A stretch of 64,000 bases of DNA from Brenneria roseae subsp. roseae (GTDB lineage Bacteria; Pseudomonadota; Gammaproteobacteria; Enterobacterales; Enterobacteriaceae): assembly GCF_003115845.1 (NCBI RefSeq), contig NZ_KZ819022.1, forward strand, positions 1-64,000. The letters run 5' to 3'. Positions 1 through 64,000 of this stretch are shown piece by piece. The notes under the pieces were generated by a model. It was not told the DNA's origin and ran no database searches. It saw nothing but the letters and a program-made list of their open reading frames with translations. The stretch's first letter is position 1; every line of letters starts with the position of its first letter. Made by a program: the position numbers and the translations under genes.

Positions 1-1395
1 ATACTGACGGCAAGACCTGGAGTGTCAACGTTCCCGGCAGCGTACTGGCGGCAAATACTGATATCAGCGCCACGGTCACCACCCGCGATGACGCCGGGAA
101 TGAGACCACAGCAGATACTTCGCGTTCCTATATTGTCGATACCAGCGCGCCGGCGGCCTCGATTAGCATCGATACCATTGCTGGCGACGATATCGTCAAT
201 GCCGATGAAGCCGGACAGACCATCAATGTCACCGGTCAGGTGGGTGACGACGTCAAAGCCGGTGATGCGATCACGGTGACGGTGGGTTCAGAAACCTACC
301 AGACCATCGTCAATGCGGATGGCAAGACCTGGAGCGTCAATGTGCCCGGCAGCGTGCTGGCGGCAAACAGCGATATCAGCGCCACGGTGACCACCCGCGA
401 TGACGCCGGCAACGAGACCAGCGCGGATACCACGCGGTCATATACGGTGGATACCGATGTCCCGACAGCGTCAATCACCATCGATACCATCGCCGGCGAC
501 GATATCGTCAATGCGGATGAGGCCGGCCAGATCATCAGCGTGACCGGTCAGGTGAGCGATGACGTGAAGGCCGGTGATGCGGTCACGGTGACGGTGGGTA
601 ACGAGACTTACCAGACTACGGTGAATGCCGACGGCAAGACCTGGAGCGTGAATGTGCCGGGCAGCGTGCTGGCGGCAAATACCGATGTTAGTGCCACGGT
701 GACGACTCGCGATGACGCCGGTAATGAAACCACGGCCGATACTTCGCGTTCCTATATTGTCGATACCACTGCGCCGACAGCGTCAATCACCATCGATACC
801 ATCGCCGGCGACGATATCGTCAATGCGGATGAGGCCGGCCAGACCATCAGCGTGACCGGTCAGGTGAGCGATGACGTGAAGGCCGGTGATGCGGTCACGG
901 TGACGGTGGGTAACGAGACTTACCAGACTACGGTGAATGCCGACGGCAAGACCTGGAGCGTGAATGTGCCGGGCAGCGTGCTGGCGGCAAACAGCGACGT
1001 CAGTGCGACCGTCACCACCCGCGATGATGCGGGGAATGAAACGACGGCCGATACCACCCGGTCGTATACCGTCGATACCACCGCGCCGGCGGCGTCGATT
1101 AGCATCGATACCATCGCGGGCGACGATATCATCAACGCCGATGAGACGGGACAGACCATCAGCGTCACCGGTCAGGTGGGTGACGAAGTCAAAGCCGGAG
1201 ATGTGGTTACCGTTAAGGTGGGTAACGAGACTTACCAGACTACGGTGAATGCCGATGGTAAAACCTGGAGTGTAGCGGTGCTGGGCAGCGTGCTGGCGGC
1301 GAATACGGACGTGAGTGCCACGGTGACCACTCGCGATAACGCCGGTAACGAGACGACGGCAGATGCCATCCGTCCTTATACCGTGGATACCGATG
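1..1395 (+). repeat. 312-bp in-frame tandem repeats in the adhesin gene
   Basis: The landmark codons for DGKTWSV recur at 6, 318, 630, 942 and 1254, an exact period of 312 bp (104 codons). The copies are not equally related. The stretch from about 463 to 680 is almost base-for-base identical to that from about 775 to 992, whereas the outer copies differ at many silent sites. This pattern indicates recent duplication or gene conversion. Because the window begins inside the array, the total copy number is unknown. Confidence 0.95.
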
Positions 1396-4300
1396 CGCCG
1401 GAAATTAATATTACTGACTTTGCAGGAAACGACGGTTATATCAGTCAGCACGAACTGATTAATACCGTTATTGGCGGGACCAGCAGTGAGAAAACGGTTG
1501 ATCTGGTCTTTACCGATGCTGACGGCACATCCATTACGCTGACGGCGGTAGCCGTAGTCGATGGAAAATGGCAGACCGCTGTCGATCTCAGTGCATTGAC
1601 CGAAGGGAAGATCACCGTCGAGGCGACGGCTACCGATCCGGCGGGTAATCAAGCGCACGACAATAGTCAGGCGGTGATGGATATCACGCCGCCTGTCGCC
1701 TACGACGATGCCATTACCGGTACGGAAGATACGCCTCTGAATATTGGCTGGCACGATCTCGGGGGTCTATCCAGTATCGTGATTTCCTCACTGCCGCCAG
1801 ACAGTGCCGGGACGCTGTATTTTAATGATGGTGGTGAATGGAAACCGGTGACGGTCGGGCAGACGTTTACAGCGGACAACGCTGAATTGCGATTCGAGCC
1901 TGTGCAAAACGTGGCGGGCACGCCTCTCAGCGGGTTCGAATATGAACCGGTCGATAGCGCTGGAAACGTCGGTGATAGTGTTGCGTTAAATATCAATATT
2001 ACGCCTGTCGCGGATGCGCCTGTGGTGACCTTGAGTATCACCAGTGGAGAAACAACCCCTGCGGCGACTGAGATCATTGAGGTCAATGGCGGTAGTAAAA
2101 ATGGTGGATTCGATATTCAGAACGGTCAGATTATCGCGATCGGCGATGGTGTGCGCGTATGGCTGACTGAAGGGGATCCTGAGCCGACAGTGGTTGGAAC
2201 CGGCGTTATCGCCTATTACAGCCAAGGTAATACCAGCGGAGATGGAAGTTACGCCGATATCTTTGTTGTTCATTCCAATAGCGGTTATTTCTACCGGCAA
2301 AGCGATTGGTCTGAAGATCAAAAACAACACAAAGATCTGGATTCCTTCAACGGAAATCGTACGAATAATAGTAGCAGCGCCAATTCTGATTATATCTTTG
2401 TCATGAAAGAAGATGGGTATACCTACAATGCCACGTACAATACCAACAACAATCAGGATACGTCGGTAAATACACTGGATGGCCTGAAAGTAAACTATAC
2501 CGATAGTCAGGGACATTCCGGCTCCTTCACAACGCAGGTTAGTAATAGTATTGAAGGTGTGATCTACAGTGATGGTACGACCTATCTGCCGGGTAGTAAT
2601 AGCGCATTGATTGAAACAGTACCGGGCCAGTCAGGCACGCAAGAGCATACCATTGATGTCTCTGCTTCTTTGGTCGATCTTGATGGTAGTGAAACGCTGT
2701 CAGGTATTACCTTAACGGGAATACCTGAAGGGACGGTACTGACCGATCACATTAATAATGTGACCTACACGGTAGGTAGCGACGGCACCTATCTGATAGA
2801 TAACTCGCAGGGATTGTCGACGCTTGCCGGGCAAATTACCCTGGTTGTTCCTGTCGATGCGGGCACATTCAATGTGGTGGCGCAAGCGACATCAACTGAA
2901 TTGGCAAATGCCGATACAGCAACTGGATATTCGGCAGAAGGCGTCGAACAGTACGGATTGAGCATAGGAACGACCAGCAGTGACACTATTTCGGGGACGC
3001 CCAGCCATGATATTGCGATCGCTGATGTGTCCGGGTTGCAGATTGTTGAAGGGCAAAACTATAACATTGCCTTTATGGTCGACTCTTCGGGCAGTATGAC
3101 GGTCAGTGATATTGCGAAAACCGTGGCATCGCTGACGGATGTATTCAACAGCTTGATAAAAAGCGCCAACGGAGAAAATGCGGGAACGGTTAATGTCTTT
3201 TTAGCAGACTTTGATACGCAGGTTGGACAAACTGTCTCTGTGAATCTGCATGATGCAGATGCATTGAGTAAACTGACTAACGTATTGAATTCAATGGTCG
3301 GTGGTTCAAGCTATGGCGGCGGCACCAACTATGAAGACGTGTTCAAAACGACGGCGAACTGGTTCCTTAGCGATACGGTACAAAATAACCCAGGGAGCAA
3401 CCTGACCTATTTTATTACCGATGGCGAGCCGACGTATTACCAGACCAATGAGAGTAATGCAGTTATCGTCAGTGACCGGGGAGAGTTGCTCAATATTGAC
3501 AATATTACCTATACGCCTGGCCAGTCCTATTCTATGAATGTTCGTGGAAGTGTCAGGGAAGTCATTGATAGTGAAGGTAATGTTTACCAGTATAGCCGGA
3601 ATGGAGCCAAAGTAATCGGTCAGGTTCATGCGCAGGGAGATGGCACCTATGAAATTTCCTCGCTGGGCGGGGCTGGAAATAATGGTTATTGGGCCAAGGA
3701 TTGGTGGGGAAATTCGTATTGGATCGATAATTCCGCTAACCGCGATACCAGCAATGCCAATGCGGAGAGTGCGTTCGCTCTGTTGAAAAAACAGTCTGCC
3801 GTTGAAGCGATTGGCATTGGTTCAGATCTGAATGCCGCCAGCCTGCAACATTATGATACTGACGGTGTGGTTCAGGATCATATCGACCCGGGTAATCTCA
3901 ATGAGGCTATTCTTGGCAGTAACGAGCCAATGAAAGGCGGTGATGATGAGCTTGATGGTGGATTGGGCAATGATATCCTGTTCGGTGATGTCGTGAGGTT
4001 TGACAATATCGAAGGCAATGGTCTCTCCGCACTACAGAGCTATATTGCCGAGCGGTTGGGCGTTCAGGAAACGCCGATTGCGAAAGAGATGCACAATTAT
4101 ATCTCGACCCATAGTGCCGAATTCGATCTGTCGTCCAGCTATGATGGTAATGATATTCTCAATGGCGGAGCCGGAAATGACATTCTTTTCGGTCAGGGCG
4201 GCAATGATATCCTCAATGGCGGAACGGGTAATGATGTGTTGTATGGCGGTTCCGGGGACGATGTGCTGATTGGCGGAGCAGGTAGCGACATATTGGTCGG

Positions 4301-4616
4301 TGGCGCGGGTGCGGATACGTTTAAATGGCAAGCTGGTGACATCGGACACGATGTGATCAAGGACTTCAATGCCAGTGAAGGAGACAAGATCGATTTGAGC
4401 GATCTTGTTGGTGAACTGGAAGAAGGAACCGACATCGCCCGTTACATTCGTATTCAGGATAACAACGGTTCTCCAACGATCGAAGTCAGTACGGCCGGTG
4501 ATTTTAGTGGAGATAAAGGCGGTACGGTTGCAGTGTCAATTACGCTTGAGCACTATAATGGCGCACTGCCATCGCTTGAAAGTTTGATCAGCAAACCAGA
4601 ACAGGCCGGAAGCTGA
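1..4616 (+). CDS. LapA/BapA-like giant RTX adhesin, C-terminal part (5' end outside window)
   Basis: The reading frame is open from the first bases of the window (codons in phase with position 3) to the TGA at 4614-4616, so the N-terminus, including any LapG cleavage site, lies upstream. Visible modules in order are: about four and a half near-identical 104-residue Ig-like repeats (to about 1395); further Ig-like and cadherin-like stretches; a von Willebrand A domain with the MIDAS motif DSSGS near 3081; glycine-aspartate RTX nonapeptides near 3940-3985 and densely at 4141-4311; and a short C-terminal region typical of type I secretion signals. Large repeat proteins of this design are exported by ABC-type I systems and hold cells to surfaces or to each other. 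The lapD and lapG genes lie 0.6 kb downstream on the other strand, which supports a retained, c-di-GMP-controlled adhesin. No secretion genes are in the window. Family is certain; the name LapA versus BapA is not. Confidence 0.93.
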   Translation, partial: TDGKTWSVNVPGSVLAANTDISATVTTRDDAGNETTADTSRSYIVDTSAPAASISIDTIAGDDIVNADEAGQTINVTGQVGDDVKAGDAITVTVGSETYQTIVNADGKTWSVNVPGSVLAANSDISATVTTRDDAGNETSADTTRSYTVDTDVPTASITIDTIAGDDIVNADEAGQIISVTGQVSDDVKAGDAVTVTVGNETYQTTVNADGKTWSVNVPGSVLAANTDVSATVTTRDDAGNETTADTSRSYIVDTTAPTASITIDTIAGDDIVNADEAGQTISVTGQVSDDVKAGDAVTVTVGNETYQTTVNADGKTWSVNVPGSVLAANSDVSATVTTRDDAGNETTADTTRSYTVDTTAPAASISIDTIAGDDIINADETGQTISVTGQVGDEVKAGDVVTVKVGNETYQTTVNADGKTWSVAVLGSVLAANTDVSATVTTRDNAGNETTADAIRPYTVDTDAPEINITDFAGNDGYISQHELINTVIGGTSSEKTVDLVFTDADGTSITLTAVAVVDGKWQTAVDLSALTEGKITVEATATDPAGNQAHDNSQAVMDITPPVAYDDAITGTEDTPLNIGWHDLGGLSSIVISSLPPDSAGTLYFNDGGEWKPVTVGQTFTADNAELRFEPVQNVAGTPLSGFEYEPVDSAGNVGDSVALNINITPVADAPVVTLSITSGETTPAATEIIEVNGGSKNGGFDIQNGQIIAIGDGVRVWLTEGDPEPTVVGTGVIAYYSQGNTSGDGSYADIFVVHSNSGYFYRQSDWSEDQKQHKDLDSFNGNRTNNSSSANSDYIFVMKEDGYTYNATYNTNNNQDTSVNTLDGLKVNYTDSQGHSGSFTTQVSNSIEGVIYSDGTTYLPGSNSALIETVPGQSGTQEHTIDVSASLVDLDGSETLSGITLTGIPEGTVLTDHINNVTYTVGSDGTYLIDNSQGLSTLAGQITLVVPVDAGTFNVVAQATSTELANADTATGYSAEGVEQYGLSIGTTSSDTISGTPSHDIAIADVSGLQIVEGQNYNIAFMVDSSGSMTVSDIAKTVASLTDVFNSLIKSANGENAGTVNVFLADFDTQVGQTVSVNLHDADALSKLTNVLNSMVGGSSYGGGTNYEDVFKTTANWFLSDTVQNNPGSNLTYFITDGEPTYYQTNESNAVIVSDRGELLNIDNITYTPGQSYSMNVRGSVREVIDSEGNVYQYSRNGAKVIGQVHAQGDGTYEISSLGGAGNNGYWAKDWWGNSYWIDNSANRDTSNANAESAFALLKKQSAVEAIGIGSDLNAASLQHYDTDGVVQDHIDPGNLNEAILGSNEPMKGGDDELDGGLGNDILFGDVVRFDNIEGNGLSALQSYIAERLGVQETPIAKEMHNYISTHSAEFDLSSSYDGNDILNGGAGNDILFGQGGNDILNGGTGNDVLYGGSGDDVLIGGAGSDILVGGAGADTFKWQAGDIGHDVIKDFNASEGDKIDLSDLVGELEEGTDIARYIRIQDNNGSPTIEVSTAGDFSGDKGGTVAVSITLEHYNGALPSLESLISKPEQAGS

Positions 4617-4628
4617 TAATACAAAATG

Positions 4629-4646
4629 CGCCTCAGGGATGAGGCG
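4629..4646 (+). terminator. possible terminator hairpin after adhesin gene
   Basis: CGCCTCA and TGAGGCG form a 7-bp stem with a 4-base loop, starting 12 bases after the adhesin stop. There is no strong T-run directly after it, only a pyrimidine-rich stretch, so termination is plausible but not certain. Confidence 0.35.
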
Positions 4647-4788
4647 GGTAACCTTACTCTTTCTGGTTTACCGGCATTGCTTGCATTGAGCACAGTTTGT
4701 GTCAGAAGGACGGCGATAGTGCGCGGTTACCCAAGGTTTTGTGTTCTTCAGGCGTCTTATTCAAGCACACTTAAAAAGGTCTCTGAAT

Positions 4789-5133
4789 ATGTTTTATGTC
4801 CAGCGCGATAGTGATGGTCAACTGCTCAAGGTTGACGAGAGTCCTTTTCCCGAAATGAATGGTGAATTGCCAGACGACTCTGCGGAAGCGTTGGCTTGGT
4901 TCAAAGGCCATGAGATTGAAATAGCCAGTTTGCAGCAGCTGCGTCAAAGCGATCTGGAAATGGTTCGTGTACTTGAGGATCTGATTCAGGTTTTGATGCA
5001 TAAGGGATTAATCAACATCACCGATTTCCCGCCAGCGGCTCAGCTCAAGTTAATCAATCGTGCCCAGGCGCGTGAAGCGTTAAATGGCGGTTTGGACAAG
5101 CTGATGGGTGATGATGAAGACGGTATGTTCTGA
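4789..5133 (+). CDS. Small conserved hypothetical protein between adhesin and lapD
   Basis: This encodes 114 acidic residues beginning MFYVQRDSDGQLLKVDE. I chose the ATG at 4789 because AAAAAGG sits about nine bases upstream; an in-frame GTG at 4741 would add 16 unlikely residues. No signal peptide or membrane segment is visible. The middle (about residues 40-75) is predicted helical and the end is Asp/Glu-rich (GDDEDGMF). From memory, similar small proteins in Pseudomonas have been misleadingly labelled tryptophan synthase beta-like; nothing in the sequence supports a catalytic role. It sits between the adhesin gene and the convergent lapG-lapD operon, which may or may not reflect a shared job. 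Function unknown. Confidence 0.8.
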   Translation: MFYVQRDSDGQLLKVDESPFPEMNGELPDDSAEALAWFKGHEIEIASLQQLRQSDLEMVRVLEDLIQVLMHKGLINITDFPPAAQLKLINRAQAREALNGGLDKLMGDDEDGMF

Positions 5134-5186
5134 TGATCGTCTGAGAGGCAGCGCGAGCAATCTCCTTAAGGCTGACGTGGTGAACG

Positions 5187-5226
5187 CTCCGGTAATCCCG
5201 CTGATCATGCGGTGAAATTACCGGAG
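5187..5226. terminator. Long inverted repeat between convergent genes
   Basis: CTCCGGTAAT (5187-5196) is perfectly complementary to ATTACCGGAG (5217-5226), and inside the loop CCGC/GCGG can pair further. It lies between the stop of the small gene at 5133 and the stop of lapD at 5254, which converge. A bidirectional terminator is the simplest reading, although neither side has a long T-run. Confidence 0.5.
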
Positions 5227-5253
5227 ATCCCATCTTTTGCCACGGTATTGTGT

Positions 5254-7209
5254 TTATTTTTCTGCCTCGGCGGCGGGGGCGGGTTCGCCCAGCAAGCGTC
5301 CCATCGCACCCTGTAATCCCATTTCCTGAATGACATTCAATTCGCCGACGGTTTCTACGCGCTCAGCAATCAACGGCAGCGCAATGCTGTTGGTGGCGCG
5401 ATACAGGGCTTCGATAAACATCTTTTTATCTTCTTCCCGATCAATGTTGCGGATATAGCTGCCATCAACTTTCAGGTAGGCCAATCCCCATTGGGATAGA
5501 TTACCGATCATATTAAACCGGCCGCCGAAATGCTGAAGTCCTAATGCGCAGCCGTGTTCATTCAGTAGTTTGATTAATGCTTCAAGCTGCGTGGTATCCG
5601 GTAACTGGTTTTCATCCAGCTCCAGAATCAGACGTTTCGCCAGCGTTGGCTGCTGTTTTAACGGTGCAATCAACTGCGCCATCAGCGACAGATTAAGAAC
5701 CGTGTTGCCGGATAGGCTAAGGGCCAGATTGCCGGGATGGTGGCGTAAATAATCCAACACCAGTTTCAGCATGATCTGATCCAGACGCGTGTTCCAACCA
5801 AAGCGCTGCACCCAGGGAAGGAAACGCCCTGCGGCAATGCTGTTGCCTTGCTCATCCTCAATTCTTGCCAGCACTTTATGGTGCAGTACCCGATCGGGTT
5901 CAAGGCAATCCACGACGGGTTGCAGGAAGAGTTGCAAACGCCCTTGTTCCAGGATGGGATCAAGTCGGTTGAACCACATATGCCGATCGGTTTCAACCTG
6001 GGATGACGTTAGCTGAGGCTCATCGAGAATGGTGGTATCTGAATCACTTTCGGCTTTGGTGAGCGCCTGATCGCCCTGAACCAGCAGCGATTGCGCCGAA
6101 TCACCGGCGTGGAATGGCACCATAGCGAATCTGGCTACCGGCGATATGTCGGTTTCTCCGGTGAGGTACAAGGTTTCAATGCTGCGCGTCAGTTCACCAA
6201 TCAGCGCATAGGCTTCTTTATCGACCAGACCGGGGCACAGCATGGCGAATTCCCCTCCGCGGATACGAGCCAGAATACTTTCGGCTTCGGTATGCTGCTT
6301 TTGGACTTTACGCATAATGTGGCCAATCGAAGCCAGCAGTGTATCGGTGCGCTGTCCGCCCAGACGTTGGTTCATTCCAGAGAGATCCTGCACGCGGATC
6401 ATAATAAGAAAACCGGGCGCCGTTTCTTCATCGGCGAGTCTGTCGTTGAGGTGCATATCGAAAGCACGACGATTAGCCAGCCCGGTCTGCGGATCCTGAT
6501 AGGCTTCCTGTCGTAAGCGCTCGCTTCGTTCCGCTTCTTCTTCAAACAGGGTTTTGAGCTGACTGACCATCAGATTCATCGCCTGCGCAACGCGGCGGAA
6601 TTCCGGCGTGTTGGGTAAATTCGGCTGGCTGAGGAATTCCCGGCGAGTAATCGCCAGAGATTGCTCAACAATGTAATCCAGCGGACGTAGCTGACGGCGC
6701 AGCAGTATCGCTCCGATCAATACCCCAAGCGTACCGCAGCCAAGCAGCCACAGCAGCGTGGCGGAACTGCTGTTCCACAAGCGGGTAATGGCAAACATCG
6801 GATGACTGATAACCTCAACCTTGGCCGCTTGTTCCCACCCTCGCATGACGATGGCTTCACCCGCGCCAGGCTGGAGGTTCACCAGACGAACAAACCAGGC
6901 GGGTACATTGGGTACGTCCGGCGGCGTCGTCCGTTCCTGCGTGATTTTATCGGTTTTCAAATCCCGTACGCGGATGCTGGAGAAATAGCCGCTGTCAAAA
7001 ATGGAGCTGACCATCAATTCGACCATCGCCGGATCGTCAATATTCGGGGTCAGAGACAACCCGAGTGCGGTTGCCGCATCCTGGGCGTGGGAACGCAGCT
7101 GGTTATTGTATTGCTCCCGCGAGTTTTCCAGGCTGACAAAAAAACTCCCGCTGAAGATAATCAGCACGAACAGGCAGATGGCTATCAGTAATTGTTTATA
7201 TAGAGACAT
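5254..7209 (-). CDS. lapD: LapD-like c-di-GMP receptor (degenerate GGDEF-EAL)
   Basis: This is a 651-residue inner-membrane protein. An N-terminal membrane helix (about 6-25) is followed by a periplasmic LapD/MoxY-type domain (about 26-145), a second helix (about 150-170), a HAMP segment, a GGDEF-like domain and an EAL-like domain. Both catalytic signatures are degenerate: RGGEF at 317-321 in place of GGDEF, and HKVLAR around 444-449 in place of the EALLR loop. It is therefore expected to bind c-di-GMP without making or degrading it. Trp125 lies in the periplasmic domain, matching the position reported to contact LapG in Pseudomonas LapD. In that model, c-di-GMP-bound LapD sequesters LapG and protects the adhesin. 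The gene follows lapG by 9 bp in one operon. Confidence 0.9.
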   Translation of the reverse strand: MSLYKQLLIAICLFVLIIFSGSFFVSLENSREQYNNQLRSHAQDAATALGLSLTPNIDDPAMVELMVSSIFDSGYFSSIRVRDLKTDKITQERTTPPDVPNVPAWFVRLVNLQPGAGEAIVMRGWEQAAKVEVISHPMFAITRLWNSSSATLLWLLGCGTLGVLIGAILLRRQLRPLDYIVEQSLAITRREFLSQPNLPNTPEFRRVAQAMNLMVSQLKTLFEEEAERSERLRQEAYQDPQTGLANRRAFDMHLNDRLADEETAPGFLIMIRVQDLSGMNQRLGGQRTDTLLASIGHIMRKVQKQHTEAESILARIRGGEFAMLCPGLVDKEAYALIGELTRSIETLYLTGETDISPVARFAMVPFHAGDSAQSLLVQGDQALTKAESDSDTTILDEPQLTSSQVETDRHMWFNRLDPILEQGRLQLFLQPVVDCLEPDRVLHHKVLARIEDEQGNSIAAGRFLPWVQRFGWNTRLDQIMLKLVLDYLRHHPGNLALSLSGNTVLNLSLMAQLIAPLKQQPTLAKRLILELDENQLPDTTQLEALIKLLNEHGCALGLQHFGGRFNMIGNLSQWGLAYLKVDGSYIRNIDREEDKKMFIEALYRATNSIALPLIAERVETVGELNVIQEMGLQGAMGRLLGEPAPAAEAEK

Positions 7210-7218
7210 AGCCTAATC

Positions 7219-7905
7219 CTACTCCTCAATTGAAAATCCTTCGGCACGCATTTTGGTTAATAGATCCTGCCAGCGTGAAAGTCGTTTACTGTCACCCACA
7301 CGTTTATTGCCGCTTGCTCCCGGTAGCCATAGTCCTTCGCCGTTAAAGGAATAAACCGGTAATAAATCATTGCGCTGAGTCGCAGGTTGAATCTTATCCG
7401 TCAGGTTATCCAGCACCAGTGGAATGGATGTGGGTGTCGGATAATAGGTGAGCACCATATGGGCTTTGTTAAGGCGTAATGCCTTAACGTAAGTAATGCG
7501 CAGTTTTTCGCCGGATACGCCCAGGTGGCGTAGGGTAAAGTATTTGGCGATGGAATAGTCTTCACAATCCGCCGCGCCTTTACGCAGTGCTTCTATCGGG
7601 CTTGCCCAGTAATCTTCCTGATCCCAGATGACGATATCATCCCGAAACAGCAAGCGATCATTAAAAAAACGGTTCACGGTATCCAGCAGCTTTTTTTCTT
7701 CCACGTTATGTTGGGAAACCAGTAATGTCTGCCATTCTTCAATCCGATGACGCGCCGCCGGCGTCGCCGGTCCATAAAGCTGTTCGGTACGCTTGAGGAT
7801 GGTAACAAAGTCCCAGTCGGCGCGCAGGGAACCCGCCAGCAGAAACAACAGACAGCAGATAAAAAACAGCTTGTAATAAGGACGCCTGGGCCAGTGATAT
7901 TGCAC
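7219..7905 (-). CDS. lapG: LapG-like periplasmic cysteine protease
   Basis: This is a 228-residue bacterial transglutaminase-like cysteine proteinase. Residues 1-29 form a signal sequence (arginine-rich start, hydrophobic 12-24, then SLRA), consistent with export to the periplasm. The catalytic triad is readable as Cys114 in GAADCEDYS, His149 in NKAHMVL and Asp166 in LVLDNL. The acidic residues next to Cys114 correspond to the calcium-binding loop of the family. LapG proteases clip the N-terminal retention module of LapA-type adhesins, releasing them from the surface when LapD is not bound to c-di-GMP. The likely substrate is the adhesin encoded at the left end of the window. It is the first gene of a lapG-lapD operon. 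Confidence 0.9.
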   Translation of the reverse strand: MQYHWPRRPYYKLFFICCLLFLLAGSLRADWDFVTILKRTEQLYGPATPAARHRIEEWQTLLVSQHNVEEKKLLDTVNRFFNDRLLFRDDIVIWDQEDYWASPIEALRKGAADCEDYSIAKYFTLRHLGVSGEKLRITYVKALRLNKAHMVLTYYPTPTSIPLVLDNLTDKIQPATQRNDLLPVYSFNGEGLWLPGASGNKRVGDSKRLSRWQDLLTKMRAEGFSIEE

Positions 7906-8088
7906 CGATGTTTCTCTGTTAACCTACAGGGTTCATGCCAATCGCGTGAGGCGCGCCAGCCTGAATGCTGAAATCTATTGAGTATACATATCGTTGCAGA
8001 ATATCTTACTTTTATAGTGGCAAAAAGAGATTACTATGGGCGCCAGATAACGCCATAACAAAACAGGCGCAAAGGGTAAGGTAGCAGG

Positions 8089-8997
8089 ATGAATGCAAAT
8101 GCAATGAATTTAGGGGATTTGATATCTGAAACCCGTAACCCCGCCACGATGGATTTAGATAAGCTGTCTACACTGGATATGATGCGGGCCTTTAATCAGG
8201 AAGACCAAAAGGTGCCGGAAGCTATTCGGCAGGTATTACCGGCGATTGCCGAGGCGGTCGATCGGGCTACGGATGCGCTGAAAGCCGGTGGACGGCTGAT
8301 TTATCTTGGCGCGGGTACCAGCGGGCGGCTTGGCGTGCTGGATGCCTCTGAGTGTCCCCCGACCTTTGGCGTGCCGCATGGATTGGTGGTCGGTCTGATT
8401 GCGGGAGGGCCGGGTGCGCTGCTCAAGGCGGTGGAAGGCGCGGAGGACGATCCGCAATTAGGCGAAACGGATCTGGTCGCCCTCAACCTGACGTCTGATG
8501 ATATGGTGATTGGTCTGGCTGCCTCCGGCAGAACGCCCTACGTTATCGGCGCGCTGCGGTATGCCCGTCGCATAGGCTGTCGTACCGCGGCGATATCCTG
8601 TAATCCTCACTCGCCGATTGCGCAGGAAGCACAGGTCGCCATTTCACCGGTCGTCGGGCCGGAGGCGTTAACGGGATCGACCCGGCTGAAGTCGGGAACG
8701 GCGCAGAAGCTGGTGCTGAATATGATTTCTACCGGCGTCATGGTGAAACTGGGTAAGGTGTATCAGAATCTGATGGTGGATGTTAAGGCAACCAACGTCA
8801 AATTGCTGGATCGTGCTTGCCGCATCGTGATAGAAGCCACGGGGACACAACCGGACGTGGCGCGGCAGGCGCTGTTGCAGGCGGAAAATGAAGTGAAGCC
8901 GGCGATTCTGATGATTCTGAGCGGACTGAACGCGGAACAGGCCCGACAGAGGCTGGCGCAGCATGGCGGTTATCTGCGAGAGGCGCTGATTGGCTGA
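8089..8997 (+). CDS. murQ: N-acetylmuramic acid 6-phosphate etherase
   Basis: This is a 302-residue cytoplasmic SIS-domain enzyme that cleaves the lactyl ether of MurNAc 6-phosphate to give GlcNAc 6-phosphate, a step in peptidoglycan recycling. The signature [21 protein letters not shown]-type segment (about residues 77-97) carries the phosphosugar-binding serines and the glutamate implicated in catalysis. A second sugar-phosphate binding stretch follows at [11 protein letters not shown]. The start ATG at 8089 is preceded by GGTAAGG. It is transcribed away from lapG. No PTS MurNAc transporter gene (murP) is adjacent, unlike the E. coli murQ-murP arrangement. Confidence 0.95.
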
Positions 8998-9035
8998 TCT
9001 TGTGGTCGTGTTGGAGATGGGGCGTTTATTTGTCA

Positions 9036-9052
9036 GGGGAAAATCCTTCCCC
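9036..9052 (+). terminator. Short hairpin after murQ
   Basis: GGGGAA/TTCCCC form a 6-bp stem with a 5-base loop, followed by ATGTTTTG. It is weak but correctly placed between murQ and pgpC. Confidence 0.35.
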
Positions 9053-9076
9053 ATGTTTTGATCTGGGAGTGATGTT

Positions 9077-9715
9077 TTGAGCGATAAGCGAAGTCAGAGA
9101 GTGGTATTTTTTGATCTGGATGGCACGCTGCACCAGGAAGATATGTTTGGCAGCTTCCTGCGCTTTTTGCTCCGTCGATTGCCGTTCAACCTCGTTCTGG
9201 TGCTCCCGCTCTTACCCGTGATTGGTCTGGGATTGCTGCTACAGGGACGCGCTGCACGCTGGCCGATGAGTTGGCTGCTGTGGGCGATTACCTTCGGACG
9301 TAGTGAAGCCCGGTTAAGCGGTCTGGAAAAGCGGTTTGTCGGTGATTTTCGGCGTCAGGTCACGCCTTTTCCACAGGTTCAGCAACGCCTCAAGACCTAT
9401 TTGCAGGATACGCAGGTTCAGGTCTGGTTGGTGACGGGGTCGCCGCAGCGCCTGGTCGAACAGGTTTATTATGATTCGCCTTTTTTGCCGGCAGTGCGCC
9501 TGATGGGAAGTCAGATGACACGCCGCTATGGCGGCTGGATATTGACCTTACGCTGTCTGGGTCGGGAGAAAGTCATTCAGATGGAGCAACAGCTGGGCGC
9601 GCCGCTCAGGCTTTACAGCGGCTACAGCGACAGCAAACAGGATAATCCGCTGCTTTATTTTTGTGAGCACCGCTGGCGTGTGACGCCAAACGGCAGCTTG
9701 CAACAGCTGGAATAA
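9077..9715 (+). CDS. pgpC: Phosphatidylglycerophosphatase C (HAD family)
   Basis: This is a 212-residue HAD-superfamily phosphatase resembling E. coli YfhB/PgpC along its full length. The nucleophile motif FFDLDGTL lies at about residues 11-18 and the C-terminal acidic motif is in YSGYSDSKQDNP. A hydrophobic stretch (about 31-55) forms membrane anchoring helices. The enzyme removes phosphate from phosphatidylglycerophosphate at the inner membrane, yielding phosphatidylglycerol. The start is a TTG at 9077 preceded by GGGAG; the overlapping ATG at 9072 stops after one codon. It is followed 76 bp later by tadA, as in E. coli. Confidence 0.92.
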   Translation: MSDKRSQRVVFFDLDGTLHQEDMFGSFLRFLLRRLPFNLVLVLPLLPVIGLGLLLQGRAARWPMSWLLWAITFGRSEARLSGLEKRFVGDFRRQVTPFPQVQQRLKTYLQDTQVQVWLVTGSPQRLVEQVYYDSPFLPAVRLMGSQMTRRYGGWILTLRCLGREKVIQMEQQLGAPLRLYSGYSDSKQDNPLLYFCEHRWRVTPNGSLQQLE

Positions 9716-9740
9716 TGTCTCTCCGGCTTGTTCTGGCTGA

Positions 9741-10307
<567 letters not shown>

Positions 10308-10320
10308 GAGTATATACGGC

Positions 10321-11766
10321 TTATTCCGGCACCTTATTGGGCGGAACGACCGGATAAGCCTGAGCGGATAGCTGCTGTTGCTTCTCTTTATTCTCTTTTT
10401 CTGTCAGATACCCTTCCAGACTCACCATATAGCGGCGAATGTTCTCCACATAGTTGTACGCTTCGTGTCCCCGGGCGTAGCCATAGGTGGTTTGCGTGTA
10501 ATAACGCTTTTGGCTTAACATCGGCAGCCGCATTTTTACGTCAACCCAACTGTCTGGGTTACCCTTTTGTTTTTCGGTCAGCTTTCTGGCATCCAGCAAA
10601 TGTGCGTATCCCATGTTGTATGACGCCAGCGCAAACCAGATTTTTTCATCTTCTGGAATGGTATCCGGCATTTTCTGCATCATATGGGACATATATTGCG
10701 CCCCGCCACGGATACTTTGTTCAGGGTTGAGGCGATCGGTCACGTCGAGACTTTCGGCCGTATTCCTTGTCAGCATCATAAGGCCGCGAACGCCGGTCGG
10801 TGATGTCGCCAGGGGATTCCAGTGAGACTCCTGATAGGAGATGGCCGCCAGCAATTTCCAGTCGATATCGGTCGCGTATTTTTCAAACAGCGGCCGGAGG
10901 TCGGGCAGTGTTTCATCAATAGCATTTAGAAATGTGGTGGTATCCACGTAATCGAATTCGCCAACGTGCCCGAGATATTTTTCTTCCAGACGTGCGAGCG
11001 TACCGTCTTCAACCATCTGGCTGAAAAAATCCAGCAGTGCCGCGGAAAGGCTGTCGTCATGGGAGCGACGCATATACCAGGTCACCGGTTCTTCATCGCT
11101 CAGATCAAAAGCAACAGCCAACTGCGGGTGAATACGCTGCATCAACCCAATGGTGACGGAATCCGCGAGGGTATAGTCCAATTTGCCATCCGCTACCTGT
11201 TTCAGCAGGTCCTGCGAGGTCAGATCGGAGGCGGATTCCCAATTGAGTTGGGGATATTTCCCGGCTTTCAGATCGCGCAACGTAGCGATATGGGCGGAAC
11301 CCGACGTCACGGCCAGACGCCCCTGGAGTTTGTCCATTTTCTGGGGTCGCGGCGTGGCCAGGCGGTACACCAACTGTTGTGAAACGGAGTAATAACTCGG
11401 TCCGGCGCGGAAGCGTCCCAACCGCTCATGGTTGTATATCAGTCCCGCAGCCAACAGGTCCGCTTCGTCGTCATCGAGATCGTCAAACAGGTCATCAAGA
11501 TTTTTACGTGACGATACCGACAGCTTGACGCCAAGATAATCGGCGAAACGTTTTGCCAGCTCATAATCCAGACCTGCCGGATTTCCGTTGCTGATATAGT
11601 AAGTCAGCGGTGAGTTAACCGTACTGATGCGTAATTCTCCACGAGCGAGAATCTGTTTGATCTGCATATCCTGACTACTGCGCCAGGGAATCGATGGCCA
11701 TAAGGCCAGTGCCAGCAGTAACGCGATAACCCCGATGAAGAAATAGTTTAATTTTAAAGGCTTCAA
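10321..11766 (-). CDS. mltF: Membrane-bound lytic murein transglycosylase F
   Basis: This 481-residue protein has an N-terminal membrane/signal segment (about 8-23). A periplasmic amino-acid-binding-like regulatory domain spans about 40-265, and a C-terminal SLT lysozyme-like domain spans about 295-450. The catalytic glutamate is Glu313 in [11 protein letters not shown], followed by the family motif [10 protein letters not shown] and by [11 protein letters not shown]. It cleaves the MurNAc-GlcNAc bond of peptidoglycan with formation of 1,6-anhydro ends, on the inner face of the outer membrane. It is somewhat shorter than the E. coli protein (about 518 residues). It is transcribed divergently from purL. 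Confidence 0.94.
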
Positions 11767-11845
11767 ATAGTGGTCTCTCGGCGGCTGAAAAGCCGGTCTG
11801 TCTGTAACGGCAGTTTTTTATTCGCCCCATCCCTGGGGCCCCCTT

Positions 11846-11952
11846 GCGGGCCGTTGCTTGGCAATGTTTAAAATCGTGCCCGGCGTTTTTCTATGGCGGG
11901 TTATCCCCACCCCGTGCGGGCCGTCGCAAGCGGCGATTTTTTATACATAAAA
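11846..11952 (+). repeat. Dispersed intergenic repeat, copy A (two units)
   Basis: Unit A1 (11846-11900) reads GCGGGCCGTTGC, then TTGGCAAT, then GTTTAAAATCGTGCCCGGCG, then a T-run and ATGGCGGG. Unit A2 (11916-11952) repeats GCGGGCCGTCGCAAGCGGCG and a T-run. The same order of modules recurs at 16774-16827 (same strand) and, on the opposite strand, at 34644-34737 and 43981-44035. The centre of each unit is a small inverted repeat (here GTTGC/GCAAT and GTCGC/GCGGC). Confidence 0.7.
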
Positions 11953-12054
11953 ACCTGGAGTCGGGGCATTTTGCGCAACAAACCGCCAGTGTGCAACTTT
12001 TATTGATTTGGTTAATGATTAACCGTCGTCGTCATGAGATGTTCAATAATAGAT

Positions 12055-12093
12055 ACGCAAACGGTTTCGTCCAGGGGAAGGATTCTCTATAAT
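12055..12093 (+). promoter_or_regulatory. purL promoter with PurR operator
   Basis: ACGCAAACGGTTTCGT (12055-12070) is a close match to the 16-bp PurR operator. A perfect -10 TATAAT lies at 12088-12093. A 17-bp spacer puts the weak -35 (TTTCGT, 12065-12070) inside the operator, so bound PurR would block RNA polymerase. This matches purine repression of purL in E. coli. Confidence 0.85.
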
Positions 12094-12168
12094 GGCGCGC
12101 GTTTCCCCCCTGTAGCGCCCAACGACTGCACTACAGTCAGTGCATCGAAGACGAGAGAACTTTAGATT

Positions 12169-15100
12169 ATGGAAATACTGCGTGGTTCACCTGCTTTGTC
12201 GGCTTTTCGTATTAATAAATTGCTGGTCCGTTGCAAAGAGCACTTTTTGCCGGTTAGCGATATCTATGCCGAATACGTACATTTCGCCGATGTCAGCGCG
12301 CCGTTGAACAACGATGAACAGGCCAAGCTCACGCGTTTGCTGAAGTATGGCCCCTCTCTCGCTGAACACGAGCCGCAAGGCCGTCTGCTGTTGGTGACAC
12401 CGCGTCCCGGCACCATTTCTCCCTGGTCCTCCAAAGCGACCGATATTGCTCATAACTGTGGATTGAACAAAGTGCTGCGTCTTGAACGTGGTCTGGCGTT
12501 CTATATTCATGCGCCAACCTTGAATGGCGAACAGTGGCGGCAGTTGGGGGATTTGCTGCATGACCGTATGATGGAAAGCGTGTTTGACGACCTGCATCAG
12601 GCGGAGAAGCTTTTTTCCCATCACCAGCCTGCGCCATTAAAACGAATTGAAATCTTGTTACGGGGACGTCAGGCGCTGGAAGAGGCGAATGTTCGTCTGG
12701 GGTTGGCATTGGCGGAAGACGAAATTGATTATCTGCTGGCGGCCTTCAATAAGCTGGGGCGTAACCCGACGGATATTGAGCTGTATATGTTCGCACAGGC
12801 GAACTCCGAGCACTGTCGCCACAAAATTTTTAATGCTGACTGGGTGATTGATGGCGTTGAACAGCCGAAGTCGTTGTTCAAAATGATCAAAAATACCTTT
12901 GAGCATACGCCGGACCATGTGTTATCGGCTTATAAAGATAATGCCGCGGTTATGGAAGGTTCTGCCGTAGGCCGCTTCTATACCGATACGCACGGCAAAT
13001 ATGATTACCATCAGGAAGATGCGCATATCCTGATGAAGGTCGAAACGCATAACCATCCGACGGCCATCTCTCCGTGGCCGGGCGCAGCAACCGGCTCCGG
13101 CGGCGAGATCCGTGATGAAGGCGCCACCGGTCGCGGCTCCAAGCCCAAGGCCGGGCTGGTGGGGTTCTCCGTCTCCAACCTGCGGATACCCGGTTTTATC
13201 CAGCCGTGGGAAGAGGAAGAATTCGGTAAACCGGACCGCATCGTCAGCGCACTGGATATCATGATCGAAGGCCCGCTGGGCGGTGCGGCATTTAATAATG
13301 AGTTTGGGCGTCCTGCGCTGACCGGATATTTCCGTACTTATGAAGAAAGGGTGGACAGCCATAACGGTACTGAGCTGCGCGGCTACCATAAGCCGATCAT
13401 GCTGGCGGGGGGGATCGGTAATATCCGTGCCGATCACGTCAAAAAAGGTGAAATCAGCGTCGGCGCCAAACTGATCGTGCTGGGCGGACCGTCCATGAAT
13501 ATCGGTCTGGGCGGCGGCGCGGCGTCATCAATGGCGTCCGGTCAATCTGATGCCGATCTGGATTTTGCCTCTGTTCAGCGTGATAACCCGGAAATGGAAC
13601 GCCGCTGTCAGGAAGTGATCGATCGCTGCTGGCAGTTGGGCGAAGATAACCCGATATTGTTTATTCACGATGTGGGCGCGGGCGGCTTATCCAACGCGAT
13701 GCCGGAACTGGTCAGTGATGGCGGCCGCGGCGGGCGTTTTGAACTGCGTGACATTCTGAATGACGAACCGGGTATGAGCCCGCTGGAAGTCTGGTGTAAT
13801 GAATCACAAGAGCGTTATGTGCTGGCCGTTGCGCCAGAGCAGCTGGCCCGTTTCGATGAAATCTGTCGCCGTGAGCGCGCACCGTATGCGGTGATCGGTG
13901 AAGCGACAGAGGAATTGCATCTGACGCTGAATGATCGTCATTTCAACAATCAGCCGATTGATCTGCCGCTGGATGTGTTGCTGGGCAAGACGCCGAAAAT
14001 GTTGCGCGATGTTGAGCGTAAGCAGGTAGAAGGCATGCCATTGAAACGTGACAGTATCTATCTGGCCGAAGCGGTGGAACGCGTGCTGCATTTGCCGGTG
14101 GTGGCGGAAAAAACCTTCCTGATCACCATCGGCGACCGCACCGTTACCGGTATGGTCGCGCGTGACCAAATGGTCGGGCCGTGGCAGGTGCCGGTGGCGG
14201 ACTGCGCGGTGACGACCGCAAGTCTGGACAGCTATTACGGCGAAGCGATGTCGATTGGCGAGCGCGCGCCCGTTGCACTGCGCAACTTCGCCGCTTCCGC
14301 TCGTCTGGCGGTGGGCGAAGCCTTGACCAACATTGCTGCGACTCATATTGGTCCGTTGAACCGCGTGAAATTGTCCGCGAACTGGATGGCGGCGGCAGGG
14401 CACCCGGGTGAAGATGCCGGTCTTTATGATGCGGTAAAAGCCATTGGCGAAGAGCTGTGCCCAACGCTGGGACTGACCATTCCTGTCGGCAAGGATTCCA
14501 TGTCGATGAAAACTCGCTGGCAGGAAGGCGAAGAAGAACGCACCATGACATCTCCGATGTCTCTGGTGATCTCCGCGTTTGCCCGCGTGGAAGATGTTCG
14601 TAATACGGTGACTCCGCAACTGCGTACCGGACAGGATAATGCGCTGCTGCTGATCGATTTGGGCGCAGGCCGCAAGGCGCTGGGGGCTACGGCACTGGCC
14701 CAGGTTTATCGCCAACTGGGGCGCGAGACCGCGGATGTCCGTAACGCCACTCAACTGGCCGGGTTCTTTAATGCTATTCAGCAGTTGGTAGCGGATAAAG
14801 CCTTGCTGGCGTACCACGACCGTTCCGACGGTGGCTTGCTGGTGACGCTGGCAGAGATGGCGTTCGCCGGACATTGTGGTGTGAATGTCGATGTCGCCAC
14901 GCAGGGTGAAGATGTACTGGCCACATTGTTTAATGAAGAACTGGGCGCCGTGATTCAGATTCCTGCGTCACGTCGTGCTGAGGTGGAAAGCGTATTGGCC
15001 CTGCATGGTCTGGCGGAGTGTGTTCACTATCTGGGGCAGGCAGAAGAAGGCTCTCGCTTCATGATTAAGCGCGGCGAAGAGGTGGTGTACCACGAGAATC

Positions 15101-16056
15101 GCACCACGATGCGCAACTGGTGGGCTGAAACGACCTGGCAGATGCAGCGCCTGCGTGATAATCCACAGTGTGCCGATCAGGAACATATTGCCAAGCAGGA
15201 TGATAGCGATCCGGGTCTGAATGTGGTGCTGACCTTTGCGCCACAGGAAGATATTGCGGCGCCGTATATTGCGAAGCAGGTTCGTCCCAAAGTCGCCGTA
15301 TTGCGTGAACAGGGCGTCAACTCTCATGTGGAAATGGCGGCGGCTTTTCAGCGTGCGGGCTTTGATGCCATTGATGTTCATATGAGCGATTTGTTGGCAG
15401 GGCGTCGTGATTTGCAGGACTTTCAGGCGCTGGTTGCCTGCGGTGGCTTCTCGTATGGCGACGTGCTCGGCGCGGGTGAAGGCTGGGCGAAATCCATTTT
15501 GTTCAACTCACGCGTGCGTGATGAGTTTGCCGCGTTCTTCCAACGTCCACAAACGTTGGCGCTGGGCGTGTGTAATGGCTGCCAGATGATGTCAAACCTG
15601 CGTGAACTGATCCCGGGCGCCGATCTGTGGCCGCGGTTTGTTCGCAACAAATCAGACCGTTTTGAAGCCCGCTTCAGTCTGGTTAAAGTCGAGAAGAGCC
15701 CGTCGTTGTTCATGAACGATATGGCTGGTTCCCGGATGCCGATTGCGGTTTCCCATGGTGAAGGCCGTGTTGAGGTCCGCGATGATGCTCACCTGAGTGC
15801 GCTGGAACAACACAATCTGGTCGTGCTGCGTTATGTGAATAACTACGGGCAGGAAACCGAAAATTATCCGGCTAACCCGAATGGTTCACCAAACGGCGTT
15901 ACCGCGATAACCAGCGCCAGCGGCCGCGCAACGGTGATGATGCCGCATCCTGAACGTGTATTCCGCACCGTCAGCAATTCCTGGCATCCGGAAGAGTGGG
16001 GCGAGGATAGCCCGTGGATGCGTATGTTCCGTAATGCGCGCAGACAGCTGGGTTGA
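12169..16056 (+). CDS. purL: Phosphoribosylformylglycinamidine synthase
   Basis: This is a 1295-residue single-chain enzyme, the same length as in E. coli. It catalyses the ATP- and glutamine-dependent conversion of FGAR to FGAM in purine synthesis. The order is an N-terminal PurS-like domain, a linker, two AIRS-type ATP-binding repeats (for example [14 protein letters not shown] and [28 protein letters not shown]), then the C-terminal class-I glutaminase. The glutaminase nucleophile is in [13 protein letters not shown] and the His/Glu pair is in PHPERVF near the end. It is transcribed alone, with a PurR-controlled promoter and its own terminator. Confidence 0.97.
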
Positions 16057-16071
16057 TAATCTGTTGATCAT

Positions 16072-16094
16072 AAAAGGGGCTTCGGCCCTTTTTT
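16072..16094 (+). terminator. purL terminator
   Basis: AAAAGGGGC, a TTCG tetraloop and GCCCTTTTTT form a classic intrinsic terminator 16 bp after the purL stop. Confidence 0.9.
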
Positions 16095-16158
16095 GCTATG
16101 CGTCATTAATGGAAGTGATGGTGATTAGTGCGCTATAAAAGTCATCCGCCGGGGAGGT

Positions 16159-16271
16159 TGTCGGGTTTTTGCGACAAACGCAATTCTGGCTGTCGCCAAT
16201 GGGAGACATTTAACACTATGATTTATATGACTCGGGATTAATTGCAGGAAAGCTGTCTGTTTTTGGCGACA
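16159..16271 (+). promoter_or_regulatory. Three GlrR enhancer sites upstream of glmY
   Basis: Three copies of TGTC-N10-GACA, the GlrR recognition sequence, occur at 16159-16176, 16191-16208 and 16254-16271, each with exactly ten bases between the half-sites. They lie about 110-220 bp upstream of the sigma54 -24/-12 element, the normal enhancer position for a sigma54 activator. The activator gene glrR itself is 2.9 kb downstream. Confidence 0.88.
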
Positions 16272-16345
16272 TAAATCGTTATTTTATGGAGGATATTATT
16301 ACCCGCGTCAATTTGTAATAAAAACATGAAGAATAAATGATTAAA

Positions 16346-16395
16346 AATCAATTAATTATGCTTAATATTGAAAACTGGCATGATATCTGCATAAT
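16346..16395 (+). promoter_or_regulatory. glmY promoter: IHF site plus overlapping sigma54 and sigma70 elements
   Basis: AATCAATTAATTA (16346-16358) fits the IHF consensus WATCAANNNNTTR at every position. Just downstream, CTGGCATGATATCTGCAT has GG (16377-16378) and GC (16389-16390) separated by ten bases, the invariant core of a -24/-12 sigma54 promoter. A sigma70-type promoter overlaps it: TTGAAA at 16368-16373 and CATAAT at 16390-16395, spacing 16. Overlapping sigma54/sigma70 promoters with IHF bending are the known arrangement for glmY in enterobacteria. Confidence 0.82.
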
Positions 16396-16400
16396 ATAAC

Positions 16401-16615
16401 GTGTTGCTCATTCAACTGGTTATGATTGCGCTGCTGATTGGCAGATATCTTCGCTCATAACACCCGGAATGACGCCAAAAGAAAGGGTGCCTATCGTCCA
16501 CCAGACCGATAACCGTACGCGAGAGCGGACTTTATCAAACATCGGGCGACACGTTGAGTGAGGCACCGCCTATTCAGTTACGCGGCCAGCGGGAGCGATT
16601 CTTCTGGCCGCGTAA
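16401..16615 (+). ncRNA. glmY: GlmY small RNA (ends approximate)
   Basis: In E. coli, GlmY lies between purL and glrK; it acts by capturing the adaptor RapZ so that its homologue GlmZ stays intact and activates glmS translation. Here a sigma54 promoter would start an RNA at about 16401-16403, in the same place. The first bases contain GCTCATTCA close to the start, as I remember for E. coli GlmY. Internal hairpins are visible: CTGC/GCAG near 16433-16446 and CACCC/GGGTG near 16461-16489. The 3' end may be the perfect 12-bp hairpin TTACGCGGCCAG/CTGGCCGCGTAA (16578-16615), though it has no T-run, and the mature RNA is probably shorter. Identification rests on position and promoter more than on sequence alignment. 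Confidence 0.75.
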
Positions 16616-16773
16616 TGCTAATGTCAGATCGCTTCGCTCTCCTTCTCCGTTAATGAACACACTGATTATTCCTAGTGATACTTTGCTGCGTCTTTTTATC
16701 CAGAACTGGAACGCGTTACGCATCTCATAGAGGGGAACTTTATGATAGCGGATTATTTTTCCCGCCACCTGTT

Positions 16774-16827
16774 GGGCCGCTGCTGCGCAACGTTTAAAAA
16801 CGTTCCTGACGTTTTTATCAGATTCGG
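16774..16827 (+). repeat. Dispersed intergenic repeat, copy C
   Basis: GGGCCGCTGC, TGCGCAAC, GTTTAAAAACGTTCCTGACG and a T-run match copy A1 (11848 onward) module by module. It lies between glmY and glrK, 33 bp before the glrK start codon. Confidence 0.65.
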
Positions 16828-16859
16828 TTAGCATCAAGAGCTGGTTGATAGGTAACGAG

Positions 16860-18296
16860 ATGATTTCTTTGAAACGATGGCGTTTGTTTCCGCGTTCTCT
16901 GCGGCAGCTGGTAATCATGGCTTTCTTGCTGGTGCTGTTACCGTTATTGGTATTGGCTTATCAGGCTTATCAAAGCCTGGATACGCTGAGCGAACAGGCG
17001 GCGGACATTAATCGAACCACATTAACGGACGCGCGGCGCAGCGAGGCGATGACCAGCGTGGCGTTGGCGATGGAACGTAGCTACCGTCAGTACTGTGTTC
17101 TGGACGATCAAACGCTGGCAACGCTGTATCAAAATCAACGTAAACAATACGCTCAAATGCTCGATGCCCATGCGCCAGTCCTGCCGGATCAACGTTATTA
17201 TCAAACGCTGCGTCAGTATTTAACCCAGCTTGAGGATCTGCGCTGTAATAATAGCGGTCCCGATCGGGATGCCTCCGGGCTGTTAGAGCATTTCTCCCAG
17301 GCGAACGGACAGATGGTGCAGATGACCCGCGACGTGGTGTTTTCCCGCGGACAACAACTGCAACAGGCGATTGCTGAGCGTGGCCAGTTCTTTGGCTGGC
17401 AGGCGCTGCTGCTTTTTCTGGTGAGCGTGCTGCTGGTTGTACTGTTTACCCGGATGATTATCGGCCCGGTCAATGGCGTCGAGCGTATGATCAATCGGCT
17501 GGGCGAAGGGCGCTCACTGGGAAATACCAGTACCTTTAAAGGACCCCGTGAAATTCGCTCGCTGGCACAGCGCATCATTTGGTTGAGTGAACGTCTTTCC
17601 TGGTTGGAATCCCAGCGACATGAATTTTTACGACATATCTCCCATGAGCTGAAAACGCCGCTGGCGAGTTTGCGTGAGGGGACCGAGTTGTTGGCCGATG
17701 AGGTTGTGGGACCGCTGACCGCGGATCAAAAAGAAGTGGTTGCCATTCTGGACAGCAGCAGCCGACATCTGCTCCAATTGATCGATCAACTGCTGGACTA
17801 TAACCGCAAGCTTGCCGATGCGCCGACTGAGCTGGAACGGGTAGAGATTGAGGAAGTCGTCGATATTGTCGTGTCGTCCCATAGCTTGCCAGCACGGGCA
17901 AAAATGCTGCATACCGATGTCGAACTGGATATTGAGTACTGCTGGGCTGAAACAACGCTTTTGATGCGCGTGATTGATAATCTCTATTCCAATGCGGTGC
18001 ACTATGGCAGGGAATCCGGTAACATTTGGATCTATAGTCGTCAGATTGGCAATCGGGTACAGATTGATGTTGCGAATAGCGGTACGCCCATTCCTGATGC
18101 TGAGCGCGGCATGATTTTTGAACCTTTTTATCAGGGAAGCCATCAGCGTAAAGGCGCGGTCAAAGGCAGCGGTCTGGGCCTGAGCATCGCCCGGGATTGT
18201 ATTCGCCGCATGCGGGGCGAATTAAGCCTGATATCGGTTGACTATGCTGACGTGTGTTTTCGTATTGAACTGCCCTTAACCTCTGAGAATGAATAA
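16860..18296 (+). CDS. glrK: Sensor histidine kinase GlrK (QseE)
   Basis: This is a 478-residue inner-membrane kinase of the GlrK/QseG/GlrR system, which activates glmY with sigma54. Membrane helices are at about 17-34 and 180-198, flanking a periplasmic sensor region. These are followed by a HAMP segment, a HisKA domain with the phosphorylated His262 in RHISHELKTPLAS, and an ATPase domain with N, G1 (GTPIPDAERG) and G2 (GSGLGLSIA) boxes. I start at ATG 16860 (MISLKRWRLFPRSL) because it aligns with the E. coli start; a TTG at 16845 would add five residues. qseG follows after 3 bp. Confidence 0.94.
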   Translation: MISLKRWRLFPRSLRQLVIMAFLLVLLPLLVLAYQAYQSLDTLSEQAADINRTTLTDARRSEAMTSVALAMERSYRQYCVLDDQTLATLYQNQRKQYAQMLDAHAPVLPDQRYYQTLRQYLTQLEDLRCNNSGPDRDASGLLEHFSQANGQMVQMTRDVVFSRGQQLQQAIAERGQFFGWQALLLFLVSVLLVVLFTRMIIGPVNGVERMINRLGEGRSLGNTSTFKGPREIRSLAQRIIWLSERLSWLESQRHEFLRHISHELKTPLASLREGTELLADEVVGPLTADQKEVVAILDSSSRHLLQLIDQLLDYNRKLADAPTELERVEIEEVVDIVVSSHSLPARAKMLHTDVELDIEYCWAETTLLMRVIDNLYSNAVHYGRESGNIWIYSRQIGNRVQIDVANSGTPIPDAERGMIFEPFYQGSHQRKGAVKGSGLGLSIARDCIRRMRGELSLISVDYADVCFRIELPLTSENE

Positions 18297-18299
18297 ATA

Positions 18300-19151
18300 A
18301 TGAATGTATGGTTTACCCGTCCTTGTTCGCAGCGCATTCCGTCTGATGTGTCTTTGAGCCGAGCGCTAAAGGCCGTGGTGATGTTGTCTCCCTTATTACT
18401 GACGGCGTGCAATAGCTATGTGAACAGCAGCATATCGTCACCGGGCACGGAGAACCCAACGCCGAAAGGGCAGGTGACAGATTATCGCATCGCACAGTGT
18501 GAACACCTGTGGCAAGTGGACGATCGTGAAGCGATGAATAATGCGCTCTACTGGCTGCGCGCGATGGATTGTGCCGGGCGTTTGACCCAATTTCAGGCGC
18601 GTGAAGAAGCGCGAAATCTGGAAAGTGGGAGCTGGGAGAATGCCTTCAAGCGGGGAATTTTACTGGACAATGCAGGGATTACCCAGACAGAACGGCATCA
18701 GGTGCTGCAACAACTCAATTTATATCGACTGGCTTTTCCTGCCGCATTGAGGCCGTTGGTACAAACCTGGCGCGATCGACAAATTCTGTTTTTGGCATTA
18801 TCCGATGAGCGGTTGCGTTACAAACGGTTGCAGGAATCCAGCGACAAGCAATTGGATGCCTTGCGTATCCAGCAAAATCACCTGCAATATCAACTTGAAA
18901 CCACGACCCAGAAATTGGAAAGCCTGACAGATATTGAGCGTCAGCTTTCGTCTCGTAAACAACTGTCGGGTGAGTTGCCTGAAAATGATATCGATCATCG
19001 TGGTAACACCGGCGCCGGTCGTGAGAGTGCTCGCGGGAACGCCGTGCAAAAATCGACGGCCGAGCCGGTAAAGGCAGACGACACTTACGTACCGCCTGTG
19101 GAATCAGAGACCGGCAAAACCAAGACGAAGAAGGAGCCGAATAACCCATGA
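18300..19151 (+). CDS. qseG: Outer-membrane lipoprotein QseG
   Basis: This is a 283-residue lipoprotein that bridges the GlrK/QseE kinase. A hydrophobic segment ends in the lipobox LLTAC, with Cys37 as the lipid-modified residue; the leader is unusually long because of a basic N-terminal extension. The middle contains YWLRAMDCAGRL and SWENAFKRGILL, conserved in E. coli QseG. A coiled coil spans about 165-220 and a low-complexity charged tail follows, longer than in E. coli. The 3' end overlaps glrR by 4 bp (ATGA), so the two are probably translationally coupled. Confidence 0.9.
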   Translation: MNVWFTRPCSQRIPSDVSLSRALKAVVMLSPLLLTACNSYVNSSISSPGTENPTPKGQVTDYRIAQCEHLWQVDDREAMNNALYWLRAMDCAGRLTQFQAREEARNLESGSWENAFKRGILLDNAGITQTERHQVLQQLNLYRLAFPAALRPLVQTWRDRQILFLALSDERLRYKRLQESSDKQLDALRIQQNHLQYQLETTTQKLESLTDIERQLSSRKQLSGELPENDIDHRGNTGAGRESARGNAVQKSTAEPVKADDTYVPPVESETGKTKTKKEPNNP

Positions 19152-20485
19152 CAGCGCGCAAACCGGCGAATTTGCTTCTGGTGGATGATGATCCCAGCTT
19201 ATTGAAGCTGTTGGGAATGCGTTTGACCAGTGAAGGTTTTAGCGTGACGACGGCGGAAAGCGGTCAGGAAGCTCTGAAACTGTTAACCCGGGAACAGTTT
19301 GATCTGGTTATCAGCGATCTTCGTATGGATGAGATGGACGGCATGGCGCTTTTTTCGGAAATCCAGCGCTATCAACCCGGCATGCCGGTCATTATTCTTA
19401 CTGCGCACGGTTCGATTCCTGATGCCGTAGCCGCCACGCAACAAGGTGTGTTCAGCTTTCTTACCAAACCCGTCGATCGTGATGCGTTGTATAAGGCGAT
19501 TGATGAAGCCATGGCGCTATCTGCGCCGGTAGGTGATGAAAGCTGGCGTGAAACCATTGTGACGCGCAGCCCGTTAATGTTGCGTCTGCTGGAGCAGGCC
19601 AAGATGGTGGCTCAGTCAGATGTCAGCGTGTTGATTAACGGCCAGAGCGGAACAGGGAAAGAGATTCTGGCGCAGGCTATCCATGCCGCCAGCCCGCGGG
19701 CGAAAAAAGCCTTTATCGCCATTAACTGCGGCGCGTTACCCGAACCTTTACTTGAGTCTGAACTTTTCGGCCATGCGAAAGGGGCTTTTACGGGGGCCGT
19801 CAGCAGCCGTGAAGGGCTTTTTCAGGCGGCTGAAGGCGGTACGCTGTTTCTGGATGAGATCGGGGATATGCCGCTGTCGTTGCAGGTCAAACTGCTACGT
19901 GTGCTACAGGAGCGCAAAGTTCGTCCGCTGGGCAGTAACCGCGATCTGGATATTGATGTACGGATTATTTCTGCGACTCACCGCGATCTGCCAAAGGCGA
20001 TGGAAAAAGGGGAGTTTCGCGAGGATCTGTACTATCGGTTGAACGTGGTGAATATGAAATTGCCTGCCCTGCATGAGCGGGCAGAGGATATCCCGCTGCT
20101 GGCCAATCATTTGCTGCGTGAGTCGGCGATCCGGCATAAACCGTTTGTACGTACTTTTTCTACGGACGCCATGAAACGGTTGATGACGGCGAGTTGGCCG
20201 GGTAACGTGCGGCAACTGGTTAACGTGATTGAACAGTGTGTGGCTTTGACCAGCGCGCCGGTTATCAGTGAAGCGCTGGTGGAACAGGCGCTGGAAGGTG
20301 AAAACACGGCATTGCCGACGTTTGTCGAGGCTCGTCATCAGTTCGAGTTGAACTATTTGCGCAAACTGTTGCAGATAGCCAAAGGCAATGTCACACAGGC
20401 CGCGCGGATGGCGGGGCGTAACCGGACGGAATTTTATAAACTGTTGGGTCGTCATGAATTGGACGCCAACGATTTTAAAGAATAA
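19148..20485 (+). CDS. glrR: Sigma54-dependent response regulator GlrR (QseF)
   Basis: This is a 445-residue activator with a receiver domain (1-125) carrying the phosphorylated Asp57 in [13 protein letters not shown] central AAA+ domain has Walker A GQSGTGKE at 165-172, the sigma54-contacting GAFTGA loop at 212-217 and Walker [11 protein letters not shown]-terminal Fis-type helix-turn-helix lies at about 410-440. It is phosphorylated by GlrK and activates glmY from the TGTC-N10-GACA sites upstream of glrK. It forms an operon with glrK and qseG and ends 91 bp before glnB. Confidence 0.95.
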
Positions 20486-20567
20486 TGCTAATGGATTGTA
20501 AGCCTGGATTCTGACAATCTTATTGTTCGCTGATGCCCGGCTTTGGCCGCAACATAGGTAATACTAA

Positions 20568-20915
<348 letters not shown>

Positions 20916-20993
20916 TCGACGGATGAGACGCTGCGTTGATAACGTATCCTCAGTATCATCGCTGTTTGTCTGAAAGTACGAGTCACGTTTTTT

Positions 20994-21035
20994 GAAGCCA
21001 GCCCTTACCGGACTGGCTTCGTCATTTTCTTATTT
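20994..21035 (+). terminator. glnB terminator
   Basis: GAAGCCAG and CTGGCTTC form a perfect 8-bp stem (20994-21020) followed by the T-rich GTCATTTTCTTATTTT. The T-tract overlaps the last bases of the convergent pemA. Confidence 0.8.
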
Positions 21036-22142
21036 TATTTGTGGTCCGGCGGGTATCCAGCCATCCAGTATTTTTTCCGCCGTGTATTCAGCGGCCTCTG
21101 CATCCGTAAGCTGACGTCGTTGATCGTTTTGCTCTGCACCCGCACCGGTGGATTTATATTCAAAAAAGCGCGAATCCTGGGGGTGGAACCAGATTTTTTC
21201 ACCTTGCTTGTCTTTGCCTGACATCTTGTCCCAGCCGTAGATATGGTCTTCCATGCTGGTATTTAAAAATACGGTCTGACCGATAGCGTCGGGATCGGCA
21301 TAGCTCCCATCGTCGAAGGTGGTCGTCGGGTGCCATGGTCGACCTAAACCATAACTTCTCGCGGGAACGTCTTTGCTTTCCCTGATAACCCGGCTGTTGG
21401 TAAAGACCAAACCGTATTTTTGCTTAATGTTGGTACTGGGGGCGGTGAGATAGCCCATCGGCTCGTCTTTGATATCCGTGCGGTTGCGAGCGATGATATC
21501 GCAATCGTCGAATAATGCGGTACCGTTACCGAAAATGAAATCAACCGTTCCGCTGATTTTGCATGTTGAGAAAAAGCTACGGCCGCCTTTGACATACACC
21601 GTGTCCTGATAGCCCGTCAGGCTTACGTCGTGAAAATAGGCGCGGTCGCTATTTTCCGCAACCAACAGAGCAACAGCCTGTGAATCCTTTAACTTGGTTG
21701 GATCGTCGTTTGCTTTGGCCTGATTGGCGGGATAGTCAAAATCATTACTGATGGTTAATGAACGGGCGCTAAAGTCAGGCGCATCGACCTTCACCGTATT
21801 ACTGCCGTAGGTGCCCCATTTATTGCCATCGGCTTTCAGCATCCCGGCGGCGATGGCAGCCGTAATGATGGTGCCCTCGCGACTTTCACCTTCAAGATGA
21901 ATATTCGGACGGGTGATGGTCAATCTTTCATGATAAACGCCGTTCTTCACATAAATCACGAATGGAGAATTGCCTGGCGGCGCGCTGGCAATCGCTTCGG
22001 CAATGGTCTTGAACGATTGGGCTTCGGAGACGCTGCCGGAAGCGGAAACCAGCGCATGATATGAGACTTCCGCCTGCGCCAGCTGACAAGGCGCGGCGAC
22101 TAACAGGGTTAATGCCAGCGTACCCGAAAAGTGTTTTAACAT
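21030..22142 (-). CDS. pemA: Pectin methylesterase (carbohydrate esterase family 8)
   Basis: This 370-residue secreted enzyme removes methyl groups from pectin so that pectate lyases can act. A signal peptide (1-24, ending QLAQA) is followed by a right-handed beta-helix. Active-site residues are readable: Asp180 in GYQDTVYV, Asp201 in GTVDFIFGNG and Arg268 in YGLGRPWHP. It resembles Dickeya dadantii PemA from end to end, including the ending with RRQLTDAEAAEYT. Export past the outer membrane is by the Out type II system in such bacteria; out genes are not in this window. It follows paeY in the same direction after 87 bp, as in the Dickeya paeY-pemA pair, but without the adjacent pel genes found there. 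Confidence 0.95.
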   Translation of the reverse strand: MLKHFSGTLALTLLVAAPCQLAQAEVSYHALVSASGSVSEAQSFKTIAEAIASAPPGNSPFVIYVKNGVYHERLTITRPNIHLEGESREGTIITAAIAAGMLKADGNKWGTYGSNTVKVDAPDFSARSLTISNDFDYPANQAKANDDPTKLKDSQAVALLVAENSDRAYFHDVSLTGYQDTVYVKGGRSFFSTCKISGTVDFIFGNGTALFDDCDIIARNRTDIKDEPMGYLTAPSTNIKQKYGLVFTNSRVIRESKDVPARSYGLGRPWHPTTTFDDGSYADPDAIGQTVFLNTSMEDHIYGWDKMSGKDKQGEKIWFHPQDSRFFEYKSTGAGAEQNDQRRQLTDAEAAEYTAEKILDGWIPAGPQIK

Positions 22143-22176
22143 ATCCAGATTCCCGTATTGACAAGTCCACTTGAAT

Positions 22177-22207
22177 AGCGCGCGTTTTCAATCAGAAAAA
22201 GCGCGCT
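22177..22207 (-). other. paeY-pemA intercistronic stem-loop
   Basis: AGCGCGC and GCGCGCT form a 7-bp GC-rich stem around a 17-base AT-rich loop, between the paeY stop and the pemA start. It could stabilise the upstream message or partly terminate transcription. Confidence 0.55.
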
Positions 22208-22229
22208 GATCCGCTGATTTATTTTATGG

Positions 22230-23891
22230 TTATTTCTTATGTTTGCTGACCATGTTGTCGGCCAGTATTTTTAATTCCGGCGTCTGCCGTATGGCATCGG
22301 CGACAATTTCCGAGACGGCGATGGCCCCTTTTTTCTGGAAATGGGTGGTATCCGGTTTGGTCAGACTGCCGACCTGATTACGATAGAAAGGATACTTTGC
22401 AGGATCGACGGCCAGCCAGTATTGCTTCCAGTGGTTGCTGCTGCCCTGATTGGCCAGAGCTATCGTGGCGGGTTCGATATCCAACAGAATGGTTTTGTTG
22501 GCACTGGCCGTATCTTTAATGGTTTGGCTGTAGTCACCGACAAAGGCGTATCCATGTTCGCTGTTTTGCTGTGTAAAGTGGCGGTGTACGGCGGGTGTGC
22601 CGTCTTTTCCCTCTGCCGTTTGTACCCGGGTGGTCGGGGTCAGCAACACCGGCGTCATTTGATGTTGGCGGGCAAAATTGATGTAACGTTCCAGCGATGT
22701 CTGGAATGACATATCAGGTTTACCCTGCGGAGCCTGGCGTTTGCCCTCGGCATTATTGGGATAGGTACACAGGTTGGCTACGTCGGCGGCGCCGCGAACG
22801 GGTTTGGCGCTGTTACAGTTCTGGTCGTTATGGCCCATCTGAATAAACAGGAAATCCCCCGCTTGCATCAGCGGCTGCATCTGGCGGAACCAGCCTTCGT
22901 AAAAATAGTCACGTGAGCTGCGGCCGGAGCGGCTACCATTGACCACCTTTACCCCGCTGCCTTTTTTGAACTGTTGTTCAAAAACCTGTCCCCATCCCAT
23001 CCGCGGGAAACGCGCTTTTTCATAGGTTGCGGCAGTGGAGTCGCCAACCAGAAAAATACGGGTTTTCGCTTTTTTGATCTCATCCAGATTCTGGCGGGCA
23101 AAGTGGTAATCCAGCGGCTCATAATCTCCATGATCGTTCAGGCCCACGATAGGACGGAAATTGCTGTCGGTCAGCACCGAGTGCCCGGAATAACCGCTAT
23201 TGTTGTAATAATTACGATTATGATTGATGACCTTGATAATGCTGCTTACCGCTTCCTGCTGTACGGCGGGATAGGTCAGCGGATCGAAATGTGAAGGCGT
23301 GCTAATACCCGCCTGCTTCAGTGCGCTATTAAAACCTGCGTGAAAGACGGCATACGCCTTTTTCCACGCCGCCGCGTTCAGTGTGGGTGAGCCGGCATCG
23401 TCGGCCAATTGCTGCGGACCGATATAACCAGCGGCGACGGCGACATCAGAAATGATGCGATCGGTTAACGGATTGATATTGGCGATATTATCCTGGCCCG
23501 AGTGCAATGATGGCGCCAGCGCCGTCAGGCAGATGGCGCGTGGAATATTGTCGAGCAGGCAATTATTACCGCCGGATTCGATAGCCGTCAGACGTAAAGG
23601 CGTGGTCAGCTCGGCAATGTCGATATGGTACTTACCTTGCTCGTCCGTTTGGCTCTGCCGGCGTTGTCCCTGCTGATCCCGGATAATGATGGTCGCGGGG
23701 AGATGGATCTCCCGGTGCGTCACCTGGCCGGTGAGGGTGGTTTTTTCTCCCAGTTTGGCACTGGACATGGCCTCAATATGGCTTGGTGATTTGGTAACCT
23801 GTACCGAGTTGGATGCTGCCGCGTGTGCCATCATCCAGGGCGTAGAAAACAGCATGGCGCAGGCCATACCCTCAGAAAAACGTTTTAGCAT
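22230..23891 (-). CDS. paeY: Pectin acetylesterase PaeY (SGNH/GDSL family)
   Basis: This 553-residue secreted esterase is close to the length of Dickeya PaeY. Signal peptide at 1-24. Residues 50-105 resemble a carboxypeptidase-regulatory beta-sandwich (LTGQVTHREIHLPATIIIRD). The catalytic part begins at about 275: block I GDST with nucleophile Ser285, block III GHND, and block V DTTHF near the C-terminus supplying Asp and His. This is the rhamnogalacturonan acetylesterase fold. The role is to remove acetyl groups from pectin so that pectinases can proceed, in synergy with PemA encoded next. The motif set is clear; substrate specificity is by homology. A KdgR-like box lies about 170 bp upstream. 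Confidence 0.92.
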   Translation of the reverse strand: MLKRFSEGMACAMLFSTPWMMAHAAASNSVQVTKSPSHIEAMSSAKLGEKTTLTGQVTHREIHLPATIIIRDQQGQRRQSQTDEQGKYHIDIAELTTPLRLTAIESGGNNCLLDNIPRAICLTALAPSLHSGQDNIANINPLTDRIISDVAVAAGYIGPQQLADDAGSPTLNAAAWKKAYAVFHAGFNSALKQAGISTPSHFDPLTYPAVQQEAVSSIIKVINHNRNYYNNSGYSGHSVLTDSNFRPIVGLNDHGDYEPLDYHFARQNLDEIKKAKTRIFLVGDSTAATYEKARFPRMGWGQVFEQQFKKGSGVKVVNGSRSGRSSRDYFYEGWFRQMQPLMQAGDFLFIQMGHNDQNCNSAKPVRGAADVANLCTYPNNAEGKRQAPQGKPDMSFQTSLERYINFARQHQMTPVLLTPTTRVQTAEGKDGTPAVHRHFTQQNSEHGYAFVGDYSQTIKDTASANKTILLDIEPATIALANQGSSNHWKQYWLAVDPAKYPFYRNQVGSLTKPDTTHFQKKGAIAVSEIVADAIRQTPELKILADNMVSKHKK

Positions 23892-24055
23892 GGTTAGACA
23901 ATGTCCCTTGTTACATGAATTAAAAAGTGTGTTGAACGGGTTTCGCCTATTGTCGGACAGATATCGTGCGATTTTATAGATTCCGTTGTGTGAAAAATGC
24001 TGTTTTTTTATTTTTTATCCGATCGGTAATGAAGCATTCTGAAAAAGACAGAGTA

Positions 24056-24072
24056 ATGAAATTATTATTCAT
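24056..24072 (-). promoter_or_regulatory. KdgR-like operator upstream of paeY
   Basis: ATGAAATTATTATTCAT matches the palindrome ATGAAA-N5-TTTCAT at 11 of 12 defined positions. KdgR represses pectinase genes in soft-rot bacteria until 2-keto-3-deoxygluconate accumulates. Placement upstream of paeY fits, but binding is inferred. Confidence 0.55.
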
Positions 24073-24307
24073 TAAAGGTGAACTGTTATTTCAATAAATT
24101 CCGTGTTTTGTGACCCACCTCTTTTTTATCGCTATGCCAGGATTTGAACTGACCAACATGTGAACGCTATCCTTCGTTGTTAAAAATACTCCGGGTATTT
24201 TTTATGTCGTGATAATGAGCCAATATGAAAAAAATGCAGACTGAAAATGAAGAAATCTCTGCTTCCCGTAGCGAGCGATAAATCTTCCCAAGCCTTGTGC
24301 CGCCTGA

Positions 24308-24323
24308 TGCTAATCGTTTGCGT
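24308..24323 (+). promoter_or_regulatory. PurR-like operator upstream of glyA
   Basis: TGCTAATCGTTTGCGT closely matches the PurR site I recall for E. coli glyA (final 13 bases the same). It lies about 118 bp before the glyA start. Confidence 0.72.
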
Positions 24324-24440
24324 AAAAACCTCTGTCAAGACCTATCTTCATTAGGGATAAACGGTTTACACTATAGGCCAGTACCCGAATGGGTGATTGT
24401 TTCCCCGTATATTTTAAGTTAGCTGAGTCAGGAGATGCGG

Positions 24441-25694
24441 ATGTTAAAGCGTGAAATGAACATTGCCGATTATGATGCCGAACTGTGGCAAGCAATGGAG
24501 CAGGAAGTGGTGCGTCAGGAAGAGCATATTGAACTGATTGCGTCAGAAAACTATACCAGCCCACGTGTCATGCAGGCTCAGGGGTCTCAGTTAACCAACA
24601 AATATGCTGAAGGTTATCCAGGCAAGCGCTACTACGGCGGCTGTGAGTATGTCGACGTGGTTGAACAACTGGCTATCGATCGCGCGAAGGCGCTGTTCGG
24701 TGCAGATTATGCCAACGTACAGCCTCACTCAGGCTCTCAGGCTAACTTTGCCGTTTACACCGCGCTGTTACAGCCGGGTGATACCATCCTGGGGATGAAT
24801 CTGGCGCACGGTGGTCACCTGACGCACGGTTCTCCGGTCAATCTGTCTGGCAAACTCTACAACGTTATTCCTTACGGCATCGATGAAAGTGGCAAGATCG
24901 ATTACGAAGAAATGGCCGAGCTGGCTCGTACCCACAAACCAAAAATGATCATTGGCGGCTTCTCTGCTTACTCCGGCGTGGTTGATTGGGCGAAAATGCG
25001 TGAAATCGCCGACAGCATCGGGGCTTACCTGTTTGTTGACATGGCGCACGTTGCTGGTCTGGTTGCAGCGGATGTGTACCCGACCCCGGTTCCTCATGCG
25101 CACATCGTGACCACCACCACTCACAAAACGCTGGCTGGTCCACGCGGTGGTCTGATTCTGGCGAAAGGCGGCGACGAAGAACTGTACAAGAAACTGAACT
25201 CTGCGGTATTCCCCGGTGGTCAGGGTGGCCCGCTGATGCACGTTATCGCGGGTAAAGCCGTTGCGCTGAAAGAAGCGATGGAGCCTGAGTTCAAGGTTTA
25301 TCAGCAGCAGGTTGCGAAAAACGCCAAGGCGATGGTCGAAGTCTTTCTGGCCCGGGGTTACAACGTGGTTTCCGGCGGCACCAGCAACCATCTGTTCCTG
25401 CTGGATCTGGTGAGTAAGAATATCACCGGTAAAGATGCTGATGCGGCGTTGGGCCGTGCGAACATCACCGTTAATAAAAACAGCGTTCCGAACGATCCCA
25501 AGAGCCCGTTCGTTACCTCTGGCGTGCGTATTGGTACGCCGGCAGCGACGCGCCGTGGTTTTAAAGAGGCGGAAGTTAGTGAACTGGCTGGCTGGATCTG
25601 TGATGTGCTGGATAACATCAATGATGAAGCCACCATTGAACGCACCAAGCAAAAAGTGCTGGATATCTGCGCCCGCTTCCCGGTTTATGCATAA
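24441..25694 (+). CDS. glyA: Serine hydroxymethyltransferase
   Basis: This 417-residue PLP enzyme interconverts serine and glycine while loading tetrahydrofolate with a one-carbon unit. The PLP lysine is in [14 protein letters not shown] and the start region [22 protein letters not shown] is nearly that of E. coli. I use ATG 24441 rather than the in-frame ATG at 24435, because AGGAG at 24430-24434 is then six bases away. Codon use is highly biased, as expected for a strongly expressed gene. A PurR-like site lies upstream. Confidence 0.97.
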
Positions 25695-25698
25695 TCCC

Positions 25699-25768
25699 AA
25701 ATATTTTCCCCGATGGTCATCGTCGGGGAGATATTTCAAAACGTCAGCCTTTGCGCTGGCGTTTTTTT
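25699..25768 (+). terminator. glyA tandem hairpins and terminator
   Basis: A first hairpin (AAATAT...TCCCCGA/TCGGGGA...ATATTT, 25699-25736) is followed by a strong terminator: AACGTCAGC/GCTGGCGTT at 25740-25763 and then a run of T to 25768. Confidence 0.9.
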
Positions 25769-25914
25769 ATGCGTGTCGTTTCAGCCGGCCCCTACGGTAT
25801 AACATTAAAAAATGCGTCTGGCTGAATAGGGCATTGCGCCGGAGGTCCCTCTCTGACAGAGTAGCGACGGCCCATCGGGCGGCGGCAGGGTAGCCCGCCA
25901 AAAAAGGGGGAGTC

Positions 25915-27063
25915 ATGGTTCTGCAATCAACGCGTTGGCTGGCGTTAAGTTATTTCACTTACTTTTTTTGCTATGGCATTTTTCTGCCGTTTTGGGGCGG
26001 TTGGCTAAAAGGGGAAGGGCTCTCTGCCGAGTCTATCGGGATGTTGCTTGGAGCCGGCCTGGTTGCCCGTTTCGTCGGTAGTCTGGTCATCACGCCCAGC
26101 GTGAAGGACCCTTCTAAACTGATTGTGGTGTTACGAACGCTGGCGCTGTTGGCGCTGGGAGTGTCGGTTGGTTTCTGGCTGGGGAACGCCTGGCTATGGC
26201 TGATGTTTGTGATGATCGGCTTCAATCTGTTTTTTGCTCCGCTGGTTCCTTTAACCGATGCGCTGGCCGCCACCTGGCAACGTCAAATTGTCATGGATTA
26301 TGGCAAAGTACGGGTATGGGGATCGATTGCCTTTGTTATTGGTTCTGCCGTCACGGGGGAACTGGTGGCCGTCTGGGGACATACTGCGATCCTGACCATT
26401 CTGAGTGCAGGGCTGGTTGCCATGTTGTTGGGGGTGCTGCTTCGCCCCAGCGTGATGCCGCAAGCGACGATCTCTTCAACCCAGTCTGCGACGGTGACGC
26501 CATGGAAAGCCCTGCTGAGTGAACCGACGGTATGGCGTTTCCTGCTCTGTGTTTCTCTTTTGCAGGGCGCGCACGCCGCCTACTATGGTTTCAGCGTGAT
26601 TTATTGGCAGGATTCCGGCTATTCCGCATCGATTATCGGTTATCTCTGGTCGTTGGGCGTTGTCGCTGAAATTATCATTTTTACCTTTAGTCAACGATTG
26701 TTTCGGCGCTGGAGCGCCAGACAACTGCTGCTGCTCTCCGCCGTATGCGGCGTTGTGCGTTGGACGCTGATGGGGTCAACGGTGGCGCTTCCCTGGTTGA
26801 TTGTGATACAGATATTGCACTGCGGCACGTTCACCGTGTGTCACCTCGCGGCGATGCGTTTTATTGCGGCGCGTACCGGTGGAGACGTGTTGCGCTTGCA
26901 GGCGGTGTATTCGGCATTGGCGATGGGCGGAAGTATTGCGCTGATGACGATGGTTTCCGGCTTCCTGTTTGAACACCTGCGGAGCGGCACCTTCTGGGTT
27001 ATGGCGCTATTGGCCGTACCTGCATTATTTATTCGTCCTTCGGTTGGCCATCATACGACCTGA
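25915..27063 (+). CDS. hcaT: MFS transporter HcaT-like
   Basis: This 382-residue protein has about twelve membrane segments and resembles E. coli HcaT along its length (MVLQSTRWLAL start, LLGAGLVARF, LLQGAHAAYYGFS, VVQILHCGTFTVCHLAAMR-like end). The family is assigned to 3-phenylpropionate or related aromatic acid uptake. The hca catabolic genes are not adjacent, so the substrate here is uncertain. GGGGGAG precedes the ATG. It neighbours glyA and precedes suhB-side genes as in the E. coli order. Confidence 0.88.
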   Translation: MVLQSTRWLALSYFTYFFCYGIFLPFWGGWLKGEGLSAESIGMLLGAGLVARFVGSLVITPSVKDPSKLIVVLRTLALLALGVSVGFWLGNAWLWLMFVMIGFNLFFAPLVPLTDALAATWQRQIVMDYGKVRVWGSIAFVIGSAVTGELVAVWGHTAILTILSAGLVAMLLGVLLRPSVMPQATISSTQSATVTPWKALLSEPTVWRFLLCVSLLQGAHAAYYGFSVIYWQDSGYSASIIGYLWSLGVVAEIIIFTFSQRLFRRWSARQLLLLSAVCGVVRWTLMGSTVALPWLIVIQILHCGTFTVCHLAAMRFIAARTGGDVLRLQAVYSALAMGGSIALMTMVSGFLFEHLRSGTFWVMALLAVPALFIRPSVGHHTT

Positions 27064-27118
27064 CCGGAGGAGTCCGAACGTCGGTTTTATCGGTACGATG
27101 TATTGCTATGAGAAATTT

Positions 27119-27778
27119 ATGTTATATTATAACAGTTTGATATATTGGGGCAGGCTGCTAACGCTAGCGGTATTCGGCACGGCGATGAGCCTGCCGGTCT
27201 TCGCCCACCCACATAGCTTTATTGATATGCAAACGACCATAGAGAGCCAGAACGAACAGATTACCGGTTTACGTATGCAGTGGACGATGGACCCCATCAC
27301 TTCCGCCGATCTGCTTTATGATGCGGGAAACGCCGCTAAAGGTTCCGAGGTGTGGAAGAAACTGGCGGCGGAGGTGATGGCCAATGTGCTGGGGCAGCAT
27401 TACTTCACGGATATTTATCGTGATAAACAGCCCGTGAAATACGCCTCTATTCCTACCGAATATCACCTGTCACGCAAAGGAAATCAGGCGGTGCTGGAAT
27501 TTGTATTGCCGTTGGCGCATCCCCAACCGCTGGCGGGTAAACCATTACAGATATCCACGTATGATCCCACCTATTTTGTCGATATGTCCTATCAGGACGA
27601 GAAGGCCATCAAGCTGGCGCCAGCGTTGGCGTCGCGCTGTAAAACCACGCTGGTCACGCCAAAGCCCAGCGAAGATTTACAGTCATACGCCCTCTCTCTG
27701 GATAAAAATGATTCACCGGGCGAGGATATGGAACTCGGTAAGCAATTTGCCCAGCAGGTGACGCTGCAATGTCAGTGA
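27119..27778 (+). CDS. DUF1007 periplasmic protein, ZevA-like
   Basis: This is a 219-residue DUF1007 family protein. A signal peptide ends at PVFAHPHSF, so the mature protein starts with a His-Pro-His motif typical of the family and suited to metal binding. I chose ATG 27119; ATG 27098 would add seven residues and neither has a strong Shine-Dalgarno. The gene overlaps the next (NicO-type transporter) by 10 bp. DUF1007/NicO pairs were described in Haemophilus influenzae as ZevAB, needed for zinc use at low zinc. The same role is inferred here; nickel or cobalt remain possible. Confidence 0.82.
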   Translation: MLYYNSLIYWGRLLTLAVFGTAMSLPVFAHPHSFIDMQTTIESQNEQITGLRMQWTMDPITSADLLYDAGNAAKGSEVWKKLAAEVMANVLGQHYFTDIYRDKQPVKYASIPTEYHLSRKGNQAVLEFVLPLAHPQPLAGKPLQISTYDPTYFVDMSYQDEKAIKLAPALASRCKTTLVTPKPSEDLQSYALSLDKNDSPGEDMELGKQFAQQVTLQCQ

Positions 27779-28839
27779 ATGTGAGCGATCCACTGCGTCG
27801 CCCATCCGTCTTAAAACGGGTGGTGGGGCTGTGGCCGCTGTGGCTGTTTTTATTACTGCTTGGGCTGATATTGCACGGTGTGGTGAGTTACTGGCCGCAA
27901 ATACTGCTGCAAAGCGCCGTCTGGCAAAAATCGCTGCACCAGCAGATGTCAGCGCTCTTGCAGATGGTGGAGGCGCAACCGCACCAGGCGGGATTGAGCC
28001 TGATGGCGTTCAGTCTGGCGTATGGCGTGTTGCACGCCGTTGGGCCGGGGCACGGCAAGGTGGTCATCATGACCTACCTGGCGACGCATCCTTCCAAACT
28101 AAAAAGCAGTCTCCGATTGACCTTCGCCGCTTCGCTGGTGCAAGGACTCATGGCTGTGCTGCTGGTCTCCGTGGTGCTGGGTATTTTGCAGCTTTCAAGC
28201 CACACGCTGCATCGCAGCAGTTTCTGGATGGAGAAGGGGAGCTTTATTTTGGTGGCAGGGCTGGGCGCGCTGCTCTGTTTCCGTGCGGCAAAGCAGTTAT
28301 ATATCAGTCTCTTTCAGCAGCCGAAACCTGCCACTATTCTGCGTTTAACTCCGATTGAACCATCGGATGAACATCGGATTCCCCCCCTGAGTGCGAGATC
28401 GGTATCCGATCATCATCAACACGATGCCAATTGCGGATGTGGTCATCAACATCTTCCCAGCCATGAAGCGCTCAATCGAGATAGTCACTGGCGTACCCGT
28501 CTGATGATTGTGCTGGCGATGGGCATGCGGCCATGTTCTGGCGCCATATTGGTATTGCTGTTCTCCAAAGTGATTGGCGTTTTCTCCTGGGGGATCGCTT
28601 CAGCGCTGGTGATGGCGTTGGGAACGGCGTTAACCATTTCCATGCTGGCGGTGTTGGTGCTTTATTGCCGTCGTCTGATTGAACGCTTAAGCCGAAGCGC
28701 TACGCCTCCTGCATGGCAGCGCGTTGCCTGGTCGCTGTTGTCGCTGACCGGAGGACTGATTTTATTCGGTACTGGCGTACTGTTTTACCTGAGCGCACAG
28801 CCCGCCATGATGGGGGGGATCCGCCCCTTCGCCGGCTGA
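27769..28839 (+). CDS. NicO-family metal transporter, ZevB-like
   Basis: This is a 356-residue inner-membrane protein of the NicO (nickel/cobalt/zinc) family. Membrane segments surround the signature HAVGPGHGKVVIMTYL (about 87-102) and a second motif MGMRPCSGAILVLLFSK. Between them lies a histidine/cysteine-rich cytoplasmic loop (DHHQHDANCGCGHQH) that probably handles the metal ion. It is translationally overlapped with the DUF1007 gene upstream, implying joint function. It is distinct from the RcnA exporter in having a partner periplasmic protein. Direction and metal are not decided by sequence. Confidence 0.85.
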   Translation: MSVNVSDPLRRPSVLKRVVGLWPLWLFLLLLGLILHGVVSYWPQILLQSAVWQKSLHQQMSALLQMVEAQPHQAGLSLMAFSLAYGVLHAVGPGHGKVVIMTYLATHPSKLKSSLRLTFAASLVQGLMAVLLVSVVLGILQLSSHTLHRSSFWMEKGSFILVAGLGALLCFRAAKQLYISLFQQPKPATILRLTPIEPSDEHRIPPLSARSVSDHHQHDANCGCGHQHLPSHEALNRDSHWRTRLMIVLAMGMRPCSGAILVLLFSKVIGVFSWGIASALVMALGTALTISMLAVLVLYCRRLIERLSRSATPPAWQRVAWSLLSLTGGLILFGTGVLFYLSAQPAMMGGIRPFAG

Positions 28840-28873
28840 TTTCACCTTTATTTAACCTTGTTGTAAAAACACA

Positions 28874-28932
28874 TTGCTTCATTTAATACCCACATTATAT
28901 TATTTCCTTAAGTGATAATGATTATCATTTAT
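28874..28932 (+). promoter_or_regulatory. Fur-regulated promoter of binding-protein gene
   Basis: TTGCTT (28874-28879), 16 bp, TATATT (28896-28901) form a promoter. A near-perfect Fur box, GATAATGATTATCATTTAT, at 28914-28932 covers the expected start site. Iron repression is strongly implied. Confidence 0.87.
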
Positions 28933-28956
28933 AACCTTATCAGGAGCAGGGAAATA

Positions 28957-30084
28957 ATGAAGAATTGGCTGTTTTCGGTTGTCGCGATATTGGGTTTAAG
29001 TCCCGTTTTTGCCGTCAGTGCTGCACCGATTGTGGTTGAAGATGTCAGTGGCAGACAGGTAGAAATCAAATCAGAGGTTAAACGGATTATTCTGGGGGAA
29101 GGTCGGCAAATTTATTTGCTGGCGGCGTTTGATACCGACGCGCCTTTCCAGCGCGTTGTCGGCTGGCGTGATGACCTGCCGAAGGCCGATTATGACGGCT
29201 ATCTGGCTTATGAAAACAAATACCCTGAAATCAAAAAATTGCCGACTTTTGGCGGCGCCAAAGACGGTACGTTTAATGTTGAACAGGCGCTGACGTTAAA
29301 ACCCGATCTGGTATTGATGAATCTGGAGTCGAAAGCCGCAACCGACGAAGGCAAATTGATTGAAAAACTCGGTTCACTGGGTATTCCGGTCGTCTTCATC
29401 GATTTTCGTGAAAAACCGTTTGAAAATGCAGAGAAAAGCATTCACATCATGGGGCAACTGTTAGGTAAGCCTCAGCGCGCGGATGACATCATCCGGTTTC
29501 GTCAGCAGCAGATTGACATTGTGACCGAGCGGTTAAAAAACTATCAGGCTCCCCGCCCGAAAGTGATGATCGATCGGGCCGGGGGATATGAAGACGAGTG
29601 CTGTATGTCATTCGGTAACGAAAACTTTGGCCGAATGGTAGAAGTGGCGGGGGGCGAAAATATTGCCAAAAATCTGATTCCCGGCACGTTTGGTACGCTA
29701 AACCCGGAACAAATCATCAGCGCTCGCCCTGACGTGGCGATAGTGACCGGTGCGAACTGGAAAAACTACAATACGGCCAACGGCTGGGTTGGCGTTGGCC
29801 CCGGCGCCGATCAGAAAGTCGCGTTGCAGCGTTTACAGAAGCTGATGGCGCGTCCGGCATTTAAAACGCTGCCTGTCGCCACTAACGGTAATGCGCATGC
29901 GATCTGGCATCAGTTTTATGATAGTCCGTACCAGTTTGTGGCGATTCAGGTGATGGCGAAATGGTTGCACCCGGAGCTGTTCAAGGATATTGATCCGGAC
30001 GCGACATTCCGTACTTTCCATGAGAAGTTCTTGCCGTTGCCTTATCAACCCGGCTATTGGGTAACCCTGCCAGCAGAATCCTGA
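28957..30084 (+). CDS. ABC transporter periplasmic binding protein, ferric siderophore/haem type
   Basis: This is a 375-residue class III (FecB/BtuF-like) binding protein. Signal peptide 1-22 (ending VSAAP region). The family pattern VVEDVSGRQVEIKSEVKRII begins the mature protein, and LTLKPDLVLMN and NPEQIISARPDVAIV follow. ATG 28957 has AGGAGCAGGGAA upstream. The C-terminal 40 residues (MAKWLHPELFKDIDPDATFRTF and on) resemble the truncated gene at 32035-32172. The cognate permease and ATPase are encoded convergently at 30146-32028. The chelated iron ligand cannot be told from sequence, and no TonB receptor is nearby. Confidence 0.88.
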   Translation: MKNWLFSVVAILGLSPVFAVSAAPIVVEDVSGRQVEIKSEVKRIILGEGRQIYLLAAFDTDAPFQRVVGWRDDLPKADYDGYLAYENKYPEIKKLPTFGGAKDGTFNVEQALTLKPDLVLMNLESKAATDEGKLIEKLGSLGIPVVFIDFREKPFENAEKSIHIMGQLLGKPQRADDIIRFRQQQIDIVTERLKNYQAPRPKVMIDRAGGYEDECCMSFGNENFGRMVEVAGGENIAKNLIPGTFGTLNPEQIISARPDVAIVTGANWKNYNTANGWVGVGPGADQKVALQRLQKLMARPAFKTLPVATNGNAHAIWHQFYDSPYQFVAIQVMAKWLHPELFKDIDPDATFRTFHEKFLPLPYQPGYWVTLPAES

Positions 30085-30145
30085 TGATCAAACGGCACTG
30101 ACGAAAACGCTCGTCAGTGCCTGTTTGCCTGAAATGGGGAGTTAT

Positions 30146-30946
30146 TTAAAAGGTAGGCTCGGCGACCAACCCGTCGATGATGACCTGCGGCACGCCCTGT
30201 GAGCAGCGTTCGATCCGCCCCCGTACGCCATAGACTCTGGCCAGACTGTCTGCGCTGATGACGTTCGCCGGCTTACCATCTGCAATCAGATCGCCGTTTT
30301 GCAGCATCAGAACATGATCGCCATGGCGCAGCGCGATATTAATATCATGTACCACTACAACGGTGATGATATTGCGTTTGCGGGTTTCCCGCCGGACCAA
30401 ATCCATAACGTGAAATTGATAGTTCAGATCCAGCGCGCTCAAAGGCTCATCCAGCAATAACAACGACGGCTGGCGGATCAATGACTGTGCGAGTCCAACG
30501 AGCTGTTTTTGTCCACCGGAAAGCTGATCGAGATAGCTTAGCGCCAGATGCTCAATACCCAGCTGTTTTAACAACGCCATGACTTCGGCCTGACTGTCCC
30601 TATTGTGCAATCCGCCGGAGGCGCGCTGGGCAACAATAATCGATTCCAGAACGTGGAGATGCACGCCCGCAGGCAAAGACTGCGGCAGGTAAACCACTTT
30701 TTCCGCACGCCGGGCAAACGGAAGCTGCATCAGATTATTGTCATCCAGCCACAGCTCGCCTTCAGAAGGATTCAGACCTGCCATGGCTCGTAACAGCGTG
30801 GATTTACCGCTGCCGTTCGGACCAAGTAAAACGGTGATTTCTCCGCGTGATAGCGACGGAACGCAGAGATCGCGGATCACCTGACGCTTAGGATAGCCCG
30901 CGCGGAAATGGGACAGACGCAAGCCCGATAAGCATGACTGGCTCAT
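30146..30946 (-). CDS. Ferric-siderophore ABC transporter ATPase (FecE type)
   Basis: This is a 266-residue ATP-binding subunit with Walker A GPNGSGKST (about 42-50), signature LSGGQKQLVGLAQ, Walker B LLLLDEPLSALD and the switch histidine in VVVHDINIAL. It powers iron-complex import with the permease encoded just upstream; the genes overlap by 4 bp (ATGA-type junction at 30943-30946). It is the last gene of a minus-strand operon controlled by the Fur box at 32199. Confidence 0.92.
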   Translation of the reverse strand: MSQSCLSGLRLSHFRAGYPKRQVIRDLCVPSLSRGEITVLLGPNGSGKSTLLRAMAGLNPSEGELWLDDNNLMQLPFARRAEKVVYLPQSLPAGVHLHVLESIIVAQRASGGLHNRDSQAEVMALLKQLGIEHLALSYLDQLSGGQKQLVGLAQSLIRQPSLLLLDEPLSALDLNYQFHVMDLVRRETRKRNIITVVVVHDINIALRHGDHVLMLQNGDLIADGKPANVISADSLARVYGVRGRIERCSQGVPQVIIDGLVAEPTF

Positions 30947-32028
30947 ACATTTCCTCTATGGCGCAAAATGATACTCAGAAAGAAAGGCACGCCAACCAGT
31001 GAGGTAACGATACCGACCGGAATGATCACGCCGGGGATCAGGTTTTTTGAAGCGACGGAAGCCAGTGATAGTACCAGCGCACCAATGAGGGCGCTGGCGG
31101 GAAGGTAAAATCGGTGATCTTCACCAAATATCATGCGTGCGATGTGCGGTGCGACCAGGCCGATAAAACCGATCGGTCCGACAAACGCTACCGACAGCGC
31201 AGATAAAATACTGATGCGCAACAGGGTAGCCAAACGCAGCCGACGCACATTAATCCCGAAACTGACGGCACGATCTTCACCCAGGCGCAGTGCGGTAAGC
31301 TTCCACGAATTCATCAGCGATAAAGGCATGACGAGGGCGAGTACCAGCAGTAGGATCCCCAGTTTCTCCCAGGACGCGCGCGCCAGACTGCCCATGGTCC
31401 AGAACACCAGACCCTGCAACGTGTCTTCGTTGGCGATAAACTGCAACATGGAAACCAGCGCGTTAAAGGTAAACACCAGCGCGATACCGAATAAGACGAC
31501 TCCGGAGGTTGCGACCTGAGTCCAGCGGGTAATGCCGTCAAGCAGTAGCGCGGCCAGCAGGGCAAACAAAAAAGCATTGGCGGAAATAAACCACTGAGCC
31601 GGGATGCCGGGAATACCGATCCCCAACACGATAGCCAGTGCCGCGCCAAATGCGGCAGCCGATGAGACGCCCAGCGTAAACGGACTGGCTAACGGGTTAT
31701 TCAGGATGGTTTGCATCTCTGCTCCCGCCAGACCGAGAGACAGTCCGACAATAATGGCCATCAGCGCATAAGGCAGGCGGATATCCCACACGATAACGCG
31801 CGTTCCTGCGTCAGCGCTGGCGGGATCGGTCAGCGTCCGCCATAGCACGTCCAGCGTCAACCCGGAGGGGCCCATGGTAAAATCCAGCAGCAGAGAGCCG
31901 AGAATAATCAACAGCAATATCGCGATGATCGCCACGCGGCGCCGGATAATGCCGCGATAGCTGTCCATAACGGCGCTGTTATCCTGAATGGCATCGCGGA
32001 TCTTATTCGGTTCAGTGGTTACGCTCAT
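30943..32028 (-). CDS. Ferric-siderophore ABC transporter permease (FecCD family)
   Basis: This is a 361-residue inner-membrane permease with about nine to ten hydrophobic segments. FecCD-family motifs are visible: RLPYALMAIIVGLSLGLAGAEMQTILNNPLASPFTLGVSSAA and, near the end, FVGPIGFIGLVAPHIARM and ASKNLIPGVIIPVGIVTSLVGVPFF. It is a single fused-length permease, probably acting as a homodimer. It starts 6 bp after the stop of a truncated binding-protein gene, indicating that the operon once began with a complete binding protein. Confidence 0.92.
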   Translation of the reverse strand: MSVTTEPNKIRDAIQDNSAVMDSYRGIIRRRVAIIAILLLIILGSLLLDFTMGPSGLTLDVLWRTLTDPASADAGTRVIVWDIRLPYALMAIIVGLSLGLAGAEMQTILNNPLASPFTLGVSSAAAFGAALAIVLGIGIPGIPAQWFISANAFLFALLAALLLDGITRWTQVATSGVVLFGIALVFTFNALVSMLQFIANEDTLQGLVFWTMGSLARASWEKLGILLLVLALVMPLSLMNSWKLTALRLGEDRAVSFGINVRRLRLATLLRISILSALSVAFVGPIGFIGLVAPHIARMIFGEDHRFYLPASALIGALVLSLASVASKNLIPGVIIPVGIVTSLVGVPFFLSIILRHRGNV

Positions 32029-32034
32029 AAAAAA

Positions 32035-32172
32035 TTACCCACCTTGTTTCCAGGCGAAAATAAAATCACCGTCAGGCAACGACGTAAAGTTTTTAGTGAT
32101 GTTGTGATAGGTGTCATCAGGATTCAGTGACGTAAGCCCCTGTGGGTAAATGGCGTTGGCCAGATCTTTCAT
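32035..32172 (-). pseudogene. C-terminal remnant of a second binding-protein gene
   Basis: A 45-codon frame (MKDLANAIYPQGLTSLNPDD onward, ending IFAWKQGG) resembles the last 40 residues of iron-complex binding proteins, including the intact one at 28957-30084 (compare AKWLHPELFKDIDPDATFRTF). It has no signal peptide and no clear ribosome site, and an in-frame stop precedes it closely. It lies 27 bp downstream of a Fur box and 6 bp before the permease gene. The parsimonious view is a deletion that removed about 85-90% of an operon-leading gene while leaving promoter and tail. Confidence 0.75.
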
Positions 32173-32198
32173 GCCGGGTTATCAGATGTAATGCGTTT

Positions 32199-32211
32199 GA
32201 TAATTATTATC
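32199..32211 (-). promoter_or_regulatory. Fur box upstream of permease-ATPase operon
   Basis: GATAATTATTATC is a perfect 13-bp palindrome matching the core of the Fur box, and lies upstream of the remnant and the permease gene on the minus strand. Confidence 0.75.
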
Positions 32212-32254
32212 GTATAGCGATCAATATTGCGTATATCGGATTCATATGTAAAGA

Positions 32255-32299
32255 AAAATATCGAATGCGGTCGTGTGCGGCAGCGCGCGGAACACGACC
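32255..32299 (-). terminator. suhB terminator
   Basis: GGTCGTGT (32269-32276) pairs with ACACGACC (32292-32299). On the minus strand the hairpin follows the suhB stop by 13 bp and is trailed by an AT-rich stretch with TTTTTCTTT. Confidence 0.6.
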
Positions 32300-32312
32300 G
32301 GGAGGCGGGCGA

Positions 32313-33116
32313 TTAACGTTTCAGCGCGTCACTCAGTGAGTCGCGCATTGTTGCGAGCAGACATTTCACCACGCGTGGGTTACCTGCAACCAGATTGCCC
32401 GAAGTGAGGTAGTTATGGCCGCCGACAAAGTCGGTCACGACGCCGCCAGCTTCACGCACCAGCAGTTCGCCACCGGCAAAATCCCACGGTTTCAAACCGA
32501 TTTCAAAGAATCCGTCGACACGACCCGCAGCGACATACGCCAGATCGAGCGCAGCAGAACCGGTACGGCGGAAATCCGCGCACTGGGTAAACAACGCTTC
32601 AACAATATTGATATAGCTTTTGGCGTGCTGTTTCAGTTTGAACGGGAAGCCCGTTGCCAGAACGGTGCCATCCAGATCGCGCGCATTGCTGCTACGCAGA
32701 CGATAACCGTTCAACTGCGCACCCTGACCACGGGTCGCCGTGAACAGTTCGTTTCGCATCGGGTCGTAAACAACGGCAACTTCTGTGCGGCCTTTGAGGC
32801 GCACGGCAATGGAAACGGCGAAGTGTGGGAGACGTTTGATAAAGTTGGTGGTGCCATCCAGCGGATCGATAACCCATTGCACATCCTGATCTTCACCAAC
32901 CAGCTCGCCGCACTCTTCACCAATAATGGTGTGTTGCGGATAAGACTTACGGATGACCTCGATGATCAGACGCTCTGCATCCCGATCGACGTTGGTGACA
33001 AAATCGTTGTTGCCTTTTTGGCTGGCTTCTACGGCGTCAGGCGTTTCATAGTTTTTAGCAATTAAATTACCGCCTTTACGCGCAGCGCGTATAGCGATAT
33101 TGAGCATCGGATGCAT
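32313..33116 (-). CDS. suhB: Inositol-1-monophosphatase / antitermination factor SuhB
   Basis: This is a 267-residue magnesium-dependent phosphatase. Metal-site motifs are present: GEECGELVGEDQDVQWVIDPLDGTTNFIKRLPHF supplies the acidic triad, and WDFAGGELLVREAGG is the second. In E. coli SuhB also acts as part of the rRNA antitermination complex. The ATG at 33116 (MHPMLNIA) matches the E. coli start; a longer frame upstream is not coding. It is divergent from trmJ with a 119-bp shared promoter region. Confidence 0.96.
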   Translation of the reverse strand: MHPMLNIAIRAARKGGNLIAKNYETPDAVEASQKGNNDFVTNVDRDAERLIIEVIRKSYPQHTIIGEECGELVGEDQDVQWVIDPLDGTTNFIKRLPHFAVSIAVRLKGRTEVAVVYDPMRNELFTATRGQGAQLNGYRLRSSNARDLDGTVLATGFPFKLKQHAKSYINIVEALFTQCADFRRTGSAALDLAYVAAGRVDGFFEIGLKPWDFAGGELLVREAGGVVTDFVGGHNYLTSGNLVAGNPRVVKCLLATMRDSLSDALKR

Positions 33117-33235
33117 GGTATCGTCCACTAGAATGTTAAAGAACAGAAAGCGGGGCGCATTATAGCAGGGGAAAAGGAAAATATCTAAGTTTGTGTTAGG
33201 ATATTCTGATTTCCTTTTCGCATGATAGAGTCCGC

Positions 33236-33961
33236 ATGTTACACAATATTCGCGTTGTTCTGGTTGAAACATCCCATACCGGTAATATGGGTTCCGTTGC
33301 CAGGGCAATGAAAACCATGGGATTGAGTAAGCTGTATCTGGTCAATCCGCTGGTAAAACCCGATTCTCAGGCAATCGCTCTGGCAGCCGGCGCCAGTGAT
33401 GTCATTGGCAACGCCACCCTGGTTGAGACGTTGGATCAGGCGCTTGAAGGGTGTAGTCTGGTCGTGGGAACCAGCGCCCGCTCACGAACCTTGCCCTGGC
33501 CGATGCTTGAACCGCGCGAGTGCGGCGTTCGTGCCGCGCAGGAAGCGGAGCATGCGCCGGTTGCGCTGGTTTTCGGCCGTGAGCGCGTCGGTCTGACCAA
33601 TGATGAATTGCAGAAATGTCATTATCATGTCGCTATTCCGGCCAATCCTGAATACAGCTCGTTAAATCTGGCGATGGCCGTGCAGATCCTGGCTTATGAA
33701 GTGCGCGTTGCGCATCTGGATCGCCTTCAGGCCGGTAAGGCAGCCCATGGCGAAACGCCTTATCCGCTGGTGGACGATCTGGAGCGTTTTTATCTGCATC
33801 TTGAGCAGACATTGCAGGAAACCGGCTTTATCCGGCAGGCGCATCAGGGACAGGTGATGAACAAGCTGCGCCGGCTGTTTACCCGGGCTAGACCGGAAAG
33901 TCAGGAACTGAATATCCTGCGCGGCATATTGAGTTCGATTCAGAAAAATAACGATGTGTGA
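33236..33961 (+). CDS. trmJ: tRNA (cytidine/uridine-2'-O-)-methyltransferase TrmJ
   Basis: This is a 241-residue SPOUT-class methyltransferase that 2'-O-methylates nucleotide 32 of certain tRNAs with S-adenosylmethionine. Knot-fold motifs are visible: [22 protein letters not shown] at the N-terminus, [15 protein letters not shown], and [19 protein letters not shown]. The C-terminal extension (about 165-241) is the dimerisation and tRNA-binding part. It lies just upstream of iscR, as in E. coli. Confidence 0.96.
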
Positions 33962-33971
33962 TAGATGAATA

Positions 33972-34021
33972 ATACTTGAGTAAATTACTTGGTTAAATAG
34001 TTGACTGGAACACTCGGGAAT
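33972..34021 (+). promoter_or_regulatory. Two abutting IscR type-1 sites in the isc promoter
   Basis: 33972-33996 (ATACTTGAGT...) and 33997-34021 (ATAGTTGACT...) each fit the 25-bp type-1 IscR consensus with only a few differences, and touch end to end. The second contains TTGACT (34001-34006), a good -35; the -10 (CAGACT, 34024-34029) is poor. [2Fe-2S]-IscR would repress here. Confidence 0.78.
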
Positions 34022-34092
34022 GTCAGACTCGGTCTACGTATTTGCCAATACATGTTTTCATAATACATGTTTTATCTACAGGTACCACTATC

Positions 34093-34587
34093 ATGAGACT
34101 GACATCTAAAGGCCGTTATGCCGTTACCGCCATGCTTGATGTGGCTCTGCATTCCCAGGAAGGCCCGGTTCCGCTGGCTGACATTTCCGAACGTCAGGGC
34201 ATTTCACTTTCCTATCTGGAGCAGCTGTTTTCACGCTTGCGTAAAAACGGCCTGGTTGCCAGCGTGCGTGGTCCGGGTGGCGGTTATTTGCTGGGTAAAG
34301 GTGCTGATGAAATCGCGGTTGGCATGGTGATCTCAGCCGTAGACGAATCTGTTGACGCGACGCGTTGTCAGGGACGTGAAAGCTGCCAGGGCGGCGATCG
34401 CTGCCTGACTCATACCCTGTGGCGCGATCTGAGCGACCGTATTACTGACTTTTTGAACAACATTACGTTGGATGAACTGGTCAATAATAAAGAAGTGCTG
34501 GATGTTGCGGATCGACAGGATGCCGATACACGTCGTACCGCCAATGGCCGTGTTCAGGATACGATCAACGTTAACCTGCGCGCCTAA
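34093..34587 (+). CDS. iscR: Iron-sulfur cluster regulator IscR
   Basis: This is a 164-residue Rrf2-family repressor. A winged helix-turn-helix fills the first 70 residues ([35 protein letters not shown]). The [2Fe-2S] ligands are Cys92, Cys98, Cys104 and His107. With cluster bound it represses its own operon; without it, it controls suf-type targets. I start at ATG 34093 ([15 protein letters not shown]), the conserved start. It leads iscRSUA-hscBA-fdx-iscX. Confidence 0.97.
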
Positions 34588-34609
34588 AATAATAAAGACG
34601 CCGGAACAT

Positions 34610-34790
34610 TTTTAACCCCATAGAGCGGCGGGCTGATCGAGTCCGTCATAAAAAACTGCGGGAGTGATTTTCAATGTTGCGCCGCAACGGTTCTACGGGG
34701 TATAGCAAAATTTCCGGGAGTAATTTTTAATCACGTCAATTTTTTAACAACGTATAGCGTTGGCCCCACGGGGTAAGGGCAATATAGCCC
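34610..34790 (-). repeat. Dispersed intergenic repeat, copy D (composite, between iscR and iscS)
   Basis: On the minus strand, unit D1 (34644-34696) reads CCGTTGCGGCGCAAC, ATTGAAAATCACTCCCG, CAG, a T-run and ATGACG, matching copy B (43981-44035). A second, more diverged unit (about 34697-34790) contains ACCCCGTGGGGCCAACG and TAAAAATTACTCCCGG. Together they fill most of an unusually long iscR-iscS gap of 259 bp. Confidence 0.65.
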
Positions 34791-34846
34791 GTCATATAAA
34801 CAAGACGCTTTGCACGTTTTGAAGTGATGTACGGAGTTTATGAGCA

Positions 34847-36061
34847 ATGAAGTTACCGATTTATCTGGACTATTCAGCAACGACGCCGGTTGATCCGCGC
34901 GTTGCTGAAAAAATGATGCAGTTTTTGACCCTGGATGGCACTTTCGGCAACCCCGCATCCCGTTCCCACCGTTTCGGCTGGCAGGCGGAAGAAGCCGTCG
35001 ATATCGCCCGCAATCAAATTGCTGAATTGGTAGGCGCTGACCCGCGCGAGATCGTCTTTACCTCCGGCGCGACAGAGTCAGATAACCTGGCAATTAAAGG
35101 TGCCGCCAACTTCTATCAGAAGAAGGGCAAACACATTATCACCAGCAAAACGGAGCATAAGGCCGTGCTGGATACCTGCCGCCAGTTAGAGCGCGAAGGG
35201 TTTGACGTCACTTATCTGGCTCCGCAGCGCAACGGCATTATCGACCTGAAAGAATTAGAATCGGCCATGCGTGATGACACGATTCTGGTTTCCATCATGC
35301 ACGTGAACAATGAAATCGGCGTGGTTCAGGATATCGCGACCATCGGTGACATGTGCCGTAGCCGCGGGATTATTTTCCACGTCGATGCGACTCAGAGTGT
35401 GGGTAAACTGCCTATCGACCTGAGCCAGTTAAAAGTCGACCTGATGTCTTTCTCCGGTCATAAAATTTATGGACCGAAAGGCATCGGTGCGCTGTATGTT
35501 CGCCGTAAACCCCGTATTCGTATCGAAGCACAGATGCATGGCGGAGGGCATGAACGCGGTATGCGTTCCGGCACCTTGCCTGTCCATCAAATCGTCGGCA
35601 TGGGCGAAGCCTACCGTATCGCGAAAGAAGAAATGGGCGCTGAGGCAGTACGCCTGCGTGCGCTGCGCGATCGTCTCTGGAACGGAATTAATGACATCGA
35701 AGAAGTCTATCTGAATGGTGATATTGAGCAGGGTGCGCCGAACATCCTGAACGTCAGCTTCAACTATGTTGAAGGTGAATCTTTGATTATGGCGCTGAAG
35801 GATCTGGCCGTTTCGTCCGGTTCCGCCTGTACGTCAGCCAGTCTTGAGCCTTCCTACGTACTACGTGCGTTGGGTATGAACGATGAGCTGGCACATAGTT
35901 CGATCCGCTTCTCTCTGGGGCGTTTTACCACTGAAGAAGAAATCGACTACACCATCGAGCTGGTTCGTAAATCCATCGGCCGTTTGCGCGACCTTTCTCC
36001 TCTGTGGGAAATGTTCAAGCAAGGCGTGGATATCAGCAGTATCGAATGGGCGCATCATTAA
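34847..36061 (+). CDS. iscS: Cysteine desulfurase IscS
   Basis: This is a 404-residue PLP enzyme, same length as in E. coli. It releases sulfur from cysteine as a persulfide for Fe-S clusters, thiamine and tRNA thiolation. The PLP Lys206 is in [12 protein letters not shown], and the persulfide-carrying cysteine is in the loop [13 protein letters not shown]. The product is cytoplasmic and partners IscU, encoded next after 24 bp. Confidence 0.98.
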
Positions 36062-36085
36062 TTCATCAGACCGGGGACGACGATT

Positions 36086-36472
36086 ATGGCTTACAGCGAA
36101 AAAGTAATTGATCACTACGAAAATCCACGCAACGTGGGTTCATTTGACAACGCCGATCCAAGTATCGGTAGCGGCATGGTGGGCGCGCCTGCCTGCGGCG
36201 ATGTCATGAAGCTACAGATCAAAGTCAACAATGAAGGTATCATTGAGGACGCCCGCTTTAAAACTTACGGCTGTGGTTCCGCCATTGCCTCCAGTTCACT
36301 GGTGACCGAGTGGGTAAAAGGCAAGTCGCTCAACGAGGCGGAAGCGATCAAAAATACGCAGATTGCTGAAGAACTTGAACTGCCGCCGGTAAAAATCCAC
36401 TGCTCTATTCTGGCGGAAGATGCCATTAAAGCCGCGATTGCAGATTACAAAAGTAAACGTGAAGCCAAGTAG
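36086..36472 (+). CDS. iscU: Fe-S cluster scaffold IscU
   Basis: This is a 128-residue scaffold on which [2Fe-2S] and [4Fe-4S] clusters are built. The three ligand cysteines are Cys37 (GAPACGDVM), Cys63 (TYGCGSA) and Cys106 (KIHCSIL). The LPPVK motif recognised by the HscA chaperone is present just before Cys106. It lies 17 bp upstream of iscA. Confidence 0.98.
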   Translation: MAYSEKVIDHYENPRNVGSFDNADPSIGSGMVGAPACGDVMKLQIKVNNEGIIEDARFKTYGCGSAIASSSLVTEWVKGKSLNEAEAIKNTQIAEELELPPVKIHCSILAEDAIKAAIADYKSKREAK

Positions 36473-36489
36473 CTTACTGAGGTTGTTGT

Positions 36490-36813
36490 ATGTCGATTTC
36501 TTTGAGCGACAGCGCTGCGCAACGAGTAAACGCTTTTCTGACTAACCGGGGCAAAGGCATTGGCCTGCGCCTCGGCGTGCGAACATCCGGTTGTTCCGGT
36601 ATGGCGTATGTGCTGGAATTTGTTGATGACGTAAATGCTGATGACGTGGTATTTGAAGACAAAGGCGTTAAGGTCATTATTGATGGTAAGAGCCTGGTCT
36701 ATCTGGACGGCACCGAACTTGATTTCGTCAAGGAAGGGCTGAACGAAGGCTTCAAATTCAATAACCCTAACGTTTCAAGCGAATGCGGTTGCGGCGAAAG
36801 TTTTAACGTTTGA
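36490..36813 (+). CDS. iscA: Fe-S assembly protein IscA
   Basis: This is a 107-residue A-type carrier with the conserved cysteines Cys35 (TSGCSGM) and Cys99/Cys101 (SECGCGES). It accepts clusters or iron and passes them to target apoproteins. It lies within the isc operon; a 99-bp gap with a strong hairpin separates it from hscB. Confidence 0.97.
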
Positions 36814-36838
36814 CCACTTCCCAGGATATTTCTTTGTC

Positions 36839-36871
36839 CTGTTTCTTCCGGCCAGTTGCCGGGAGAAACAG
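36839..36871 (+). other. iscA-hscB intercistronic hairpin
   Basis: CTGTTTCTTCCGGC (36839-36852) pairs along 14 bp with GCCGGGAGAAACAG (36858-36871), loop of five. No T-run follows, so RNA processing or stabilisation of iscRSUA relative to hscBA-fdx is more likely than full termination. Confidence 0.7.
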
Positions 36872-36912
36872 CGGCCAATAACCGCCAGGACCCGTAAACC
36901 TCAGAGTGCGCT

Positions 36913-37431
36913 ATGGATTACTTTACTTTGTTCGGGCTGCCAGTTCGCTATGATGTGGATGGCAGCCTGCTTGTTTCCCGTTTTCAGGAACTGCAACGAC
37001 AGTTCCATCCGGACCGCTTTGCAAATCAGCCCGAAAGGGAACGCATGCTGGCATTACAGCAGGCCGCAACCATCAATAGTGCCTATCAGGCGCTGAAACA
37101 TCCGCTGAAACGTGCGGAGTATATGTTATCTTTGCACGGTTTCGATTTAAGTAACGAACAACATACGTTACAGGACACCGCTTTTCTGATGGAGCAGCTT
37201 GAGCTGCGTGAAGAGCTGGATGTCATTGCGAGCCGTTCTGATGCCGAAGCGGCGCTGGCTGAGTTTGCCGAGCGGTTGCAGGTGATGCTGGTTAAACGCA
37301 GTGAACAACTGCGTAGCGAACTGGATCACGAGACGTGGGGTGACGCAGCGGATACCGCGCGTAAGCTGCGTTTTTTAGACAAGCTCCGGCAGCAGGTTGA
37401 ACAACTCGAAGAACAATTGCTGGACAGATAG
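36913..37431 (+). CDS. hscB: Co-chaperone HscB
   Basis: This is a 172-residue type III J-protein. The J domain holds the HPD motif at His32-Pro33-Asp34 (RQFHPDRFA), followed by a C-terminal three-helix domain that binds IscU. It stimulates HscA ATPase and delivers cluster-loaded IscU. It lies upstream of hscA with a 73-bp spacer. Confidence 0.97.
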
Positions 37432-37504
37432 GGTTTAATTCGGTTGGGAATGAGCGAGTGCGCTATGCCTCTGTTTTTCCGCCAGCCATTGATGGAAGCT
37501 CAAT

Positions 37505-39355
37505 ATGGCCTTATTACAAATCAGTGAGCCGGGCCTCAGCGCGGCGCCGCATCAGCGGCGCCTGGCGGTAGGCATCGATTTAGGCACCACGCATTCTCTG
37601 GTTGCTACCGTGCGCAGCGGTGAGGCGCAAACGCTGGCCGATCGCGCTGGCCGCGATCTACTGCCGTCCGTTGTCCATTACCGTGCCGAAGGGCATGTGG
37701 TGGGCTGGGACGCGCGTGAAAACGCCGCTCTCGACCTTGCCAACACCGTCAGTTCCGTCAAGCGTATGATGGGGCGTTCGCTGGCGGATATTCAGCAGCG
37801 CTACCCACATTTGCCCTACCAATACCGCGCCAGCGATAACGGTTTGCCGTTGATTCAGACGAATGCCGGCGAGCTGAATCCGGTGCAAGTGTCGGCCGAT
37901 ATTCTGTCGGCGCTGGCACAGCGTGCGCAGGAAGCGTTAGGCGGCATGCCTGATGGCGTGGTGATTACGGTCCCGGCCTATTTCGACGATGCGCAGCGTC
38001 AGGGTACCAAAGATGCCGCTCGATTGGCCGGGCTGCATGTACTGCGCTTGCTCAATGAGCCGACTGCCGCAGCGATTGCCTATGGTCTGGATTCCGGTCA
38101 GGAAGGGGTTATCGCCGTTTACGATCTGGGCGGCGGAACCTTTGATATTTCTGTTCTGCGTCTGAGCCGTGGCGTGTTTGAAGTGCTGGCGACAGGCGGT
38201 GATTCCGCGCTGGGCGGCGATGATTTCGATCATCTGTTGGTGGAGTGGCTGCGTGAGCAGGCCGGTATTACCGCACGTGACGATCATCAGTTACAGCATG
38301 CGTTACGCGAAGCCGCGATACAAACCAAGATTGCATTAAGTACGGCGGATTCCGCCCATATTGATGTTGCTGGCTGGCAAGGGGTGATTACCCGGAGCCA
38401 GTTCAATACGCTGATTGCCTCACTGGTGAAACGCACGCTGCTGGCGTGTCGTCGTACGCTGAAAGATGCGGGCGTTACGCCGGAGGAGGTGCAGGAAGTC
38501 GTCATGGTCGGCGGTTCGACGCGTGTTCCGCTGATTCGCGAGCAGGTTGGCGAATTTTTTGGCAGAGTGCCGCTGACCTCCATCGATCCAGACAAGGTGG
38601 TGGCGGTTGGCGCGGCTATCCAGGCGGACATTCTGGTCGGCAATAAGCCGGACAGTGAAATGTTGCTGCTGGATGTTATTCCGCTTTCCCTGGGGCTGGA
38701 AACCATGGGGGGGCTGGTTGAAAAAATCATACCGCGCAATACCACCATCCCGGTCGCCAGAGCTCAGGAATTCACTACCTTTAAAGACGGCCAGAGCGGG
38801 ATGATGATCCACGTTCTGCAAGGTGAACGCGAGCTGGTGCAGGATTGCCGTTCACTTGGCCGTTTTACATTACGCGGTCTTCCTCCGTTACCCGCCGGCG
38901 GCGCACATATCCGGGTGACCTTTCAGGTGGATGCCGATGGTCTGCTCAGCGTTACCGCGATGGAGAAATCGACCGGCGTCGAAGCCTCCATACAGGTCAA
39001 GCCGTCCTATGGGCTGAGTGATACTGAAATTGCGTCCATGATTAAAGACTCCATGCTGAATGCACAGGAAGATGTGGGCGCCAGAATGCTGGCGGAACAG
39101 AAAGTGGAGGCTGCACGCGTGCTGGAAAGTTTGCAGGGCGCGCTGGCAGCGGATGCAGATTTGCTGACCGATAATGAAAAGGCGGCAATTGCCGAAGCAT
39201 CCGAGCACCTGCGGCAAGCCGCTCAGGGAACAGCGGCATCGGCGATTGAAACCGCAATAAAAATATTAGATCAACAAACCCAGGAATTTGCCGCCCGCCG
39301 GATGGATGCCTCTATTCGTCGCGCGCTGGCGGGACATTCCGTGGACGAGGTGTAA
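37505..39355 (+). CDS. hscA: Hsp70-class chaperone HscA
   Basis: This is a 616-residue specialised Hsp70 that uses ATP to release clusters from IscU. The phosphate-binding loop [14 protein letters not shown] is near residues 24-37, with [12 protein letters not shown] and [13 protein letters not shown] further on. The C-terminal half is the substrate-binding domain. Position GTT-H-S has His where E. coli HscA, as I recall it, has Asn; this is a minor variation in the nucleotide pocket. The next gene fdx starts 2 bp after the stop. Confidence 0.97.
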
Positions 39356-39357
39356 AC

Positions 39358-39693
39358 ATGCCTAAGATTGTCTTTCTGCCTCATCAGGATTTATGTCCTG
39401 AAGGGGCGGTTTTGGAAGCAGAGCGTGGAGAAAGCATTCTGAATGTCGCGCTGCGTAACGGTATTGAGATAGAACATGCCTGCGAGAAATCCTGTGCTTG
39501 TACGACCTGTCATTGCATCGTTCGTGAAGGATTCGATTCTCTGGCGGAAAGTACGGAAGATGAAGATGACATGCTGGATAAAGCCTGGGGACTGGAACCG
39601 GAGAGCCGGTTAGGGTGTCAGGCTCGTATCGCCAATGAAGATCTGGTGGTAGAGATCCCGCGTTATACGATTAACCACGCTCGCGAACATTAA
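39358..39693 (+). CDS. fdx: [2Fe-2S] ferredoxin of the ISC system
   Basis: This is a 111-residue adrenodoxin-type ferredoxin. Cluster ligands are Cys42, Cys48, Cys51 and Cys87, in [10 protein letters not shown] and RLGCQAR; an additional Cys46 is typical of the group. It supplies electrons for sulfur reduction on IscU. Confidence 0.97.
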
Positions 39694-39709
39694 TTCCTGG
39701 AGCCTTGTT

Positions 39710-39910
39710 ATGGGATTGAAATGGACGGACAGCCGTGCGATCGGCGAAGCGCTTTACGATACATTTCCCGATCTCGATCCAAAAACGGTGCGTTTTACTG
39801 ATATGCATCAGTGGATCTGCGATCTGGCGGAGTTTGATGACGCGCCGGATGCATCCAATGAAAAAATTCTGGAAGCGATCCTGCTGGTCTGGTTAGATGA
39901 AGCAGAATAG
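39710..39910 (+). CDS. iscX: Fe-S assembly protein IscX
   Basis: This is a 66-residue acidic protein that binds IscS and modulates sulfur transfer, possibly as an iron adaptor. Family landmarks are [17 protein letters not shown], the [11 protein letters not shown] segment and [13 protein letters not shown]. It is the last gene of the isc operon before the terminator at 39923. Confidence 0.96.
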
Positions 39911-39922
39911 TTATTGATATCA

Positions 39923-39955
39923 CGGGCTGCCTTTTTTGGCGGCCCGCTTTATTTT
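39923..39955 (+). terminator. isc operon terminator
   Basis: CGGGCTGCC and GGCGGCCCG form a 9-bp stem with a T-loop, followed by CTTTATTTT. It lies 13 bp after the iscX stop; pepB begins 58 bp further on. Confidence 0.8.
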
Positions 39956-40013
39956 AGCGTCATGGCGCGCATCGGCGCGAATGGCAAATATGAAAAGCAT
40001 CTGGAGCAGAATT

Positions 40014-41312
40014 ATGACAAGCGAAGCTATGCTGATTTCACTCTCCAACCAACCTGCTGATGCGCGCTGGGGAGAGAAAGCGCCATTAAGCGTGAATGAG
40101 TCCGGTTTTACTATTCACCTGAATGGGACGACGTCTCCGTTGGCGACGATTCAACGTGCGGCGCGTAAAATTGACGGTCAGGGCATCAAGCACGTCAAAC
40201 TGGCCGGCGCTGGCTGGGATTTGGAAAACAGCTGGACATTCTGGCAAGGCTATCGTGCGCCGAAAGGGCAGCGGACGGTGGAATGGCCTGAGCTGAATGC
40301 CGCTGACAGGAAAGAACTGGACGATCGCCTCAAGATCGTTGACTGGGTACGGGATACGATCAATCTGCCGGCGGAAGATCTGGGGCCAGAGCAGTTGGCT
40401 ACGCGCGCGATTGATCTGTTGTGCGATGTTGCCTGCGACGCCATCAATTATCGGATCACCAAGGGTGACGATCTGCGCACGCAAAACTATGCCGGTATTT
40501 ATACGGTAGGTCGTGGGTCCGAGCGTTCTCCGGTACTGCTGGCGCTGGATTACAACCCGACGGGTAATCCAGACGCGCCGGTATTTGCCTGCCTGGTCGG
40601 TAAAGGCATTACCTTTGATACCGGCGGCTATAGCCTGAAATCCAGCGGCTTCATGGATTCCATGAAATCGGATATGGGCGGCGCGGCAACCGTGGTGGGC
40701 GCTCTTGCGCTGGCGGCCTCCCGTGGATTGAACAAGCGGGTGAAGCTGTACCTGTGTTGTGCGGATAATATGGTCAGCGGCAATGCGTTCAAGCTGGGCG
40801 ACATTATCCGTTATCGCAACGGCAAGAGCGTTGAAGTGATGAATACCGATGCGGAAGGGCGTCTGGTGCTGGCTGATGGCCTGATTGATGCCTCGGAACA
40901 GCATCCGCAGTGGATCATTGATTGCGCGACGTTGACGGGTGCGGCAAAAACCGCGTTGGGTAATGATTATCATGCTGTGTTCAGTTTTGATGATCAGCTG
41001 GTGACGGCATTGCAGGACAGCGCGAAGCAGGAAGGTGAACCGTTCTGGCGTCTGCCGCTGGAGGAGTTCCACCGCAGCCAGCTTCCTTCCAGCTTTGCGG
41101 ATTTGAATAACATCGCTGGGGCGGCATACAGCGCAGGCGCCAGTACGGCGGCGGCGTTTCTGTCGCACTTTGTGGAGCATTATCAGCAAGGCTGGCTGCA
41201 CATTGATTGCTCCGCCACCTATCGTAAAGGGGCGGTGGAACAATGGTCAACGGGGGCGACCGGACTGGGCGTTCGTACACTGGCGAATCTGCTGCTGAGC
41301 AAGGCTGAATAA
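40014..41312 (+). CDS. pepB: Peptidase B (M17 leucyl aminopeptidase family)
   Basis: This is a 432-residue two-metal aminopeptidase. The M17 core is intact: [15 protein letters not shown] with the metal-binding lysine and aspartate, KSDMGGAAT, and the signature [15 protein letters not shown]. The ATG at 40014 ([23 protein letters not shown]) matches the E. coli start, and the frame upstream is non-coding. It degrades peptides in the cytoplasm. It lies downstream of the isc operon as in E. coli. Confidence 0.95.
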
Positions 41313-41362
41313 TCAGGCTTCAGTAAGCGATATTCTCGATTTACAGCATGTGCCGATAAGCG

Positions 41363-41388
41363 AAACCGGGTCAGATACCCGGTTTTTA
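41363..41388 (+). terminator. pepB terminator
   Basis: AAACCGGGT and ACCCGGTTT make a 9-bp stem followed by TT; sseB begins 19 bp later, so readthrough is possible. Confidence 0.75.
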
Positions 41389-41406
41389 ACGCGGTTAAGG
41401 AGCGTT

Positions 41407-42201
41407 ATGGATTTTTCACCACAAAATAAACTGGAAGAGGTGCTGGTTCTGGCCGCAACCGAGCCCGCGCATCGTCCTGAGTTTTTCAGCGAACTGATGG
41501 AAGCGACGGTATTTGTACTCGGCAGCAGTGATGAAAGCGACGCGCCCGGTGAAAAGATCCTGCATGCAGGCAGTAACGTGCAGATTCAACATTGGGAGAA
41601 GGCCAATGGTTCTTCAGCCATTCCCTTTTTCTCTTCGCTGGAAGCATTGCAGCAAGTGATTACCGAAGAGCAGTCTTTTCTGGCGCTACCGGTTCGTTCA
41701 CTGTTCGAGATTACGCTGGGCGCCACGCTGTTTCTTAATCCCAGACTGCCGTATGGAAAAGAGTTTTTGCCGCAGGAAGTGGAGCACTTGCTGTCCGGTG
41801 AAGGAAACGGATTTGTCCAGCAGCGGGTTATCGAAGAAGATACGCAGGTCGTGATTGGCCAGCCGGCAGAAATGCCGGTGCAGATGATTGATTCTCTGAC
41901 TCAGCTGTTTACCAAGTATCGGCACGTGCGCCGTGCGTTTCTGGCCCAAATCCACGAACCAAATGAAAAAGAACCGCATTTGCTCATCGGGATCGAAGCC
42001 GATCAGGATGTGGAAGATATTATCCGTGCCGCCGGCAGCGTCGCCAGCGATACGTTACCGGATGAGCGTCCAGTCGATCTCTGTGTGGTTAAGGAAAATG
42101 AACCCGGCATCAGCCACTATATGATCAAACACACTACGCCGTTTTATGAACGTAAGTGGGGCAGTTTTTTGCGGGATTTCAAGAGTACCGGTCATGCCTG
42201 A
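41407..42201 (+). CDS. sseB: Enhanced serine sensitivity protein SseB
   Basis: This is a 264-residue protein with the SseB N-terminal domain (LEEVLVLAATEPAHRPEFFSELMEATVFV) and C-terminal domain (GIEADQDVEDIIRAAGSVASDTLP). Overexpression of the E. coli homologue makes cells serine-sensitive; the biochemical role is not established. The ATG at 41407 has AAGGAG in place. A longer frame from 41350 overlaps the pepB terminator and is unlikely. Confidence 0.93.
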   Translation: MDFSPQNKLEEVLVLAATEPAHRPEFFSELMEATVFVLGSSDESDAPGEKILHAGSNVQIQHWEKANGSSAIPFFSSLEALQQVITEEQSFLALPVRSLFEITLGATLFLNPRLPYGKEFLPQEVEHLLSGEGNGFVQQRVIEEDTQVVIGQPAEMPVQMIDSLTQLFTKYRHVRRAFLAQIHEPNEKEPHLLIGIEADQDVEDIIRAAGSVASDTLPDERPVDLCVVKENEPGISHYMIKHTTPFYERKWGSFLRDFKSTGHA

Positions 42202-42295
42202 TTAGGGCATCGGCGCAGCGGTGGGTTATGCATCCACCGTTGTCGCCCGTCGGTTATCCATGATCTGCCCTTGAACCTTCACGGCAGTCGCGGGA

Positions 42296-43165
42296 TCAAT
42301 CAAGCGTAATTGGCACGTCGTTGCGGCTGCCCCAATCGCTCCATGCGCCGTCGTAAAGCGTCACATTGGGGACGTTCAATACGCGTAGCGCCAGAATGAC
42401 AACGCAAGCCGTAACGCCGGAGCCACAGCTGGCAACGATAGGACGGCTGAAATCCACCCCGTGCTTATGCAGAATTGTCGCGAGCTCGGCGTTCGGTTTC
42501 AGCGCACCGTTGGCGACCAGATCGCCCCAGGGCACATTCAGGCTGCCGGGGATATGTCCACGATGCAGGCCGGGGCGAGGTTCGTCCACTTCACCGTTAA
42601 AACGGGCTGCGGGGCGGGCATCGACAATCTGCGCGGATTTATCACGGCTGATTGCCATCACGTCGTCACGCTGACGAATAGCCGTTTCATTCAGTTTAGC
42701 TTCGAAAACGGCAGGCGCCCGCTCGACATTGCCTTGCTCCAGAGGCCGGTGTTGACTTTTCCAGCCGGCCAACCCGCCGGTGAGAATTGAGATCTGCGTG
42801 ACGCCAAAGGTGTGCAGCATCCACCAGGCGCGCGGTGCGGAAAACAGGTTGCCTTCATCGTAGATAATAATGTGTTGCTGATGACTGACGCCCAGCTTAC
42901 TCATTGCGCGGGAAAAATCATCGCTGTCGGGCATCATATGCGGCAGGTCGGTGCGGTGATCGGACAAGACTTCAATATCAAAAAATACCGCGCCGGGTAA
43001 ATGACCGGCACGGTATTCGGCGTTGATATCGCGGGTTGTTTCACCCGGCGGCAGCATGCGGGCGTCAAGGAGAACAATCGTGCTGTCGTTAAGGTGCTCG
43101 GCAAGCCAGGTTGAGGAAACAAACCATTCGTTGGAAACAAACAACCCAGAAGAAGATGCTGACAT
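42296..43165 (-). CDS. sseA: 3-mercaptopyruvate sulfurtransferase
   Basis: This is a 289-residue enzyme with two rhodanese domains. The active loop CGSGVTA at 247-253, with Cys247, is characteristic of mercaptopyruvate rather than thiosulfate sulfurtransferases. It moves sulfane sulfur from 3-mercaptopyruvate to thiols or cyanide. I start at ATG 43165, where GGGGGAG gives a strong ribosome site; the upstream ATG at 43180 lacks one. It converges with sseB. Confidence 0.95.
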   Translation of the reverse strand: MSASSSGLFVSNEWFVSSTWLAEHLNDSTIVLLDARMLPPGETTRDINAEYRAGHLPGAVFFDIEVLSDHRTDLPHMMPDSDDFSRAMSKLGVSHQQHIIIYDEGNLFSAPRAWWMLHTFGVTQISILTGGLAGWKSQHRPLEQGNVERAPAVFEAKLNETAIRQRDDVMAISRDKSAQIVDARPAARFNGEVDEPRPGLHRGHIPGSLNVPWGDLVANGALKPNAELATILHKHGVDFSRPIVASCGSGVTACVVILALRVLNVPNVTLYDGAWSDWGSRNDVPITLD

Positions 43166-43538
43166 AACTCCCCCACGCAAAGGCCGATGGATTCAGCCAC
43201 AAGGTGAAATAATGGATTTATTGTCAGCGATTTCTGCTGTTCCGACAAGCTCGTACTTACTGCCGTCCGATATCGTTCTTACCGGCCTGTCGTCGCTGTG
43301 GCCGGCATTCACGGGTTGCTTATCTCGTTCAGCATCGCTTTCGCGTACTGTGTGGCTGTTATCAATCCTGGTGATATCGGAAAGAAGGTAGGTCAAAAGA
43401 TAATATTTTTTTAATAAAATGTTATTTCGCCGGTAGGCAACCGGGTTGGCTCCCCCTATAATCTGCGCCACTTTCACTGGCTGGGATTATAATACCCCCA
43501 ATCCGGCTGCTATCTGATAGTTGTTTAATGAGGTCAAT
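43166..43538. other. sseA-ndk intergenic region
   Basis: This 373-bp gap occupies the place where E. coli carries yfhM (alpha-2-macroglobulin) and pbpC. No homology to either is visible. A short plus-strand frame (43212-43391, 59 codons, starting MDLLSAISAVPTSSYLL) has no recognisable family and may be chance. A TATAAT at 43457-43462 is the likely ndk -10, with a poor -35. Confidence 0.55.
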
Positions 43539-43967
43539 ATGACGGTAGAACGTACCTTTTCCATCGTAAAACCCAATGCTGTCGCCAAGAATGCTATTGG
43601 CGCCATTTATGCCCGTTTTGAAAGCGCGGGCTTTAAAATTGTTGCCGCCAAAATGCTGCGTCTGACTCGTGAACAGGCTGAAGGCTTTTATGCCGAGCAT
43701 CAGGGCAAACCGTTTTTTGACGGTTTGGTCGAGTTCATGATGTCCGGTCCGATCATGGTACAGGTACTGGAAGGTGAAAATGCCGTTCAGCGTAACCGTG
43801 ATATCATGGGCGCGACCAACCCGGCGAATGCGCTGGCGGGTACGCTGCGTGCCGATTATGCCGACAGCTTCACCGAAAACGCCGTGCATGGCTCTGATTC
43901 CATCGAGTCCGCCGAGCGTGAAATCGCCTATTTCTTCAGCGCTGACGAAATTTGCCCGCGTAACTAA
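43539..43967 (+). CDS. ndk: Nucleoside diphosphate kinase
   Basis: This is a 142-residue enzyme that balances NTP pools by phosphate transfer through the catalytic His117 (ENAVHGSDS). The family signature [20 protein letters not shown] is intact. The ATG at 43539 follows GAGGT; an earlier in-frame ATG at 43521 overlaps the ribosome site and is not used. It is followed by an intergenic repeat and a terminator. Confidence 0.97.
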
Positions 43968-43980
43968 GTCTTGTGCGTTG

Positions 43981-44035
43981 ATAACCGGGCGTGATTTTCA
44001 ACGTCGCTTGCGACGGCCCGCCATAAAAAATGCGG
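43981..44035 (-). repeat. Dispersed intergenic repeat, copy B
   Basis: On the minus strand: a T-run, ATGGCGGGCCGTCGC, AAGCGACGTTGAAAATCACG and CCCGG. The central GTCGC-AA-GCGAC is a perfect inverted repeat. It is the best-conserved unit of the family also seen at 11846, 16774 and 34644. Confidence 0.7.
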
Positions 44036-44074
44036 CGATAGTAGCTTACCTGTTTTAAACTTTGTACAATGCTG

Positions 44075-44115
44075 CGCCCCGGATGAGCCTGCGCTTGCCC
44101 GGGGCGTTTCTTTTT
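44075..44115 (+). terminator. Terminator between ndk and rlmN
   Basis: CGCCCCGG (44075-44082) and CCGGGGCG (44099-44106) form an 8-bp GC stem followed by TTTCTTTTT. It probably terminates ndk. A TACAAT just upstream (44065-44070) could instead make it a leader hairpin of rlmN. Confidence 0.75.
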
Positions 44116-44166
44116 ATCATCCTTTCTTTAGCGCCATAACGTGTAATAACGAGGCCAAGAGTCCAT

Positions 44167-45363
44167 ATGTCTGAACAAATTGTGTCTGAGCAAACGGTGT
44201 CCGAACTTTCACCGGCGTCTGTCGCCACCTCTCAACCTGCGAAAACCCGTGCGGAAAAAATCAATCTGCTGGATCTCAACCGCCAGCAAATGCGGGAGTT
44301 TTTCGCTTCTCTGGGAGAAAAACCTTTCCGTGCCGATCAGGTGATGAAGTGGATTTATCACTATTGCTGTGATGATTTCACACAGATGACGGATATCAAC
44401 AAAGTCTTCCGTAATAAATTACAGGAAGTCGCCGAAATTCGTGCGCCTGAAGTGGTGGACGAACAGCGCTCGTCTGATGGCACCATCAAGTGGGCGATCC
44501 TAGTCGGTGATCAGCGTGTCGAGACGGTCTATATTCCTGAAGAAGATCGTGCAACGCTGTGCGTATCTTCACAGGTTGGTTGTGCGCTGGAGTGTAAATT
44601 CTGTTCAACCGCGCAGCAGGGATTTAACCGTAACCTGCGGGTATCTGAAATCATTGGTCAGGTATGGCGGGCGGCGAAAATTATCGGTGCGTTTAAAGTT
44701 ACCGGTCAGCGTCCGATTACCAACGTGGTGATGATGGGCATGGGGGAGCCATTGCTTAACCTGACTAACGTCGTCCCGGCAATGGAAATCATGCTGGATG
44801 ATTTCGGGTTTGGTCTGTCAAAACGCCGCGTGACGCTGTCAACGTCAGGGGTTGTTCCTGCGCTGGACAAGCTGGGTGATATGATCGACGTCGCACTGGC
44901 GATCTCCCTGCATGCGCCAAACGATGAAATCCGTAACGAAATCATGCCGATTAACAAGAAGTACGATATCGAAATGTTTCTGAGCGCAGTACGCCGCTAT
45001 CTGGAGAAATCCAATGCCAATCAGGGACGCGTGACGGTTGAATACGTGATGTTGGATCACATCAACGACGGCACCGAACATGCCCATCAGCTGGCGGCGT
45101 GTCTGAAAGATACCCCGTGCAAGATTAACCTGATCCCGTGGAACCCGTTCCCCGGCGCGCCTTATGGCCGCAGTTCGAATAGCCGCGTCGATCGTTTCTC
45201 CAAAGTGCTCATGGAGTATGGGTTTACGACGATTGTACGCAAAACCCGCGGTGACGATATTGACGCAGCATGTGGACAGTTGGCCGGTGAAGTCGTGGAT
45301 CGAACCAAGCGTACGTTGAAGAAAAAAATGGCGGGTGAACCTATTGCGGTTAAAACGGTCTGA
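44167..45363 (+). CDS. rlmN: Dual-specificity RNA methyltransferase RlmN
   Basis: This is a 398-residue radical-SAM enzyme that makes 2-methyladenosine in 23S rRNA (A2503) and some tRNAs. The [4Fe-4S] ligands are Cys139, Cys143 and Cys146 (GCALECKFC), and the methyl-carrying cysteine is in the C-terminal DIDAACGQL. The N-terminus has an extended Ser/Val-rich stretch of about 25 residues that may reflect a later true start; the ATG at 44167 has only a modest ribosome site. Order rlmN-pilW-rodZ-ispG-hisS matches E. coli. Confidence 0.95.
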
Positions 45364-45500
45364 GATCTAATTGTCCCTGTTATATCGGAAAGTGATGATA
45401 CTTTTACAGTGTTAATCATACGATAGCGGTTACCACTAAGGGACTAAGATAGTATATCGTTGATATGACAGGCCGGGATGGCGATAAAAGGAAGTCAGGA

Positions 45501-46262
45501 ATGACGAAACAGTTAAGACAGGGAAAAGGTTGGCTGCTGATAATCATGGCAGTTCTGTTGACAGGATGTGGTGGTCGTTCATCCCGTGAGTCCGTCGATC
45601 CGGCCGTTGCGCAGACCCGTTTGCAACTGGGGTTGGAATATCTGGCGCGTAATAATCTGGATGCGGCGCGTCAGAACCTTGAAAAAGCGCTGGATGTCGC
45701 GCCGCGGGATTATCGCACCCAGTTGGGAATGGCGCTTTATGAGCAGCGGATCGGTGAAAATCAGTCTGCCGAGCAACGTTACCAGCGTGCGTTAACGCTG
45801 GCGCCAGAAAACGGTAGCGTCATGAATAATTACGGTGCGTTTCTGTGTAGTTTAGGGCAGTATGTAGCGGCGCAGCGACAGTTTAGTGCGGCTGCCCAAC
45901 TCCCTGATTACAGTCAGGTTGCCGATGCGTTGGAAAATGCGGGATATTGCTTTTTCAAAGCCGGGCAGAATGATGATGCGCGCAGTTTGTTAAGTCGGGC
46001 GCTAAAGTATGATCCTGCTAAAGGCGTTATGCTGTTGGCAGAGGCTGATAACCAGTTTTCTGACGGAAAATACGAGCAGGCCAAATTGCTCCTGGAGATT
46101 TATCAGCATATTCTTCCGGCCAGTGCCGAGAGTTTATGGTTACAGATTCGTTTCGCCGCGTTAGCGGGCCATGACGGCGATATTGAACGTTATGGCAAAT
46201 CGTTGACGCGAAGTTTTCCACAATCTAAACAGTACCAGCAGTTCTTAGCTAATGAATACTGA
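45501..46262 (+). CDS. pilW: PilW/PilF-type TPR lipoprotein
   Basis: This is a 253-residue outer-membrane lipoprotein. The lipobox LLTGC places the lipid on Cys23, and about six tetratricopeptide repeats follow (for example [29 protein letters not shown]). In type IV pilus systems PilF/PilW assists secretin assembly. Many enterobacteria keep the gene beside rodZ without obvious pili. I start at ATG 45501 with AGGA upstream. It overlaps rodZ by 11 bp. Confidence 0.9.
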
Positions 46263-47265
46263 AGCCACTCAAGATAATACAGAATCAAAAATTCCCGGCG
46301 AACGTTTACGTCAGGCGCGCGAACGTCTGGGGTTGACTCAACAGACGGTTGCCGAACGTTTGTGCCTTAAACTTTCCACCGTTCGAGAGATAGAGGAAGG
46401 GAATACGCCGGTGGATTTGGCGCCGACGTTTTTACGCGGCTATATCCGTTCCTATGCAAAACTGGTTCACTTGCCCGAAGATGAACTGTTGCCGATGCTG
46501 GATAAACATGTGGTGCCAAGGGCATCGAATGTCGCTCCCATGCAAAGCTTCTCCCTGGGGAAAAGTCGCAAGAAACGCGACGGTTGGTTGATGACGTTCA
46601 CCTGGCTGGTCGTGATTGTCGTGTTGGGATTGACCGGCGCATGGTGGTGGCAGAACCATCAGGCGCAGCAGCAGGAAATCAACAGTATGGTTGACCATGC
46701 CAGCGCAATGCAGGCGCAGAATGAAGGTCAGAGCATACCGCTGATGGATGATAGTGAACCGCAGGAGCCTGCGGTTTCCGATTCGGCTGCTTCCACGCCG
46801 GTCGAGTTGCCTATGGATACTTCGTCTCAGACGCCTGTCAATCCTGATATAGCGCCTTCTGCGGCGAATACTCCGCCTGCCGCGTCATCCTTCGCCCCGC
46901 AATCCACCGCTTCCCAGCAGCAGACAGCCGACAATGCGCCACTGAGTTCGGGCGCATATACCCCTGCAACAACAACTGACACGACTTCTCCTGATAACAT
47001 CACTCCTCCTGCGTCTGCCGAACACGCGCTGGTCATGAATTTCAACGCGGATTGCTGGTTGGAAGTGCTTGATGCCAGCGGTAAAAAATTGTTTAGCGGT
47101 ATGCAGCGCAATGGCGGTTCATTGAACCTGGATGGGCAGGCGCCGTATAGACTCAAAATTGGCGCCCCCGCTGCGGTACAGATTCAGTTCCAGGGTAAAC
47201 CAGTCGATTTGAGCCGGTTTGTAAGAAGCAATCAGGTTGCCCGTCTTACGCTGGCTGCGGAATAA
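46252..47265 (+). CDS. rodZ: Cytoskeleton protein RodZ
   Basis: This is a 337-residue inner-membrane protein that links MreB to the cell-wall machinery and sets rod shape. The order is an N-terminal helix-turn-helix (about 15-75, [20 protein letters not shown]), a basic juxtamembrane patch GKSRKKRD, one membrane helix (about 112-130), a long Pro/Ser/Thr-rich periplasmic linker (about 150-255), and a beta-rich DUF4115 domain. The start overlaps pilW, suggesting coupled translation. Confidence 0.95.
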
Positions 47266-47305
47266 CGTAACGTTTACGTGATGTTGCAATGTTGGAGAAG
47301 AAGTA

Positions 47306-48427
47306 ATGCATAACGCTGCACCCATAACCCGTCGCAAATCAAAGCGGATTTACGTCGGTAAGGTGCCTATTGGTGATGGCGCGCCGATCGCGGTGCAGTC
47401 CATGACCAACACCCGAACCACCGATGTTGAAGCTACCGTTAATCAAATCAAGTCACTGGAACGTGTTGGCGTTGATATTGTGCGTGTATCCGTTCCAACG
47501 ATGGAAGCGGCGGAAGCGTTTAAACTGATCAAACAGCGCGTAAATGTACCGCTCGTCGCAGATATCCATTTTGACTATCGTATTGCTTTGAAGGTAGCGG
47601 AGTACGGCGTCGATTGTCTGAGAATCAACCCTGGCAATATCGGTAATGAAGAACGTATCCGCGCGGTGGTTGATTGCGCTCGTGATAAAAATATTCCGAT
47701 ACGTATTGGCGTGAACGGCGGTTCGCTGGAAAAAGATTTGCAGGAAAAATATGGCGAGCCGACGCCGGAAGCCCTGCTTGAATCTGCTATGCGGCATGTC
47801 GATATTCTGGATCGTCTCAACTTTGATCAGTTCAAGGTCAGCGTGAAGGCCTCCGATGTTTTTCTGGCGGTACAGTCTTATCGCCTGCTGGCCGCGCGTA
47901 TCGATCAACCGCTGCATCTGGGGATCACGGAAGCGGGCGGCGCACGCAGTGGCGCGGTCAAGTCCGCTATCGGCCTCGGTTTATTGTTGTCCGAAGGTAT
48001 TGGCGATACCCTGCGTATCTCGCTGGCCGCCGATCCGATTGAAGAAGTTAAGGTGGGTTTCGATATTCTGAAATCCCTGCGTATTCGTTCCCGTGGCATC
48101 AACTTTATTGCCTGCCCGACCTGTTCCCGTCAGGAGTTTGACGTGATCGGGACCGTGAATGCACTGGAGCAACGGCTGGAAGATATTATCACGCCGATGG
48201 ATGTTTCGATCATTGGTTGCGTGGTGAATGGACCGGGAGAGGCGCTGGTTTCCACCATTGGCGTCACCGGCGGTCACAATAAAAGCGGTTTTTACGAAGA
48301 CGGTGTTCGCCAGAGAGAACGTTTTGATAACGAGCAGATGATCGATCAACTGGAGGCCAAAATTCGGGCCAAAGCATCCATGATGGATGAAAGCCAGCGT
48401 ATTACTATTAATCTGGTCGATAAATAG
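47306..48427 (+). CDS. ispG: 4-hydroxy-3-methylbut-2-en-1-yl diphosphate synthase
   Basis: This is a 373-residue [4Fe-4S] enzyme of the MEP isoprenoid pathway. The N-terminal TIM barrel starts with [20 protein letters not shown]. Cluster ligands are in the C-terminal part: [11 protein letters not shown] and [11 protein letters not shown], with a glutamate as the fourth ligand. It lies between rodZ and hisS as in E. coli. Confidence 0.97.
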
Positions 48428-48500
48428 ACGGCGCTGGTGCGGACATCGGTCATCACTCGCATAATTTATCATTCCTTAACCCGATAAAGAGCGGCCTGCA

Positions 48501-48530
48501 TTGAAGATGCGTTGCGGATCCCCCTATAAT
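48501..48530 (+). promoter_or_regulatory. hisS promoter
   Basis: TTGAAG (48501-48506), an 18-bp spacer and TATAAT (48525-48530), located 37 bp before the GTG start of hisS. Confidence 0.7.
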
Positions 48531-48566
48531 CGGGTTTATTTTTTGAAAAACGCATAGAGAACTGAC

Positions 48567-49841
48567 GTGGCAAAAAATATTCAAGCCATTCGCGGCATGA
48601 ACGATTACCTGCCGGCCGAAACGGCATTGTGGCAGCGTATTGAAACCAGCCTGAAACAGGTGCTCAGCAGCTACGGCTACAGTGAAATCCGTACACCGAT
48701 TGTTGAGCAAACATCGCTGTTTCAACGCGCCATTGGTGAAGTTACCGATGTCGTTGAAAAAGAAATGTATACTTTTGAAGATCGCAATGGCGATAGTCTG
48801 ACGTTGCGTCCTGAAAATACGGCTTCATGCGTTCGTGCCGGTATTGAGCACGGTATCCTCTATAATCAGGAACAGCGTCTGTGGTATCTCGGGCCGATGT
48901 TCCGCCACGAACGTCCGCAAAAGGGGCGCTACCGTCAGTTTCATCAGTTGGGTTGTGAAGTCTTTGGCCTGCAAGGGCCGGATATTGATGCCGAATTGAT
49001 TTTGCTTACCGCCCGCTGGTGGCGTGTGTTGGGCATCGCCGAACATGTTAAGTTGGAGCTGAATTCGATTGGATCGCTGGAAGCCCGTGCGTCTTACCGT
49101 GAGGCGCTGATCGCGTTTCTTGAGCAGCATAAGGATAAACTGGACGACGACTGTCTGCGTCGCATGTATACCAATCCGCTGCGCGTTCTGGATTCAAAAA
49201 ATCCACAGGTACAGACGTTACTTAACGATGCGCCGGTTCTGACGGATTATCTTGATGAAGAATCTCGTACCCACTTTGCGGCGTTGGGTGAACTTTTAAC
49301 GCAGTCTGGCATCCCATATACCGTTAACCCGCGTCTGGTTCGCGGTCTGGATTATTACAACCGTACCGTGTTCGAGTGGGTCACCACCAGTCTGGGGGCG
49401 CAGGGGACAGTCTGTGCCGGCGGACGATATGACGGAATGGTTGAGCAGTTGGGCGGTCACGCGACGCCGGCAGTGGGTTTTGCGATGGGACTGGAACGTC
49501 TGGTGCTATTGGTGCAGTCGGTCAATCCCGAGTTTAAGGCGCATCCGGGGGTGGATGTTTACCTGATTTCCTCCGGTGCGGGAACGCAGGTGGCAGCGAT
49601 GCAACTGGCTGAAAAATTACGTGATACGTTGCCGCAGTTGAAACTCATGACCAACTATGGCGGCGGCAATTTTAAAAAGCAATTCGCCAGAGCCGACAAA
49701 TGGGGCGCGCGCGTCGCGCTGGTTTTAGGTGAAAACGAAGTTGCAGCAGGTCAGGTGGTTGTTAAAAACCTGAATAATGGCGAGCAGGATACATTGGCAC
49801 AGGCCGACGTTGCCGCGCGCCTGGCAACGTTGCTGGATTGA
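48567..49841 (+). CDS. hisS: Histidyl-tRNA synthetase
   Basis: This is a 424-residue class II synthetase starting at GTG 48567. Motif 2 ([21 protein letters not shown]) and the HisRS-specific [15 protein letters not shown] are intact, and the anticodon-binding domain follows. The histidine-binding segment normally read as RPEGTAG is RPENTAS here (residues 81-87), keeping Glu83 and Thr85 but replacing two glycines. The frame and flanks are clean, so this is a real substitution in this sequence. yfgM follows after 13 bp. Confidence 0.96.
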
Positions 49842-49854
49842 GGAGAAAGACACC

Positions 49855-50475
49855 GTGGAAGTCTATACCACAGAGAATGAACAGGTTGATGCACTACGCC
49901 GTTTCTTCGCGGAAAATGGGAAGGCGCTGGTGGTGGGCGTGGTGCTCGGTGTCGGTGCGCTGGTTGGCTGGCGTTTCTGGCAAAATCACCAAAGCAACAG
50001 TGTGATGGCGGCTTCGACGTCATATCAGCAAATCACCGAGCAACTGGCCGATGGTCACGCGGATGGCGTTGCGGCGGCCGAGAAATTCAGCGCTGAGAAT
50101 CAGAACAGCTACGGCGTACTGACTTCGCTGGAGTTGGCTCGTCATTATGTCGATCAGCAAGATTTTGCCAAGGCCGAACAACAACTGGTGGTGGCGAAGT
50201 CTCACGCCAAAGATGCCGACCTGCTTTCTCTGGTGAATCTGCGTTTGGCGCGGATTCAACTGCAAGAGAAGAAAGCGGATGAGGCGCTCAAAACGCTGGA
50301 TGCCATTAAACTTGATGGCTGGGTTGCTCTGGCCGCAGAAGTCCGTGGCGATGTGCTGGTCAGCAAAGGGGATAACCAGGCAGCGCGTGACGCATATAAC
50401 AAAGGTTTGTCTGCTAACCCTCCGCAGGCATTGAAGGCATTGCTGACTATGAAACTGAACAACCTGTCCAGCTAA
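49855..50475 (+). CDS. yfgM: Ancillary SecYEG translocon subunit YfgM
   Basis: This is a 206-residue single-pass inner-membrane protein with a TPR-like periplasmic domain. It associates with SecYEG and PpiD to help periplasmic protein folding. The start is GTG 49855 (MEVYTTENEQVDALRRFFAENGKAL) with GAGGAG upstream; the frame upstream to 49777 lies inside hisS. The membrane helix is at about 22-40. It forms an operon with hisS and bamB. Confidence 0.93.
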   Translation: MEVYTTENEQVDALRRFFAENGKALVVGVVLGVGALVGWRFWQNHQSNSVMAASTSYQQITEQLADGHADGVAAAEKFSAENQNSYGVLTSLELARHYVDQQDFAKAEQQLVVAKSHAKDADLLSLVNLRLARIQLQEKKADEALKTLDAIKLDGWVALAAEVRGDVLVSKGDNQAARDAYNKGLSANPPQALKALLTMKLNNLSS

Positions 50476-50485
50476 GAGGAATTCC

Positions 50486-51667
50486 ATGCAATTGCGTAAA
50501 ACACTTTTAGTAGGACTGGTTTCTGTTGCCCTGCTGAGCGGATGTTCGCTGTTTAACGGCGAAGAAGATGTTGTCACGATGTCTCCACTGCCGACGGTCG
50601 AGAATCAGTTCACGCCCACCAAAGTGTGGAGTCGTTCCGTCGGCAGCGGTATTGGCGAGTTTTACTCTAACCTTCATCCGGCATGGCAGGATAATCGTGT
50701 ATTTGCCGCTGACCGCAGAGGAACTGTCAAGGCGTTGGATCTGAACGACGGTAAAGAAATCTGGCAGACCGATCTGTCTGAAAAAACCGGATTTTTCTCC
50801 CGTAATAATCCTGCGCTGTTGTCCGGCGGCGTTTCTGTTTCGGGCGACCATGTCTACATCGGCAGCGAACGGGCACAGGTTTTTGCTCTGAATGCCGATG
50901 ATGGTGCCGTGGTTTGGCAGGCCGACGTTGCCGGCGAAGCCATTTCCCGCCCGGTTGTCAGCGATGATGTGGTACTGATCCATACCAGCAATGGTATGTT
51001 GCAGGCGTTGAACGAAGCCGACGGCGCGATGAAATGGACCGTCAACCTGGATATGCCGACGCTTTCCCTGCGTGGTGAATCTGCGCCGACGACCGCGTTT
51101 GGTGCAGCTATTGTCGGTGGGGATAACGGTCGTGTGAATGCGGTACTGATTAATCAGGGACAGCTTATCTGGCAACAGCGTATTTCCCAGCCAAGCGGGG
51201 CGACGGAAATTGATCGCCTGAACGATGTTGATACCACGCCGGTTGTTGTGGGTGAGGTGGTATACGCATTGGGCTATAATGGCAACCTGACCGCGCTGGA
51301 TCTGCGTTCAGGTCAAATTCTGTGGAGACGCGAACTGGGGTCGGTACACGATTTCATCGTGGATGGCGACCGTATCTATCTGGTCGATCAGGATGACCGC
51401 ATTGTGGCGCTGAATACCAATGGCGGTGTTAACCTGTGGCGCCAGAGCGATCTGCTGCACCGTAATCTGACTGCGCCGGTGCTGTTCAATGGCTATCTGG
51501 TGGTGGGTGATTCGGAAGGGTATTTGCACTGGCTGAATACGGCGGATGGCCGCTTTGTGGTTCAGCAGAAAGTGGATAGTTCAGGTTTCCTGAGCAAGCC
51601 GGTGATTGCCAGCGACAAGCTGCTCATTCAGGCGAAAAATGGCGAAGTGTACGCCTTTACCCGCTAG
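50486..51667 (+). CDS. bamB: Outer membrane assembly lipoprotein BamB
   Basis: This is a 393-residue lipoprotein of the BAM complex. The lipobox LLSGC lipidates Cys20. The rest is an eight-bladed beta-propeller with repeated AxDxxDGxxxW-type PQQ motifs (ALDLNDGKEIWQTD, ALNADDGAVVWQAD, ALDLRSGQILWRRE). It assists BamA in inserting outer-membrane proteins. It starts 10 bp after yfgM. Confidence 0.96.
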   Translation: MQLRKTLLVGLVSVALLSGCSLFNGEEDVVTMSPLPTVENQFTPTKVWSRSVGSGIGEFYSNLHPAWQDNRVFAADRRGTVKALDLNDGKEIWQTDLSEKTGFFSRNNPALLSGGVSVSGDHVYIGSERAQVFALNADDGAVVWQADVAGEAISRPVVSDDVVLIHTSNGMLQALNEADGAMKWTVNLDMPTLSLRGESAPTTAFGAAIVGGDNGRVNAVLINQGQLIWQQRISQPSGATEIDRLNDVDTTPVVVGEVVYALGYNGNLTALDLRSGQILWRRELGSVHDFIVDGDRIYLVDQDDRIVALNTNGGVNLWRQSDLLHRNLTAPVLFNGYLVVGDSEGYLHWLNTADGRFVVQQKVDSSGFLSKPVIASDKLLIQAKNGEVYAFTR

Positions 51668-51715
51668 TTAACGCACTGCATGTTTGGATCCCTGCCGTTG
51701 GCGGAAGCGATCCCG

Positions 51716-51756
51716 AAAACGGCTCCTGACAGTATCAGGGGCCGTTTCGTCTTTTT
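51716..51756 (+). terminator. bamB terminator
   Basis: AAACGGCTCCTGA (51717-51729) pairs with TCAGGGGCCGTTT (51735-51747), followed by CGTCTTTTT. Confidence 0.85.
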
Positions 51757-51814
51757 ATCGTCAGCGAGTATTCTCGTTGTAACGTATTGAAATATAAGTA
51801 ATGAGGTTGTAACA

Positions 51815-53308
51815 ATGATACCTGTCGTCGCGCTGGTCGGACGTCCGAATGTGGGAAAGTCCACGCTCTTTAACCGCTTAACGCGCACTCGTGATGCATT
51901 GGTGGCGGATTTTCCAGGGCTGACACGTGACCGCAAGTATGGTCGTGCGGAAGTGGAAGGTCATGAGTTTATTATCGTTGATACCGGTGGTATCGATGGT
52001 ACCGAGGACGGCGTTGAGACGCGCATGGCCGGGCAGTCGCTGGTGGCGATTGAAGAAGCGGATATCGTCCTGTTCATGGTGGATGCCCGCGCTGGATTGA
52101 TGCCTGCTGATGAAGGTATTGCGCAGCATTTGCGTAGCCGTCAAAAGGCCACTGTTTTGGTGGCTAACAAAACCGACGGTCTCGACCCGGATATGGTGAC
52201 CGCGGATTTTTACTCGCTCGGTATGGGGGAAGTTTATCCGATCGCGGCATCTCACGGACGTGGCGTGACGTCTCTGCTTGAGAAAGTCTTGCTGCCATTC
52301 GTGCAGGATGAAGTGATTGAGCCGGTTGAGTTAACCGAGGAAGAAGAAAACGCCGCGTACTGGGCAGAGCAACTGGGTGATAAACAGTCTGTCGAAGGCG
52401 AGATAGCCGAGGAAGACGACTTCAATCCGGAAGATCTGCCGATAAAACTGGCGATAGTCGGGCGTCCTAACGTAGGTAAGTCCACACTGACTAATCGGAT
52501 TCTGGGTGAGGATCGTGTGGTGGTTTACGATATGCCGGGCACTACCCGCGACAGCATTTACATCCCGATGGTACGTGACGAACGCGAATACATCCTGATA
52601 GATACGGCCGGCGTGCGTAAGCGCGGCAAAGTTACCGATACGGTTGAAAAGTTCTCCGTTATCAAGACGCTGCAAGCCATCGAAGATGCCAATGTCGTAC
52701 TGTTGGTGATTGATGCCCGTGAAGGTATCTCCGATCAGGATCTCTCACTGTTAGGCTTTATCCTCAATAGTGGGCGCTCACTGGTGATTGTGGTGAACAA
52801 GTGGGATGGCCTGTCGCAGGAAGTGCGCGATGAAGTGAAAGAAACGCTGGATTTGCGTCTCGGTTTTATCGATTTTGCCCGTATTCACTTTATCTCTGCG
52901 CTGCATGGCAGCGGCGTGGGCAACTTGTTCGAGTCAGTGACGGAAGCCTACACCTGTGCAACCCGTCGCGTGGGCACGTCCATGCTGACCCGTATCATGC
53001 AAATGGCGGCGGATGACCATCAGCCTCCGTTGGTGCGCGGCCGCCGCGTGAAGCTGAAATATGCGCATGCCGGCGGTTATAACCCGCCGATTGTGGTGAT
53101 CCACGGTAATCAGGTAAAAGATTTGCCTGACTCTTATAAGCGCTATCTGATGAATTACTATCGTCGTTCATTGAATGTCATGGGGACGCCGATTCGCATC
53201 CAGTTTAAAGAAGGTGAAAACCCCTTTGCCGATAAGCGCAACACGCTGACGCCAAACCAGCTACGCAAGCGTAAGCGTTTGATGCAGCACCTTAAAAAGA
53301 GTAAATAA
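51815..53308 (+). CDS. der: Ribosome assembly GTPase Der
   Basis: This is a 497-residue protein with two GTPase domains in tandem and a C-terminal KH-like domain, needed for 50S maturation. The G1 motifs are GRPNVGKST at residues 8-16 and again at about 215; the G4 motifs are NKTD and NKWD. The acidic linker ([12 protein letters not shown] to EEDDFNPED) between the domains is long. The C-terminus is strongly basic ([14 protein letters not shown]). Confidence 0.97.
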
Positions 53309-53316
53309 TTTATTAG

Positions 53317-53345
53317 CGGGGCGAAGGGGAATCTTCGCCCCGTTT
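53317..53345 (+). terminator. der terminator
   Basis: CGGGGCGAAG and CTTCGCCCCG form a perfect 10-bp stem with a 6-base loop, followed by TTT. It lies 8 bp after the der stop. Confidence 0.85.
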
Positions 53346-53384
53346 GGTCAGATAGCGAAAGGCATTCAGCCATAAAGGAAAGTC

Positions 53385-54344
53385 ATGTCCTGGGAAACCT
53401 GGAGTTTTGCGTTTCACGTTACCATGCCCAATCTGTTGCTGCTGTTGATCGGTATGGGGTTGCGCCGGCTTAGTCTGTTGGATGACGTGTTCTGTGATTC
53501 GGCGATGAAGCTGGTATTTAATCTGGCTTTGCCCTGCCTGCTTTTTTTCAGCATAGCAACAAACCATCAGTCGATAGCCGAACATCTACCGATGATGATC
53601 TACGGCACGCTGGGAACCATTGCCACATTCCTGTTATTGGAATTCATGGCCGTATATCTGGTGAAAGACCCGAGAGAACGGGGGATCTTCGTTCAGGGGG
53701 GCTTCCGTTCCAATACCGGTATTATGGGGCTGGCGTTTGCGATGAGCGCCTACGGTCACGAAGGGGTTGCGGTCGGCTCTCTCTATCTGACGGTAACGGT
53801 TATTCTCTTCAATGTGTTGTCGGTGATTACGCTGACCCGCAGCTTGCGTCGTAACGAGCAGGGAGGGAAGATCAGCAAAAAAGATCTGTTGGTCAGTATG
53901 GTGACTAATCCGCTGATTATCGGCCTGGTTCTGGGGCTGCTTTATTCGCGCAGCTCGCTGCCGATGCCGGATGTTATCAGGCAGACCGGGAATCTGGTGT
54001 CGTCGTTGGCATTACCGCTGGCGTTGCTGTGTGCGGGAGCCAGTCTGGATCTACGAACCATGTTGCGGACGTCCAACGTAGCGGCCCTTTCTTCTATCGC
54101 CAAATTATTCCTGGTTCCCGGTGTGCTGACGTTGGGCGGCTGGATGGTCGGATTTCGCGGCGTATCGCTTGGCATCATTTTCCTGTTTTCAGCGACGCCA
54201 ACCGCCGCCGGGAGCTATGCCATGACGCGCGCGATGGGTGGAAACGCCACGCTGGCGGCGAATATTATCGCCATGACTACCGTCGGCTCGTTTTTTGTGA
54301 CCGCGTTCGGTTTGTATTGCCTGCGTTCGCTGGGTGTGATTTAA
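53385..54344 (+). CDS. AEC-family (auxin efflux carrier-like) transporter
   Basis: This is a 319-residue inner-membrane protein with about ten hydrophobic segments. Family hallmarks are visible: MKLVFNLALPCLLFFSIA, GGFRSNTGIMGLAFA, MVTNPLIIGLVLGLL, LALLCAGASLDLR and TPTAAGSYAMTRAMGGN. Bacterial AEC members such as MdcF and YfdV carry organic acids or unknown solutes; the substrate here is not evident. It sits between der and yfgJ, which I recall as adjacent in E. coli, so it is an insertion relative to that order. Confidence 0.85.
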   Translation: MSWETWSFAFHVTMPNLLLLLIGMGLRRLSLLDDVFCDSAMKLVFNLALPCLLFFSIATNHQSIAEHLPMMIYGTLGTIATFLLLEFMAVYLVKDPRERGIFVQGGFRSNTGIMGLAFAMSAYGHEGVAVGSLYLTVTVILFNVLSVITLTRSLRRNEQGGKISKKDLLVSMVTNPLIIGLVLGLLYSRSSLPMPDVIRQTGNLVSSLALPLALLCAGASLDLRTMLRTSNVAALSSIAKLFLVPGVLTLGGWMVGFRGVSLGIIFLFSATPTAAGSYAMTRAMGGNATLAANIIAMTTVGSFFVTAFGLYCLRSLGVI

Positions 54345-54386
54345 CGGCAGAGATCAAAAGATGAGCATTCGTCGAAAGGAGATAAC

Positions 54387-54623
54387 ATGGATGCGATGTG
54401 TCCACACTGCAACAGGATTATGAACTGGCAAAACGGCGATACGTTTCAGTGCAGCGCCTGCCAGCAGCGTTATCTTCGTGAGGCCACTTGCCCTGAATGT
54501 AAGCACTCGCTTCAGGTATTAAAGGCCTGCGGCGCGGTGGATTATCTGTGTCAGCAGCACGGGCTTATTTCGAAAAAACGCGTGCTGTTCAGCTATCTTC
54601 CTGTCGATCCTTCATCCTTATGA
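54387..54623 (+). CDS. yfgJ: Zinc-ribbon protein YfgJ
   Basis: This is a 78-residue protein with two CxxC knuckles for each of two zinc-ribbon-like sites (CPHC, CSAC, CPEC) and the YfgJ-specific ending LQVLKACGAVDYLCQQHGLISKKRV. Function unknown. Its last 31 bp overlap the 3' end of the convergent emfourin gene. Confidence 0.9.
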   Translation: MDAMCPHCNRIMNWQNGDTFQCSACQQRYLREATCPECKHSLQVLKACGAVDYLCQQHGLISKKRVLFSYLPVDPSSL

Positions 54624-54961
54624 GGGACGCCGTTGCGCCATAGCTCCGTCAGTTCTGGCGGAGCGCGGTCTTCCGGAATCAACAGAATCACTTCGGCATA
54701 CTGATTGCGCTGCGGGTGGCTGTAGCTGATGTGAATCCGATAATAAAACTGGTCGCCGCGCCCGGGGCCGTCAGGTTCACCGGGTTCACGTGCCTGTGGA
54801 AGCGCATTACGGATCGCACTGCAAATTCGCTCTCGCTCGGAGATCGGCACACTGGCGAGTGCGAAACGGCGTAGTCCCGCCAGTTTTGGCATCCAGGCAA
54901 TCCCTCCCTCGCGGGCTAATTCTATGACCGCATCGTCGTTAAGCTCCGGCAATGTTTTCAT
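54593..54961 (-). CDS. Protealysin inhibitor, emfourin family
   Basis: This is a 122-residue protein encoded directly after an M4 protease and overlapping it by 4 bp (54958-54961). Small proteins in this position next to protealysin are emfourins, potent protein inhibitors of the partner protease, first described in Serratia proteamaculans. The features seen are a short N-terminal helix (DDAVIELAREGG), the central RGDQFYYRIHISY strand region and a C-terminal acidic/proline segment. No signal peptide, so it would act in the cytoplasm. Assigned mainly from context plus general resemblance. Confidence 0.78.
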   Translation of the reverse strand: MKTLPELNDDAVIELAREGGIAWMPKLAGLRRFALASVPISERERICSAIRNALPQAREPGEPDGPGRGDQFYYRIHISYSHPQRNQYAEVILLIPEDRAPPELTELWRNGVPHKDEGSTGR

Positions 54962-56001
54962 AAGTACTCTTGTTTTACCTCAACGCCGACCGTTTCCCAT
55001 GACTGCTGGATGATATCGGCAACGGTTTGGTTGAATCGTTTTGCCGCATGTTGAATCGTGTAGCGGGCGAAAATTTCAAAATCCGCATTTTGCGGCAGCG
55101 ATTCATCGCACAATGTGTCATACCAGATTCTACCGGCTTTTTCCCATGAATGACCGCCCAGCGCAATGGCGGCCAGATAGAAGGCGCGGTTGGGAATGCC
55201 GGAATTCAGATGCACGCCGCCGTTGTCTTCACGCGTGTTGACATATTCATTCATGTGGTAAGGTTGGGGATCGACGCCCAACAACAGATCATCATAGGCC
55301 GTACCCGGATGCGACATGGAGCGCAGTCCCATACCGTGAATGCCTTCGGCCAGCAGGCCGGCGCCGATAATCCAGTCTGCCTGCTCGGCGGTTTGTCCCA
55401 GATGAAACTGTTTCACCATTGCGCCAAAGACATCGGACATGGATTCGTTCAGTGCTCCGGACTGACGGAAATAAATCAATCCTGCTTCGTTTTCGGTAAT
55501 ACCATGCGCCAATTCATGCGCGACCACATCAATAGCAATAGTGAAACGATTGAATATTTTACCATCGCCGTCGCCGAACACCATTTGCTGCCCGTTCCAG
55601 AACGCATTCTGATAATCCTGACCGTAATGCACGGTACCCGCTAACGTCAGCCCCTCGGCATCAAGCGAGTTGCGCTGGAAAATCTGCCAGAAGAAATCAT
55701 AGGTTACGCCAAGGTAGTTATAAGCTTCATCGGCAGCGATATCGCCATTACTGGCCTGTCCTTCCGTGCGCACCCGTTTGCCGGGTAACTGCTGCTGATT
55801 TTCGGCGTCGTAAATTTCGCGCTGTACCTGCCCGCCGGGCTGCTTTGTATGGGGTTCCGGCCGGGGATGATGGCTCACCATCAATGACTGAACGTGCATC
55901 AGGGTTTGCTGGGCGCAATGGCGCTGCTCTTCTGAGCCATTAGAAATAATACGATGCAGAATATAAGGGGGGATCACGCCATAAATCGGTCTGGACTTCA
56001 T
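54958..56001 (-). CDS. M4 metalloprotease, protealysin/Prt1 type
   Basis: This is a 347-residue thermolysin-family protease with the short protealysin-type propeptide. PPYIL at 11-15 (in GVIPPYILHRI) is the typical precursor motif. The zinc site is HELAH at 162-166, with the third ligand Glu186 in GALNESMSD and the catalytic His264 in GGVHLNSGIPN. No classical signal peptide is visible, as in protealysin. Pectobacterium Prt1 belongs here and is an extracellular protease linked to plant tissue damage. It is co-translated with the emfourin-like inhibitor. Confidence 0.92.
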   Translation of the reverse strand: MKSRPIYGVIPPYILHRIISNGSEEQRHCAQQTLMHVQSLMVSHHPRPEPHTKQPGGQVQREIYDAENQQQLPGKRVRTEGQASNGDIAADEAYNYLGVTYDFFWQIFQRNSLDAEGLTLAGTVHYGQDYQNAFWNGQQMVFGDGDGKIFNRFTIAIDVVAHELAHGITENEAGLIYFRQSGALNESMSDVFGAMVKQFHLGQTAEQADWIIGAGLLAEGIHGMGLRSMSHPGTAYDDLLLGVDPQPYHMNEYVNTREDNGGVHLNSGIPNRAFYLAAIALGGHSWEKAGRIWYDTLCDESLPQNADFEIFARYTIQHAAKRFNQTVADIIQQSWETVGVEVKQEYL

Positions 56002-56168
56002 ACCTTATCTCCTTGAAAAGGCGGTCATCGGGTAACGCAGACGATCAGCAAGGCTCACGCATCTTACTCTCACGACCAGAATGGGTGGGCTGAGGATCAG
56101 TATAGTTCAGAAGTTGAGGGGAATATTGGGGGTTGTTCTCCGTTTTAGGATAAATCCCTATACGGCGA

Positions 56169-57560
56169 TTATGACGTTTTACGTCGTTTCTTCCCGGGCG
56201 TCGCGACGCCCGGGGCTTGTGGGACGAGGGCCGTAACCTGACTTTCTACCCAACCGTCCTGTAACCGTGTTTGCAATGTCTCGCCTAGGGTGACTTGCTT
56301 GATGTTTTTCAGCACCTTACCATCCGGCGCGGTTGTAACGTTATAACCGCGTGCCAGCGTGGCCAGCGGGCTCACGCCTTCCAGACGTGAACAGGCGACG
56401 CCCAGCCGTTGCTGATATTTGTTCAGGTTACGTTCAACAGCATTCTGCATCTGATAGCGTAATTGCTGTAAACGCTGCTGAGCACGATGAATTTTTGGCA
56501 AGGGCTGCTGCTGAAACAGCCGTTGTTCCATGCGTTCGTGACGGCGCAACGTTTGTCGCAGCTGTAGCTGCATGGCGTCATCCAGACGTTGGCGGAGTTT
56601 GACTAACTGGGCCTGTTGGCGCGCCAGTCGTAACTGTGGATGCTGTTGCTGTAAGCGATGATGCAAACGAGTGAATTCGCGATGGCGTTGAGCAAGGTAG
56701 TAATCCATTGCCATTTCCAGACGCTGACGCTGGGATTGTATCTGGCGAAGCAATTCCAGTTGATTCCGGCTCACCAGCTCTGCCGCGGCAGAAGGGGTCG
56801 GCGCGCGCAGATCGCCGACAAAATCGGCGATGGTCACATCGGTTTCATGACCAACCGCACTGACGACGGGGATCCGGCTGGCAAAAATAGCCCGTGCGAC
56901 ACGCTCATCGTTGAAGCTCCATAAATCTTCCAGCGATCCGCCGCCGCGACCGACGATCAGTACGTCACACTCATTACGCAGGTTAGCCAGTTCGATGGCG
57001 CGAACAATCTGCAATGGCGCTTCGCTACCCTGTACGGCGGTGGGATATACCACGACGGGCAGAGATGGATCGCGGCGTTGCAATACCTGCAAAATATCAT
57101 GCAGAGCAGCGCCGCTGGCGGAGGTAATCACGCCGACCTGTCGGGCCGGGGAGGGCAGAACCTGTTTGAACTGCTGATCGAACAAACCCTCGGCCGCGAG
57201 GCGCTGCTTCAACTGTTCAAACTGCTGTTGTAACAGGCCATCCCCGGCAGGTTGCATACTTTCGGCCAGCAGTTGGTAATCACCGCGGGGTTCATACAGC
57301 GTAATGGTGGCGCGTATCAGGACCTGCTGCCCGTTTTGCGGACGAAAGGTAACCCGACGGTTGGTGGTGCGGAACATGGCGCAGCGCACCTGGGCACGCT
57401 CATCTTTCAGCGTGAAATACCAATGGCCGGAAGATGGCTGAGAGAAGTTGGAAATTTCGCCGGAAAGCCATATCTGTCCCATTTCCATTTCCAACAGCTG
57501 TCTAACCGTCTGATTCAGGCGGCTAACGGTAAATATTGCAGAAGTGGGAAATTGAGACAT
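56169..57560 (-). CDS. xseA: Exodeoxyribonuclease VII large subunit
   Basis: This is a 463-residue nuclease subunit. An OB-fold domain at the start ([24 protein letters not shown]) is followed by the catalytic part with [31 protein letters not shown] and [29 protein letters not shown] long coiled coil (about 280-400) binds XseB. It degrades single-stranded DNA from both ends. I use ATG 57560 ([16 protein letters not shown]), not the ATG 15 bp upstream, by alignment with E. coli. It is divergent from guaB. Confidence 0.96.
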
Positions 57561-57653
57561 TGTGAGCCAGATCAAATTTCAAAACAGTGACTTAATCGAT
57601 TGATACTACCTGCCTGTGAAAGGTAATCAAGTATTTTAGTAAAAAAATGCTGG

Positions 57654-57679
57654 AGGCAACCGATTACGCTCTGTATAAT
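57654..57679 (+). promoter_or_regulatory. guaB promoter with PurR-like operator
   Basis: AGGCAACCGATTACGC (57654-57669) matches the PurR pattern ANGCAANCGNTTNCNT at all but the last defined position. It lies just upstream of a perfect TATAAT (57674-57679), so it would occlude the promoter. Confidence 0.75.
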
Positions 57680-57731
57680 GCCACGGCAATATTTTATCTA
57701 TTCTTACATCCACCTTGGTGAGATATTGCCC

Positions 57732-59198
57732 ATGCTACGTATCGCTAAAGAAGCACTGACGTTTGACGACGTCCTCCTTGTTCCCGCACACTCCACTGTC
57801 CTGCCTAACACGGCTGATTTAACCACCCAACTGACGAAAACCATTCGTCTGAATATTCCTATGCTGTCGGCTGCGATGGATACGGTAACCGAATCTGGTC
57901 TGGCGATTGCGCTGGCTCAGGAAGGGGGGCTGGGCTTTATTCATAAAAATATGTCTATTGAACGTCAGGCTGAAGAAGTCAGCCGCGTTAAGAAGCATGA
58001 AAGCGGCGTGGTCGTTGACCCACAAACCGTTACGCCAAATACCACATTGCGTCAGGTAAAAGAATTGACCGAGCGTAATGGTTTCGCGGGTTACCCTGTT
58101 GTTGCCGAAGGTAATGAGCTGGTCGGTATTATTACCGGTCGTGATGTCCGCTTTGTGACCGATCTGGAACTGCCAGTCAGCGCGGTCATGACGCCGAAAG
58201 AACGTCTGGTCACGGTGAAAGAAGGCGAGGCGCGCGAAGTTGTTTTGCAGAAAATGCATGAAAAACGCGTGGAAAAAGCGCTGGTGGTGGATAGTCATTT
58301 CCGTCTGCTCGGCATGATTACCGTGAAAGACTTCCAGAAAGCGGAACGTAAACCTAACGCCTGTAAAGATGAGCACGGCCGTCTGCGCGTCGGTGCGGCG
58401 GTTGGCGCAGGCGCCGGTAACGAAGAGCGCATTGATGCGCTGGTCGCAGCGGGTGTTGATGTACTGCTGATTGATTCCTCACACGGTCATTCCGAAGGCG
58501 TGTTACAGCGCATCCGTGAAACGCGTGACAAGTACCCTGATCTACAGATTATTGGCGGCAACGTAGCAACCGGTGCGGGCGCCAGAGCGCTGGTGGAAGC
58601 CGGCGTCAGCGCCGTGAAAGTTGGTATTGGCCCTGGCTCCATTTGTACAACCCGTATCGTGACCGGTGTGGGTGTGCCGCAGATTACGGCCATTTCTGAT
58701 GCGGTTGAAGCATTGGAAGGCATGGGGGTACCGGTTATCGCCGACGGCGGTATTCGCTTCTCCGGCGATATCGCCAAGGCAATTGCAGCAGGCGCCGCCT
58801 GCGTGATGGTCGGTTCCATGCTGGCAGGGACGGAGGAATCTCCGGGGGAAATCGAACTGTATCAGGGCCGCTCTTTCAAATCTTACCGCGGTATGGGGTC
58901 ACTGGGCGCGATGTCCAAAGGCTCTTCCGACCGTTATTTCCAAAGCGATAATGCCGCGGACAAGCTGGTGCCGGAAGGTATCGAAGGCCGCGTAGCCTAT
59001 AAAGGCCGCCTGAAAGAAATTGTTCACCAGCAAATGGGCGGCCTGCGTTCCTGCATGGGGCTGACCGGATGCGGAACCATCGACGAACTGCGTACCAAAG
59101 CCGAATTCGTGCGCATCAGCGGCGCCGGTATCCAGGAAAGCCACGTTCACGACGTCACCATTACCAAGGAATCACCGAACTACCGTATGGGTTCATAA
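57732..59198 (+). CDS. guaB: Inosine-5'-monophosphate dehydrogenase
   Basis: This is a 488-residue enzyme that oxidises IMP to XMP, the committed step to GMP. A TIM barrel is interrupted by two CBS domains (about 93-205). The catalytic cysteine is in [15 protein letters not shown] and the mobile flap carries the [10 protein letters not shown] region. I begin at ATG 57732 ([22 protein letters not shown]). It heads the guaBA operon. Confidence 0.97.
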
Positions 59199-59226
59199 GG
59201 TGATTTGCAGGCTGATTTAACTCGTT

Positions 59227-59272
59227 AAACCCGGTACTCTTTTTGAACAGCTCAAGGCTGTTCGCCGGGTTT
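59227..59272 (+). other. guaB-guaA intercistronic double stem-loop
   Basis: Outer arms AAACCCGG (59227-59234) and CCGGGTTT (59265-59272) enclose an inner hairpin GAACAGC (59245-59251)/GCTGTTC (59257-59263). A T-rich tract follows. It could attenuate or process the message between guaB and guaA. Confidence 0.7.
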
Positions 59273-59311
59273 AATCATTTTTGCTTTTTCGTATTTTGGA
59301 ATACGCCTTTC

Positions 59312-60889
59312 ATGACAGAAAACATTCATCAACACCGCATTCTCATTCTGGATTTCGGCTCGCAGTACACGCAACTGGTAGCGCGACGCGTTCGTGAACT
59401 GGGCGTTTATTGTGAACTTTGGGCATGGGATGTCACAGAAGCGCAGATCCGTGGATTCAATCCAAATGGAATTATCCTTTCCGGCGGCCCGGAAAGTACC
59501 ACTGAGTTTGGTAGTCCGCGCGCGCCTGAGTACGTTTTCCAGGCCGGTGTACCGGTTCTTGGTGTTTGCTATGGTATGCAGACCATGGCGATGCAGTTGG
59601 GCGGCCACGTTGAAGGCTCCAACGAGCGCGAGTTCGGCTATGCTCAAGTGGAAGTAAAAACGGACAGCTTGCTGGTGCGTGACATTCAGGATGCGTTGAG
59701 CGCTACAGGCTCGCCGTTGCTGGATGTGTGGATGAGTCACGGCGATAAAGTCACGGCGATCCCTGAAGGATTTGTGACCGTTGCCAGTACGGATACCTGT
59801 CCGTTCGCCATTATGGCTAATGAAGAAAAACGCTTTTACGGCGTACAGTTCCATCCGGAAGTCACCCATACCCGTCAGGGACAGCGCATGTTAGAGCGTT
59901 TTGTTCGTGATATCTGCCAGTGTGAAGCTCTGTGGACGCCGGCCAAGATTATTGATGATGCGGTTGCCCGCATCCGTAAGCAGGTGGGCGACGATCAGGT
60001 GATTCTCGGCCTGTCCGGCGGTGTGGACTCCTCCGTCACCGCAATGCTGCTACACCGCGCGATTGGCAAACGGCTGACCTGCGTATTTGTGGATAACGGT
60101 TTGCTGCGCTTGAACGAAGCCGATCAGGTACTGGAAATGTTTGGCGACCACTTTGGTCTGAACATTGTCCACGTTCAGGCGGAAGAGCGTTTCCTGAGTG
60201 CGCTGGCGGGTGTGGATGAGCCGGAAGCGAAACGTAAAATCATCGGCCGGGTTTTTGTTGAAGTCTTCGACGAAGAGGCCAGCAAACAGTCTGAAGTGAA
60301 ATGGCTGGCGCAGGGAACTATTTACCCTGACGTTATCGAATCCGCTGCCTCCGCAACGGGTAAGGCTCACGTCATTAAATCTCACCACAACGTCGGTGGC
60401 CTGCCGAAAGAGATGAAGCTGGGTCTGGTTGAACCGCTGAAAGAGTTGTTCAAAGATGAAGTCCGCAGGATCGGCCTGGAGCTGGGCTTGCCGTACAACA
60501 TGCTTTACCGCCATCCGTTCCCGGGACCGGGCCTTGGTGTGCGTGTGCTGGGCGAAGTGAAGAAAGAGTATTGCGACCTGCTGCGTCGTGCCGACGCGAT
60601 CTTCATTGAAGAGTTGCACAAAGCCGACCTGTATAACAAGGTCAGCCAGGCATTTACCGTCTTCCTGCCGGTTCGTTCTGTGGGCGTAATGGGCGATGGC
60701 CGCAAGTACGATTGGGTTGTTGCGTTGCGCGCGGTCGAAACCATCGACTTCATGACCGCGCACTGGGCGCACCTGCCGTATGAATTCCTCGGCCGCGTCT
60801 CCAACCGCATCATCAACGAAGTGGACGGCATCTCCCGCGTGGTTTACGACGTATCCGGCAAGCCGCCGGCGACGATTGAGTGGGAGTGA
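59312..60889 (+). CDS. guaA: GMP synthase (glutamine-hydrolysing)
   Basis: This is a 525-residue enzyme that aminates XMP to GMP. The N-terminal class-I glutaminase has the nucleophile in LGVCYGMQ and the His/Glu pair in [11 protein letters not shown]. The ATP pyrophosphatase domain has the P-loop [11 protein letters not shown], and the C-terminal dimerisation domain ends [11 protein letters not shown] use ATG 59312; the longer frame from 59243 runs through the intercistronic hairpin. The 3' end of guaA is a known integration target for mobile elements. Confidence 0.97.
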
Positions 60890-60922
60890 GTTTTTAGCAT
60901 TCACTAAAATCCGCTAACGTCT

Positions 60923-60962
60923 AAAATCGCCAGTAAAATCATAGGATTTACTGGCGATTTTT
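60923..60962 (+). terminator. guaBA operon terminator
   Basis: AAAATCGCCAGTAAA and TTTACTGGCGATTTTT form a very long, near-perfect stem ending in a T-run, 33 bp after the guaA stop. Confidence 0.92.
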
Positions 60963-60988
60963 GTTTTCTGGTAGCTATTGATTTCCAT

Positions 60989-61037
60989 CCTGTTCCGTTC
61001 ATTTTACCGTGGGTGTTTACGGTAAAAACAGAACAGG
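60989..61037. promoter_or_regulatory. Interrupted palindrome before the integrase remnant
   Basis: Nested inverted repeats CCTGTTC/GAACAGG (60989-60995 and 61031-61037) and TTTTACCGT/ACGGTAAAA (61002-61010 and 61019-61027) lie 15 bp before the integrase start. This looks like an operator or recombinase-binding site of the former element. Confidence 0.5.
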
Positions 61038-61051
61038 CAGAGGGGGACCGC

Positions 61052-61330
61052 ATGTTGGCGGAAACTAAGCTCAAGGCGTTAAAGCCCAAAGACAAACTCT
61101 ACAAGGTGGCCGACCGTGACGGCTTGTATGTTACTGTCGCTAAATCTGGCCTGCTCACCTTTCGTTTTGACTACCAGATCAACAGTCGCCGTGAAACGCT
61201 GACGATTGGCAAAGTATCCAATTATTTCGTTGGTGTCGGCGCGAGACGGGATACTTACACCCTTCCAAACTCAAGCCACACAGTAATCAGGCCCTGCAAC
61301 CTGGTACAGCCTCAAAAATTACAGGTATAA
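61052..61330 (+). pseudogene. Truncated tyrosine-type integrase (N-terminal arm-binding domain only)
   Basis: The first 54 residues (MLAETKLKALKPKDKLYKVADRDGLYVTV and on, to ETLTIGK) have the pattern of the P4-type integrase arm-binding domain (DUF4102). After about 61215 the resemblance ends abruptly and the frame runs on through unrelated codons to a stop at 61330. A full integrase would be about 400 residues, so the core-binding and catalytic domains are gone. Its position, 162 bp after guaA, fits insertion at the guaA 3' end followed by deletion. Confidence 0.8.
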
Positions 61331-61364
61331 TCCCACAAATTATTCAACGGGTTTAGAAACGAAG

Positions 61365-61904
61365 ATGACAAAACTCACCTTACAAGAGCAGATGCTAAAA
61401 GCTGGATTAGTGACCAGCAAAAAAATGGTCAAAGTCCAAAGAACGGCTAAAAAATCACGCGTTCAGGCTCGTGAGGCAAGAGCGGCTGTGGAAGAAAATA
61501 AAAAAGCACAACTTGAGCGTGATAAACAGCTAAGCGAACAACAAAAACAAGCTGCTTTATCTAAAGAGTATAAAGCTCAGGTGAAGCAGCTCATTGAAAT
61601 GAACAGAATTGACATTTCAAAAGGCGATATTGGTTTTAACTTCACAGATAATAATTTAATTAAAAAAATAGTTGTGGATAAGATGACTCAAGCTCAGCTG
61701 ATTAGTGGTCGTCTCGCCATTGCTCGTTTGGTTGTTAATAACAGTGGCGAGAGCGAATACGTCATTATCCCCGCGAGCGTAGCCGATAAAATTGCGCAGC
61801 GAGATGCGAACAGTATTGTATTAAATAGTGCGCTTAGTCAGGAAGAGCAGGATGAAGAAGATCCGTATGCCGATTTTAAAGTGCCCGATGATTTGATGTG
61901 GTAA
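61365..61904 (+). CDS. yaiL: DUF2058 nucleoprotein YaiL
   Basis: This is a 179-residue highly charged protein matching E. coli YaiL almost throughout: LTLQEQMLKAGLVTSKK, KKSRVQAREARAAVEENKKAQLERDKQLSEQQKQAAL, and the end EEDPYADFKVPDDLMW. A long helical, probably coiled-coil region covers about 20-80. It has been annotated as a nucleoprotein or polynucleotide-associated protein; the actual function is unknown. A TATAAT at 61326-61331 may be its -10. In E. coli the gene is nowhere near guaA, so its place beside the integrase scar is notable. Confidence 0.92.
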   Translation: MTKLTLQEQMLKAGLVTSKKMVKVQRTAKKSRVQAREARAAVEENKKAQLERDKQLSEQQKQAALSKEYKAQVKQLIEMNRIDISKGDIGFNFTDNNLIKKIVVDKMTQAQLISGRLAIARLVVNNSGESEYVIIPASVADKIAQRDANSIVLNSALSQEEQDEEDPYADFKVPDDLMW

Positions 61905-62308
61905 TTAACGTTTTGCCGATGCTTATGTATGAAAAGTCCCTCAGGACTTTTCATTAAGATTTTATGTTCAGCCAGTTCATGGAAAAACGCAGTGTTATTC
62001 TGGATAGTTGCCAACACCTTTGCGGCCTGCCAGACTGGATTACGTCTTTTGGCTTCCCGGCTTTTTATCGTATCTACGCCAGTGTCTTTTTGCTGTTCCG
62101 GGTGTAAACGGGCGTGACCGTCAACTTGGTGCAGCGTCGCCGAAAGCCGCAGCACAGACGTTAATTATTAATTAAATGCAGGATGCTAACGCTGTGCGAC
62201 CATCCGTAATATTCCCGGTTGCTTTACTTATCTCTATATCGCCCTATCTTTTGCAGAGAAGCCGGCATATCGTGTTATGAGCATTAGCTCATCAACAGGA
62301 ACAGAAAG
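61905..62308. other. yaiL-LysR intergenic region
   Basis: This 404-bp stretch has no convincing gene. Near its start lies a perfect 11-bp hairpin (61929-61954, listed separately). Short frames on both strands between about 61960 and 62155 have no recognisable family; the minus-strand one contains QKDTGVDTIKSREAKRRNP, which I cannot place. It may be degraded element DNA. Confidence 0.5.
61929..61954 (+). terminator. yaiL terminator hairpin
   Basis: ATGAAAAGTCC and GGACTTTTCAT form a perfect 11-bp stem with a 4-base loop, 24 bp after the yaiL stop. The T-run is within the stem's distal arm. Confidence 0.7.
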
Positions 62309-63214
62309 ATGCGTGACCTTCCCCCAACAGCCATGCTGCGCGCGTTTGAAGTAGCTACTCGCCACACCACGTTTACCTCATCCGCCGCAGAGCTATTTAT
62401 CACCCAAAGCGCGGTCAGTCATCAGTTGAAAAAGCTGGAGGAGATATGGGGCCTGTCGCTTTTTCAGCGTGGTAAAACCCTCAGTCTGACGCCCGCCGGC
62501 GCTGCGCTCGCGCCCATTGTGCGCGAATTCTTCAGCAATCTGGAAACCACGCTTGCCGATCTGCGTGAGCAAAAAAGTCGTGTGCGATTGCGCTTGAGTA
62601 CCACATATTCTTTCGCGCTGAAGTGGTTGCTGCCACGCCTGCCGGAATTAACGCGTCTGCATCCGGAGATTCTGGTGACTCTGGAAAGCACGGATAAAAC
62701 CATTAACTTCACCAGCACCGATTCCGATGTGGCAATCCGTTTTGGTCACGGTAATTATCCAGCGCTGCACACGGAGTTTATGTTCCGCGAGCAGCTCTTC
62801 CCGGTTGCCAGCCCGGCACTATTACAGCGCTTTGGAACACCGTGTGAACCGGCCGAACTGCTGCGCTATCCGCTGCTGACGCGAGACGGTGCCGATCTGG
62901 TGCCGAAATGGGACGTCTGGTTTAAGCTGGTCGGCATAAATACTGATGTGTTGCACGAGAGCGTACGCTTCGCCGACACAAATATGACGATTGAAGCGGC
63001 GCTACTGGGTCAGGGCATTGCGTTAGCACGCAGCGGACACGTTGAAAAAGAGATCAACGATGGCAGTCTGGTGCGGCTGTTTGATGTACCTTTTCCTTCA
63101 CCGGCCGCCTATTACTTCGTCTGCCCGAGAGGTATCGAAACGCAGCCGCACATTATGAAATTCCGTAGCTGGTTACTGGCAGAATCACAACAGGCGCAGC
63201 TCAGTTACCGTTAA
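62309..63214 (+). CDS. LysR-family transcriptional regulator
   Basis: This is a 301-residue regulator of the GcvA-like branch. The winged helix-turn-helix occupies residues 1-65 (AMLRAFEVATRHTTFTSSAAELFITQSAVSHQLKKLEE), and the periplasmic-binding-like effector domain follows from about 90. The ligand is unknown. It lies 75 bp upstream of an EamA transporter gene in the same direction. LysR genes next to such exporters often control amino-acid or metabolite efflux; here that is inference. Confidence 0.9.
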   Translation: MRDLPPTAMLRAFEVATRHTTFTSSAAELFITQSAVSHQLKKLEEIWGLSLFQRGKTLSLTPAGAALAPIVREFFSNLETTLADLREQKSRVRLRLSTTYSFALKWLLPRLPELTRLHPEILVTLESTDKTINFTSTDSDVAIRFGHGNYPALHTEFMFREQLFPVASPALLQRFGTPCEPAELLRYPLLTRDGADLVPKWDVWFKLVGINTDVLHESVRFADTNMTIEAALLGQGIALARSGHVEKEINDGSLVRLFDVPFPSPAAYYFVCPRGIETQPHIMKFRSWLLAESQQAQLSYR

Positions 63215-63289
63215 AGCATGAGTATTTATTCATGCCACGATGACGACACTTCACTTTTAATCCGGGCATATGCTGTTTAGCATCAGCAC

Positions 63290-64000
63290 ATGCCCAACCA
63301 TATTATCTTGCTAACGTTATTCGCCGCCTTGCTGCATGCCAGCTGGAACACCCTATTACGTGGCGGTACAGACCGGCTGTGGTCGATGACCATTATGTGC
63401 GTGACGATTGCCCTTACCTGCGCCGTAATCACGCCGTTTCTGCCGCCACCTGCCAGCGCCAGTTGGAAGTACGCGCTGCTTTCGGCCCTGCTGCATGTCG
63501 GCTATAACCTGTGTCTGATACGCAGTTATCAGAGCGGGGATCTCGGGCAAACCTACCCGATTGCGCGCGGTTCTTCGCCGCTGCTGGTGACGTTTGCGGC
63601 GGCAATATTCGCGGGGGAAAAAATTGAATTTAACACGCTTGGCGGCATCATGCTGGTTTCCGCTGGTATTCTGATGCTTGCCGTGAGAGGCCGCAAACTG
63701 GCGATGTCGGGCCTGCAATATACACTGGCGACCGGTGCTTTTATCGCCGCGTATAGCGTGGTGGATGGTATGGGCGTGCGCCTGTCCGGCAATGCGCTCT
63801 CCTATACCGTGTGGATGAGCGCGTTATGGGGAGTGCTGATGCCCGCACTCTATATCGTGCTGCGCGACAGTAAAAGTTTACTTCGCTGGCGGCCCGGTTT
63901 ACTCCGCGCGGCGGCAGGTGGTCTTGTTTCGCTACTGGCTTACGGAATCATCATTTATGCCATGACGGTTGCACCGATGGGAACTGTCTCAGCGCTTCGC
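63290..64000 (+). CDS. EamA/DMT-family transporter, partial (3' end outside window)
   Basis: The frame opens at ATG 63290 (MPNHIILLTLFAALLHASWNTLLRGG) and stays open to the last base, 237 codons. It is a hydrophobic protein with at least seven to eight membrane segments. EamA features are the HASWN motif in helix 1, and GDLGQTYPIARGSSPLLVTFAAAIFAGEKI, the helix 3-4 region typical of DMT exporters. A second EamA repeat begins at about residue 145. The expected full length is about 280-300 residues. The substrate is unknown; the upstream LysR gene may control it. Confidence 0.88.
   Translation, partial: MPNHIILLTLFAALLHASWNTLLRGGTDRLWSMTIMCVTIALTCAVITPFLPPPASASWKYALLSALLHVGYNLCLIRSYQSGDLGQTYPIARGSSPLLVTFAAAIFAGEKIEFNTLGGIMLVSAGILMLAVRGRKLAMSGLQYTLATGAFIAAYSVVDGMGVRLSGNALSYTVWMSALWGVLMPALYIVLRDSKSLLRWRPGLLRAAAGGLVSLLAYGIIIYAMTVAPMGTVSALR

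Follow-up and report, generated by a model that had tools for sequence, protein, structure and literature searches.

A dispersed, terminator-linked repeat of Brenneria and its probable relationship to the RrB/tRNA-linked repeat module

Four repeat loci in the window

We analyzed a 64,000-nucleotide stretch of Brenneria roseae subsp. roseae DNA (the window), in which a sequence-only reading had described four intergenic loci sharing a small hairpin. All four loci and their stems were present when the sequence was re-read, and are named here sites A to D. Site A, on the forward strand between divergent genes, starts with a hairpin (H3) of the GCCCC-ATCCCT-GGGGC type at 11824-11839, recognized by sequence and alignment. 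The core of this first unit follows at 11847-11895 (54.4 bits with a covariance model) and comprises the end of a mini-hairpin, a hairpin H1 with the wobble stem GTTGC/GCAAT (11853-11865) and a worn hairpin H2. A second, truncated unit at 11896-11945 (forward strand; 19.9 bits at 11917-11942) has a worn H3 and the H1 stem GTCGC/GCGGC, while of H2 only the 3' arm is left, together with the T-tract. Site B consists of one worn unit on the forward strand between GlmY and the following gene (16741-16821; 52.2 bits at 16773-16821), with one mismatch in its stem, GCTGC/GCAAC, which lies within the scored part. Site C, on the reverse strand, separates two genes that we take to be iscR and iscS from their context and from an Rfam match to IscS1_thermometer (RF02783; 34488-34679, 62 bits for a cut-off of 58) that overlaps the site; at gathering score, no other Rfam family matched over the repeat in the window. 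The stems GTTGC/GCAAC and CAACG/CGTTG were both found within 34610-34790, where we distinguished a unit at 34646-34694 (43.7 bits), a second worn unit at 34695-34790 with its H2 at 34707-34730 (22.1 bits for the H2 part) preceded by the CAACG/CGTTG H1, and, at 34610-34645, a remnant of a further unit, namely an H3-like stretch and a T-tract that are recognizable from the letters with no model match. At site D, a truncated unit on the reverse strand (43976-44035; 36.1 bits at 43976-44020) shows a T-tract and ATGG, an intact H1 with the stem GTCGC/GCGAC within 43976-44020, and an H2 that has lost its 3' arm.

The four main scores (54.4 to 36.1 bits, full scoring) correspond to E-values of 6.9e-14 to 1.4e-8 in the window and support the four loci as non-chance copies, although three of them are partly high by construction, since those copies are among the 31 training rows of the model and only the copy at 43976-44020 is outside them.

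The complete unit measures about 73-76 bp and has the order H3, a CCC-NNN-GGG mini-hairpin, H1, H2 and a T-tract, H2 being a terminator-like hairpin with the T-tract after it. The single hairpin described earlier thus corresponds to H1, one of three covarying hairpins. The linear part of the motif order given for the four loci, GTTKAAAATCRC..CCCGG..T-run, is the second hairpin H2 (AAAAACGC-TCCCG-GCGTTTTTTT); the closing motif ATGGCGGG is the start of the H3 of the next unit and is absent from some loci. The suggestion of tandem units was borne out, as the repeat is often arranged head to tail.

The window copies are worn. A good H2 has been lost at sites A, C and D, and the folding z-scores of the four copies against their own shuffles were -0.86, -1.50, +0.16 and +0.10; six copies from elsewhere, folded alongside, gave -2.59 to -4.47.

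Copy number and covariation of the unit

The family was not limited to four copies. Using a covariance model of 48 positions built from copies of the host genome only (R1, with the H2 loop inside and H3 outside), we observed at least 136 matches in the host genome at E<=1, the best at E 3.9e-18, and at least 114 at E<=1e-4. All nine genomes of the genus were positive, with at least 29-114 matches per genome at E<=1e-4; these counts are lower bounds, as each search scored up to 150, 51, 20 or 16 candidates per genome. The stretches retained for analysis, from which the weakest genome matches were left out, hold 118 copies at 93 sites, 18 of which carry 2-4 units. Near-identical tandem units of 73 bp were observed. 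However, only 17 of 34 core pairs within arrays were at least 95% alike, with a mean identity of 0.851 within arrays versus 0.647 between arrays. The repeat has more than a hundred copies, some of them head to tail. Ordinary terminators share an A-tract, a GC stem and a T-tract, and a likeness by chance or convergence could be imagined on that ground; its probability is negligible against E-values down to 3.9e-18 over 48 positions, the near-identical tandem units, an H1 and an H3 common to the copies, and the lack of a match in 282 of 299 genomes of a phylum sample (E<=1e-6, strict filters, among the matches listed).

Compensatory change in the stems had been read earlier as a sign of selection. 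At the level of the family, the covariation was confirmed: stems covary and loops are kept. Among 31 host copies, 96.3% of the cells were paired, a value reached in none of 500 shuffles, and 35 cells showed a double change versus 8.4 in shuffles. In an alignment of 32 units from four bacterial families, picked for a visible H3, 99.4% were paired (39-52% in slid controls), with 68 double changes versus 12.4 in shuffles, distributed over 13 of the 17 pairs. Part of this covariation reflects the replacement of units and not change in place, because the H3 type of site A differs among species. For the window copies themselves, selection is not supported: in none of them was folding clearly stronger than in the shuffled sequences, and the orthologous sites are often empty.

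Insertion sites, turnover and candidate movers

Orthologous sites carry from 0 to 6 units and differ in presence and in copy number. Site A has 0-3 units in eight congeners, including a clean empty site in G125, and site D, aligned in nine genomes, is empty in five congeners, with one unit in G120, two in G121 and a worn one in G123. Site G is empty in G119-G122, holds one unit in G123, G114, G124 and G125 and four in the host genome, while site F, read fully in two genomes, has one unit in the host and six in G123. The comparison at site E covered the genomes other than G124 and G123. At site B, six of the eight congeners read by eye have a recognizable H2 (AAAAACGTTCCTGACGTTTTT), a larger number than for H1 or H3.

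The arrays follow T-tracts in a constant orientation, and these T-tracts often belong to terminator-like hairpins already resident at the site. A run of four or more T at -40..-20 was observed in 53 of 93 arrays, compared to 8% of control positions. When only arrays with a T-run in the tested place were considered (27 of the 93 being left out), a strong hairpin preceded the T-run in 25 of 66, for 1.7 expected; the remaining 41 of the 66 had no strong hairpin there. The same test on the opposite side of the arrays gave 0 of 35. Upstream of the 27 arrays with a hairpin score of at least 14, the gene was directed towards the element in 20 cases and away from it in 4, with 3 unclassed. Co-directional genes showed a weak orientation bias (28 forward versus 13 reverse, p 0.028). 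A further 14 arrays are flanked by divergent genes, a setting in which a terminator would serve no obvious purpose. These orientations come from simple ORF calls, leaving out 11 'inside' cases (judging by coordinates, most of them due to over-extended starts) and 16 whose neighbour was distant or absent.

From this placement, we infer that new units would be inserted immediately after a terminator's T-tract. A unit, closing as it does with its own terminator-like hairpin and T-tract, would in turn offer the next target, and arrays would lengthen head to tail, whether through new insertions, through slippage or through unequal crossing over. In the forward direction, H2 and its U-tract would provide one more intrinsic terminator, probably active in both directions, which would make landing behind a terminator nearly harmless; the sequence of intact copies has the corresponding form, a GC-rich H2 directly before the T-run. 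Single copies, such as those in the window, would then decay, and the fold would be kept by copies still multiplying or still used.

The same terminator form, the placement behind terminator-like hairpins and the wider persistence of H2 at site B may also suggest host-selected cassettes, kept and spread by conversion as strong double terminators or insulators. This explanation is unlikely, since it accounts neither for the conserved H1, H3 and loops nor for the copies between divergent genes, several congeners have no unit at all at the matching site, and three of the four window sites no longer have a good H2.

Movement by a resident transposase (RAYT or IS), as for REP/BIME or MITE-type elements, was also considered. 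The repeat resembles REP/BIME in its size, its intergenic spread, its high copy number and its short palindromes, and an ERIC-like end lies within 130 bp at 5 of the 93 sites. In contrast, it has several hairpins per unit and head-to-tail arrays. REP/BIME repeats associated with RAYT are tagged with GTAG or CGTC (PMC3733652), and neither tag was seen by inspection outside a stem; CGTC lies in H1, in a pair that varies (UA:17, CG:10, AU:3, GC:1). A link to a RAYT-type transposase, which the sequence-only reading had suggested testing, is not supported, as the Y1_Tnp domain (PF01797) had no match in four of the nine genomes of the genus, which hold at least 68-82 copies, and is thus no constant partner. 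Overall, with Y1_Tnp as the transposase family searched, we consider a REP- or MITE-type origin highly improbable.

Among other known families, ERIC shares with the repeat an enterobacterial, intergenic location and folding as RNA. The earlier statement that the repeat is not ERIC stood for 88 of the 93 sites, where no ERIC-like end was found within 130 bp, but one site (L152) is flanked by a pair of such ends, and another four have a single one. Pneumococcal BOX elements are small modular hairpin repeats with a variable number of internal tandem units, in a Gram-positive host, and the likeness is one of structure. YPAL, about 168 bp long with internal inverted repeats (PMC2229807, PMC2267715), and RU-2 are likewise enterobacterial, intergenic and fold as RNA, and are set apart by description. 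No Rfam family matched over the repeat at E<=0.5 in 11 loci. A literature search of incomplete coverage found no description of a dispersed repeat like this one, and a search with short sequences gave no title on a bacterial repeat among the matches listed.

Relationship to RrB and tRNA-linked repeats, and the GGA loops

The sequence-only reading had not recognized the repeat. We observed a match of model R1 in the spacer between T1 and T2 of rrnB in E. coli MG1655 (48 bits, E 3.4e-12 in 45 kb), which identifies it as a relative of the RrA/RrB/RrF (tRNA-linked repeat, TLR) module of enterobacterial rRNA and tRNA operons. According to Stenum et al. (2021, PMC8144298), RrA, RrB and RrF are sRNAs encoded in the E. 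coli operons rrnA, rrnB and rrnD, where they lie between the paired terminators, and TLRs had no known function before the work on RrB. The repeat has the same order of hairpins and the same reverse-strand loops; six copies folded on the reverse strand gave the RrB core fold, L009 alone differing around H1/H2. Copies linked to 5S or tRNA genes are present in distant gammaproteobacteria and in the host genome. One host copy (L143) lies antisense behind a 5S rRNA gene, thus in a TLR-type location; another (L138) lies behind tRNA-Lys and adjoins a match to RtT (RF00391, 80.6 bits) that includes its H3 and terminates with a repeat of the tRNA 3' end, so that this copy has both the location and the 3'-end repeat of a TLR. 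The class-level loci also resemble TLR/RtT: 9 of the 11 retrieved carry tRNA genes, and in all 9 the copy and the tRNA genes are on opposite strands. In six genomes of one other genus, 1-2 matches each were found among the matches listed, and an rrn spacer from another genome, used as query against E. coli genomes, matched at four places in the median genome.

The dispersed copies differ from this module in several respects. Unlike RrA/RrB/RrF, they number more than a hundred, scattered downstream of ordinary genes and in part arranged in tandem, and it is the other strand that more often faces the co-directional upstream gene. Unlike TLRs, few of the copies scanned lie beside tRNA genes (2 of 65 host loci, with the tRNA gene 1.3 kb away in one of the two), and, in the flanking sequence that was read, none of the four window copies lies behind a tRNA or rRNA gene with a repeated 3' end. 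Another TLR, the E. coli rttR/tyrT stretch (L194), had no match at E<=0.01, so the module is not part of all TLRs. Taken together, we regard the repeat, with a probability of about two in three, as a non-autonomous, dispersed and terminator-linked element that either descends from the RrB/TLR module of gammaproteobacterial rRNA and tRNA operons or has a common source with it.

RrB binds CsrA, and this binding is lost when GGA motifs 1, 2 and 5 are changed (PMC8144298). Counted on the rrnB sequence, the H2 and H3 loops correspond to motifs 2 and 5. In the copies examined outside the genus, the GGA loops of the reverse strand (TCC on the forward strand) were nearly invariant. Among 32 copies, a set without two partial matches (L064:1041, L068:1080) and one duplicate (L225), TCC was present in 27 of 28 formed H3 and in 31 of 31 formed H2; two of the H3 counted (L067, L224) are by eye resident hairpins, which leaves 25 of 26. 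In a second set of 27 copies, taken from 31 matches by leaving out four short or weak ones, the proportions were 20 of 23 and 23 of 23, for a background of 8%. Some of these counts come from units of one array and are not independent, and those of H2 lean to TCC because R1 contains the H2 loop. Within the genus the loops are relaxed: the host genome kept TCC in 52 of 76 H3 loops and 65 of 92 H2 loops.

By analogy with RrB, the reverse-strand RNA would adopt an RrB-type fold and offer the GGA of its H2 and H3 loops to CsrA/RsmA, a predicted binding that would be kept in rRNA/tRNA-linked members and relaxed in dispersed ones. A genome-wide decoy network could extend this to all copies, with reverse-strand transcripts titrating or locally recruiting CsrA/RsmA and selection on this activity keeping the hairpins and GGA loops. 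The near-invariance of the loops outside the genus while stems change, the change of both corresponding motifs, with motif 1, in the non-binding RrB mutant, and the mostly operon-compatible orientation of tRNA/5S-linked copies, whose transcript would carry the GGA strand, are consistent with it. One copy departs from this orientation: L073, found in another genus, is 5S-linked but shares the strand of the 5S gene. We nevertheless consider such a network rather improbable: TCC is only partly kept in the host, co-directional copies favour the other orientation, and the six-unit array of G123 and a four-unit array in L023 have lost their GGA loops. A CsrB/RsmB-type sponge has its own promoter and presents many GGA hairpins per transcript. 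Moreover, deletion of the E. coli genes had only a modest effect on known CsrA phenotypes (PMC8144298). As the driver of the dispersed arrays, a CsrA decoy was marked down on the GGA-less arrays and the orientation bias.

A bolder reading is that these are mobile RNA modules, present in several gammaproteobacterial families, that land at the DNA images of RNA 3' ends: tRNA and 5S 3' ends (18-19 bp repeated) and, in the genus, the U-tracts of terminators. These being a common kind of target, a step at the RNA level is suggested. We consider this reading unlikely; if true, an RNA of about 73 nt ending in a terminator would be copied into the position following some other transcript's 3' end, as a transposase-free, sRNA-like element, and the CsrA-binding loops would be the original trade of a mobile element. 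A resident reverse transcriptase was rejected as the mover: PF00078 had no match in three genomes with at least 73 (G119), 80 (G120) and 112 (G122) copies, so that a constant reverse transcriptase partner is not supported.

With the derived or shared-source relationship preferred here, an unnamed Brenneria repeat, the rrnB T1-T2 spacer, an RtT-linked copy and the tRNA-linked copies of other gammaproteobacteria would form a single module whose stems covary while its loops stay fixed, and Brenneria would be a lineage where a near relative of the RrB/TLR module comes, goes and multiplies. Because filled and empty sites occur in nine genomes, both this movement and the upkeep by CsrA binding or termination are directly testable.

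Finally, an Aggregatibacter sRNA, AaHKsRNA22 (RF02902), could be aligned with the module part of L138, hairpin for hairpin (26 bits, E 0.0045), but below its gathering score of 39.8. In the L226 and rrnB stretches it had no match at E<=1, and this link is a lead only.

A three-hairpin unit and its covariation

The four loci that the sequence-only reading had grouped as a dispersed hairpin family (site A, 11824-11945, +; site B, 16741-16821, +; site C, 34610-34790, -; site D, 43976-44035, -) were present in the window with the stems it gave. Reading of the fetched loci revealed a unit of approximately 73 bp, arranged head to tail at some of them. In the source genome its forward order is a hairpin H3, CCC-NNN-GGG, a hairpin H1, TTG, a hairpin H2, ATG and the next H3. 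The stem types of H3 include GGCGGGC-TATCCT-GCCCGCC, GCCCC-ATCCCT-GGGGC and GTCTC-ATCCCT-GAGAC, with many variants; H1, the stem initially noticed, is CGTCGC-AA-GCGACG and H2 is AAAAACGC-TCCCG-GCGTTTTTTT, both in forward orientation. The elements formerly listed in a row as GTTKAAAATCRC, CCCGG and a T-run are all there, but together they make up hairpin H2 and not a linear motif. Judged from its sequence, H2 is shaped like an intrinsic terminator. We observed near-identical tandem units at locus L009 (three) and tandem units at L010 (three), L011 (two) and L117 (four). At L023 (~2936-2971), one N and a shortened unit lie within an array, where tandem units were possibly collapsed in assembly, so that unit numbers may be minima.

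Window positions 11800-12000, used as a query, gave 24 matches in the source genome. We then used R1, a covariance model restricted to H1 and H2 (48 positions, 14 pairs) and built from 31 copies of this genome, three of them from the window. R1 matched the 4.5-Mb genome at least 136 times at E<=1; at E<=1e-4, each of nine genomes of the genus had between at least 29 and at least 114 matches. These counts bear out the dispersed family. A close scan of 330,608 bases (the window plus stretches around matches, ~7% of the genome) retained 118 copies at E<=0.001, distributed over 93 sites: 75 single, 13 with two, three with three and two with four units.

Pairing is kept in 96.3% of cells among the 31 training copies (36-63% for slid control structures), and both sides had changed in 35 cells versus 8.4 in shuffles. 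A second alignment of 32 units picked because H3 was visible in them (genus, 13; other genera, 19; four families in all) paired in 99.4% of cells, with double changes in 13 of 17 pairs and in 68 cells versus 12.4 in shuffles. Covariation is clear at the family level. The compensatory change proposed earlier thus holds for the family, but wear is evident in the window copies, whose folding z-scores were -0.86, -1.50, 0.16 and 0.10, compared to -2.59 to -4.47 for six copies outside the window. Overall, the original observation was confirmed and its interpretation was partly right.

Target side and turnover within the genus

Using simple ORF calls, we placed 82 of the 93 sites in no ORF; the remaining 11 fall mostly within ORF starts that are extended too far. 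With the same calls, the 66 sites having both neighbours within 600 bp comprised 28 between two forward genes, 13 between two reverse genes, 14 divergent and 11 convergent, a co-directional bias of 28 forward versus 13 reverse (p 0.028). On the 5' side, a T run of at least four was present at -40 to -20 in 53/93 sites, compared to 8% of control positions 300-500 bp away. In a wider test, a strong hairpin directly preceded the T-run in 25 of the 66 sites having one (1.7 expected from dinucleotide shuffles), as in GCCGACTG-ATT-CAGTCGGC-TTTTTT-ATG; the mirrored test on the 3' side gave 0/35. Units therefore sit with fixed polarity behind T-tracts, many of which belong to resident terminator-like hairpins. 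The unit's own end offers the same kind of target, which accounts for the head-to-tail arrays.

Comparison of seven sites over nine genomes of the genus (G-numbers denote the congeners) demonstrated that the repeat comes, goes and multiplies. Site A is cleanly empty in G125 (..GGCCGTTTTTTATACGAAAAG..) and holds one unit in G114, G124, G120 and G121, a unit plus a part in G122 and the source genome, two units in G123 and three in G119. Site D has no unit in G114, G124, G119, G122 and G125, one in G120, two in G121, and a worn copy in the source genome and G123. Site G is empty in G119-G122, with one unit in G123, G124, G114 and G125 and four in the source genome. Site F, read fully in the source genome and G123 only, has one and six units respectively, and site E, compared without G123 and G124, immediately follows a terminator-like hairpin in G119 and G121. 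Sites B and C hold either worn copies or nothing, H2 of site B being recognisable in 6/8 congeners. G125 carries one region twice, on two contigs similar in length (L088 on C7, L091 on C6), probably through assembly redundancy.

Species differ in their H3 type at site A; some of the between-copy covariation therefore reflects unit replacement and not change in place. Two genomes have GTCGTACACGAC as H1 of site G and three have GTCGCACGCGAC, which reads as a change of both pairing partners in situ; conversion by a copy elsewhere could also have produced it.

Kinship with RrB and the tRNA-linked repeats

The repeat is best read as a dispersed, terminator-linked and tandem-forming form of the RrB/tRNA-linked repeat (TLR) module. 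R1 matches the rrnB T1-T2 region of E. coli MG1655 with 48 bits (E 3.4e-12), the match facing against 5S; this match is the small RNA RrB, one of the tRNA-linked repeats (Stenum et al., 2021; PMC8144298). According to that study, at least 31 species from 12 genera conserve an RrB-type module behind 5S, the structure set includes Brenneria, and RrB binds CsrA in vitro (apparent KD ~100 nM), no shift being seen once GGA motifs 1, 2 and 5 were changed. When we numbered the motifs along rrnB, 2 and 5 corresponded to the reverse-strand loops of H2 and H3. R1 found no match at E<=0.01 in the rttR stretch of E. coli. A description of a dispersed, terminator-linked RrB/TLR repeat was not found in the literature searched, key older papers lying outside that search.

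In other enterobacterial genera, 5/15 scanned loci adjoin 5S rRNA or tRNA; four of these copies run opposite to the neighbouring RNA gene and one, L073, shares its strand. The source genome itself has a 5S-linked copy (L143) and one behind tRNA-Lys (L138), which adjoins an Rfam RtT match and is followed further along by a second copy of the tRNA 3' end. Over the L138 module (1548-1640, +) we observed a weak match to RF02902, AaHKsRNA22 (26 bits, cut-off 39.8); this sRNA of Aggregatibacter may be another family member. Among genomes sampled from the class, at least 20 of 368 others had matches at E<=1e-6; nine of 11 such loci fetched had tRNA genes within ~1.5 kb, and in 9/9 the copy runs opposite to them. 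Two other families have tandem arrays spaced at 74-76 bp, namely f10 (G311 and G381, both read in sequence) and f24 (G314), and at least 6/40 genomes of the G311 genus have matches. In two f10 genomes, an ORF (280-1437; 43-1512) ends within the H2 part of the array (L226:1426-1474; L228:1501-1549), placing a stop codon within the repeat and the GGA strand in sense. In another family, G781 has eight equal-score matches, several near contig ends, as would be expected of copies beside a multicopy operon. Outside the class, six genomes of one genus (g180, family f32: G200, G236, G305, G326, G344, G383) had one or two matches each (best E 1.6e-7 to 4.8e-10) and may be remote family members or look-alikes.

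Among 32 copies outside the genus, the H3 loop, which lies outside R1, read TCC, hence GGA on the complementary strand, in 27/28 formed by script, or 25/26 after two resident hairpins were removed by eye, and forward GGA in 0/28 (background: TCC 8%, GGA 10%). A second set of 27 copies gave TCC in 20 of 23 formed. H2 loops were TCC in 31/31 and 23/23 formed, R1 itself favouring TCC there. TCC dropped to 52/76 for H3 (GGA in seven) and 65/92 for H2 in the source genome, and was present in neither loop in the six-unit array of G123. These counts indicate that stems are free and loops held outside the genus, with relaxation among dispersed copies. Between co-directional genes, the GGA strand runs against the upstream gene in 28/41.

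Candidate activities, movers and neighbouring elements

Read forward, the unit would terminate transcription at H2; read in reverse, it could act as a CsrA ligand, by analogy with the binding demonstrated by others for E. coli RrB. Units would move to terminator T-tracts. A linked RAYT-type transposase had been suggested as a check, and Y1_Tnp genes were not found in four genomes of the genus carrying 68-82 copies; PF00078 reverse transcriptases were likewise not found in three genomes carrying 73-112 copies. Neither is therefore a constant partner. Our preferred guess, held with low confidence, is template switching or recombination at the hairpin and T-tract, for which no dedicated enzyme would be needed.

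Within 130 bp of the module, ERIC-like ends lie on both sides at L152 and on one side at L151, L164, L166 and L169; from its sequence, L152 looks like an ERIC-type element with the module as interior. At window positions 34488-34679 (+), a match to RF02783, IscS1_thermometer (62 bits, cut-off 58), overlaps site C, where the worn repeat may alter or mimic this leader. Upstream of site B, the GlmY sRNA (RF00128, 136.5 bits) was found at 16402-16572 (+).
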